Positions 1 through 64,000 of a stretch of DNA of 64,000 nt are shown here, one piece after another. Both the position numbers and the translations under genes were made by a program. The stretch's first letter is position 1. Each line of letters starts with the position of its first letter. The DNA comes from Siphonodentalium dalli (lineage: Eukaryota; Mollusca; Scaphopoda; Gadilida; Siphonodentaliidae), in NCBI GenBank assembly GCA_032622095.1, contig CP136062.1:13233710-13297709 (forward strand), read 5' to 3'. The notes beneath the pieces are model-generated. The model searched no databases and was not told the origin of the DNA. It saw nothing but the letters and a program-made list of their open reading frames with translations.

Positions 1-281
1 ACTGTTTTGTTGATATGATTGTTCTGTTCCAATTTTGAGTAAGTTTCCCAAAAGATGAGTAGACTCCAGTGGCATGCATTGACTTAACAAGTGAAATTGT
101 ATTTTCTCAACACATTGTAGTTGTAATATGATAGATCAATTAATGGTACACAATGCACATTCTTTCTTTGTTATATTTGTACATACACACCTTTGAACAT
201 CGACAAAAACGCCCCACTAAAGCATTTTCGGAAATAATTCTACATGTCTACAGGCTAACTATTCATTGGGCCATAACGTAG
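1..281. other. AT-rich intergenic DNA, nothing recognised
   Basis: No open frame of useful length, no RNA gene and no repeat shared with the rest of the window was seen here. Confidence 0.5.
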
Positions 282-368
282 TAGGGAGGCTCGCATATAT
301 AAAAGAATACATTATCATACCTTGATCTTGTAAGCCAGTGCATTATCTTATATATGCGAGGCTCCCTA
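282..368. repeat. Hairpin (inverted repeat) related to the TATATATGCGAG family
   Basis: The left arm (from 282, tagggaggctcgcatatata) and the right arm (ending at 368, atatgcgaggctcccta) are reverse complements with few mismatches, separated by a short loop. The arm contains the motif tatatatgcgaggc, which also forms the end hairpins of the MITE-like copies at 958-1187, 8390-8684 and 62448-62762. It is probably a solo or degenerate hairpin of that family. Confidence 0.75.
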
Positions 369-733
369 TGGGATCGCGACAAGTATGTACTATAAGATGC
401 GTGTGCATGTACTGACAGTTTGACAATTGTTATTTATTGCTGAACCAGCGCAGCTCCCGTCATAAAAGGATAACATACGAGTAAGGTAACAGTTTGACGA
501 CGCGAAAGATTATGATGTGTGTGTCATCTCTGTGGTAGTAATTTTACGAGCACATCGATGTTGCGTTGCTCTCGGCTGAATGGATACCGGGTAAATGGAG
601 AAAACATATTATTATCATTGTTCCCGCTGCGCGTCCCTCAGTGCACCAATTACTCAGACCGCTAGTCAATATAGACACGAGGTTACATGGTGCATAACTC
701 GCGATGATATGTTAACACAGAGCCTCCTGATTA
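369..733. other. Intergenic DNA, no supported gene
   Basis: A 60-codon open frame (595-777, +) runs into the fold-back element that begins at 734 and resembles no protein I know. I do not call it a gene. Confidence 0.5.
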
Positions 734-833
734 AGGTTACGTTCATACTCTGGCAAGTTTGCACGGCATATTTTTAAGGCATTTTCTCATAGAAAACATA
801 TGGTGCCAGAATATGAACGGAAACATGCATAAA

Positions 834-889
834 CAATGCATCTCTACCACAGCTAACTACATGATAAGTAAAAATTATGTAGTTCTCAC
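834..889 (+). repeat. Direct repeat, left copy, flanking the 890-1199 insertion
   Basis: About 57 bp from acaatgcatctctaccacag to the sequence tagttc is repeated with few changes at 1200-1256. The two copies bracket the hairpin-ended insertion and both belong to element A sequence. They therefore look like an unusually long duplication of the insertion site. Confidence 0.7.
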
Positions 890-1199
890 TAACACCATAC
901 AAATATGGATATCATTGGAACCGGTTAATTGACCACATTGTGATGGTTACAGTTATGCCCTGTGCCAATGCATTCTCTTATATATGCGAGTCGACCATAG
1001 GTCGCCTCGCATATATAAGATAATGCATTGGCCTAACAAATTTCTTTTTTTAACACTTTTTACCATTTTTTCTTACATTCTTTAACAATTTTATAATTTT
1101 ATAATGTTTTAAGCCAATGCATTCTCTTATATATGCGAGGCGACCTATGGTCGACTCGCATATATAAGAGAATGCATTGGCACAGGGCCGTTCTGTTAT
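890..1199. mobile_element. MITE-like insertion with hairpin ends, copy 1
   Basis: The core, 958-1187, begins ccctgtgccaatgcattctc and ends with its reverse complement. Each terminus is itself a palindrome of about 65 bp with arms ccaatgcattctcttatata and a centre of tcgaccataggtcg type. The AT-rich middle contains no coding sequence. Homology to copy 2 (8380-8757, reverse complement) extends outside the core to aacaccatacaaatatgg on the left and ccgttctgtt on the right, so the mobile unit appears larger than the core. A third relative is at 62394-62810. Confidence 0.8.
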
Positions 1200-1256
1200 A
1201 CAATGCATCTCTACCACAGCTAACTACATGCTAAGTAAACACTATGTAGTTCCACT
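1200..1256 (+). repeat. Direct repeat, right copy, flanking the 890-1199 insertion
   Basis: Partner of 834-889. From here element A resumes: the following ttccactggtg matches the corresponding ttccactagtaac of element B, showing that this copy lies on the original element's continuation. Confidence 0.7.
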
Positions 1257-1385
1257 GGTGTTGATGTCCCACTGGTGTCGATGTTCCACTGGTGTTGATG
1301 TCCCACTGGTGTCGATGTTCCACTGGTGTTGATGTCCCACTGGTGTCGATGTTCCACTGGTGTTGACGTCCCACTGGTGTCGATG
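1250..1385 (+). repeat. 17 bp minisatellite, 8 copies, alternating types
   Basis: Eight head-to-tail 17 bp units strictly alternate between ttccactggtgttgatg and tcccactggtgtcgatg, with a single change in copy 7, so the real repeat is a 34 bp dimer. It lies at the position where element B has a single ttccactagtaac, which suggests it was amplified inside element A. The reverse-strand open frame through it (repeats of GTSTPV) is a by-product of the repeat. Confidence 0.95.
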
Positions 1386-1734
1386 CTATCGATATTTGCA
1401 TGTAAATAGCATGAAATAATCTCGCAAATATAAATCATACAGGTATTTTAATCCAGTGTGTTAGTGGCAGCGTTATATGTGGAACTATCGAAATGTTAAT
1501 TATCGTGTCGTTAGCTATGGTAAATATGCATTTTATATGCACGTTGTCGTTCATATTCTGGCACCATAGGGTTTTCGGTGAGAAAATGCCTGCAACATAT
1601 GCCGGTGTATGAACGTACCCTAAGATGTCCAATAGTTGCAAAGATGCTGGTTGTGGGTATCGTTTCGTTTTGCGGACATCTGTTGTTCTCGGTAGGTTGG
1701 GCAGAGGTGTCAATAACCCTCTTTATGACTTATT

Positions 1735-2150
1735 AGGGTACATTCATACACTGGCAAGTTTGCACGGTATGGTTTGCAGGCATTTTGTCGTAGAAAACGA
1801 TATGTTGCCATAATATGAACGGAAACAAGCATATAAAGTGCATCTGTGCTACAGCTAACTACGTGCGAAGTAACATCTCTGTAGTTCCACTAGTAACATT
1901 GCTACCGGAATTTGCCTGTAAATATCATGCAATTATGTCGCAAGAATAAATCATACAGGTATTTGAAGGCAAATTCCAATAACGTTGTTACAAGTGGAAT
2001 TAGATAAATGTTACTTCTCGTGTCATTCAGTTTGGTAAAGATGCATGTTATGTGCACGGCTCCGTTCATATTCTGGCACCATGTGGTCTTTTATGAAGAA
2101 ATGGCCGCAAAAACATACCGTGCAAACTTGCCAGCGTGTGAACGTAGCCT
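1735..2150. mobile_element. Fold-back element B, uninterrupted
   Basis: The left end (agggtacattcatacactgg, then caagtttgcacggta) is nearly the reverse complement of the right end (taccgtgcaaacttgccagc, then gtgtgaacgtagcct). The inverted pairing continues inward through the gttcatattctggcacc and gaatttgcctgtaaatatca motifs to a short centre near 1940. No protein is encoded. It is the simplest representative of the family and can serve as reference for element A. Confidence 0.8.
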
Positions 2151-2405
2151 GAGGCGTTTCCCATTTGGTCTGATTGGATTTATTTGTTTTTATTTGAGAC
2201 CTTTTTATTATGAGAAAGAACGGACGTTTGTGTTGAAATTATGACTATGTATTACGAATGGATGGTATATCACACGAAAACATGAGGTACGCACATTAAT
2301 AAACATAACATGAATTAGAAGGACATGCAGGAAGCTGGTAGTCTCATACAAGTAATTGCTGTTTTCTCGATGCATTCAGATGAGCCACATGTGGTTAAAG
2401 ACATA
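2151..2405. other. Intergenic DNA, nothing recognised
   Basis: Short non-repetitive stretch between element B and the dispersed segment starting near 2406. Confidence 0.4.
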
Positions 2406-2705
2406 CTATGGACTTGTTCGGTGCTATGCTGACTGTGGGAATGTTGCATTCTACTAGAATCACCGAAATATCAAAGAAACCGACCATAACACTCCATAGC
2501 TATTATCGTCTCAACTATGATTAATTGTAAATATTTACATCTCGATTCGGGACGCGACAATCGGAGATAAAATAACGCAAATGATTTCATCATCGAAAGT
2601 CAATGAATTTAATTAATATATAAGAATGAAGGTGTGTGTACTGTAAATTTGCTTTATAATCGTAAACATAACTACTTTGAGCAAGATTATTCTCCATTCC
2701 TATGT
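2406..2705 (+). repeat. Dispersed 300 bp segment, copy 1 (partner 62811-63122)
   Basis: Colinear similarity with 62811-63122: tatggacttgttcgg, then cattctactagaatcacc, then aattgtaaatatttac, ctcgattcgggacgc, atataagaatgaaggtgtgt and aactactttgagcaagatta each have a close counterpart in the same order and spacing. Similarity stops abruptly near 2705 and 63122. It is an uncharacterised dispersed repeat or old transposon fragment in direct orientation. Copy 2 begins immediately after a MITE (62394-62810). Confidence 0.75.
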
Positions 2706-3230
2706 GATCACCCAACCGGGGTGTTTCACATCACTCTAAAATGGCGATTGAGAAAACTAACAATGATGAACAGAAATGGCCGATAATCTGTGACTAGCCC
2801 ACGCAGCACATTAAATCAGCCCGATATACGATTTCCAAACTCTTAGCTACGATAACGTGATCGATATAAATAGTTAGTTTTAGATACAATTCGGCTGAAC
2901 CTTGAAAACCACGCCCAATTATTCTGCTGACCGCTTTTAGTCAGATTTTGTCAACAATTTTTAACTTCCTGTTCGTGATACACTCGAGAGATCTCTGCCT
3001 TATTGGGATGTAATCCGGGTGACCCAATTGGCAGTTGACCAATCACCAAACATGATTTAGCGTATCGCGGACAGGCTATGTAAATATTTCGTAAAACAAT
3101 CGAGCGTAATGCTATCTCGTCTGCGTTTAGCGTCCCTGCCTCTCGTGAATTAGTTCAAATCACCAGTTCAATGAAGTGATTATATGACATTTAAGCTAGT
3201 CAGTGTTCATACACAAACCTTGAATTCGGT
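2706..3230. other. Intergenic DNA, nothing recognised
   Basis: No open frame above 60 codons on either strand and no clear repeat partner was found. Confidence 0.4.
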
Positions 3231-3235
3231 GAGTT

Positions 3236-3346
3236 TTGGTTCCATATGGAACCAACGCAGTGTGGAACCAAATTGTTTAGTTCTATGTTGGTAATTGGTT
3301 CTCAGGGAAACCAAATTTGGAGCTGTTTATTTTATATAGTGTAAAT
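3236..3346. mobile_element. GGTTCC palindrome-bearing fold-back element, copy a
   Basis: Begins with a perfect 20 bp palindrome, ttggttccatatggaaccaa (3236-3255), followed by further ggttc/gaacc motifs, and ends accaaatttgg...tagtgtaa. The same order (palindrome, ggaaccaa-like block, ttggttc, accaaatttgg, agtgtaa) occurs at 13788-13922. A relative with expanded internal repeats lies at about 12034-13215. Confidence 0.65.
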
Positions 3347-3918
3347 ATGAAATTTCCGACCGGAGAAGTGTTTGTCATCAGTTGGACATTTTCCGACCAG
3401 AGACTAAGTATGAGATCGGCCTATGTTATATGAATCACCGATCATGTAGTTTAGATTGCCGAAACTATATCGTACATTTATCATTATATCATCACTGTAT
3501 CGTGTATATTCGATTTGCCATAACCATATTATATATTTATTGACAAATAACACTCAGAGTGCACAATTCTTACCACGGCCGCCAGGCAGATAACAGGATT
3601 AATCCTGACATATATTTCAATAAATAATTCAAGCAAATCACTCTCTGTAGAATAAGCTAGGCGCGTGCGCTCGCGTCGGGAGTTAGTTAATTAGTATGTA
3701 GTCAATACATAATGTATAGACATCGTGCATTATAATTTAAAGAGACAGTACAGATATAGCGGGAGGAAGGTCTTTATAAATGCAGACATCGAGTGGTCGA
3801 GCCCTGTACGCACAATATGTATTGATCGATTTGATTAAAAGGTGACGCCCGCCAATTAAAGCCTGGCAATGCAAAGCGATGTTTCAACTCTATTATTCAT
3901 TAGCGGAATCTCCGCGCC
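3347..3918. other. Intergenic DNA, nothing recognised
   Basis: No supported gene. One tctttataaatgc string near 3770 could be a TATA box, but no coding sequence follows it. Confidence 0.4.
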
Positions 3919-4028
3919 GGTATGAAACACGGAACTCGCAGACAAGCGAAACGAACGAATTACCTATGAGTAGGTATAAAACACGGAACTTGCAGACACG
4001 CGAGACGAACGAATTACCTATGTGCAGG
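3919..4028 (+). repeat. 54 bp tandem duplication, 2 copies
   Basis: The unit starting ggtatgaaacacggaactcg at 3919 is repeated from 3973 with a few substitutions, ending after gaattacctatg. Confidence 0.9.
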
Positions 4029-4249
4029 TAGAATCGCGTTCTTCTCAGGAAGAGGATATCCTCACCTGGATCTCAGCACACCCACATGCACATGCTGTTA
4101 ATTCAAACTGTGTCTGTATATACTAGCGTCGGAGAGTGTTCCACGTTGATTTAACATACTATGCTGCACGGTCGTGGTGTATTCGTTAACGGAGTGTACT
4201 ATTCATCCATTTGGTCTTCGTATTCTTAATGATGAGTAACGTGCATGTG

Positions 4250-4670
4250 AACCCTTCTAACGGTGTGTAGCGTTACGGTGTGTGCAATCCACATGAGTAC
4301 GTTCTATAACGGGCTGGAACGTTATGATGTGTGTAGTCTACATGTATATGTATACGTTATAACGGTGTGGGAAGACAAGATGCCTGCAATATATACGTTA
4401 TAACGGTGTGGAAAGATAAGGTGCGTGTAATCTGTACGTTCTAATGGTGTGGGAATATACGGTGCGGGCAATATATACGGTCTAATGGTGTGGAAATATA
4501 CGGTGCGTGCAATCTATACGGTCTAATGGTGTGGAAATATACGGTGCGTGCGATCTACATGTATACGTTCTAACGGTGTCAAAACATACGGTGCCTGAAT
4601 TATATATGTATACGTTCCAACGATGTGGACAGTTATTGTGTGACTAATCTACATTCGTACGTTCTCATGG
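4250..4670 (+). repeat. Degenerate minisatellite, unit about 45 bp
   Basis: About nine diverged units with the framework cgttctaacggtgtggaaat followed by acggtgcgtgcaatctac. Units vary in length through insertions of acatgtat. The reverse open frame overlapping its 3' side (4633-4845) has no recognisable features and I do not call it a gene. Confidence 0.8.
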
Positions 4671-4853
4671 GCTGCATGACACCATCGTAATTATCATCGC
4701 ACTTACCGTTAGCACATGGTGCTGTTATATACATGGGAATTTGAAAACATAAATCTGAGTTATTACCACGCCACATGCAATGTAGAACTGTGACGGAAAT
4801 GTCGAAATATAATATTAAGCACTTTTTATAGGATTGACTATACAATGAAAGCC

Positions 4854-4966
4854 AACGTTAAAACTTCTCAGAATTGACTACCCAAAGTTAACGTTAAAAC
4901 TTCTCAGGACTGACTACCCACAGCAAACGTTAAAACTTCTCAGGACTGACTACCCATAGCAAACGT
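4854..4966 (+). repeat. 36 bp minisatellite, 3 copies plus a stub
   Basis: Units begin aacgttaaaacttctcag at 4854, 4890 and 4926, each followed by gactgactaccca. A fourth start (aacgtg) is at 4962. It lies about 250 bp upstream of the RING gene start. Confidence 0.9.
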
Positions 4967-5224
4967 GACAACAACTTTCCTCATTCATCCCGACTCTATC
5001 TTACTGGTCTATCTCTACATGTACATGTTCCAGTGCGTTTCGTGGTGTTCAGTCGCTTGTGTTCCGAAATAAAGTCCCAACTGGATACATTTTCTCTGTT
5101 TTCTTCCTCGTGCTTACTGATTCGTGTGCAACATCTTACTTTGGAGACCGAATCAACGATCAGGTAAAACATTACAGTGGAGAGCGAATCAGCGGTGAAC
5201 TATTGAGGTCAACATCTTCGCACG

Positions 5225-6190
5225 ATGGGTTATCCCGTACAGAGGTTTGTAGCGGAAATAGACCCTAATTTAATATGTGGGATCTGCAGCTGTGTATTAC
5301 AGGACGCCAGCTTAACACCATGCGGCCACAGCTTCTGTTCAGCTTGTCTGATCACGTGGCTCTCACGACCGGAAACATATTCATGTCCAGAATGTCGCAG
5401 TACTATGAGGAGGAATGACGTCAAACCGATTCTGTCGCTTAGGAATTTAATAAGCGCGCTCAAAGTTGAATGTGACTACAAGGATAGAGGCTGTGAGACA
5501 TATGTGAAGGTAGATGAGTTGGAGAACCACGCTAAACACTGTGGCTGTGCGCCGGTTCAATGTGTCGGCTGCAGTCAGTCTCTTAATAAATCTCAACTTC
5601 CCGATCATCAGATGCAGTGCTCCGTGATAGCGGAATTCTTAGCAGACGACGATGGACTCACGTTCAACATCCCGCATTTACCGGAAGTGACGTCCCACGA
5701 ATACGCAACGTCTATCAGCTTCAATGATTTGACGATGAGGATGGCGTCACTCGAAACGCAAATAAATAAACTTCGAAAAGACAAATTACTCACGGAAAAT
5801 CGCAACAAATCCCTGGAAAAAGAATGCGATCGAGCTAAAAGGGAACTTCAAATTAGAAAATCAGAACTATTAGATCTCCAATTTTCAGACTTCGACCCAG
5901 ATTACGAATATGGACAAACGGGAGAAAGTGTCGCCAAACTCTCCTTCTTGATTGCGAAGTATCTTCTGCGGAAACCGACGTACATAGAGAGGGACCGCGT
6001 GTTCACTTCCATTAGACGCTGTTACGAGAGGTTTTCGAGGAACGGCGATCATTATGAAAACGATGTTCACATGCTACTCGCCACGAGCTTCGCTAGCAAC
6101 TGGTTCAGCGAATCTCAACGCTTCAACATACACTGTTGGCTTCAAAGCATAGCTAGATACCGCGCTAGAGCCACGTGGCTTGAACACTAG
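5225..6190 (+). CDS. RING-finger, TRAF-type zinc-finger E3 ubiquitin ligase (RNF41/NRDP1-like N-terminus)
   Basis: Predicted cytosolic E3 ubiquitin ligase of 321 aa in one exon. Residues 18-57 form a canonical C3HC4 RING (C18, C21, C33, H35, C38, C41, C54, C57), expected to bind two zinc ions and an E2. Two TRAF/SIAH-type zinc fingers follow: C83-x6-C90-x11-H102-x3-C106, and C113-x2-C116-x11-H128-x3-C132. Residues about 165-222 are rich in charged residues and leucine and look like a coiled coil. Residues 223-310 form an alpha-helical-looking C-terminal domain I cannot name. The N-terminal MGY-x-V-x-RF arrangement before the RING recalls RNF41/NRDP1 and PDZRN3 relatives. There is no signal peptide or membrane segment. 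The start at 5225 has A at -3 and G at +4 and gives the expected short lead to the RING. The last residues (about 311-321) and the stop lie in the first unit of a 54-56 bp minisatellite, so the original C-terminus may be altered. The intronless form could reflect a retrocopy. No poly(A) signal is evident before the downstream element. Substrate is unknown. Confidence 0.85.
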   Translation: MGYPVQRFVAEIDPNLICGICSCVLQDASLTPCGHSFCSACLITWLSRPETYSCPECRSTMRRNDVKPILSLRNLISALKVECDYKDRGCETYVKVDELENHAKHCGCAPVQCVGCSQSLNKSQLPDHQMQCSVIAEFLADDDGLTFNIPHLPEVTSHEYATSISFNDLTMRMASLETQINKLRKDKLLTENRNKSLEKECDRAKRELQIRKSELLDLQFSDFDPDYEYGQTGESVAKLSFLIAKYLLRKPTYIERDRVFTSIRRCYERFSRNGDHYENDVHMLLATSFASNWFSESQRFNIHCWLQSIARYRARATWLEH

Positions 6191-6444
6191 AGTAAAATCA
6201 TACAGTTACAGATACCGCGCAAGAAAAAACCGCTTGGAAACTAGAGTTTATACAGTTATACATGTAGATACCGTGCTAGAGCTAGATGGCTTGAAAACTA
6301 GAGTAAAGCATATAGTTATAGATACCGCGCTAGAGATAAATGGATTGAGAACTAGAGTAAAGCATATAGTTATAGATACCGCGCTAGAGCTAAATGGATT
6401 GAGAACTAGAGTAAAATCCTACAGTTATAGATACCGTGTTATAT
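6156..6444 (+). repeat. 54-56 bp minisatellite starting inside the 3' end of the RING CDS
   Basis: Unit starts (gataccgcgctagag) occur at 6156, 6211, 6267, 6321, 6375 and 6430. The motif ctagagctagatggcttgaa followed by aactagagtaaa also makes up the 39 bp units at 7745-7900, but on the opposite strand. The first unit encodes the last residues of the E3 ligase and its stop codon. A 118-codon frame reading through the array is a repeat artefact. Confidence 0.9.
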
Positions 6445-6452
6445 TATATCAC

Positions 6453-7570
6453 ACTAGAAACGTGGCGATAGCCCCCCCCCCCCAACTTTGGTCAAAATTT
6501 TCTACAGTTGGAATTTCATTCCTGCCAAAACATTAGTTGGAAATTTCACACCAACAATAGGTTGAAAATGTTCTTGTAATTTGATTTTCAAACTATTTAT
6601 TGGGGGGGGGGGAATTATTTGTTTTTGGACCAACATTTGCATATTTTCCTATTTTTTGTCAAAATTTTGGATTGAAATGGTCATCAGTTGGAAATTTTCC
6701 AACCTTAGGTTGGAAATTTCCAACACTTGGAAAGCTTGTGTCCTGGTCCCTCCCTCTTGGCCAGTCAAAAACTGCTAGTTAATTTAAGAAAACAATATTG
6801 TGAACCACATTTGGTCAATTGTCATTGGAATTGTCATCAGTTGGAAATTTTCCAACATAATTGGGGATGTCAGGTTTGAAATGTCCAACTCTAGGAAGGC
6901 TTGAGGCTAGTCTAGATGCTAGGATTTTGCGATTTTCTTGTTCAGATTTCAAAAATTTCACACACCGAGCCGAACCATGGTCGGTCCGGTGTGTCACTGT
7001 CCCTCCCCCGTGGCCAATACAAAACTGTTAATTAGTTTAACAAAACAATATTTTACTACGTTTGGTCAAACTTGTGGACTGAAATGGTCATCAGTTGGAG
7101 AATGTTCCAACCTGACGGGGAGTATGATGTTTGAAATTTCCAACACTCGGAAAGCTTCAGTTGAAGCCAGTCCAGATGCTATAATTTGTTATTTTCTTGT
7201 ATGGTTTTCAAATTTTTCTCACACCGAGCCGAACAAACATGGTCGGCCCGGTGTGTCCTGGTCTCTTGCCCGTAGCCATGTGCATTTGTCTGGAGTTAGA
7301 CCACTAGATGTTAGGATTTGTGCACTATTTCAGGTTAAAATATATAAATATCTGAATGTTCTCTCATCATACTGGGAATATATAATATAGAACCATGGTT
7401 TATATATATATGATTTTATGCCTGAGCACTGATGAGCAACAAGGGGGGGGGGGGGTGCAAATGGAATTATGCAAAACTTGTGTTTGGTCTGATTCTGATT
7501 GAAGGGGGTGCAGTTGGAATTTCCCAAGGTGGACACCCCCCGAACGGAGACCCTCTAGTCACGTCCCCTG
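6453..7570 (+). mobile_element. Non-autonomous hAT-like DNA transposon, copy 1
   Basis: Colinear along its whole length with 10379-11546. The ends are imperfect inverted repeats: the left end carries acgtggc before a C run, and the right end, read on the other strand, is caggggacgtgactagaggg. It is flanked by tatatcac (6445-6452) and tatctcac (7571-7578), an 8 bp target-site duplication with one mismatch, typical of the hAT superfamily. It has no transposase; short open frames inside are not conserved. Internally it repeats catcagttggaaattttcca and a caccgagccgaac block about 250 bp apart, with C/G homopolymer runs at several places. Confidence 0.7.
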
Positions 7571-7744
7571 TATCTCACTTGACTTTCTCGCGTTCTGATT
7601 GGCTGCACACTGATTTACTATTTCGCGATAGTAACCCAGTAACCCTACTCACCTACTATTCTTTTTCTATTTGTATTAACAGACTCATTTTGCGTAATCA
7701 GATTGCCGCCTGAATTAGACACGGTGTCTATACATGTCTGTTAT

Positions 7745-7900
7745 ATTCTAGTTTTCAAGCCATCTAGCTCTAGCATGGTATTTATTCTAGTTTTCAAGCC
7801 ATCTAGCTCTAGCATGGTATTTATTCTAGTTTTCAAGCCATCTAGCTCTAGCTCGGTATTTATTCCAGTTTTCAAGGCATCTAGCTCTATCTCGGTATTT
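7745..7900 (-). repeat. 39 bp minisatellite, 4 copies, inverted relative of 6156-6444
   Basis: Four units with the framework attctagttttcaagccatc, tagctctagcatggtattt. The reverse complement gives ctagagctagatggcttgaa, the same core as the array at the 3' end of the RING gene. Open frames through it on both strands follow from the 39 bp (13 codon) period. Confidence 0.95.
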
Positions 7901-8379
7901 GGTGCACCAGCTCCGTGTACAGTATACGTTTCCTTTGAAGTAAGCCAGCTATAGTAAAATCGGCAACACCCCTGGTCAAGTTGTCCTGCTAACAGCACTT
8001 GATGCTGGTGGTCCTGTTGAATATACTATGATGCGGTAGGGCAAAATGGTGCCGTTACGAAAAACAGTGTGTGAGTGAAACATCTAAGAACATATATTTT
8101 AGAAAAAATATAATAATTCCTGCGCTGGTGTCTCTAAAACGACGCGAATAACCATCTTGATTATAGTCGATTTTCAACAACTAATACAACCAGTATTTAA
8201 TTTACACGTATTTCGCAATAAATATGTTTTAAATGTTTGCGAAGCATTATGACTTTTCTTGGATATGTTCAAATTATCGGAACACCAAGAAAAAGACAAA
8301 TTGAAATAAAATAGAATGGTAATTTCCGTTAACATGCATCAGTTTGTCTTACCAGCATCATATCGATTACACTTTACCC
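7901..8379. other. Intergenic DNA, nothing recognised
   Basis: AT-rich sequence without a supported gene between the minisatellite and the second hairpin-ended MITE. Confidence 0.4.
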
Positions 8380-8757
8380 AACAGAACGGCCCTGTGCCAA
8401 TGCATTCTCTTATATATGCCAGTCGACCATAGGTCGCCTCGCATAAATAAGAGAATGCATTGGCTTAACACATATTAAAAATGATAAAATTGTCAAACAA
8501 TGTAGAAAAATATTATACAAATTGATAAAAAATGCAAGAAAAAATTATAAAATTGTTAAAGAATGTAAGAAAAAATGGTAAAAAGTGTTAAAAAAAGATT
8601 TTGTTTAGGACAATGCATTCTCTTATATATGCGAGGCGACCTATGATCGACTGGCACATATAAGAGAATGCATTGGCACAGGACATAACTGTAACCATCA
8701 CAATGTGGTCAATGAACCGGTTCCAATGATATCCATATTTGTATGGTGTTATTGAGA
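8380..8757. mobile_element. MITE-like insertion with hairpin ends, copy 2 (inverted relative to copy 1)
   Basis: The core from ccctgtgccaatgcattctc at about 8390 to gcattggcacagg near 8684 has hairpin ends as in copy 1. The interior (aaattgttaaagaatgtaag, then aaaaaatggtaaaaagtgtt) is the reverse complement of copy 1's interior, and the flank through tggttccaatgatatccata to gtatggtgtt matches the reverse complement of 890-957. Copies 1 and 2 thus form an inverted repeat of over 300 bp around 1200-8380. Confidence 0.8.
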
Positions 8758-9779
8758 CAGACCGAAGATATTTTAGGCTGTTGAAGCTTTATTTGGGCGT
8801 TTTTCGTCGTTTTGTTGGGTAAAGGGTTAACAGCATAATATCGATTCAGCAGGAACTAACCGCGTCCTTTCACATTAACAGGACCACTTGTCCATGGGTG
8901 GGTAAGGATAATAATGGTATACGACGGAGTACTACTGCCTTACTTACATTTTATTCACACTATGTTATACCTGTTTTAGTACAGTAGGAAGTTCTGAACG
9001 TGTGGTGTGGCCTCTCGTATGATTGGTGGCACCGGGGACCATACTGGACATAAATGGGCCTCGGCCTGCTTATTATGTTATCTCCGATAACATCCGGTCA
9101 CATAACAGTGAACCCAAATGATTTTCTGTATTCTCCGCTCTTACTTTTACATATCACAGCTTTAAATAAGATTATGACATGTACTATACATCACGGTGTA
9201 ATATATAGAAACCGATTTTACTCATGTTATACACACAGTTTATACACATACTGTTATACTTTTTTCTGTAACATTGCATTGTCAACATGTATATGAATGT
9301 TAAAACATATAATCTAATCTAATCTATTCTAAACCGGAATTTACGCCCATATCCAGCCCGGGACTTTTCGTCAATTTTAATCTCGTTTATCATACACATG
9401 AATACAAACGGCTATATCTATCAGGAATAGCGATATTATTTGGTCATGGTTATGTATTACAATTTAATATTTATCTTCGATAACTTATATAACATGCCGT
9501 GTAATTAAGAGTGACGCACATTTTATTTGTGCTTGTTTAGTCTAAGGGAAGGCACAAAATCTTAGGAAGTCGCGATGTAAAATTAGTTCGTATTCCTCTC
9601 AACATTGTGAAGAAATATATTTTTACATTCAATTAAGTCGCACCATAAGGAGGGACTTTGTTGTGGCAACTATTTTGTTGAGAGATTAATTTTAAAGATA
9701 ATGAATATTTATCTTAGATAAATGAATTATAATTACCCATGAGCATCATACAGTAGCTAATGTTTGTTGATAACTAAAC
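8758..9779. other. Intergenic DNA with a short (ctaat)n tract
   Basis: No supported gene. An 80-codon frame at 9054-9296 is low complexity and hydrophobic and unlike known proteins. A small aatctaatctaatctattct tract near 9310 follows it and could be the 3' tail of an old non-LTR retroelement; that is a guess. Confidence 0.4.
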
Positions 9780-10378
9780 TAATATAATATATATATATTG
9801 ATTGCCGATAAGTAACCTAATATAATATATATTGATTATCGATAACCAACATAATATATTTTGATTGTCGATAAGTAACCTAATATAATATATATTGATT
9901 ATCGATGAGCAACATATTATATTTTGATTATCGATAAGTAACATAATATATATTGATTATCGATAAGTAACATAATATATATTAATTGTCGATAAGTAAC
10001 ATGATATATATTGATTATCGATAAAAACATAATATATATTGATTATCGATAAGTAGCCTATTATATCTTGATTATCGCTAAGTAATATATTACATATTGA
10101 TTATCGATAAGTAACATACTATATTAATTGTCGATAAGTAATATAATATATATTGATTATATATAAGTAACGTGATATATATTGATTGTCGATAAGTAAC
10201 ATAATACATATTGATTATCGATAAGCAACATAATATATATCGATTATCGATAAGTAACATACTATGTATTGATTGTCAATAAGTAACATAATATATATTA
10301 ATTGTTGATATGTAATATAATATATATCGATTATCGATAGGAAACATAATATATATTGATTGTCGATAAGCGACATAA
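9780..10378 (+). repeat. AT-rich minisatellite, unit about 28-36 bp, left part
   Basis: About twenty units of the type ataatatatattgattatcg followed by ataagtaac, with length variation from extra taatata or missing bases. It is interrupted at 10379 by the second hAT-like element and resumes at 11547. Confidence 0.9.
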
Positions 10379-11546
10379 CCAGAGACGTTGCGGCAGGGGG
10401 GGGGGGTGTCTCACCCCCCAACTTTGGTCAAAATTTTCAACAGTTGGAAATCTCATACCTGACACAACATTAGTTGGAAATTTCACCCCAAAGTTGAAAA
10501 TGTTCTTGTAGTTTGATTTTCAAACAATTTATTTGGGGGAATTTATTGTTTTTGGACCAATATTTGCATATTTTCCATCTTTTGGTAAACAATTTGGACT
10601 GAAATGGCCAGCAGTTATAAATTTTCCAACCTTAGGGGTGTCAGGTAGGAAATTTCCAACACATGGAAAGCTTGTGTCCTCGTCCCTCCCCAATGGCCAG
10701 TCAAAAACTTCTAGTTAATTTAAGAAAACAATATTGTCCTACATTTGGTCAAAATTGTCACTGGAATTGTCATCAGTTGGAAATTTTCCAACCTAAGTCT
10801 GGGTGTCAGGTTTGAAATTTCCAACTCTATGAATGCTTGAGGCTAGTCTAGATGCTATGATTTTGCGATTTTCTTGTTCAGATTTCAAAAGTTTCGCACA
10901 ACGGGCCGAACCATGTTCGGCCTGGTGTGTCCTGGTCCCTCCCCGTAGCCATTAAAAAACTACTAATTAGTTTAAGTAAACATTATTTTGCTACATTTGG
11001 TTCAAATTGTTGACTGAAATGGTCATCAGTTGGAAAATTCAAAACTAAGGGAGAGTATGAGGTTTGAAATTTCCAACACTAGGAAACCTTGAGGTCAATC
11101 TAAATGCTAGGATTTTGCGATTTTCTTGTTTAGTTTTAAAATTTTTCTCAAACCGGGCGGAACAACAATGGTCGGCCCGGTCAGGTGTGTCATGGTCTAT
11201 TGTCCGTAGTCGTGTGCATTTGTCTGGAGTTAGACTAGTAGATGTTAGAATTTGTGCACTTTCCAGGTTCAAAATATATGAATATTATCATACCGGGTAT
11301 ATAGAACCATGGTTTATAAATAGGCTATTAGGCCTGTAAACACTTAGGTGCATAAAGGAGGGAATGAAATTATGCAAAACCTTTGGTCTGACTCAAGGAA
11401 AGGGGTGTTTTGGTTTGATTCAAGCAATGGGGGTGCGAATGGAATTATGCAAAAACCTTGACTCTGGTCTGATTTAAAGGGGGGGGGTGCAGTTGGAATT
11501 ATCAAGGTGTACACCCCAACGGATACCCTCTAGCCACGTCCCTCTT
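10379..11546 (+). mobile_element. Non-autonomous hAT-like DNA transposon, copy 2, inserted in the AT minisatellite
   Basis: Colinear with 6453-7570 (same ttggtcaaaattttcaacag start block, ggaaagcttgtgtcct block, tgtctggagttagac block and gggggtgcagttggaatt block near the end). The left end ccagagacgttgcgg and the reverse complement of the right end aagagggacgtggctagagg are related inverted repeats. Both sides carry gacataa (10372-10378 and 11547-11553); this motif is partly a property of the host minisatellite, so the duplication length is uncertain. No coding capacity. Confidence 0.75.
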
Positions 11547-11660
11547 GACATAATATATATTGAGTATCGATAAGTAACATAATATATATGGATTGTTAAT
11601 AGGTAACTTAATTTATATAGATTATTGACAAGTAACCTAATATATATGGATTGTGGTTTA
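11547..11660 (+). repeat. AT-rich minisatellite, right part
   Basis: Resumption of the 9780-10378 array after the insertion: a few more tattgattatcgataagtaac-type units, increasingly diverged towards 11650. Confidence 0.85.
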
Positions 11661-11893
11661 CAGTTTATGTCACACTTGATTTTGTTTTCACACTGTGTAT
11701 ATGTCCTAAAAGTTTCACAAATATGTTACTGTATTAATGTATCGCACATTAAATTATTACACGTTATTTATTAAACACTTCGTAATTATTTCCTTCAGCT
11801 TTCATGATAGCGAACACTGGCTACGCACACCGACTTAATGAATTCATGTGCATTTAACAATATCCCGACTGTCGTCATAATCCAATAATGACA
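11661..11893. other. Intergenic DNA
   Basis: No gene or clear repeat seen. Confidence 0.4.
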
Positions 11894-12024
11894 ACGCGAA
11901 AGATGGTCGGACATTAGCGACTTTAATAACATCGGTCCAGAGCATCGCGAAAGAAAGATGGCCGGACATTAGCGACTTTAATGACATAGGTCCCGAGCAT
12001 CGCGAAAGTTGGCCGGAAATTAGG
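11894..12024 (+). repeat. About 60 bp repeat, 2-3 diverged copies
   Basis: Blocks cgcgaaagatggtcggacat and cgcgaaagaaagatggccgg, each followed by attagcgactttaat, repeat about every 60 bp. A single related block (gagatggccggacattagcg) occurs at about 13934, so this is a dispersed repeat as well as a local one. Confidence 0.75.
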
Positions 12025-12105
12025 GGGGACACAAAACCGGTTCTTATATTTCTCCCGTAGGGGAACCAAACGAAGATACAAACACACATGTTATGGTTCT
12101 TCACG

Positions 12106-12355
12106 AAGAACCAAATAAAGAACCAAATAAAGAACCAAATAAAGAACAAAATAAAGAACCAAATGAAGAACCAAATGAAGAACAAATAAAAAACCAAATA
12201 AAGAACCAAATAAAGAACCAAATAAAGAACCAAATGAAGAACCGAATGAAGAACCAAATGAAGAACCAAATAAAGAACCAAATAAAGAACCAAATGAAGA
12301 ACCAAATAAAGAACCAAATAAAGAACCAAATGAAAAACCAAATGAAAAACCAAAT
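12106..12355 (+). repeat. 12 bp minisatellite (aaagaaccaaat), about 21 copies
   Basis: Head-to-tail aaagaaccaaat with g/a variation (aatgaagaaccaaat) runs from the right arm of the palindrome at 12094-12113 to caaatatg. Being a multiple of three it leaves frames open (NKEPNKEP on the plus strand; SFGSLFGS and FFIWFFIW on the minus strand). These are not genes. Confidence 0.95.
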
Positions 12356-12423
12356 ATGTTTTGGTTCATCGAAGTACAGACAACTTGGTTCCACGTGGTT
12401 CCAAACTTGTTTCTAACTTTTGT

Positions 12424-13155
12424 CCTGAGGGGAGAACCAATGTGACCTGATGGGAGGACCAATGTGACCTGATGGGAGAACCAATGTGACATAATGGGAG
12501 AATCAATGTGACCTGATGGGAGAACCAATGTGACCTGATGGGAGTACAAATGCGACCTGAGTCGAGAACCAATGTGACCTGAGGGGAGAACCAATATGAC
12601 CTGAGGGGAGAACCAATGTGACCTGAGGGGAGAACCAATGTTACCTGATGGGAGAACCAATGTGACATGATGGGAGAACCAACGTGACATGACGGGAGAA
12701 CCAATGTGACCTGAGGGGAGAACCAATGTGACATGATTGGAGAACCAATGTTACATATGGGGAGAACCAATGTGACATGATGGGAGAACCAATGTGACAC
12801 GAGGGGAGAACCAATGTGACATGATGGGAGAACCAATGTGACATGATGGGAGAACCAATGTGATATGAGGGGAGAACAAATGTGACATGATGGGAGAACC
12901 AATGTGACATGAGGGGAGAACCAATGTGGCACGAGGGGAGAACCAATGTGACATGATGGGAGAACCAATGCGACCTGATGGGAGAACCAAAGTGACATGA
13001 TGGGAGAACCAATGTGACCTGAGGGGAGAACCAATGTGACATGAGGCGAGAACCAATGTGACATGATGGGAGAACTAATGTGACATGAGGGGAGAACCAA
13101 TGTGACATGAGGGGAGAACCAATGTGACCTGATGGGAGAACCAATGTGACATGAT
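12424..13155 (+). repeat. 22 bp minisatellite, about 33 copies
   Basis: Unit tgatgggagaaccaatgtga plus cc or ca, with recurrent alternatives gatg/gagg and acct/acat. The gagaaccaa core again carries the gaacc motif of the surrounding element. Reverse open frames of 100-244 codons with repeated HWFSPQVTLVLPS are a consequence of 22 bp units having a 66 bp (22 codon) frame period. Confidence 0.95.
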
Positions 13156-13215
13156 TTGGTTCTTTATCTGGTTCCCCGGATATAAACAGAACATGGAACC
13201 AAATAGTTCCTTTGT

Positions 13216-13787
13216 GTTCATTAAATGCCTACTAGGAACCAATGTGAGTGCTTGTGGAAACACCGTCACATGACACTATGTGTAGGTTATAAGCACGTGT
13301 GTTGTGTCTTTGTTTCTGAATGTTCAGTTAGTTCGTAAATACGTAATACCATTTATTATATTACCGTTCAAAATTGATATTACACGATGTTGGTTCACCG
13401 AATAGACCCCGAAGATCCTGGATCCTATTTTCTCATGTACCAAATTACCAATTGGCTGGGAATAAAGCATTACTTACTTACTTACTTACTTACTTGCAAA
13501 TGTTCTATTGTCTGAAAGAGATATCTAATTATAGTAATAAAGTTATTGTTCCATACATCCCACCCTACTTGTGATATGAGCAATATAGTTACCACCCTCC
13601 CCCGCTAGTTACCCCCCCCCCCCGCTAGCAATCAGATAGTCAGAGTCTACATAATACGACTCTACACAGTCATGGGTGCATTTGTTATGTCAAATGGATC
13701 TCGCTTGATTTAGTCTTTCCCTTACAATCTTACCATCTTAATGCCAAAAACGCGTGGATATATTGGTAAATTTTAGACTAAGACGTG
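13216..13787. other. Intergenic DNA, possible retroelement tail at 13450-13496
   Basis: The string gggaataaagcattacttac followed by (ttac)n at about 13469-13496 resembles the 3' end of a non-LTR retrotransposon or SINE with a short-repeat tail. I see no retroelement protein upstream. A C run lies near 13613-13623. No gene supported. Confidence 0.4.
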
Positions 13788-13922
13788 GGTTCTTTGAAGA
13801 ACCAAACTTAGGATATTGGTTCCAGATGGATGGAACAAATGCAGTGGGCAGCAACAGTGTTTGGTTCGATGTTAGTATTTGGTTCCCGTGAACCAAATTT
13901 GGACCTGTTGTCTTAGAGTGTA
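13788..13922. mobile_element. GGTTC palindrome-bearing fold-back element, copy b
   Basis: Starts with ggttctttgaagaacc (13788-13803, arms ggttctt/aagaacc), then ggttccagatgg, tttggttcgatgtta, ggttcccgtgaaccaaattt, and ends tagagtgtaa. The order of blocks matches 3236-3346. Confidence 0.65.
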
Positions 13923-14018
13923 AGTCCCGACCATCGCGAGAGATGGCCGGACATTAGCGATTTCCAGTATAGTTTAGTATGGATTCTCACAAAACCTGTC
14001 TGGAATTTCTTTTTGAAA

Positions 14019-14194
14019 TGTGGTACAAGCGATTATTGTGACACTATACGAGAGGGGGTGTGGTGGTCGTTATTGTGACACTATACGAGAGGGGGTGTGG
14101 TGGTCGTTATTGTGACACTATACGAGAGGGGGTGTGGTGGTCGTTATTGTGACACTATACGAGAGGGGGTGTGGTACAAGCGATTATTGTGACA
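14019..14194 (+). repeat. 37 bp minisatellite, 4 copies, with identical borders
   Basis: Units acactatacgagagggggtg followed by tggtggtcgttattgtg start at 14041, 14078, 14115 and 14152. The array begins and ends with the same gtggtacaagcgattattgt block (14019 and 14170), so the outer copies carry a variant junction and the inner ones ggtcgttattg. Confidence 0.95.
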
Positions 14195-14268
14195 CACATT
14201 TTAAGAACCGCCAATTACAGTTTAAAATCATAATCCCGTTCACTTTAATTTAATGGCATTGATTAAAT

Positions 14269-14524
14269 TTGTTTAATATATACATGTATATACACTGCTC
14301 ATGTTTAATATATACATGTATATACACTGCTCATGTTTAATATATACATGTATATACACTGCTCATGTTTAATATATACATGTATATACACTGCTCATGT
14401 TTAATATATACATGTATATACACTGCTCATGTTTAATATATACATGTATATACACTGCTCATGTTTAATATATACATGTATATACACTGCTCATGTTTAA
14501 TATATACATGTATATACACTGCTC
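14269..14524 (+). repeat. 32 bp minisatellite, 8 near-identical copies
   Basis: Eight copies of the unit atgtttaatatatacatgta followed by tatacactgctc end at 14300, 14332 and so on to 14524, with essentially no differences. Each unit contains the palindrome tatatacatgtatata. Confidence 0.97.
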
Positions 14525-14654
14525 ATGTACATGAAATCGCATAATAAGCGAACGATTATAGATTGTGAAATATATTTAATCGGGGTTCACAATTAGATAG
14601 CGATTGATATTCAATCGCAGCAACTCGTGACGTTATGATTATATTTCAAATGTA

Positions 14655-15288
14655 TTTGGTCGTACATAAGTCAAATGGGGGTGGGGTTGGTGTGTAAGGT
14701 GACGCTCTGTACATAAGTCAAATGGGGATGGGTTTGGTATGTTAGGGTGACGCTCTTTGGTCGTACATAAGTCAAATGGGGATGGGTTTGGTATGTTAGT
14801 GCGACGCTCGTACATAAGTCAAATGGAGATGGGTTTGATGTGTTAGGGTGACGCTTGTACATAAGTCAAATGGAGATGGGTTTGATGTGTTAGGGTGACG
14901 CTCGTACATAAGTCACATGGGGATGGGTTTGATGTGTTAGGGTGACGCTTGTACATAAGTCAAATGGAGATGGATTTGGTGTGTGTTAGGGTGACGCTCG
15001 TACATAAGTCAAATGGGGATGGGTTTGGTATGTTAGTGCGACGCTCGTACATAAGTCAAATGGAGATGGGTTTGATGTGTTAGGGTGACGCTTGTACATA
15101 AGTCAAATGGAGATGGGTTTGGTGTGTGTTAGGGTGACGCTCGTACATAAGTCAAATGGGGATGGATTTGGTGTGTGTTAGGGTGACGCTCGTACATAAG
15201 TCACATGGGGATGGATTTGGTGTGTGTTAGGGTGACGCTCGTACATAAGTCAAATGGGAATGGGTTTGGTGTGTTAGAGTGACGCTCT
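14655..15288 (+). repeat. Minisatellite, unit about 43-48 bp, about 14 copies
   Basis: Units have the framework cgtacataagtcaaatgggg, atgggtttggtgtgttaggg, tgacgct. Small length changes come from gtgt/gtgtgt and from an extra ctttggt in the first copies. A short reverse open frame is not a gene. Confidence 0.93.
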
Positions 15289-15389
15289 TTAAAAATATCT
15301 TCGTTATTTAGTCGATAATGCTAACAATCCTAATAATTGTATTAAAGTTTTGTCTATATATAGGCACCTATATGAAGTGGTTTATAGTC

Positions 15390-16274
15390 GAGCTGCACTT
15401 TGTCGTGACTGATGTAAAACTGATGATTGTATTTACTATAAAGGCATTTGTTTCGATCGTGATGAAATATATAATTGAGCTGCACTTTGTCGTGACTGAT
15501 GTAAAACTGATGATTGTATTTACTATAAACGCATTTGTTTCGATCGCGATGAAATCTATATTCGAGCTGCACTTTGTCGTGACTGATGTAAAACTGATGA
15601 TTGTATTTACTATAAAGGCATTTGTATCGATCGTGATGAAATCTATAATTGAGCTGCACTTTGTCGTGACTGATGTAAAACTGATGATTGTATTTACTAT
15701 AAAGGCATTTGTTTCGATCGCGATGAAATCTATATTCGAGCTGCACTTTGTCGTGACTGATGTAAAACTGATGATTGTATTTACTATAAAGGCATTTGTA
15801 TCGATCGTGATGAAATCTATAATTGAGCTGCACTTTGTCGTGACTGATGTAAAACTGATGATTGTATTTACTATAAAGGCATTTGTTTCGATCGCGATGA
15901 AATCTATATTCGAGCTGCACTTTGTCGTGACTGATGTAAAACTGGTGATTGTATTTACTATAAAGGCATTAGTTTCGATCGTGATGAAATCTATAATCGA
16001 GCTGCACTTTGTCGTGACTGATGTAAAACTGATGATTGTATTTACTATAAAGGCATTTGTTTCGTTCGTGATGAAATCTATAGTCGAGCTGCACTTTGTC
16101 GTGACTGATGTAAAATTGATGATTGTATTTACTATAAAGGCATTTGTTTCGTTCGTGATGAAATCTATAGTCGAGCTGCACTTTGTCGTGACTGATGTAA
16201 CACTGATGATTGTATTTACTATAAAGGCATTTGTTTCGATCGTGATGAATCTATTGTCGAGCTGCACTTTGTCG
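15390..16274 (+). repeat. 87 bp minisatellite, 10 full copies plus a partial
   Basis: Unit starts gagctgcactttgtcgtgac occur every 87 bp from 15390 (15477, 15564 and so on to 16173); the final partial unit at 16258 follows a small deletion. Copies 2-6 alternate two end types (gatcgcgatgaaatctatattc and gatcgtgatgaaatctataatt), giving a 174 bp dimer. Because 87 is 29 codons, several frames stay open, including 325 codons on the plus strand (repeated ELHFVVTDVKLMIVFTIKAF) and 299 and 188 on the minus strand. There is no conserved flanking coding sequence, so I treat it as satellite. Confidence 0.95.
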
Positions 16275-16431
16275 CGATTGACTGTGCAAACATGAGATCA
16301 TGCTTCTTCTTCTTACGCTTTTAGGTTCGCTCTGAATTATTTTGGGCGGATTTAGGTTAGAAATATTGACCATAATACTGTCCCGCGGGTGTGGTAAGCA
16401 ATTCCATAGTATGCATGTATGTATGTATGTG
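16275..16431. other. Junction between the 87 bp and 38 bp arrays
   Basis: Unique sequence ending in a short (tatg)n tract (about 16412-16430) that abuts the first 38 bp unit. The tract shares tatgtatg with the satellite unit and could mark where the array began. Confidence 0.5.
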
Positions 16432-19400
16432 GTGATATGCTACGCCTATATTATGTATGAGACCCTGTGGTGATATGCTACGCCTATATTATGTATGAGA
16501 CCCTGTAGTGATATGATGCGCCTATATTATGTATGAGACCCTGTAGTGATATGATGCGCCTATATTATGTATGAGACCCTGTGGTGATATGATGCGCCTA
16601 TATTATGTATGAGACCCTGTGGTGATATGCTACGCCTATATTATGTATGAGACCCTGTAGTGATATGATGCGCCTATATTATGTATGAGACCCTGTGGTG
16701 ATATGCTACGCCTATATTATGGATGAGACCCTGTAGTGATATGATGCGCCTATATTATGTATGAGACCCTGTAGTGATATGATGCGCCTATATTATGTAT
16801 GAGACCCTGTAGTGATATGATGCGCCTATATTATGTATGAGACCCTGTGGTGATATGCTACGCCTATATTATGTATGAGACCCTGTGGTGATATGCTACG
16901 CCTATATTATGTATGAGACCCTGTGGTGATATGATGCGCCTATATTATGTATGAGACCCTGTAGTGATATGATGCGCCTATATTATGTATGAGACCCTGT
17001 AGTGATATGATGCGCCTATATTATGTATGAGACCCTGTGGTGATATGCTACGCCTATATTATGTATGAGACCCTGTAGTGATATGCTACGCCTATATTAT
17101 GGATGAGACCCTGTAGTGATATGATGCGCCTATATTATGTATGAGACCCTGTGGTGATATGATGCGCCTATATTATGTATGAGACCCTGTAGTGATATGA
17201 TGCGCATATATTATGTATGAGACCCTGTAGTGATATGCTACGCCTATATTATGTATGAGACCCTGTAGTGATATGATGCGCCTATATTATGTATGAGACC
17301 CTGTGGTGATATGATGCGCCTATATTATGTATGAGACCCTGTGGTGATATGCTACGCCTATATTATGTATGAGACCCTGTGGTGATATGATGCGCCTATA
17401 TTATGTATGAGACCCTGTAGTGATATGATGCGCCTATATTATGTATGAGACCCTGTGGTGATATGATGCGCCTATATTATGTATGAGACCCTGTAGTGAT
17501 ATGATGCGCCTATATTATGTATGAGACCCTGTAGTGATATGATGCGCCTATATTATGTATGAGACCCTGTGGTGATATGCTACGCATATATTATGTATGA
17601 GACCCTGTAGTGATATGCTACGCCTATATTATGTATGAGACCCTGTAGTGATATGATACGCCTATATTATGTATGAGACCCTGTAGTGATATGCTACGCC
17701 TATATTATGTATGAGACCCTGTAGTGATATGATGCGCCTATATTATGTATGAGACCCTGTAGTGATATGATGCGCCTATATTATGTATGAGACCCTGTGG
17801 TGATATGCTACGCATATATTATGTATGAGACCCTGTAGTGATATGCTACGCCTATATTATGTATGAGACCCTGTAGTGATATGCTACGCCTATATTATGT
17901 ATGAGACCCTGTAGTGATATGCTACGCCTATATTATGTATGAGACCCTGTAGTGATATGATGCGCCTATATTATGTATGAGACCCTGTAGTGATATGATG
18001 CGCCTATATTATGGATGAGACCCTGTCGTGATATGCTACGCATATATTATGTATGAGACCCTGTAGTGATATGATGCGCCTATATTATGTATGAGACCCT
18101 GTAGTGATATGCTACGCCTATATTATGGATGAGACCCTGTGGTGATATGATGCGCCTATATTATGTATGAGACCCTGTAGTGATATGATGCGCCTATATT
18201 ATGTATGAGACCCTGTAGTGATATGATGCGCCTATATTATGTATGAGACCCTGTAGTGATATGCTACGCCTATATTATGTATGAGACCCTGTCGTGATAT
18301 GCTACGCCTATATTATGTATGAGACCCTGTGGTGATATGCTACGCATATATTATGTATGAGACCCTGTAGTGATATGCTACGCCTATATTATGTATGAGA
18401 CCCTGTGGTGATATGATGCGCCTATATTATGTATGAGACCCTGTAGTGATATGATGCGCCTATATTATGTATGAGACCCTGTAGTGATATGCTACGCCTA
18501 TATTATGTATGAGACCCTGTAGTGATATGATGCGCCTATATTATGTATGAGACCCTGTAGTGATATGCTACGCCTATATTATGTATGAGACCCTGTAGTG
18601 ATATGCTACGCCTATATTATGTATGAGACCCTGTAGTGATATGCTACGCCTATATTATGTATGAGACCCTGTAGTGATATGATGCGCCTATATTATGTAT
18701 GAGACCCTGTAGTGATATGATGCGCCTATATTATGGATGAGACCCTGTCGTGATATGCTACGCATATATTATGTATGAGACCCTGTAGTGATATGATGCG
18801 CCTATATTATGTATGAGACCCTGTAGTGATATGCTACGCCTATATTATGGATGAGACCCTGTGGTGATATGATGCGCCTATATTATGTATGAGACCCTGT
18901 AGTGATATGATGCGCCTATATTATGTATGAGACCCTGTAGTGATATGATGCGCCTATATTATGTATGAGACCCTGTAGTGATATGCTACGCCTATATTAT
19001 GTATGAGACCCTGTCGTGATATGCTACGCCTATATTATGTATGAGACCCTGTGGTGATATGCTACGCATATATTATGTATGAGACCCTGTAGTGATATGC
19101 TACGCCTATATTATGTATGAGACCCTGTGGTGATATGATGCGCCTATATTATGTATGAGACCCTGTAGTGATATGATGCGCCTATATTATGTATGAGACC
19201 CTGTAGTGATATGATGCGCCTATATTATGTATGAGACCCTGTGGTGATATGATGCGCCTATATTATGTATGAGACCCTGTAGTGATATGATGCGCCTATA
19301 TTATGTATGAGACCCTGTAGTGATATGATGCGCCTATATTATGTATGAGACCCTGTAGTGATATGCTACGCATATATTATGTATGAGACCCTGTAGTGAT

Positions 19401-22400
19401 ATGCTACGCCTATATTATGTATGAGACCCTGTAGTGATATGATGCGCCTATATTATGTATGAGACCCTGTAGTGATATGATGCGCCTATATTATGTATGA
19501 GACCCTGTAGTGATATGCTACGCCTATATTATGTATGAGACCCTGTAGTGATATGCTACGCCTATATTATGTATGAGACCCTGTAGTGATATGATGCGCC
19601 TATATTATGTATGAGACCCTGTAGTGATATGATGCGCCTATATTATGTATGAGACCCTGTAGTGATATGCTACGCATATATTATGTATGAGACCCTGTAG
19701 TGATATGCTACGCCTATATTATGTATGAGACCCTGTGGTGATATGATGCGCCTATATTATGTATGAGACCCTGTAGTGATATGATGCGCCTATATTATGT
19801 ATGAGACCCTGTAGTGATATGATGCGCCTATATTATGTATGAGACCCTGTAGTGATATGCTACGCATATATTATGTATGAGACCCTGTAGTGATATGCTA
19901 CGCCTATATTATGTATGAGACCCTGTGGTGATATGATGCGCCTATATTATGTATGAGACCCTGTAGTGATATGATGCGCCTATATTATGTATGAGACCCT
20001 GTAGTGATATGATGCGCCTATATTATGTATGAGACCCTGTGGTGATATGATGCGCCTATATTATGTATGAGACCCTGTAGTGATATGATGCGCCTATATT
20101 ATGTATGAGACCCTGTAGTGATATGATGCGCCTATATTATGTATGAGACCCTGTAGTGATATGCTACGCATATATTATGTATGAGACCCTGTAGTGATAT
20201 GCTACGCCTATATTATGTATGAGACCCTGTAGTGATATGATGCGCCTATATTATGTATGAGACCCTGTAGTGATATGATGCGCCTATATTATGTATGAGA
20301 CCCTGTAGTGATATGCTACGCCTATATTATGTATGAGACCCTGTAGTGATATGCTACGCCTATATTATGTATGAGACCCTGTAGTGATATGATGCGCCTA
20401 TATTATGTATGAGACCCTGTAGTGATATGCTACGCCTATATTATGTATGAGACCCTGTAGTGATATGATGCGCCTATATTATGTATGAGACCCTGTAGTG
20501 ATATGATGCGCCTATATTATGTATGATACCCTGTCGTGATATGCTACGCCTATATTATGTATGAGACCCTGTGGTGATATGATGCGCCTATATTATGTAT
20601 GAGACCCTGTAGTGATATGATGCGCCTATATTATGTATGAGACCCTGTAGTGATATGATGCGCCTATATTATGTATGAGACCCTGTGGTGATATGATGCG
20701 CCTATATTATGTATGAGACCCTGTAGTGATATGATGCGCCTATATTATGTATGAGACCCTGTAGTGATATGATGCGCCTATATTATGTATGAGACCCTGT
20801 GGTGATATGCTACGCATATATTATGTATGAGACCCTGTAGTGATATGCTACGCCTATATTATGTATGAGACCCTGTAGTGATATGATGCGCCTATATTAT
20901 GTATGAGACCCTGTGGTGATATGCTACGCATATATTATGTATGAGACCCTGTAGTGATATGCTACGCCTATATTATGTATGAGACCCTGTAGTGATATGA
21001 TGCGCCTATATTATGTATGAGACCCTGTAGTGATATGCTACGCATATATTATGTATGAGACCCTGTAGTGATATGCTACGCCTATATTATGTATGAGACC
21101 CTGTAGTGATATGATGCGCCTATATTATGTATGAGACCCTGTAGTGATATGATGCGCCTATATTATGTATGAGACCCTGTAGTGATATGCTACGCCTATA
21201 TTATGTATGAGACCCTGTAGTGATATGCTACGCCTATATTATGTATGAGACCCTGTAGTGATATGATGCGCCTATATTATGTATGAGACCCTGTAGTGAT
21301 ATGCTACGCCTATATTATGTATGAGACCCTGTAGTGATATGATGCGCCTATATTATGTATGAGACCCTGTAGTGATATGATGCGCCTATATTATGTATGA
21401 TACCCTGTCGTGATATGCTACGCCTATATTATGTATGAGACCCTGTGGTGATATGATGCGCCTATATTATGTATGAGACCCTGTAGTGATATGATGCGCC
21501 TATATTATGTATGAGACCCTGTAGTGATATGATGCGCCTATATTATGTATGAGACCCTGTGGTGATATGATGCGCCTATATTATGTATGAGACCCTGTAG
21601 TGATATGATGCGCCTATATTATGTATGAGACCCTGTAGTGATATGATGCGCCTATATTATGTATGAGACCCTGTGGTGATATGCTACGCATATATTATGT
21701 ATGAGACCCTGTAGTGATATGCTACGCCTATATTATGTATGAGACCCTGTGGTGATATGATGCGCCTATATTATGTATGAGACCCTGTAGTGATATGATG
21801 CGCCTATATTATGTATGAGACCCTGTAGTGATATGATGCGCCTATATTATGTATGAGACCCTGTAGTGATATGATGCGCCTATATTATGTATGAGACCCT
21901 GTGGTGATATGCTACGCCTATATTATGTATGAGACCCTGTCGTGATATGCTACGCCTATGTTATGTATGATACCTTGTAGTGATATGATGCGCCTATATT
22001 ATGGATGAGACCCTGTAGTGATATGCTACGCCTATATTATGGATGAGACCCTGTAGTGATATGATGCGCCTATATTATGTATGAGACCCTGTAGTGATAT
22101 GCTACGCCTATATTATGTATGAGACCCTGTAGTGATATGCTACGCCTATATTATGTATGAGACCCTGTGGTGATATGATGCGCCTATATTATGTATGAGA
22201 CCCTGTGGTGATATGCTACGCATATATTATGTATGAGACCCTGTAGTGATATGCTACGCCTATATTATGTATGAGACCCTGTCGTGATATGATGCGCCTA
22301 TATTATGTATGAGACCCTGTAGTGATATGCTACGCCTATATTATGTATGAGACCCTGTAGTGATATGATGCGCCTATATTATGTATGAGACCCTGTAGTG

Positions 22401-25400
22401 ATATGATGCGCATATATTATGGATGAGACCCTGTAGTGATATGCTACGCCTATATTATGTATGAGACCCTGTAGTGATATGCTACGCCTATATTATGTAT
22501 GAGACCCTGTAGTGATATGCTACGCATATATTATGTATGAGACCCTGTAGTGATATGCTACGCCTATATTATGTATGAGACCCTGTGGTGATATGATGCG
22601 CCTATATTATGTATGAGACCCTGTGGTGATATGCTACGCATATATTATGTATGAGACCCTGTAGTGATATGCTACGCCTATATTATGTATGAGACCCTGT
22701 AGTGATATGATGCGCCTATATTATGTATGAGACCCTGTAGTGATATGATGCGCCTATATTATGTATGAGACCCTGTGGTGATATGCTACGCATATATTAT
22801 GTATGAGACCCTGTAGTGATATGCTACGCCTATATTATGTATGAGACCCTGTGGTGATATGCTACGCCTATATTATGTATGAGACCCTGTGGTGATATGC
22901 TACGCCTATATTATGTATGAGACCCTGTAGTGATATGATGCGCCTATATTATGTATGAGACCCTGTAGTGATATGATGCGCCTATATTATGTATGAGACC
23001 CTGTAGTGATATGATGCGCCTATATTATGTATGAGACCCTGTGGTGATATGCTACGCCTATATTATGTATGAGACCCTGTAGTGATATGATGCGCCTATA
23101 TTATGTATGAGACCCTGTGGTGATATGCTACGCCTATATTATGTATGAGACCCTGTAGTGATATGATGCGCCTATATTATGTATGAGACCCTGTAGTGAT
23201 ATGATGCGCCTATATTATGTATGAGACCCTGTGGTGATATGATGCGCCTATATTATGTATGAGACCCTGTGGTGATATGCTACGCCTATATTATGTATGA
23301 GACCCTGTAGTGATATGATGCGCCTATATTATGTATGAGACCCTGTAGTGATATGATGCGCCTATATTATGTATGAGACCCTGTGGTGATATGCTACGCC
23401 TATATTATGTATGAGACCCTGTCGTGATATGCTACGCCTATATTATGTATGAGACCCTGTAGTGATATGATGCGCCTATATTATGGATGAGACCCTGTAG
23501 TGATATGATGCGCCTATATTATGTATGAGACCCTGTAGTGATATGATGCGCCTATATTATGTATGAGACCCTGTCGTGATATGCTACGCCTATATTATGT
23601 ATGAGACCCTGTAGTGATATGCTACGCCTATATTATGTATGAGACCCTGTAGTGATATGATGCGCCTATATTATGTATGAGACCCTGTAGTGATATGCTA
23701 CGCCTATATTATGGATGAGACCCTGTAGTGATATGATGCGCCTATATTATGTATGAGACCCTGTCGTGATATGCTACGCCTATATTATGTATGAGACCCT
23801 GTAGTGATATGCTACGCCTATATTATGTATGAGACCCTGTAGTGATATGATGCGCCTATATTATGTATGAGACCCTGTAGTGATATGATGCGCCTATATT
23901 ATGTATGAGACCCTGTCGTGATATGCTACGCCTATATTATGTATGATACCCTGTCGTGATATGATGCGCCTATATTATGTATGAGACCCTGTAGTGATAT
24001 GATGCGCCTATATTATGGATGAGACCCTGTAGTGATAAGATGCGCCTATATTATGTATGAGACCCTGTCTTGATATGATGCGCCTATATTATGTATGAGA
24101 CCCTGTCGTGATATGATGCGCCTATATTATGGATGAGACCCTGTCGTGATATGCTACGCATATATTATGTATGAGACCCTGTCGTGATATGCTACGCATA
24201 TATTATGTATGAGACCCTGTAGTGATATGCTACGCCTATATTATGTATGAGACCCTGTAGTGATATGATGCGCCTATATTATGTATGAGACCCTGTCGTG
24301 ATATGATGCGCCTATATTATGTATGAGACCCTGTGGTGATATGCTACGCCTATATTATGGATGAGACCCTGTGGTGATATGCTACGCCTATATTATGTAT
24401 GAGACCCTGTAGTGATAAGATGCGCCTATATTATGTATGAGACCCTGTAGTGATAAGATGCGCCTATATTATGTATGAGACCCTGTAGTGATATGCTACG
24501 CCTATATTATGTATGAGACCCTGTAGTGATATGATGCGCCTATATTATGGATGAGACCCTGTAGTGATATGATGCGCCTATATTATGTATGAGACCCTGT
24601 CGTGATATGCTACGCCTATATTATGTATGAGACCCTGTAGTGATATGATGCGCCTATATTATGTATGAGACCCTGTCGTGATATGCTACGCCTATATTAT
24701 GTATGAGACCCTGTAGTGATATGATGCGCCTATATTATGTATGAGACCCTGTCGTGATATGATGCGCCTATATTATGTATGAGACCCTGTAGTGATATGC
24801 TACGCCTATATTATGTATGAGACCCTGTAGTGATATGATGCGCCTATATTATGGATGAGACCCTGTCGTGATATGCTACGCCTATATTATGGATGAGACC
24901 CTGTAGTGATATGATGCGCCTATATTATGTATGAGACCCTGTAGTGATATGATGCGCCTATATTATGTATGAGACCCTGTCGTGATATGCTACGCCTATA
25001 TTATGTATGAGACCCTGTAGTGATATGCTACGCCTATATTATGTATGAGACCCTGTAGTGATATGATGCGCCTATATTATGTATGAGACCCTGTAGTGAT
25101 ATGCTACGCCTATATTATGTATGAGACCCTGTAGTGATATGATGCGCCTATATTATGGATGAGACCCTGTCGTGATATGCTACGCCTATATTATGTATGA
25201 GACCCTGTGGTGATATGATGCGCCTATATTATGTATGAGACCCTGTAGTGATATGATGCGCCTATATTATGTATGAGACCCTGTGGTGATATGATGCGCC
25301 TATATTATGTATGAGACCCTGTAGTGATATGATGCGCCTATATTATGTATGAGACCCTGTCGTGATATGATGCGCCTATATTATGTATGAGACCCTGTCG

Positions 25401-28400
25401 TGATATGCTACGCCTATATTATGTATGAGACCCTGTGGTGATATGCTACGCCTATATTATGTATGAGACCCTGTAGTGATATGATGCGCCTATATTATGT
25501 ATGAGACCCTGTGGTGATATGCTACGCCTATATTATGTATGAGACCCTGTAGTGATATGATGCGCCTATATTATGTATGAGACCCTGTAGTGATATGATG
25601 CGCCTATATTATGGATGAGACCCTGTCGTGATATGATGCGCCTATATTATGTATGAGACCCTGTCGTGATATGCTACGCCTATATTATGTATGAGACCCT
25701 GTGGTGATATGCTACGCCTATATTATGTATGAGACCCTGTAGTGATATGATGCGCCTATATTATGTATGAGACCCTGTAGTGATATGCTACGCATATATT
25801 ATGTATGAGACCCTGTCGTGATATGCTACGCCTATATTATGGATAAGACCCTGTAGTGATATGATGCGCCTATATTATGTATGAGACCCTGTGGTGATAT
25901 GCTACGCATATATTATGTATGAGACCCTGTAGTGATATGATGCGCCTATATTATGTATGAGACCCTGTGGTGATATGATGCGCCTATATTATGTATGAGA
26001 CCCTGTAGTGATATGATGCGCATATATTATGTATGAGACCCTGTAGTGATATGATGCGCATATATTATGTATGAGACCCTGTAGTGATATGCTACGCCTA
26101 TATTATGTATGAGACCCTGTCGTGATATGATGCGCATATATTATGGATGAGACCCTGTGGTGATATGCTACGCATATATTATGGATGAGACCCTGTAGTG
26201 ATATGATGCGCCTATATTATGTATGAGACCCTGTGGTGATATGATGCGCCTATATTATGTATGAGACCCTGTAGTGATATGCTACGCATATATTATGTAT
26301 GAGACCCTGTAGTGATATGATGCGCATATATTATGTATGAGACCCTGTAGTGATATGCTACGCCTATATTATGTATGAGACCCTGTGGTGATATGATGCG
26401 CATATATTATGTATGAGACCCTGTGGTGATATGCTACGCATATATTATGTATGAGACCCTGTAGTGATATGATGCGCCTATATTATGTATGAGACCCTGT
26501 AGTGATATGATGCGCCTATATTATGTATGAGACCCTGTAGTGATATGATGCGCATATATTATGTATGAGACCCTGTAGTGATATGCTACGCATATATTAT
26601 GTATGAGACCCTGTCGTGATATGCTACGCATATATTATGTATGAGACCCTGTCGTGATATGACGCGCCTATATTATGTATGAGACCCTGTAGTGATATGC
26701 TACGCCTATATTATGTATGAGACCCTGTAGTGATATGCTACGCATATATTATGTATGAGACCCTGTCGTGATATGCTACGCATATATTATGTATGAGACC
26801 CTGTCGTGATATGCTACGCATATATTATGTATGAGACCCTGTAGTGATATGCTACGCATATATTATGTATGAGACCCTGTAGTGATATGCTACGCATATA
26901 TTATGTATGAGACCCTGTCGTGATATGCTACGCCTATATTATGGATGAGACCCTGTGGTGATATGATGCGCCTATATTATGGATGAGACCCTGTAGTGAT
27001 ATGATGCGCCTATATTATGTATGAGACCCTGTGGTGATATGATGCGCCTATATTATGTATGAGACCCTGTGGTGATATGCTACGCATATATTATGTATGA
27101 GACCCTGTAGTGATATGCTACGCCTATGTTATGTATGAGACCCTGTGGTGATATGATGCGCCTATATTATGTATGAGACCCTGTAGTGATATGATGCGCC
27201 TATATTATGTATGAGACCCTGTGGTGATATGATGCGCCTATATTATGTATGAGACCCTGTCGTGATATGCTACGCATATATTATGTATGAGACCCTGTAG
27301 TGATATGCTACGCATATGTTATGTATGAGACCCTGTGGTGATATGATGCGCCTATATTATGTATGAGACCCTGTAGTGATATGATGCGCCTATATTATGT
27401 ATGAGACCCTGTAGTGATATGATGCGCATATATTATGTATGAGACCCTGTAGTGATATGCTACGCCTATATTATGTATGAGACCCTGTAGTGATATGATG
27501 CGCATATATTATGTATGAGACCCTGTAGTGATATGCTACGCCTATATTATGTATGAGACCCTGTGGTGATATGATGCGCCTATATTATGTATGAGACCCT
27601 GTAGTGATATGATGCGCCTATATTATGTATGAGACCCTGTAGTGATATGATGCGCATATATTATGTATGAGACCCTGTAGTGATATGATGCGCCTATGTT
27701 ATGTATGAGACCCTGTAGTGATATGCTACGCCTATATTATGGATGAGACCCTGTAGTGATATGATGCGCCTATATTATGTATGAGACCCTGTCGTGATAT
27801 GCTACGCCTATATTATGTATGAGACCCTGTCGTGATATGCTACGCCTATATTATGTATGAGACCCTGTCGTGATATGCTACGCCTATATTATGTATGAGA
27901 CCCTGTCGTGATATGATGCGCCTATATTATGTATGAGACCCTGTAGTGATATGATGCGCCTATATTATGTATGAGACCCTGTCGTGATATGCTACGCCTA
28001 TATTATGTATGAGACCCTGTAGTGATATGATGCGCCTATATTATGTATGAGACCCTGTAGTGATATGATGCGCCTATATTATGGATGAGACCCTGTAGTG
28101 ATATGATGCGCCTATATTATGTATGAGACCCTGTCGTGATATGCTACGCCTATATTATGTATGAGACCCTGTAGTGATATGATGCGCCTATATTATGTAT
28201 GAGACCCTGTAGTGATATGATGCGCCTATATTATGTATGAGACCCTGTCGTGATATGCTACGCATATATTATGTATGAGACCCTGTAGTGATATGATGCG
28301 CCTATATTATGTATGAGACCCTGTAGTGATATGCTACGCCTATATTATGTATGATACCTTGTAGTGATATGATGCGCCTATATTATGTATGAGACCCTGT

Positions 28401-31400
28401 CGTGATATGCTACGCCTATATTATGTATGAGACCCTGTAGTGATATGCTACGCCTATATTATGGATGAGACCCTGTAGTGATATGATGCGCCTATATTAT
28501 GTATGAGACCCTGTGGTGATATGCTACGCCTATATTATGTATGAGACCCTGTAGTGATATGCTACGCCTATATTATGTATGAGACCCTGTAGTGATATGA
28601 TGCGCCTATATTATGTATGAGACCCTGTAGAGATATGCTACGCCTATATTATGTATGATACCTTGTAGTGATATGATGCGCCTATATTATGTATGAGACC
28701 CTGTCGTGATATGCTACGCCTATATTATGTATGAGACCCTGTAGTGATATGCTACGCCTATATTATGGATGAGACCCTGTAGTGATATGATGCGCCTATA
28801 TTATGTATGAGACCCTGTAGTGATATGATGCGCCTATATTATGTATGAGACCCTGTCGTGATATGCTACGCATATATTATGTATGAGACCCTGTCGTGAT
28901 ATGCTACGCCTATATTATGTATGAGACCCTGTCGTGATATGCTACGCCTATATTATGTATGAGACCCTGTAGTGATATGATGCGCCTATATTATGTATGA
29001 GACCCTGTAGTGATATGATGCGCCTATATTATGTATGAGACCCTGTAGTGATATGATGCGCCTATATTATGTATGAGACCCTGTAGTGATATGATGCGCC
29101 TATATTATGTATGAGACCCTGTCGTGATATGATGCGCCTATATTATGTATGAGACCCTGTAGTGATATGATGCGCCTATATTATGTATGAGACCCTGTCG
29201 TGATATGCTACGCCTATATTATGTATGAGACACTGTAGTGATATGCTACGCCTATATTATGTATGAGACCCTGTAGTGATATGATGCGCCTATATTATGT
29301 ATGAGACCCTGTCGTGATATGATGCGCCTATATTATGTATGAGACCCTGTAGTGATATGATGCGCCTATATTATGTATGAGACCCTGTAGTGATATGATG
29401 CGCCTATATTATGTATGAGACCCTGTCGTGATATGATGCGCCTATATTATGTATGAGACCCTGTAGTGATATGATGCGCCTATATTATGTATGAGACCCT
29501 GTCGTGATATGCTACGCCTATATTATGTATGAGACCCTGTAGTGATATGATGCGCCTATATTATGTATGAGACCCTGTAGTGATATGATGCGCCTATATT
29601 ATGTATGAGACCCTGTAGTGATATGATGCGCCTATATTATGTATGAGACCCTGTGGTGATATGATGCGCCTATATTATGTATGAGACCCTGTAGTGATAT
29701 GATGCGCATATATTATGTATGAGACCCTGTAGTGATATGATGCGCCTATATTATGTATGAGACCCTGTCGTGATATGCTACGCCTATATTATGTATGAGA
29801 CCCTGTAGTGATATGATGCGCCTATATTATGTATGAGACCCTGTAGTGATATGCTACGCCTATATTATGTATGAGACCCTGTAGTGATATGATGCGCCTA
29901 TATTATGTATGAGACCCTGTAGTGATATGCTACGCCTATGTTATGTATGAGACCCTGTCGTGATATGCTACGCCTATATTATGTATGAGACCCTGTAGTG
30001 ATATGATGCGCCTATATTATGTATGAGACCCTGTAGTGATATGATGCGCATATATTATGTATGAGACCCTGTAGTGATATGCTACGCCTATATTATGTAT
30101 GAGACCCTGTAGTGATATGCTACGCCTATATTATGGATGAGACCCTGTAGTGATATGATGCGCCTATATTATGTATGAGACCCTGTCGTGATATGCTACG
30201 CCTATATTATGTATGAGACCCTGTAGTGATATGATGCGCCTATATTATGTATGAGACCCTGTCGTGATATGCTACGCATATATTATGTATGAGACCCTGT
30301 AGTGATATGATGCGCCTATATTATGTATGAGACCCTGTCGTGATATGCTACGCCTATATTATGTATGAGACCCTGTAGTGATATGATGCGCCTATATTAT
30401 GGATGAGACCCTGTAGTGATATGATGCGCCTATATTATGTATGAGACCCTGTGGTGATATGCTACGCCTATATTATGTATGAGACCCTGTGGTGATATGA
30501 TGCGCCTATATTATGTATGAGACCCTGTAGTGATATGCTACGCCTATATTATGTATGAGACCCTGTCGTGATATGATGCGCCTATATTATGTATGAGACC
30601 CTGTAGTGATATGCTACGCCTATATTATGGATGAGACCCTGTAGTGATATGCTACGCCTATATTATGTATGAGACCCTGTCGTGATATGCTACGCCTATA
30701 TTATGTATGAGACCCTGTCGTGATATGCTACGCCTATATTATGTATGAGACCCTGTCGTGATATGCTACGCCTATAGTATGTATGAGACCCTGTAGTGAT
30801 ATGCTACGCCTATATTATGTATGAGACCCTGTAGTGATATGCTACGCCTATATTATGTATGAGACCCTGTCGTGATATGCTACGCCTATATTATGTATGA
30901 GACCCTGTAGTGATATGCTACGCCTATATTATGTATGAGACCCTGTAGTGATATGCTACGCCTATATTATGTATGAGACCCTGTAGTGATATGCTACGCC
31001 TATATTATGTATGAGACCCTGTCGTGATATGCTACGCCTATATTATGTATGAGACCCTGTCGTGATATGATGCGCCTATATTATGTATGAGACCCTGTCG
31101 TGATATGCTACGCCTATATTATGTATGAGACCCTGTAGTGATATGCTACGCCTATATTATGTATGAGACCCTGTGGTGATATGATGCGCCTATATTATGT
31201 ATGAGACCCTGTAGTGATATGCTACGCCTATATTATGTATGATACCCTGTGGTGATATGATGCGCCTATATTATGGATGAGACCCTGTAGTGATATGCTA
31301 CGCCTATATTATGTATGAGACCCTGTCGTGATATGCTACGCCTATATTATGTATGAGACCCTGTCGTGATATGCTACGCCTATATTATGTATGAGACCCT

Positions 31401-34400
31401 GTCGTGATATGCTACGCCTATATTATGTATGAGACCCTGTAGTGATATGATGCGCCTATATTATGGATGAGACCCTGTGGTGATATGATACGCCTATATT
31501 ATGTATGAGACCCTGTAGTGATATGCTACGCCTATATTATGGATGAGACCCTGTAGTGATATGCTACGCCTATATTATGTATGAGACCCTGTAGTGATAT
31601 GATGCGCCTATATTATGTATGAGACCCTGTAGTGAAATGCTACGCCTATGTTATGTATGAGACCCTGTAGTGATATGCTACGCATATATTATGTATGAGA
31701 CCCTGTAGTGATATGATGCGCCTATATTATGTATGAGACCCTGTAGTGATATGATGCGCCTATATTATGTATGAGACCCTGTAGTGATATGATGCGCCTA
31801 TATTATGTATGAGACCCTGTAGTGATATGCTACGCCTATATTATGTATGAGACCCTGTAGTGATATGCTACGCATATATTATGGATGAGACCCTGTAGTG
31901 ATATGATGCGCCTATATTATGTATGAGACCCTGTAGTGATATGCTACGCCTATATTATGTATGAGACCCTGTAGTGATATGCTACGCCTATATTATGTAT
32001 GATACCCTGTAGTGATATGATGCGCCTATATTATGTATGAGACCCTGTAGTGATATGATGCGCCTATATTATGTATGAGACCCTGTAGTGATATGCTACG
32101 CCTATATTATGTATGAGACCCTGTAGTGATATGATGCGCCTATATTATGTATGAGACCCTGTCGTGATATGATGCGCCTATATTATGGATGAGACCCTGT
32201 AGTGATAAGATGCGCATATATTATGTATGAGACCCTGTAGTGATATGCTACGCCTATATTATGTATGAGACCCTGTAGTGATATGATGCGCCTATATTAT
32301 GTATGAGACCCTGTAGTGATATGATGCGCCTATATTATGGATGAGACCCTGTAGTGATATGCTACGCATATATTATGTATGAGACCCTGTAGTGATATGA
32401 TGCGCCTATATTATGTATGAGACCCTGTAGTGATATGATGCGCCTATATTATGGATGAGACCCTGTAGTGATATGCTACGCATATATTATGTATGAGACC
32501 CTGTAGTGATATGCTACGCCTATATTATGTATGAGACCCTGTAGTGATATGCTACGCCTATATTATGTATGAGACCCTGTCGTGATATGCTACGCCTATA
32601 TTATGTATGAGACCCTGTAGTGATATGCTACGCCTATATTATGTATGAGACCCTGTAGTGATATGATGCGCCTATATTATGGATGAGACCCTGTAGTGAT
32701 ATGCTACGCATATATTATGTATGAGACCCTGTAGTGATATGCTACGCCTATATTATGTATGAGACCCTGTCGTGATATGCTACGCCTATATTATGTATGA
32801 GACCCTGTAGTGATATGCTACGCCTATATTATGTATGAGACCCTGTCGTGATATGATGCGCCTATATTATGTATGAGACCCTGTCGTGATATGATGCGCA
32901 TATATTATGTATGAGACCCTGTCGTGATATGCTACGCCTATATTATGTATGAGACCCTGTAGTGATATGATGCGCCTATATTATGTATGAGACCCTGTAG
33001 TGATATGCTACGCATATATTATGTATGAGACCCTGTCGTGATATGCTACGCCTATATTATGTATGAGACCCTGTAGTGATAAGATGCGCATATATTATGT
33101 ATGAGACCCTGTCGTGATATGCTACGCATATATTATGTATGAGACCCTGTCGTGATATGCTACGCCTATATTATGTATGAGACCCTGTAGTGATATGATG
33201 CGCCTATATTATGTATGAGACCCTGTAGTGATATGATGCGCCTATATTATGTATGAGACCCTGTCGTGATATGATGCGCCTATATTATGTATGAGACCCT
33301 GTCGTGATATGCTACGCCTATATTATGTATGAGACCCTGTCGTGATATGATGCGCCTATATTATGTATGAGACCCTGTAGTGATATGATGCGCCTATATT
33401 ATGTATGAGACCCTGTAGTGATATGCTACGCCTATATTATGTATGAGACCCTGTGGTGATATGATGCGCCTATATTATGTATGATACCCTGTAGTGATAT
33501 GATGCGCCTATATTATGTATGAGACCCTGTAGTGATATGCTACGCCTATATTATGTATGAGACCCTGTAGTGATATGATGCGCCTATATTATGTATGAGA
33601 CCCTGTAGTGATATGATGCGCCTATATTATGTATGAGACCCTGTCGTGATATGCTACGCCTATATTATGTATGAGACCCTGTCGTGATATGCTACGCCTA
33701 TATTATGTATGAGACCCTGTAGTGATATGCTACGCCTATATTATGGATGAGACCCTGTAGTGATATGCTACGCCTATATTATGTATGAGACCCTGTGGTG
33801 ATATGATGCGCCTATATTATGTATGAGACCCTGTAGTGATATGATGCGCCTATATTATGTATGAGACCCTGTAGTGATATGCTACGCCTATATTATGGAT
33901 GAGACCCTGTAGTGATATGATGCGTCTATATTATGTATGAGACCCTGTAGTGATATGATGCGCCTATATTATGTATGAGACCCTGTAGTGATATGCTACG
34001 CCTATATTATGGATGAGACCCTGTAGTGATATGATGCGCCTATATTATGGATGAGACCCTGTAGTGATATGATGCGCCTATATTATGTATGAGACCCTGT
34101 CGTGATATGCTACGCATATATTATGTATGAGACCCTGTAGTGATATGCTACGCCTATATTATGGATGAGACCCTGTAGTGATATGCTACGCCTATGTTAT
34201 GTATGAGACCCTGTCGTGATATGCTACGCATATATTATGGATGAGACCCTGTAGTGATATGATGCGCCTATATTATGTATGAGACCCTGTAGTGATATGC
34301 TACGCCTATATTATGTATGAGACCCTGTAGTGATATGCTACGCCTATGTTATGTATGAGACCCTGTAGTGATATGCTACGCATATATTATGTATGAGACC

Positions 34401-37400
34401 CTGTAGTGATATGATGCGCCTATGTTATGTATGAGACCCTGTGGTGATATGCTACGCATATATTATGGATGAGACCCTGTGGTGATATGCTACGCATATA
34501 TTATGTATGAGACCCTGTAGTGATATGCTACGCCTAAGTTATGTATGAGACCCTGTGGTGATATGCTACGCATATATTATGTATGAGACCCTGTAGTGAT
34601 ATGCTACGCCTATATTATGGATGAGACCCTGTGGTGATATGCTACGCCTATATTATGGATGAGACCCTGTAGTGATATGATGCGCCTATATTATGGATGA
34701 GACCCTGTGGTGATATGCTACGCCTATATTATGTATGATACCCTGTAGTGATATGATGCGCCTATATTATGGATGAGACCCTGTCGTGATATGCTACGCA
34801 TATATTATGTATGAGACCCTGTAGTGATATGCTACGCCTATGTTATGTATGAGACCCTGTGGTGATATGCTACGCCTATGTTATGTATGAGACCCTGTGG
34901 TGATATGCTACGCCTATATTATGTATGAGACCCTGTAGTGATATGATGCGCCTATATTATGTATGAGACCCTGTAGTGATATGATGCGCCTATATTATGT
35001 ATGAGACCCTGTAGAGATATGCTACGCCTATATTATGTATGAGACCCTGTAGTGATATGATGCGCCTATATTATGTATGAGACCCTGTAGTGATATGATG
35101 CGCCTATATTATGTATGAGACCCTGTAGTGATATGCTACGCCTATATTATGTATGAGACCCTGTAGTGATATGATGCGCCTATATTATGTATGAGACCCT
35201 GTAGTGATATGCTACGCCTATATTATGTATGAGACCCTGTAGTGATATGCTACGCCTATATTATGTATGAGACCCTGTAGTGATATGATGCGCCTATATT
35301 ATGTATGAGACCCTGTGGTGATATGATGCGCCTATATTATGGATGAGACCCTGTCGTGATATGCTACGCATATATTATGGATGAGACCCTGTCGTGATAT
35401 GCTACGCATATATTATGTATGAGACCCTGTAGTGATATGCTACGCATATATTATGTATGAGACCCTGTAGAGATATGCTACGCCTATATTATGTATGAGA
35501 CCCTGTAGTGATATGATGCGCCTATATTATGTATGAGACCCTGTAGTGATATGATGCGCCTATATTATGGATGAGACCCTGTCGTGATATGCTACGCCTA
35601 TATTATGTATGAGACCCTGTAGTGATATGATGCGCCTATATTATGTATGAGACCCTGTAGTGATATGATGCGCCTATATTATGTATGAGACCCTGTAGTG
35701 ATATGCTACGCCTATATTATGTATGAGACCCTGTAGTGATATGCTACGCCTATATTATGTATGAGACCCTGTAGTGATATGATGCGCCTATATTATGTAT
35801 GAGACCCTGTAGTGATATGATGCGCCTATATTATGTATGAGACCCTGTCGTGATATGCTACGCATATATTATGTATGAGACCCTGTAGTGATATGCTACG
35901 CCTATATTATGTATGAGACCCTGTAGTGATATGATGCGCCTATATTATGTATGAGACCCTGTAGTGATATGCTACGCCTATATTATGGATGAGACCCTGT
36001 AGTGATATGATGCGCCTATATTATGTATGAGACCCTGTAGTGATATGATGCGCCTATATTATGTATGAGACCCTGTAGTGATATGATGCGCCTATATTAT
36101 GTATGAGACCCTGTAGTGATATGATGCGCCTATATTATGTATGAGACCCTGTAGTGATATGATGCGCCTATATTATGTATGAGACCCTGTAGTGATATGA
36201 TGCGCCTATATTATGTATGAGACCCTGTAGTGATATGATGCGCCTATATTATGTATGAGACCCTGTAGTGATATGCTACGCCTATATTATGTATGAGACC
36301 CTGTAGTGATATGATGCGCCTATATTATGGATGAGACCCTGTAGTGATATGCTACGCCTATATTATGTATGAGACCCTGTAGTGATATGCTACGCCTATA
36401 TTATGTATGAGACCCTGTAGTGATATGATGCGCCTATATTATGTATGAGACCCTGTAGTGATATGCTACGCCTATATTATGGATGAGACCCTGTAGTGAT
36501 ATGATGCGCCTATATTATGTATGAGACCCTGTAGTGATATGATGCGCCTATATTATGTATGAGACCCTGTAGTGATATGCTACGCCTATATTATGTATGA
36601 GACCCTGTAGTGATATGATGCGCCTATATTATGTATGAGACCCTGTAGTGATATGATGCGCCTATATTATGTATGAGACCCTGTAGTGATATGATGCGCC
36701 TATATTATGTATGAGACCCTGTAGTGATATGCTACGCCTATATTATGTATGAGACCCTGTAGTGATATGATGCGCCTATATTATGTATGAAACCCTGTAG
36801 TGATATGCTACGCCTATATTATGTATGAGACCCTGTAGTGATATGATGCGCCTATGTTATGTATGAGACCCTGTGGTGATATGCTACGCATATATTATGG
36901 ATGAGACCCTGTGGTGATATGCTACGCATATATTATGTATGAGACCCTGTAGTGATATGCTACGCCTAAGTTATGTATGAGACCCTGTGGTGATATGCTA
37001 CGCATATATTATGTATGAGACCCTGTAGTGATATGCTACGCCTATATTATGGATGAGACCCTGTGGTGATATGCTACGCCTATATTATGGATGAGACCCT
37101 GTAGTGATATGATGCGCCTATATTATGGATGAGACCCTGTGGTGATATGCTACGCCTATATTATGTATGATACCCTGTAGTGATATGATGCGCCTATATT
37201 ATGGATGAGACCCTGTCGTGATATGCTACGCATATATTATGTATGAGACCCTGTAGTGATATGCTACGCCTATGTTATGTATGAGACCCTGTGGTGATAT
37301 GCTACGCCTATGTTATGTATGAGACCCTGTGGTGATATGCTACGCCTATATTATGTATGAGACCCTGTAGTGATATGCTACGCCTATATTATGTATGAGA

Positions 37401-40400
37401 CCCTGTAGTGATATGATGCGCCTATATTATGTATGAGACCCTGTAGTGATATGCTACGCCTATATTATGTATGAGACCCTGTAGTGATATGCTACGCCTA
37501 TATTATGTATGAGACCCTGTAGTGATATGATGCGCCTATATTATGTATGAGACCCTGTAGTGATATGATGCGCCTATATTATGTATGAGACCCTGTGGTG
37601 ATATGCTACGCCTATATTATGTATGAGACCCTGTGGTGATATGATGCGCCTATATTATGGATGAGACCCTGTCGTGATATGCTACGCATATATTATGGAT
37701 GAGACCCTGTCGTGATATGCTACGCATATATTATGTATGAGACCCTGTAGTGATATGCTACGCATATATTATGTATGAGACCCTGTAGAGATATGCTACG
37801 CCTATATTATGTATGAGACCCTGTAGTGATATGATGCGCCTATATTATGTATGAGACCCTGTAGTGATATGATGCGCCTATATTATGTATGAGACCCTGT
37901 AGTGATATGATGCGCCTATATTATGGATGAGACCCTGTCGTGATATGCTACGCCTATATTATGTATGAGACCCTGTAGTGATATGATGCGCCTATATTAT
38001 GTATGAGACCCTGTAGTGATATGATGCGCCTATATTATGTATGAGACCCTGTAGTGATATGCTACGCCTATATTATGTATGAGACCCTGTAGTGATATGC
38101 TACGCCTATATTATGTATGAGACCCTGTAGTGATATGATGCGCCTATATTATGTATGAGACCCTGTAGTGATATGATGCGCCTATATTATGTATGAGACC
38201 CTGTCGTGATATGCTACGCATATATTATGTATGAGACCCTGTAGTGATATGCTACGCCTATATTATGTATGAGACCCTGTAGTGATATGATGCGCCTATA
38301 TTATGTATGAGACCCTGTAGTGATATGCTACGCCTATATTATGTATGAGACCCTGTAGTGATATGATGCGCCTATATTATGTATGAGACCCTGTAGTGAT
38401 ATGCTACGCCTATATTATGTATGAGACCCTGTAGTGATATGATGCGCCTATATTATGTATGAGACCCTGTAGTGATATGCTACGCCTATATTATGTATGA
38501 GACCCTGTAGTGATATGCTACGCCTATATTATGTATGAGACCCTGTAGTGATATGATGCGCCTATATTATGGATGAGACCCTGTAGTGATATGATGCGCC
38601 TATATTATGGATGAGACCCTGTAGTGATATGATGCGCCTATATTATGTATGAGACCCTGTAGTGATATGATGCGCCTATATTATGTATGAGACCCTGTAG
38701 TGATATGATGCGCCTATATTATGTATGAGACCCTGTAGTGATATGATGCGCCTATATTATGTATGAGACCCTGTAGTGATATGATGCGCCTATATTATGT
38801 ATGAGACCCTGTAGTGATATGCTACGCCTATATTATGTATGAGACCCTGTAGTGATATGATGCGCCTATATTATGTATGAGACCCTGTAGTGATATGCTA
38901 CGCCTATATTATGGATGAGACCCTGTAGTGATATGATGCGCCTATATTATGTATGAGACCCTGTAGTGATATGATGCGCCTATATTATGTATGAGACCCT
39001 GTAGTGATATGCTACGCCTATATTATGTATGAGACCCTGTAGTGATATGATGCGCCTATATTATGTATGAGACCCTGTAGTGATATGATGCGCCTATATT
39101 ATGTATGAGACCCTGTAGTGATATGATGCGCCTATATTATGTATGAGACCCTGTAGTGATATGCTACGCCTATATTATGTATGAGACCCTGTAGTGATAT
39201 GATGCGCCTATATTATGTATGAGACCCTGTAGTGATATGATGCGCCTATATTATGTATGAGACCCTGTAGTGATATGATGCGCCTATATTATGTATGAGA
39301 CCCTGTAGTGATATGCTACGCCTATATTATGTATGAGACCCTGTAGTGATATGATGCGCCTATATTATGTATGAGACCCTGTAGTGATATGATGCGCCTA
39401 TATTATGTATGAGACCCTGTCGTGATATGCTACGCATATATTATGTATGAGACCCTGTAGTGATATGCTACGCCTATATTATGTATGAGACCCTGTAGTG
39501 ATATGATGCGCCTATATTATGTATGAGACCCTGTAGTGATATGCTACGCCTATATTATGGATGAGACCCTGTAGTGATATGATGCGCCTATATTATGTAT
39601 GAGACCCTGTCGTGATATGCTACGCCTATATTATGGATGAGACCCTGTGGTGATATGCTACGCATATATTATGTATGAGACCATGTCGTGATATGCTACG
39701 CCTATATTATGTATGAGACCCTGTAGTGATATGCTACGCCTATATTATGTATGAGACCCTGTGGTGATATGCTACGCCTATATTATGGATGAGACCCTGT
39801 CGTGATATGATGCGCCTATATTATGTATGAGACCCTGTAGTGATATGATGCGCCTATATTATGTATGAGACCCTGTAGTGATATGCTACGCCTATATTAT
39901 GTATGAGACCCTGTAGTGATATGCTACGCCTATATTATGGATGAGACCCTGTCGTGATATGATGCGCCTATATTATGTATGAGACCCTGTAGTGATATGC
40001 TACGCCTATATTATGTATGATACCCTGTAGTGATATGCTACGCCTATATTATGGATGAGACCCTGTCGTGATATGCTACGCATATATTATGTATGAGACC
40101 CTGTAGTGATATGCTACGCATATATTATGTATGAGACCCTGTAGTGATATGCTACGCATATATTATGGATGAGACCCTGTAGTGATATGCTACGCCTATA
40201 TTATGGATGAGACCCTGTGGTGATATGCTACGCATATATTATGTATGAGACCCTGTGGTGATATGCTACGCCTATATTATGGATGAGACCCTGTGGTGAT
40301 ATGCTACGCCTATATTATGGATGAGACCCTGTGGTGATATGCTACGCATATATTATGTATGAGACCCTGTAGTGATATGATGCGCCTATATTATGGATGA

Positions 40401-43400
40401 GACCCTGTGGTGATATGCTACGCATATATTATGTATGAGACCCTGTAGTGATATGATGCGCCTATATTATGGATGAGACCCTGTGGTGATATGCTACGCA
40501 TATATTATGTATGAGACCCTGTAGTGATATGCTACGCATATATTATGTATGAGACCCTGTAGTGATATGCTACGCCTATATTATGTATGAGACCCTGTCG
40601 TGATATGCTACGCCTATATTATGTATGAGACCCTGTAGTGATATGATGCGCCTATATTATGGATGAGACCCTGTGGTGATATGTTACGCCTATATTATGG
40701 ATGAGACCCTGTAGTGATATGCTACGCATATATTATGTATGAGACCCTGTAGTGATATGATGCGCCTATATTATGGATGAGACCCTGTGGTGATATGCTA
40801 CGCATATATTATGGATGAGACCCTGTGGTGATATGATGCGCCTATATTATGGATGAGACCCTGTGGTGATATGCTACGCATATATTATGTATGAGACCCT
40901 GTGGTGATATGCTACGCCTATATTATGTATGAGACCCTGTAGTGATATGCTACGCCTATATTATGGATGAGACCCTGTGGTGATATGCTACGCCTATATT
41001 ATGGATGAGACCCTGTGGTGATATGATGCGCCTATATTATGTATGAGACCCTGTGGTGATATGATGCGCCTATATTATGTATGAGACCCTGTGGTGATAT
41101 GCTACGCCTATATTATGGATGAGACCCTGTAGTGATATGATGCGCCTATATTATGTATGAGACCCTGTCGTGATATGATGCGCCTATATTATGTATGAGA
41201 CCCTGTAGTGATATGCTACGCCTATATTATGTATGAGACCCTGTAGTGATATGATGCGCCTATATTATGTATGAGACCCTGTAGTGATATGATGCGCATA
41301 TATTATGGATGAGACCCTGTGGTGATATGATGCGCCTATATTATGGATGAGACCCTGTAGTGATATGATGCGCCTATATTATGTATGAGACCCTGTAGTG
41401 ATATGCTACGCATATATTATGGATGAGACCCTGTGGTGATATGATGCGCCTATATTATGGATGAGACCCTGTGGTGATATGCTACGCCTATATTATGTAT
41501 GAGACCCTGTAGAGATATGCTACGCCTATATTATGTATGAGACCCTGTAGTGATATGATGCGCCTATATTATGTATGAGACCCTGTAGTGATATGCTACG
41601 CATATATTATGGATGAGACCCTGTCGTGATATGATGCGCCTATATTATGTATGAGACCCTGTCGTGATATGCTACGCCTATATTATGTATGAGACCCTGT
41701 AGTGATATGATGCGCCTATATTATGTATGAGACCCTGTCGTGATATGCTACGCCTATATTATGTATGAGACCCTGTAGTGATATGCTACGCATATATTAT
41801 GTATGATACCTTGTAGTGATATGCTACGCCTATATTATGTATGAGACCCTGTCGTGATATGCTACGCCTATATTATGTATGAGACCCTGTAGTGATATGC
41901 TACGCCTATATTATGGATGAGACCCTGTAGTGATATGATGCGCCTATATTATGGATGAGACCCTGTCGTGATATGCTACGCATATATTATGTATGATACC
42001 TTGTAGTGATATGCTACGCCTATATTATGTATGAGACCCTGTCGTGATATGCTACGCCTATATTATGTATGAGACCCTGTAGTGATATGATGCGCCTATA
42101 TTATGTATGAGACCCTGTAGTGATATGCTACGCCTATATTATGGATGAGACCCTGTAGTGATATGATGCGCCTATATTATGTATGATACCTTGTAGTGAT
42201 ATGCTACGCCTATATTATGTATGAGACCCTGTCGTGATATGCTACGCCTATATTATGTATGAGACCCTGTAGTGATATGCTACGCCTATATTATGTATGA
42301 GACCCTGTAGTGATATGCTACGCCTATATTATGTATGAGACCCTGTAGTGATATGCTACGCCTATATTATGTATGAGACCCTGTCGTGATATGCTACGCA
42401 TATATTATGTATGAGACCCTGTAGTGATATGCTACGCCTATATTATGTATGAGACCCTGTAGTGATATGATGCGCCTATATTATGTATGAGACCCTGTAG
42501 TAATATGCTACGCCTATATTATGGATGAGACCCTGTAGTGATATGATGCGCCTATATTATGTATGAGACCCTGTAGTGATATGCTACGCATATATTATGT
42601 ATGATACCTTGTAGTGATATGCTACGCCTATATTATGTATGAGACCCTGTCGTGATATGCTACGCCTATATTATGTATGAGACCCTGTAGTGATATGCTA
42701 CGCCTATATTATGGATGAGACCCTGTAGTGATATGCTACGCCTATATTATGGATGAGACCCTGTCGTGATATGCTACGCATATATTATGGATGAGACCCT
42801 GTAGTGATATGATGCGCCTATATTATGTATGAGACCCTGTCGTGATATGCTACGCCTATATTATGTATGAGACCCTGTAGTGATATGCTACGCCTATATT
42901 ATGTATGAGACCCTGTAGTGATATGCTACGCCTATATTATGTATGAGACCCTGTAGTGATATGCTACGCCTATATTATGTATGAGACCCTGTCGTGATAT
43001 GCTACGCCTATATTATGTATGAGACCCTGTCGTGATATGCTACGCCTATATTATGTATGAGACCCTGTAGTGATATGCTACGCCTATATTATGGATGAGA
43101 CCCTGTAGTGATATGCTACGCCTATATTATGTATGAGACCCTGTCGTGATATGCTACGCCTATATTATGTATGAGACCCTGTCGTGATATGCTACGCATA
43201 TATTATGTATGAGACCCTGTAGTGATATGCTACGCATATATTATGGATGAGACCCTGTAGTGATATGCTACGCATATATTATGTATGAGACCCTGTAGTG
43301 ATATGATGCGCCTATATTATGTATGAGACCCTGTCGTGATATGATGCGCCTATATTATGTATGAGACCCTGTAGTGATATGATGCGCCTATATTATGTAT

Positions 43401-46400
43401 GAGACCCTGTAGTGATATGATGCGCCTATATTATGTATGAGACCCTGTAGTGATATGATGCGCCTATATTATGTATGAGACCCTGTGGTGATATGATGCG
43501 CCTATATTATGTATGAGACCCTGTGGTGATATGCTACGCATATATTATGGATGAGACCCTGTCGTGATATGCTACGCCTATATTATGTATGAGACCCTGT
43601 CGTGATATGCTACGCATATATTATGGATGAGACCCTGTAGTGATATGCTACGCCTATATTATGTATGAGACCCTGTAGTGATATGCTACGCCTATATTAT
43701 GTATGAGACCCTGTAGTGATATGATGCGCCTATATTATGTATGAGACCCTGTAGTGATATGATGCGCCTATATTATGTATGAGACCCTGTAGTGATATGC
43801 TACGCCTATATTATGGATGAGACCCTGTAGTGATATGATGCGCCTATATTATGTATGAGACCCTGTAGTGATATGCTACGCCTATATTATGTATGAGACC
43901 CTGTAGTGATATGATGCGCCTATATTATGTATGAGACCCTGTAGTGATATGATGCGCCTATATTATGGATGAGACCCTGTAGTGATATGCTACGCCTATA
44001 TTATGTATGAGACCCTGTAGTGATATGATGCGCCTATATTATGTATGAGACCCTGTAGTGATATGCTACACATATATTATGTATGAGACCCTGTAGTGAT
44101 ATGATGCGCCTATATTATGTATGAGACCCTGTAGTGATAAGATGCGCCTATATTATGTATGAGACCCTGTCGTGATATGATGCGCCTATATTATGTATGA
44201 GACCCTGTAGTGATATGATGCGCCTATATTATGTATGAGACCCTGTAGTGATATGCTACGCCTATATTATGTATGAGACCCTGTAGTGATATGATGCGCC
44301 TATATTATGGATGAGACCCTGTAGTGATATGCTACGCCTATATTATGTATGAGACCCTGTAGTGATATGCTACGCCTATATTATGTATGAGACCCTGTAG
44401 TGATATGATGCGCCTATATTATGTATGAGACCCTGTCGTGATATGATGCGCCTATATTATGTATGAGACCCTGTAGTGATATGATGCGCCTATATTATGG
44501 ATGAGACCCTGTAGTGATATGCTACGCCTATATTATGTATGAGACCCTGTAGTGATATGCTACGCCTATATTATGTATGAGACCCTGTAGTGATATGATG
44601 CGCCTATATTATGTATGAGACCCTGTAGTGATATGATGCGCCTATATTATGTATGAGACCCTGTAGTGATATGCTACGCCTATATTATGTATGAGACCCT
44701 GTAGTGATATGCTACGCATATATTATGTATGAGACCCTGTAGTGATATGATGCGCCTATATTATGTATGAGACCCTGTAGTGATATGCTACGCCTATATT
44801 ATGTATGAGACCCTGTAGTGATATGCTACGCATATATTATGGATGAGACCCTGTAGTGATATGCTACGCATATATTATGTATGAGACCCTGTAGTGATAT
44901 GCTACGCCTATATTATGTATGAGACCCTGTCGTGATATGCTACGCCTATATTATGGATGAGACCCTGTAGTGATATGATGCGCCTATATTATGTATGAGA
45001 CCCTGTAGTGATATGATGCGCCTATATTATGTATGAGACCCTGTAGTGATATGATGCGCCTATATTATGTATGAGACCCTGTCGTGATATGATGCGCCTA
45101 TATTATGTATGAGACCCTGTCGTGATATGCTACGCCTATATTATGTATGAGACCCTGTCGTGATATGCTACGCCTATATTATGTATGAGACCCTGTCGTG
45201 ATATGCTACGCCTATATTATGTATGAGACCCTGTGGTGATATGATGCGCCTATATTATGTATGAGACCCTGTAGTGATATGCTACGCCTATATTATGGAT
45301 GAGACCCTGTAGTGATATGATGCGCCTATATTATGTATGAGACCCTGTAGTGATATGATGCGCCTATATTATGTATGAGACCCTGTAGTGATATGATGCG
45401 CCTATATTATGTATGAGACCCTGTCGTGATATGATGCGCCTATATTATGTATGAGACCCTGTCGTGATATGATGCGCCTATATTATGTATGAGACCCTGT
45501 AGTGATATGCTACGCATATATTATGTATGAGACCCTGTAGTGATATGATGCGCCTATATTATGTATGAGACCCTGTAGTGATATGATGCGCCTATATTAT
45601 GTATGAGACCCTGTAGTGATATGATGCGCCTATATTATGTATGAGACCCTGTAGTGATATGCTACGCCTATATTATGTATGAGACCCTGTCGTGATATGC
45701 TACGCCTATATTATGTATGAGACCCTGTCGTGATATGATGCGCCTATATTATGTATGAGACCCTGTGGTGATATGCTACGCCTATATTATGGATGAGACC
45801 CTGTGGTGATATGATGCGCCTATATTATGTATGAGACCCTGTAGTGATATGATGCGCCTATAGTATGTATGAGACCCTGTAGTGATATGATGCGCCTATA
45901 TTATGTATGAGACCCTGTAGTGATATGATGCGCCTATATTATGTATGAGACCCTGTAGTGATATGCTACGCCTATATTATGTATGAGACCCTGTCGTGAT
46001 ATGATGCGCCTATATTATGTATGAGACCCTGTAGTGATATGATGCGCCTATATTATGTATGAGACCCTGTCGTGATATGATGCGCCTATATTATGTATGA
46101 GACCCTGTAGTGATATGATGCGCCTATATTATGTATGAGACCCTGTGGTGATATGCTACGCCTATATTATGGATGAGACCCTGTGGTGATATGATGCGCC
46201 TATATTATGTATGAGACCCTGTAGTGATATGATGCGCCTATATTATGTATGAGACCCTGTAGTGATATGATGCGCCTATATTATGTATGAGACCCTGTAG
46301 TGATATGATGCGCATATATTATGTATGAGACCCTGTAGTGATATGCTACGCCTATATTATGTATGAGACCCTGTAGTGATATGATGCGCCTATATTATGT

Positions 46401-48716
46401 ATGAGACCCTGTAGTGATATGCTACGCCTATATTATGTATGAGACCCTGTAGTGATAAGATGCGCCTATATTATGTATGAGACCCTGTAGTGATATGATG
46501 CGCATATATTATGTATGAGACCCTGTAGTGATATGCTACGCCTATATTATGTATGAGACCCTGTCGTGATATGCTACGCCTATATTATGTATGAGACCCT
46601 GTCGTGATATGATGCGCCTATATTATGGATGAGACCCTGTCGTGATATGCTACGCCTATATTATGTATGAGACCCTGTAGTGATATGCTACGCCTATATT
46701 ATGTATGAGACCCTGTGGTGATATGCTACGCCTATATTATGGATGAGACCCTGTGGTGATATGCTACGCCTATATTATGTATGAGACCCTGTGGTGATAT
46801 GCTACGCCTATATTATGTATGAGACCCTGTCGTGATATGCTACGCCTATATTATGTATGAGACCCTGTAGTGATATGCTACGCCTATATTATGTATGAGA
46901 CCCTGTAGTGATATGCTACGCCTATATTATGTATGAGACCCTGTGGTGATATGCTACGCCTATATTATGTATGAGACCCTGTCGTGATATGATGCGCCTA
47001 TATTATGTATGAGACCCTGTGGTGATATGCTACGCCTATATTATGGATGAGACCCTGTGGTGATATGCTACGCCTATATTATGTATGAGACCCTGTAGTG
47101 ATATGCTACGCCTATATTATGTATGAGACCCTGTCGTGATATGATGCGCCTATATTATGGATGAGACCCTGTGGTGATATGCTACGCCTATATTATGTAT
47201 GAGACCCTGTAGTGATATGCTACGCCTATATTATGTATGAGACCCTGTCGTGATATGATGCGCCTATATTATGTATGAGACCCTGTAGAGATATGCTACG
47301 CCTATATTATGTATGAGACCCTGTAGTGATATGCTACGCCTATATTATGGATGAGACCCTGTCGTGATATGCTACGCCTATATTATGTATGAGACCCTGT
47401 AGTGATATGCTACGCCTATATTATGTATGAGACCCTGTAGTGATATGCTACGCCTATATTATGTATGAGACCCTGTAGTGATATGATGCGCCTATATTAT
47501 GTATGAGACCCTGTAGTGATATGATGCGCCTATATTATGTATGAGACCCTGTCGTGATATGCTACGCCTATATTATGTATGAGACCCTGTCGTGATATGA
47601 TGCGCCTATATTATGTATGAGACCCTGTCGTGATATGCTACGCCTATATTATGTATGAGACCCTGTAGTGATATGATGCGCCTATATTATGTATGAGACC
47701 CTGTCGTGATATGATGCGCCTATATTATGTATGAGACCCTGTAGTGATATGCTACGCCTATATTATGTATGAGACCCTGTAGTGATATGATGCGCCTATA
47801 TTATGTATGAGACCCTGTAGAGATATGCTACGCCTATATTATGTATGAGACCCTGTAGTGATATGCTACGCCTATATTATGTATGAGACCCTGTAGTGAT
47901 ATGCTACGCCTATATTATGTATGAGACCCTGTAGTGATATGCTACGCCTATATTATGTATGAGACCCTGTCGTGATATGCTACGCCTATATTATGTATGA
48001 GACCCTGTAGTGATATGCTACGCCTATATTATGTATGAGACCCTGTAGTGATATGCTACGCCTATATTATGTATGAGACCCTGTAGTGATATGCTGCGCC
48101 TATATTATGTATGAGACCCTGTAGTGATAAGATGCGCCTATATTATGTATGAGACCCTGTGGTGATATGCTACGCCTATATTATGGATGAGACCCTGTAG
48201 TGATATGCTACGCCTATATTATGTATGAGACCCTGTAGTGATAAGATGCGCCTATATTATGTATGAGACCCTGTGGTGATATGCTACGCCTATATTATGT
48301 ATGAGACCCTGTCGTGATATGCTACGCCTATATTATGTATGAGACCCTGTCGTGATATGCTACGCATATATTATGTATGAGACCCTGTAGTGATATGATG
48401 CGCCTATATTATGTATGAGACCCTGTAGTGATATGCTACGCCTATATTATGTATGAGACCCTGTCGTGATATGATGCGCCTATATTATGTATGAGACCCT
48501 GTAGTGATATGCTACGCCTATATTATGTATGAGACCCTGTAGTGATATGATGCGTCTATATTATGGATGAGACCCTGTAGTGATATGATGCGCCTATATT
48601 ATGGATGAGACCCTGTAGTGATATGATGCGCCTATATTATGGATGAGACCCTGTAGTGATATGATGCGCCTATATTATGTATGCGACCCTGTAGAGATAT
48701 GCTACGCCTATATTAT
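16432..48716 (+). repeat. 38 bp satellite array, 849 complete units plus a 23 bp partial unit
   Basis: Consensus, positions 1-20: gtgatatg[c/a]t[a/g]cgc[c/a]tatat; positions 21-38: tatg[t/g]atgagaccctgt[a/g/c]. The gaccctgt landmark at 16461 recurs at 24023, 30027, 35005, 40021 (as taccctgt), 44049 and 48685, all exact multiples of 38 from the first. There is thus no net indel over 32.2 kb. Variation is substitutional at sites 9+11 (linked), 15, 25 and 38, plus rare changes such as gataccct, accttg, tagagat and ataaga. Larger blocks are duplicated inside the array (offsets of 5, 8, 19, 23 and 61-64 units). No frame above 60 codons survives in any of six frames. One CpG per unit. Function unknown; satellite DNA of heterochromatic or centromeric type is possible. 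Confidence 0.98.
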
Positions 48717-48778
48717 TATCCGTCCCTAAACAAACATCAATTATGATGGAACAAGGGCCATCACGTGATAATACTTGA

Positions 48779-48819
48779 AAAAGTCATATTGCACTCGAAT
48801 CGAGTCCATTATGACTTTT
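48779..48819. repeat. Imperfect palindrome 60 bp from the satellite edge
   Basis: Arms aaagtcatattgcactcga and tcgagtccattatgacttt pair with two mismatches around a single central base. Confidence 0.8.
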
Positions 48820-48890
48820 GTTATACTTCATCCAATTCTGATCTCTTCTGGTTGGCTGAGGGTGCGTCACATGGCGGGCCGCTAATCACT

Positions 48891-48910
48891 TGTTACCCTC
48901 GAGGGTAACA
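48891..48910. repeat. Perfect 20 bp palindrome
   Basis: tgttaccctcgagggtaaca is exactly self-complementary. It could be a protein-binding site, the centre of an old fold-back element or chance; nothing else nearby decides. Confidence 0.85.
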
Positions 48911-49717
48911 TTTCGAGAGTTGTTGATCGCTCAGCGATTACCAGTAAATATTGAACTGCGAAGTACTCAACGTGCAGAGATTCCTTCACTGCTCTCTAAT
49001 AATTTCCTGAAACACTCATTGTATAAACCGCACTGTTTCGTAAAATCCGGGAACTGTGGCGTTTGCTAATTTGCATAACTGTTGTTTTTAATTTGCAATT
49101 AAAACACCCTATGTATAAATGATGTGATCGCGGACATAAGTTGTAGTGTTCATCTTGGACCTTTTTATTTCAATAATGAATACCGTGGAATAAACAAATC
49201 AACCTTAGTATGCAGTTGGTATTTACTGCAGACAATTTCACACACGGTGTACATACATTTCAAATATGTCTCTGTACTAAGTCTCTGAAGTTCAAATAGC
49301 CACTCTTTATTGAATATCAATTCACAATTTCCTTTCGGCTATACATTCCCTCGACTTCACATTAATATCCTTATGTTGCTTAACAGTATGTTGTCAATAT
49401 CTTTTGCACCATTAAAACTTGTTAGTTTCACGTGTTAGCATTCTCGAATTAAAGCGAAACCAACCATTTCGCCGCATGGCTACTCAACTTATAAATTGCT
49501 TTACGCATATTTCCATAAACCGATTGACACCATATAACCAGCAAACTGGCCGGACAATAAGTACGCAAATAATGGATGTGTTTAATTGGTTCAAAATGTG
49601 AACGTGTTTGATTTTCTAAAAAGCGAGGATTCCCACATAAAATTAACTCTTCGACCAGGATTAAAGAATAAACGGCGCGCACTTGGGCCTGCCTTTAAGG
49701 AGGTGTGTGTACCCTTT

Positions 49718-49890
49718 GTCAGATAACAAAACAGTTGTCACGCTTGATTTCGTGAGACACGATGGATTTGTCGACGCTCTCGACCTGGAATGTCACCTTC
49801 GGGCCGGGCGGCAATCGGGTGACATTCAAGGTCAACACATCCCGTGTCTCACTCAACGGCGGGCGACAACTGTATATTATCAAAGTTATC
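49718..49890. repeat. Long imperfect hairpin, possible fold-back element
   Basis: Left blocks gataacaaaacagttgtc, gtgagacacg and ctggaatgtcacc pair in order with right blocks gggtgacattcaag, cgtgtctcac and gacaactgtatattatc around the GC-rich loop near 49802-49816. The short plus-strand frame 49683-49916 covers it and is probably spurious. Confidence 0.75.
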
Positions 49891-50464
49891 GGGACTGCGT
49901 GACGTCATTTCGATAAAAATACAGATGGATAATCAAAATATTTGTATTCAATGTTGTGTACAGTATGTGTTTTTCTTGTACTCGTCCAGGTTGCGGTGAA
50001 AATTATATTGGACACGACGCTGCGCGCCTCGTCCAATATGACTTTGCACATGAACCTGCACTCGTACACGAACAACACATACTATACACAACGTTGTATA
50101 ATAACTTTATAGTGACATTGTATATATATATTATGAACGAGAGCTAACGACACGACATCGATCTTACTGCCATCACGCAGCGCGACAACAAAGACGTTAA
50201 TGGACGGAATGGGAAACGAAGCGACACGAGATTGATCAAAGTCCAAGAAATCTATTACTCTAGCAAAACATTGAATGTCAATCATTGTTTCGGATAATAA
50301 TTCAATTGCATCAGAGATTTCGATGCGGGGAGTAAAAGCATTACCATGAGCTGACATTAACACTCTCTATACTAAATGGATTTTCCCGAACAGTAATAAC
50401 ATTAGCATGGTATAATTACACCCACTTCATTTTCTATAGTAAATTGCCGTTGAGTTTATCAAAG
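49891..50464. other. Flank with a short hairpin, no supported gene
   Basis: A hairpin at about 50006-50041 has arms tatattggac and gtccaatata-like sequence around gacgctgcgcgcctc. Frames at 49956-50147 (+) and 50082-50363 (-) are short and without recognised motifs. Confidence 0.45.
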
Positions 50465-50495
50465 CTAATGTAATTATATCGGATAATTACATTAG
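50465..50495. repeat. Short perfect hairpin, 13 bp arms
   Basis: ctaatgtaattat and ataattacattag flank a five-base loop. The motif ctaatgtaattac recurs in the arms of the long hairpin at 52487-52639. Confidence 0.85.
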
Positions 50496-50850
50496 GTCGA
50501 GATTTTATCAGTGCAACAAAAACGACCCAAAAGAACTTGCGCGCAATGATATTTGTAGTCCGTTGCATAGTAACTAAGGACGCTATTTTATTCGCACTCG
50601 CTTCGCAGTACACGTTTTTTTTCACGAACGCTATGAAAGCTAATAAAAGAATAATAAATAACTATCCAAATAAAGACAATGCCCCAATATAATAAACATT
50701 CCCAAGCTGTTTACAGAGTGTAAATTTGGTCGTAAATTTGCGACGTTTCGTTACGAAATGCATGACTAAACATACACAACTTTTTAGTTTTCGTTTCATT
50801 TATAATTTTATTTACATTTTCCCAGCAGGCACCACTTGTCATTTTGTAAG
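50496..50850. other. Intergenic DNA, nothing recognised
   Basis: A 63-codon reverse frame (50434-50625) overlaps the 50465 hairpin and has no motifs I recognise. Confidence 0.4.
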
Positions 50851-50988
50851 ACCACAGGAGTGTGGAACTTGATTAATAATTGCATTAATTAGCCTAATTA
50901 CCATTTTTTTGGCCATAATGCTGCGCCAAAAAAAATGCTAATTAGCATAATTAAGGCAGTTATTGATAAAGTTCCAAGCTCCTGTGGT
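50851..50988. repeat. 138 bp imperfect hairpin, MITE-like
   Basis: The left arm from accacaggagtgtggaact through attaatta and ccatttttttggc pairs with the right arm that reads gccaaaaaaaatgctaatta through to agttccaagctcctgtggt. Pairing runs nearly end to end with scattered mismatches. No coding sequence and no clear target duplication. Confidence 0.8.
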
Positions 50989-51069
50989 AACTTAGGTAAG
51001 AGTATTAAATTTAGTGGTTATATTCTGGGCACTACAATTTATATTATAGGATGAAATTTTTAATTACTG

Positions 51070-51930
51070 TTTACAGATGTCCCCAAACATTGTACCAGTC
51101 CCGTGAGAAAACTGCAACATATTTTTTCCCTTCGTCTCAGTGTAACGATATATTACAAAGCGTTTAATGATTTCTGAGATTCCACAGAGACTGGCCCTAC
51201 AAACTGAAACTTACAAAGTCCCCGTAAAAAAAAATATGCAGCATTCAATGTTTCTTCACCTCCTTTTATTGTAGCGATATGTTGCAAAGTGTTATGAGGC
51301 GTTACCGGTACATTTTACAAATGATATTAAGTCACCCCCCCCCCCCCCAAAAAAAACGCAGCATATTATTAAAACTCATCTCAATGCAGCGATATGTTAC
51401 AAAGTGTTACGAATCGTTATATGATTTCAGAGATCCACAGTGACCGCTCGTAGACAGGACTGTGTTACAAATGATATAAAGTGATTAAAGTCCCTGTGAG
51501 AAAACTGCAGTATATTTTTTCAACTCGTCTCAGTGTAGCGATAAATTGTTACGAAGCATTATGTTACATGTACAACAGAACGAGAGAGAGAGAGAGTGAG
51601 AGAGAAGTCTGGGAGTCGCACCGAAAGTTGGTAGCACCCGGAATCCCAAGCCGGTCACACATCAATGGAATAACCGCGCCCGACGTTGCTTAACTTTGGT
51701 TATCACACAAAGCGTGTAACGACCGTGACCTATCGATCAGAGAAGTCATCGGCCTTCTATATTTACAACGCGACCGCTATACACATGATTCCTGAGATCC
51801 ACACATGATTCCTGAGACCACTCGTTGATTGGTGTTACAAATAATGTAACGTCCCTGTGCAGGATATTTCTTCTACTCGTCTCAGTGTACCGATATGTTA
51901 AAAAGTGTTACAAAGGTTTACGTGTCTGCA
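51070..51930 (+). repeat. Diverged satellite, unit about 170-190 bp, 4-5 copies
   Basis: The blocks gtccctgtgagaaaactgca, actcgtctcagtgtagcgat, atgttacaaagtgttacgaa, gatttcagagatccacagtg and gtgttacaaatgatataaag recur in order from about 51090, with copies missing parts. A C run (51334-51348) and a GA tract (about 51583-51604) lie inside. Confidence 0.75.
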
Positions 51931-52486
51931 TTATCTGGACACAAGCTATTTATAAATAATCACTTTAAATTTGACCAAATATATTAGTTTTTGAAAAATA
52001 AATCATCTTAAAATTCCTTAAATGCCATGATGATTTAATTCTTCTGAAAACTTGTTTCTCGGTAAAATCACAATGACACAAAATGACTGCGAAAAATCGA
52101 AAATTGAAAAGTATTTGGCTCACTGCCGATAGATAGGAGGATTCCTGTAAGAAAATTCTCACTAAACTTTTTGATCGCATGTTCATGATTCCCAGTTGAC
52201 ATGGAGACTAACTGTATATTTTCCTCTTCCAAAATTCTGCTAATAATGTTTAATTTTGATCAAAAGTTTATTAATGTTTTGTTTCGTCCTTGACATACGT
52301 TCGGGAAAAACCCACTCGATCTACAGATCTGCAGATCGATCGATATTATTCGGACGGGAATGCAGCGAGTTGTTTTCGGCTCAAGTCTTGTCTGTTATTT
52401 GAGAACATATAGTTCCTTGTTTCAATCGTATTTTAAGGGCGAATATGTCTTTAAAATCAATATTTAACAATCGATGGCATAATTAT
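51931..52486. other. Intergenic DNA, nothing recognised
   Basis: AT-rich; one 73-codon reverse frame without features. A cluster of gatc-rich palindromic words lies at about 52318-52346. Confidence 0.4.
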
Positions 52487-52639
52487 AAGGAATAATCTCG
52501 GTTTCCTAATGTAATTACACAGTCTAAAGGCATATGCCGAATCACAAACTCTTATAAATCGCTTCGCGATTTATAGGTTTGTGATTCGGCATATGCCTTT
52601 AGACTGTGTAATTACATTAGGAAACCGAGATTATTCCTT
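52487..52639. repeat. Near-perfect 153 bp hairpin with arms of about 75 bp
   Basis: The left arm starts aaggaataatctcggtttcc and contains taatgtaattacacagtcta and aaggcatatgccgaatcaca. The right arm repeats all of this as its exact reverse complement and ends gagattattcctt. The only difference I see is a two-base indel beside the centre (cttataaatcgc against ctataaatcgc). The tip is aatcgcttcgcgatt. Confidence 0.95.
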
Positions 52640-52686
52640 AAATATTATTCATTTTATGTTAAATAATACAAAACAGTCAACAGAGA

Positions 52687-53339
52687 GGCGAACATGTATC
52701 AGCACATAAGGATTCTCATGTATTGGTGGGGAATGATAATATAATGATCCGAATATTCACAAGCGAACGTGTGTCAGCACATAAGGATCCTCATTTATTG
52801 GTGGGGAATGATATAACGATCCGAATATTCATAAGCGAACATGTCGTATAAGCACATAAGGATTCTCATTTATTGGTGGAGAATGATATAACGATCCGAA
52901 TATTCATAAGCGAACATGTCGTATAAGCACATAAAGATTCTCATTTATTGGTGGGGAATGATCATATAACGATCCGAATATTCATAAGCGAACATGTCGT
53001 ATAAGCACATTACGGATTATCATTTATTGGTGGGGAATGATAATATAATGATCCGATTATTCTTTAGCGAACATGTCGTATAAGCACATACGGATTCTCA
53101 TGTATTGGTGGGGAATGATCCTATAATGATCCGAATATTCATAAGCGAACATGTCGTATAAGCACATAAGGATTCTCCATTTATTGGTGGGGAATGATCA
53201 TATAACAGTCCGAATATTCACAAGCGAACATGTCGTATAAGCACATAAAGATTCTCATTTATTGGTGGGGAATGATCACACAATGATCCGAATATTCATA
53301 AGCGAACATGTCGTATAAGCACATACGGATTCTCATTTA
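52687..53339 (+). repeat. Minisatellite, unit about 75-80 bp, nine copies (last partial)
   Basis: Unit gcgaacatgtcgtataagca, cataaggattctcatttatt, ggtggggaatgatataacga, tccgaatattcataa. Copies differ by small indels near gatNataat and in the first two copies, which lack cgta. It runs directly into the 17 bp array. Confidence 0.95.
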
Positions 53340-56300
53340 GTACTACTCAAAACATGTAATTATTCAAAACATTTGACAACTATGCGCATTCAACCAATCA
53401 CTTACCTGCCCCAATCATGCAACTACTCCAATATTGTAACCAATCCAAAGATGTAACTACTTCAATAATTTAGCATCTCCAATAATATAACTATCCCAAA
53501 CCTAACTACTCCAAGCATTTAACTACTCCAAGCATTTAACTACTCCAAGCATTTAACTACTCCAAACATTTAACTACTCCAAACATTTAACTACTTCAAA
53601 CATGCCATTAATACACTCATTTAACTACTCCAAACATTTAACTACTCCAAGCATTTAACTACTCCACGGATTTAACTAGTGCAAATAATTTAACTAATCC
53701 CAACATCTGAATAATCCAAGCGTTTAGCTACTTCAAACATGCCATTAATACACTCATTTAACTACTCCAAACATTTGACTACTCAAAACAGACATGTAAC
53801 TACTCCACATATTTTACGACCCCAAACATGTAACAAATCCAAGCATGTAACTACTGCAATCAGTTAATTACTCGAAGCATGTGACTGCTTCAAACAGTTA
53901 ACTACTCCAAACAGTTAACTACTCCAAACAGTTAACTTCTACAAACAGTTAACTACTACAGTAATCAATTTAACTACTCCAGACATGTAACTACTCCAGA
54001 CATGTAACTACTCCAGACATGTAACTACTCCAGACATGTAACTACTCCAGACATGTAACTACTCCAATCATGTAACTACTCCAGACATGTAACTACTCCA
54101 ATCATGTAACTACTCCAGACATGTAACTACTCCAGACATGTAACTACTCCAATCATGTAACTACTCTCAGCATTGATCTACTCCAAACATGTAATTATCA
54201 CAAGCACGTAACTACTCCAATCATTTAATTTATCCAAGCAAGTAACCACTCTAAACAGTTGACTACTCCAATCGTTTAACTACTCCAAGCATGTAACCAC
54301 TCTAAACATTTAACTACTCCAATCGTTTAACTACTCCAAGCATGTAACCACTCTAAACATGTAACTACTCCAATCGGTTAATTACTCAAATCATGCAACT
54401 ACTCTAAATATTTAACTACCACAATCTTTTAACTACTCCAAAAATGTAACTACTATATACATTTAAATACTCCAATCGTTTAACTACTACAATAATGTAA
54501 CCACTCTAAACATTTAACTACTCCAATCGTTTAACTACTCCAAGCATGTAACCACTCTAAACATTTAACTACTCCAATCGTTTAACTACTCCAAGCATGT
54601 AACCACTCTAAACATGTAACTACTCCAATCGGTTAATTACTCAAATCATGCAACTACTCTAAATATTTAACTACCACAATCTATTAACTACTCCAAGAAT
54701 GTAACTACTATATACATTTAACTACTCCAATCGTTTAACTACTACAATAATGTAACCACTCTAAACATTTAACTACTCCAATCGTTTAACTACTCCAAGC
54801 ATGTAACCACTCTAAACATTTAACTACTCCAATCGTTTAACTACTCCAAGCATGTAACCACTCTAAACATGTAACACTCCAATCGGTTAATTACTCAAAT
54901 CATGCAACTACTCTAAATATTTAACTACCACAATCTTTTAACTACTACAAGAATGTAACTACTATATACATTTAACTACTCCAATCGTTTAACTACTACA
55001 ATAATGTAACCACTCTAAACATTTAACTACTCCAATCGTTTAACTACTCCAAGCATGTAACTACTCCAAACATTTAACAACTCCAATCTTTTAACTACTC
55101 CAAGCATGTAACTACTCTAAACATTTAACTACTCCAATCATTTAACTATTCCAAGCAAGTAACCACTCTAAACATTTAACTACTCCAATAATTTAACTAC
55201 TCCAAGCATGTAACTACTCTATCATTTAACTACTCCAATAATTTAACTACTCCAAGCATGTAACTAATCTATCATTTAACTACTCCAATAATTTAACTAC
55301 TCCAAGCATTTAACCACTCTAAGCATTTAACTACTCCAATCGGTTAACTACACCAAGTATGTAACCACTCTAAACATTTAACTACTCCAATCTTTTAAAT
55401 ACTCCAAACATGTAACTACTCTAAACATTTAACTACTCCAATCTTTTAACTACTCCAAACACGTAACTACTCTAAACATTTACCTACTCCAATCGTTTAA
55501 CTACTCCAAGCATGTAACTACTCTAAACATTTAACTACTCCAATCGTTTAACTACTCCAAGCATGTATCTACTCTAAACATTTAACTACTCCAATCGTTT
55601 AACTAGTCCAAGCATGTAACTGCTCTAAACATTTAACTACTCCAATCTGTTAACTACACCATGCATGTAACTACTCTAAAGATTTAACTACTCAAATCGT
55701 TTAACTACTCCAAGCATGTAACTACTCCAGACATGTAACTACTCCAGACATGTAACTACTCCAGACATGTAACTACTCCAGACATGTAACTACTCCAATC
55801 ATGTAACTACTCCAGACATGTAACTACTCCAATCATGTAACTACTCCAGACATGTAACTACTCCAGACATGTAACTACTCCAATCATGTAACTACTCTCA
55901 GCATTGATCTACTCCAAACATGTAATTATCACAAGCACGTAACTACTCCAATCATTTAATTTATCCAAGCAAGTAACCACTCTAAACAGTTGACTACTCC
56001 AATCGTTTAACTACTCCAAGCATGTAACCACTCTAAACATTTAACTACTCCAATCGTTTAACTACTCCAAGCATGTAACCACTCTAAACATGTAACTACT
56101 CCAATCGGTTAATTACTCAAATCATGCAACTACTCTAAATATTTAACTACCACAATCTTTTAACTACTCCAAGAATGTAACTACTATATACATTTAAATA
56201 CTCCAATCGTTTAACTACTACAATAATGTAACCACTCTAAACATTTAACTACTCCAATCGTTTAACTACTCCAAGCATGTAACCACTCTAAACATTTAAC

Positions 56301-59300
56301 TACTCCAATCGTTTAACTACTCCAAGCATGTAACCACTCTAAACATGTAACTACTCCAATCGGTTAATTACTCAAATCATGCAACTACTCTAAATATTTA
56401 ACTACCACAATCTATTAACTACTCCAAGAATGTAACTACTATATACATTTAACTACTCCAATCGTTTAACTACTACAATAATGTAACCACTCTAAACATT
56501 TAACTACTCCAATCGTTTAACTACTCCAAGCATGTAACCACTCTAAACATTTAACTACTCCAATCGTTTAACTACTCCAAGCATGTAACCACTCTAAACA
56601 TGTAACACTCCAATCGGTTAATTACTCAAATCATGCAACTACTCTAAATATTTAACTACCACAATCTTTTAACTACTACAAGAATGTAACTACTATATAC
56701 ATTTAACTACTCCAATCGTTTAACTACTACAATAATGTAACCACTCTAAACATTTAACTACTCCAATCGTTTAACTACTCCAAGCATGTAACTACTCCAA
56801 ACATTTAACAACTCCAATCTTTTAACTACTCCAAGCATGTAACTACTCTAAACATTTAACTACTCCAATCATTTAACTATTCCAAGCAAGTAACCACTCT
56901 AAACATTTAACTACTCCAATAATTTAACTACTCCAAGCATGTAACTACTCTATCATTTAACTACTCCAATAATTTAACTACTCCAAGCATGTAACTAATC
57001 TATCATTTAACTACTCCAATAATTTAACTACTCCAAGCATTTAACCACTCTAAGCATTTAACTACTCCAATCGGTTAACTACACCAAGTATGTAACCACT
57101 CTAAACATTTAACTACTCCAATCTTTTAAATACTCCAAACATGTAACTACTCTAAACATTTAACTACTCCAATCTTTTAACTACTCCAAACACGTAACTA
57201 CTCTAAACATTTACCTACTCCAATCGTTTAACTACTCCAAGCATGTAACTACTCTAAACATTTAACTACTCCAATCGTTTAACTACTCCAAGCATGTATC
57301 TACTCTAAACATTTAACTACTCCAATCGTTTAACTACCCCAAGCATGTAACTGCTCTAAACATTTAACTACTCCAATCTGTTAACTACTCCATGCATGTA
57401 ACTACTCTAAACATTTAACTACTCCAATCGTTTAACTACTCCAAGCATGTAACTACTCTAAACATTTAACTACTCCAATCGTTTAACTAGTCCAAGCATG
57501 TAACTACTCTAAACATTGAACTACTCCAATAATTTAACTACTCAAAGCATGTAACCACTCTAAGCATTTAACTACTCCAATATTTTAACTACACCAAACA
57601 TGTAACTACTCTAAACATTTAACTACTCCAATCGTGTAACTTCTCCAAGCATGTAACTACTCTAAACATTTAACTACTCCAATCGTTTAACTACTCCAAG
57701 CATGTAACAGCTCTAAACATTTAACTACTCCATAAATTTAACTACTCGAAACATACAACTAACCCAATCGTGTAACTGATCCAAGCATTTAGCTACTCCA
57801 ATCATTTAACTACTCCAATCATTTAACTCCTCAAAACATTTAACTACTCCAATCATTTAACTACTACAATCATTTAACTACTCCAATCATTTAACTACTC
57901 AAAACATTTAACTACTCCAATAATTTAACTACTCCAATCATTTAACTACTCCAATCATTTAACTACTCCAATCATTTAACTACTCCAATCATTTAACTAC
58001 TCCAATCATTTAACTGTTGCATACATTTAACTAATCCAAGCCCTTAACTATTCCAAGCATTTAAGTACTCCAAGCATTTCACTACTCCAAACATTTAACT
58101 ACTCCAATAATGTAACCACTCCAATCATTTAACCGCTCCAAGCATTTAACTACTCCAATCATTTAACTACTCCAAGCATTTCACTACTCCAATCATTTAA
58201 CTACTCCAATCATTTAACCACTCCAATCATTTAACTACTCCAATCATTTAACTACTCCAATCATTTAACTGTTGCATACATTTAACTATTCCAAGCATTT
58301 AAGTACTCCAATAATTTAACTAATCCAATCATTGTACTACTCCAATCATTTAACTACTCCAATAATTTAACTACTCCAATCATTTAACCACTCCAATCAT
58401 TTAACTACTCCAATCATTTAACTACTCCAATCAGTTAACCACTCCAATCATTTAACCACTCCAATCATTTAACCACTCCAATCATTTAACTACTCCAATC
58501 ATTTAACTACTCCAATCATTTAACTACTCCAATCAATTAACTATTCCAAGCATTTAAGTACTCCAAGCATTTCACTACTCCAAACATTTAACTACTCCAA
58601 TAATGTTACTACCCCCAGCATTAAATACTCTGAGCATTTAAATACTCAAATCATGTAACTACTCCAATCATTTAACTACTCCAATCATTTAACTATTACA
58701 ACCATTTAACTACTCCAATCATTTAACTACTCCAATCATTTAACTACTCCAATCATTTAACTACTCCAATCATTTAACTACTCCAATCATTTAACCACTC
58801 CAATAATTTAACCACTCCAATCATTTAACCACTCCAATCATTTAACTACTCCAATCTTTAACTACTCCAATCATTTAACTACTCCAATCATTTAACTACT
58901 CCAATCATTTAACTACTCCAAGCATGTATCTACTCTAAACATTTAACTACTCCAATCGTTTAACTAGTCCAAGCATGTAACTGCTCTAAACATTTAACTA
59001 CTCCAATCTGTTAACTACACCATGCATGTAACTACTCTAAAGATTTAACTACTCAAATCGTTTAACTACTCCAAGCATGTAACTACTCTAAACATTTAAC
59101 TACACCAATCGTTTAACTAGTCCAAGCATGTAACTACTCTAAACATTGAACTACTCCAATAATGTAACTACTCAAAGCATGTAACCACTCTAAACATTTA
59201 ACTACTCCAATCGGTTAACTACTCCAAAAATGTAACTACACTAAACATTTAACTACTCCAATATTTTAACTACTCCAAACATGTAACTACTCTAAACATT

Positions 59301-61054
59301 TAACTACTCCAATCGTGTAACTACTCCAAGCATGTAACCACACTAAACATTTAACTACTCCAATCGTTTAACTTCTCCAAGCATGTATCTACTCTAAACA
59401 TTTAACTACTCCATAAATTTAACTACTCGAAACATACAACTAACCCAATCGTGTAACTGCTCCAAGCATTTAGCTACTCCAATCATTTAACTACTCCAAT
59501 CATTTAACTCCTCAAAACATTTAACTACTCCAATCATTTAACTACTCCAATCATTTAACTACTCCAATCGTTTAACTACTCCAATCATGTAACAGCTCTA
59601 AACATTTAACTACTCCATAAATTTAACTACTCGAAACATACAACTAACCCAATCGTGTAACTGTTCCAAGCATTTAGCTACTCCAATCATTTAACTACTC
59701 CAATCATTTAACTCCTCAAAACATTTAACTACTCCAATCATTTGACTGCTCCAAGCATTTAGCTACTCCAATCATTTAACTACTCCAATCATTTAACTAC
59801 TCCAATAATTTAACTACTCCAATCATTTAACTACTCCAATCATTTAACTACTCCAATCATTTAACTACTCTAATCATTTAACTACTCCAGTCATTTAGCT
59901 ACTCCAATCATTTAACTACTCCAATAATTTAAGTACTCCAAGCATTTCACTATTCCAAACATTTAACTACTCTAATAATGTAACTACTCCCAGCATTAAA
60001 TACTCTGAGCATTTAAATACTCCAATCATGTAACTACTCCAATCATTTAACTACTCCAATAATTTAACTGTTGCATACATTTAACTAATCCAAGCACTTA
60101 ACTATTCCAAGCATTTAAGTACTCCAAGCATTTCACTACTCCAAACATTTAACTACTCCAATAATGTAACCACTCCAATCATTTAACCACTCCAAGCATT
60201 TAACTACTCCAAGCATTTCACTACTCCAATCATTTAACTACTCCAATCATTTAACCACTCCAATCATTTAACTACACCAATCATTTAACTACTCCAATCA
60301 TTTAACTATTGCATACATTTAACTAATCCAAGCACTTAACTACTCCAATCATTTAACTACTCCAATCATTTAACTACTCCAATCATTTAACTACTCCAAT
60401 CATTTAACCACTCCAATCATTTAACCACTCCAATAAGTTAACCATTCCAATCATTTAACCACTCCAATCATTTAACTACTCCAATAATTTAAGTTCTCCA
60501 ATCATTTAACTACTCCAATCATTTAACTACTCCAATCATTTAACTACTCCAATCATTTAACTACTCCAATAATTTAACCACTCCAATCATTTAACCACTC
60601 CAATCATTTAACTACTACAATCATTTAACTACTCCAATCATTTAACCACTCCTATCATTTAACCACTCCAATCATTTAACTACTCCAATCATTTAACCAC
60701 TCCAATCATTTAACTACTCCAATCATTTAACTACTCCAATCATTTGACTACTCCAATCATTTAACCACTCCAATCATTTAACCACTCCAATAATTTAACC
60801 ACTCCAATCATGTAACTACTCCAATCATTTAACTACTCCAATCACTTAACTATTCCAAGCATTTAAGTACTCCAAGCATTTCACTATTCCAAACATTTAA
60901 CTACTCTAATAATGTAACTACTCCCAGCATTAAATACTCTGAGCATTTAAATACTCCAATCATGTAACTACTCCAATCATTTAACTACTCCAATAATTTA
61001 ACTACACAACCATGCAACTACTCCATACGTGTAACTACTCCAACAATTTAACTA
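53340..61054 (+). repeat. 17 bp satellite array, about 450 units, with higher-order periods
   Basis: The unit catttaactactccaat varies mainly at tcat/gcat/acat, ttt/tgt and actcc/actct. Unlike the 38 bp array it contains indels, and units of 16-18 bp occur. Higher-order structure: a 255 bp (15-unit) period marked by cggttaattactcaaatc at 54375, 54630 and 54884; and a 1731 bp duplication in which ctactctcagcattgatcta at 54161 recurs at 55892, followed by the same succession of variants. From about 57780 the units become uniform (aatcatttaactactcc). No coding frames. Confidence 0.96.
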
Positions 61055-62393
61055 TGTGGGAGGAGTGACACATCTGACATTTGTCCGAAATTAGCCGCCA
61101 AGCATTTAGCAACAATTAATCATGTAATCACTCATGTTATTAAACAGTCGTCGCTCTAGTAAGGGATAAGACAATCGAACATACTCTGAAATTTATCACA
61201 CCAAGCATCGTGGACTAAAGTGTTAACATGTATCGCACCAAGCAACGTTGACTACAGTGTTCAGTAACTAGTTCTAGGGACATTCTCATAAAAATGGCCA
61301 AAATCCGAAAGAAACGTGTCCATGTCCAGAAATTGGGTTTTAAAAAGATGTTGTTTTCCTCCTAATGGCTTTGTTTGACATTCACAACATCCGACAATAC
61401 AAAATAAAACAACATCGGCTCCATGCATAGGTCAGTCACACAATAAGCTATGCCATATGGGTATGGAAATATCATTTTCTCATTGTCCATTGATATAGGA
61501 TTTATTGGAACTTGCACATAACTGACCGAAGTGTTTTATTGTGGTTACATTTACCCTGATATCCTCTAGATGGAAATACTATGGCAGAGACGATGTGGTA
61601 TAATATTATTTGTCTTGCGGCATCGGTGTGCCAATGTCCATTGGTACATTGCAAGATACGTTCCATGATAGAGTGGTCTAAACCCTGAAGATATTTGCGC
61701 CGCAAAAACTTAACTTACCACGGTGATATCCACATATATCCATTGTTGACTTTGTTATAGAGTACCAAATTCAGTTCAGACAGAATACAAGAAGACAGCA
61801 ACAAGCACGTCTGGGGAGACTAGTGTTACGATTGTAAGCGACAAGATACGTTACCTAAGCTCAGACTCACATATGTGCAAACGGCCACACCTCGAACGTT
61901 TGTAACTTTGAGCGAATGGATGCGATTGACATGAATAATTCTGGCCAGCAATTAACAGTGGAGGGTCATGCGTAGTCGCCAAATTGCCAAACATTAATTA
62001 CGACAGCAAGATACGTTACAACAAGATAAGATACCACCATTTTAAAATGTTCACTGAATGTGCACCAAACAGAATGATGTCGGCTGTTTATGTGAATGCG
62101 TTTGAATACTGACAGCAGCTACCCAACGTCAAACCGTGTAATATATCAGCTGATATATGTTTATGTATTCATATAAACACAGCGAGTGTTCATTTTGGCA
62201 TAGCAGATAGAAATACATATTACTTTTATAAATAGCGCCCGTCCACAGTGATTGCTCGTTTCGACGAATGGTGCGCCCCTATATGTACATGTATATAGAG
62301 GGAATTATGTTAATGTTGCTAAATACTCGTGGATGATGAGGTATTCCCTTCGAAGAAACAACGGCTAATTTTAGTCATTTATATATTAAAGAA
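61055..62393. other. Lower-copy flank, no supported gene
   Basis: Sequence leaves the 17 bp array at about 61054. A 67-codon reverse frame (61502-61705) has no recognised family. A small cagctgatat-type palindrome occurs near 62147. Nothing else supported. Confidence 0.45.
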
Positions 62394-62810
62394 ATATGTG
62401 ACCCGCCATATCAAATCCAGTCGTAAGTCGGGATTTTTTTTACCCTGTGCCAATGCATTCTCTTATATATGCGAGTCGACCATAGGTCGCCTCGCATATA
62501 TAAGAGAGTGCATTGGGCTAACAATTTTTTATCATTTTTTTTAAATAAATGTTTCTTACAATTTTTAGGACATAAAATAAAAAAACAACCATTACCCTGC
62601 AGGGAGCCCCACACATATATAGAAGCATATAGAAGAGTGTTGTCTGCTCATGTTTGTCTTGGGCTGTGTATGGGTGAAATTATAAAATTGTTAAAGAATA
62701 CAAGAACAAATTATTAAAATTGTAAAAAATTGTTAGGCCAATGCATTCTCTTGGCACAGGGTAAAAAAAATCCCGACTTACGACTGGATTTGATATGGCG
62801 GGTCACATAT
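62394..62810. mobile_element. MITE with long terminal inverted repeats enclosing a third hairpin-ended copy
   Basis: The left end atatgtgacccgccatatca, aatccagtcgtaagtcggga, ttttttttaccctgtgcc is repeated in inverse at the right end, finishing gatatggcgggtcacatat at 62810. Inside are the same ccaatgcattctcttatata hairpin and AT-rich core as in copies 1 and 2. The right inner hairpin has collapsed to ccaatgcattctcttggcac by deletion. The ends are symmetrical around TATA-rich flanks, which would fit TA-target insertion, though that is not proven. No transposase. Two overlapping short frames are spurious. Confidence 0.85.
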
Positions 62811-63122
62811 TATGTACTTGTTCGGGTGCGTGACATTGATAAGTTAGTATTCAGGTGCTATGCCAACTGGAGGAATGTATCATTCTACTAACATCACCAA
62901 CATCTGAAGCAAATCCATAGAAAACGTTGCCTGAACTGCGCTAAATTGTAAATATTTACTACTCGAATCGGGACGCTTCCATCGGCGATAAACTAACGAA
63001 AACGATTTGACAATCGACAGTCACTGCATTTAATTACTATATAAGAATGACGGTGTGTGTTGTCAATTTAGATATAATATTTGTAAAAATAACTACTTTG
63101 AACAAGATTATCTCCATTTCTA
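62811..63122 (+). repeat. Dispersed 300 bp segment, copy 2 (partner 2406-2705)
   Basis: Colinear with 2406-2705 (tgtacttgttcgg, cattctactaacatcacc, aattgtaaatatttact, actcgaatcgggacgc, atataagaatgacggtgtgt, aactactttgaacaagatta). It starts at the edge of the MITE, and copy 1 has ttaaagacatactatggac at that place, so 2406 may approximate the empty site. Confidence 0.75.
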
Positions 63123-63260
63123 TTTGACCTACACTGACAATATATTTGGTTTTTGTTGGTATTGATCAATACCCAATCTGATTCCCTTGGTTTTGATCAA
63201 AACCAAATCTGAATCCCTTGGTTTTGAGGACATGTTCAATACCATATATTGGGTTTGACT
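63123..63260. mobile_element. Small fold-back element with two GGTT palindromes
   Basis: Contains ttggttttgatcaaaaccaa (63187-63206, perfect 20 bp palindrome) and the closely related ttggtattgatcaatacccaa (about 63155-63175). Outer parts actgacaatatatttgg and ccatatattgggtttgact are roughly inverse. It resembles the GGTTC elements at 3236 and 13788 in design but not in exact sequence. Confidence 0.55.
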
Positions 63261-63802
63261 GATAGTCTTCAAGAGTTATCGTTACTGTTTCCGTGTATCG
63301 CACATGGCCAGACTGGCAGTCGCCATTTAATTTCGAATCGACTGAAACACATTATAGTGTTAAAATCACAGCAAATAACTTAGACTGGTTCAATGGGTGA
63401 TCACAGATATGTTTCCCGATGGCCGGACAATCTTATTTTCGGGAATCTTGACATGTATGTATCTACTAACTATTAATTATAGGATGCTTTCAGTTTCGAC
63501 TTCAACTTTACACGAAATCTTCACACGTATTTTGTATCAGCACACAAGCTCATATATGGGCACCAACACGATAGAGAAGCGACAGAACATTTCAAACTCA
63601 ACAAATAAGATTATGCCTTTGTCAATGGATAAGACATAACAAATTTTCATCAAAAAGACTTCAAGTTGAAAAAGAAATTTCTCAGTATATTTCATACAAA
63701 ATTGTCATGCTGTTTGAAATTGGTCTTGTCCACAGCAATTTATCAGGTTTTATAGAACTTTAGGTCATGTGTATGGAATAGCATGTACTTTTACATTTGT
63801 TC
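63261..63802. other. Intergenic DNA, no supported gene
   Basis: An 80-codon plus-strand frame (63397-63639) shows no recognisable domain; codon use and neighbours give no support. Confidence 0.4.
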
Positions 63803-63927
63803 CTTATTTACGCTTAAGCCTAAATCACTTACGAGTAAATGCAAATTATTTATGCTTAAATGCAAATCATTTATGCTTAAGCACAAAAGGATCATAATTT
63901 TCATATTTATGCTTAAGTGTAAATAAG
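63803..63927. repeat. Short element with inverted ends and internal atttatgcttaa repeats
   Basis: cttatttacgcttaag at the left and cttaagtgtaaataag at the right are inverse with one mismatch. Between them, atttatgcttaaatgcaaat and variants recur three or four times. A reverse-strand frame through it (repeated LHLSIN) is a repeat artefact. Confidence 0.7.
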
Positions 63928-64000
63928 AAGTAAATATTAAAACCATGTCCAATATTGTATGGGAGTTCAAATTCACATTTTATAGCCTTAATGCATTAAG

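Follow-up and report, generated by a model that had tools for sequence, protein, structure and literature searches.

A 32-kb single-locus minisatellite of 849 units of exactly 38 bp in Siphonodentalium dalli, with a constancy of unit length close to neutral expectation

Introduction

Tandem arrays with units of 9–100 bp are known as minisatellites (PMC2599865; this article, like the others cited below, is drawn on in excerpt). The closest precedent for constancy of unit length is MSY1 (DYF155S1) on the human Y chromosome – an array of 48–118 units of 25 bp with 75% A+T, whose internal structure stems from base-substitution variants arranged in blocks, and for which the excerpted text reports that units of non-standard length were not observed. 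A hairpin is predicted in its unit, and conversion tracts at the locus were inferred to be no longer than one unit (PMC2599865). In the partial texts on minisatellite unit length and exchange that were surveyed, MSY1 was the sole direct precedent found. Autosomal hypervariable minisatellites of the MS32/CEB1 type have units within the 9–100 bp range, carry highly interspersed variant repeats and are GC-rich (PMC2599865).

Here we describe an array that resembles MSY1 in its short unit, its excess of A+T over G+C, its internal structure of base-substitution variants and its absence of units of deviant length (none of 849). It differs in its dimensions – 849 units of 38 bp, with about 60% A+T – and in that its variants are interspersed, its unit holds no conserved hairpin and it lies on contig C2. 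With the MS32/CEB1-type loci it shares unit size and interspersed variants, though not their richness in GC. Classical hypervariable minisatellite loci are usually far shorter. The array is probably a single-locus minisatellite of the VNTR type that expanded fairly recently and has evolved neutrally by in-register exchange, and its perfect unit length is only mildly unusual, being near the outcome expected from neutral turnover where an array has few mutations.

An array in perfect register

The window – the whole stretch of 64,000 nucleotides analysed here, to which all coordinates without a contig name refer – corresponds to C2:13233710-13297709 in a genome of 2.23 Gb in 9 contigs. The array occupies positions 16428–48716 on the plus strand, as delimited by TRF, a rigid parse and a gapped wraparound parse, and consists of 849 complete units and a partial one of 27 nt, with the consensus TGTAGTGATATGCTACGCCTATATTATGTATGAGACCC. 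TRF assigns to this interval a period of 38, 849.7 copies, 94% matches and 0% indels. Cut rigidly from 16428, it yields 849 units of 60 distinct types, each with at most five mismatches to the consensus; wraparound dynamic programming, with gaps permitted, gives 30872 matches, 1417 mismatches, no insertions and no deletions. Neither parse finds a single unit of any length other than 38 bp, and as the gapped one opened no gap, compensating indels between checkpoints are excluded. The preliminary description, which had found six checkpoint offsets to be multiples of 38 and proposed a parse into units by dynamic programming, is thereby borne out: all six offsets are confirmed as exact multiples and fall in register, and its 'no net indel' can be strengthened to no indel at all. 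It was also right that the 17-bp array of the same window holds indels (26 or 18 events, depending on which of two gap costs is applied).

On the left, a short TATG-rich tract (16410–16427, plus strand), recognised by reading the sequence, directly precedes the first unit. The right edge (48652–48716, plus strand) comprises the last whole unit, with a change at column 33 found in no other unit, and the 27-nt partial unit, beyond which the sequence is unrelated. As to a coding role, no stop-to-stop open reading frame of at least 90 aa is listed within the array; nor does any part of the window match an Rfam family at gathering score.

A single locus in a repeat-rich neighbourhood

Genome-wide there are 601 exact matches to a 26-mer of the unit, all 601 of them in the window, against none in 100 shuffles, and a degenerate 35-mer allowing up to three mismatches has 849 matches in the genome, all in the window and all on the plus strand. 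A search for the unit elsewhere, suggested by the preliminary description, thus returns nothing outside the window at up to three mismatches, so that the array is a single locus and not a member of a dispersed satellite family; a dispersed repeat family is ruled out at that threshold by both searches. Classical centromeric or pericentromeric satellites form families at many loci and on a megabase scale. Classical satellite DNA is accordingly rejected for this one 32-kb locus, which has instead, in the one haplotype analysed, the properties of a minisatellite or VNTR: a tandem unit within the 9–100 bp range (38 bp, 849 copies), one locus only at up to three mismatches (849 of 849 matches) and interspersed variant units, with 60 unit types and an autocorrelation that is weak and dies away past some 20 units.

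The surroundings are themselves repetitive. A dense cluster of nine arrays, with units of 12, 22, 37, 32, 47, 87, 38, 78 and 17 bp, spans 12106–61054, and tandem content reaches 73% in the window, against 7% in the two 10-kb flanks and 6% in the median of 33 sampled pieces, of which 13 were taken at round coordinates and 20 pseudo-randomly. Since tandem arrays of period at least 6 make up 16766 of 138000 sampled bases, they can be regarded as ordinary constituents of this genome. The telomere-type repeat TTAGGG is also abundant, its five-fold repeat having 1973 matches on the plus and 5394 on the minus strand.

Up to about 48 kb, GC skew over the arrays is positive; farther right it turns strongly negative within the 17-bp array (53394–61054, 451 copies), whose plus strand is strongly C-rich. 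The latter contains a near-exact duplication at an offset of 1731 bp, starting near 53994, and several of its indels recur at this spacing, which makes them one event copied. At 52461–52665 lies an inverted repeat, perhaps foldback or MITE-like, with 89-nt arms, 88% complementary, and a 27-nt spacer. Some 10 kb from the 38-bp array, an uninterrupted frame of 327 aa (5207–6190) has Pfam matches to a RING finger, which passes the cut-off, and to a TRAF-type zinc finger, which falls short of it; the other four of the five frames put to Pfam, from 22 listed in the window, had no match.

Variants, block duplications and exchange

Relative to the consensus, the units carry 25 distinct minor substitution alleles, of which 11 occur in one unit and three in two; common alleles are found at columns 4, 13, 15, 19 and 29, and two units differ on average at 2.14 positions. 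Columns 13 and 15 covary, with C..A or A..G in 845 of 849 units and neither pairing in the remaining four. This main variant replaces CTA by ATG immediately after ATATG, and could reflect, in place of two substitutions, a single templated and length-neutral change that copied the ATG just before it. The only CpG of the consensus (columns 16–17) has an invariant C and a G altered in just one of 849 units; being nearly unaltered, it gives no sign of methylation-driven decay.

Variants are recombined within units. All four gametes are present in each of the 10 pairs of common columns, and |D'| falls from 1.00 at 2 bp to 0.66 at 4–6 bp, with lower but uneven values farther apart: 0.31–0.33 at 9, 11 and 15 bp (pairs involving column 4), 0.03 at 10 bp (columns 19 and 29) and 0.03 at 25 bp. 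For columns 4, 13, 19 and 29, r2 averages 0.018 at distances under 38 bp and does not exceed 0.0042 in any bin farther out. The four gametes, together with this decay within 38 bp, point to exchange breakpoints inside units or to recurrent mutations, which could add to the recombined variants.

The array also contains block duplications. Its longest exact internal repeat, of 786 bp (20091–21750, plus strand), has copies starting at 20091 and 20965, an offset of 874 bp or 23 units. Another block duplication, offset by 64 units, lies at 34402–39189 on the plus strand (coordinates derived from unit indices), in which identical unit types form runs of 14 and 10 starting from unit indices 473 and 525, with a run of 12 at a lag of 62 between them. 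The longest such runs in the whole array number 20 (lag 23), 17 (lag 19), 14 (lag 64), 14 (lag 21) and 12 (lag 62) units, compared with at most seven in three shuffles. A higher-order repeat of note was not found: identity of unit type is slightly higher at short lags, and even the best value, 0.19 at lag 3, stands against a mean of 0.139.

Because typical accurate long reads are shorter than the array, one may ask whether an assembler or polisher regularised or mis-sized it, either by collapse or by smoothing that erased rare indels. This is quite unlikely. No word of 800 bp occurs twice in the array, its longest exact repeat being the 786-bp one, so that reads of several kilobases can be placed uniquely; moreover, indels have been retained in other arrays of the same assembly, and the 38-bp array itself keeps 11 substitution alleles confined to single units.

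Under neutral evolution by in-register exchange, the array would have grown and shrunk by gain and loss of blocks of units – at offsets including 19, 21, 23, 62 and 64 units – while its variants would have been mixed by short-tract gene conversion or by crossing-over with breakpoints within units. Such exchange moves whole multiples of 38 bp or leaves length unaltered, and hence never yields an odd-sized unit; this would need a fresh indel mutation, of which about 2 to 3.5 would be expected and none would have arisen or survived. The preliminary description had offered a choice between a very young array homogenised by whole-unit exchange and a constraint on unit length. The former is favoured by the single locus, the few substitutions, the 14 of 25 alleles confined to one or two units and the block duplications. 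Its wording, however, holds only in part: blocks of units have indeed been duplicated, but the units are not near-identical (2.1 differences per pair on average) and the variants are also recombined within them.

Is the absence of indels unexpected?

How surprising it is to find no indel depends on the rate at which indels accompany substitutions. Published indel:substitution ratios, as given in the excerpts used, include about 0.10 for non-tandem-repeat indels in a human pedigree (PMC12240836), 0.136 in mutation accumulation in Daphnia obtusa (PMC12926508) and 0.225 for introns between two Drosophila species (PMC1534069). Beside 25 substitutions, ratios of 0.09–0.136 predict some 2 to 3.5 indels, and the probability of none is 0.30, 0.116, 0.041 and 0.006 at ratios of 0.05, 0.09, 0.136 and 0.225, respectively; these values take 25 as the number of substitution origins, which is a minimum, repeat origins of common alleles meaning more substitutions and making zero indels less likely. 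For the 14 rarest alleles alone, the probability is 0.30 at a ratio of 0.09 and 0.17 at 0.136.

In neutral simulations of an 849-unit array, considering only snapshots with 20–30 substitution alleles, indels were absent from 14 of 117, 8 of 119, 4 of 119 and 2 of 105 under the same four ratios, snapshots within a run being non-independent. Initial simulations with low mutation input had produced too few alleles and were retuned. Simulated diversity, at about 1.9 differences per unit pair, comes near the observed 2.14, but the simulations yield about seven singletons against 11 observed, so the equilibrium model is not exact. In a separate simulation at a ratio of 0.14, the four settings with about 23–25 alleles gave no-indel fractions of 0.00, 0.00, 0.04 and 0.04. 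Across ratios of roughly 0.09–0.14, the probability of zero indels comes to about 0.03–0.12.

Other arrays of the genome offer an empirical yardstick. Thirty-three arrays with units of at least 10 bp and at least four copies, overlaps removed, were compared from the window, the two flanks and the 33 sampled pieces. The 32 others together hold 134 indel and 730 substitution alleles, whence a probability of 0.015 for no indel among 25, although these pooled arrays are nearly all short, heterogeneous and in many cases more diverged than the 38-bp array. Of these others, 19 have 10 or more substitution alleles, and three of the 19 are free of indels at the gap cost used, although in one of the three (22-bp unit, 12426–13155) lowering the gap cost reveals an insertion and a deletion that compensate each other.

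The most comparable array, with a 63-bp unit, was met by random sampling on contig C3, one of the 33 sampled pieces lying wholly within it; the 23 kb read there (C3:5468716-5491715) is array throughout. Nine of 16 further probes fall within it (5450001 to 5520001), those at 5440001 and 5540001 lie outside, and the first exact unit is at 5444703, so that, if continuous, it is about 75 kb or more and probably exceeds the 38-bp array. Like the latter, it is a very long minisatellite of low divergence with few indel alleles (two, beside 33 substitution alleles, in the 23 kb) and with all four gametes in every pair of common columns (15 of 15, in 226 exact 63-bp units). Unlike it, it contains a variant unit of 62 bp, the product of one deletion, in 72 of 366 units, and has exact genome matches on both strands (608 plus and 177 minus, with positions for the first 100 listed). 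With this one control array, the counts of indel alleles, none of 25 as opposed to two against 33, do not differ (Fisher, P = 0.51).

Zero indels therefore lies at the edge of the neutral expectation and not far outside it – expected, or a mild excess, nominally somewhat below expectation with P about 0.015 to 0.12. The generalisation that satellites of this length normally show indels fits the more diverged 17-bp array (12.5% mismatches) and applies less to arrays of low divergence.

Could unit length be constrained?

Selection on unit length, for example through one protein bound per unit or through units kept in helical phase, would accord with the 849 units without exception, with the nominal P of 0.015 against the pooled local arrays and with the 17 of 38 columns that are invariant in all units. 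Yet 38 bp at 10.5 bp per turn makes 3.62 turns, which places neighbouring units on different faces, so that a putative per-unit protein would lack helical phasing; the invariant columns lie scattered, with a longest run of four (columns 25–28), as expected of a young array; the unit has no second locus in the genome at up to three mismatches; and the other long array carries a unit shorter by 1 bp in 72 of 366 units. Selection of this kind is thus very unlikely.

A hairpin in each unit, guiding exchange as has been proposed for human MSY1, might fix the length as well, variant-length units never having been observed at that locus according to the excerpts (PMC2599865). The consensus does fold, but marginally: its GTAG/CTAC stem reaches −1.9 kcal/mol, and 10 of 200 dinucleotide shuffles fold equally well. 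The perfect 4-bp stem is kept in just 245 of 849 units; for the common ATG variant no fold is predicted, and compensatory changes are absent. Dimers and tetramers show no folding advantage over repeats of shuffled units, and for a real three-unit stretch 183 and 145 of 200 shuffles, on the two strands, fold as well or better. A stem-breaking variant in about half of the units largely refutes this constraint, which we regard as barely credible.

It is also conceivable, though highly improbable, that short-tract exchange actively removes units of the wrong length, for instance by repairing looped heteroduplexes to 38 bp. What leaves room for such length proofreading is that zero indels is nominally a little less than expected (P roughly 0.015 to 0.12); the 62-bp units of the 63-bp array argue that any such process is not general.

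The suggestion that unit length is constrained is, in sum, not supported: only about 2 to 3.5 indels were to be expected, the 63-bp array has two to 33 substitution alleles, the unit makes 3.6 helical turns and its hairpin is not conserved, while the nominal P of 0.015 remains. An inferred length constraint is not needed, the mismatches coming down to 25 distinct substitution alleles.

Concluding remarks

The array, probably a minisatellite that turned over neutrally by in-register exchange, offers a map of variants across 849 units, assembled as one piece, on which models of minisatellite growth could draw. Length proofreading, if true, would show how some arrays hold register over tens of kilobases.
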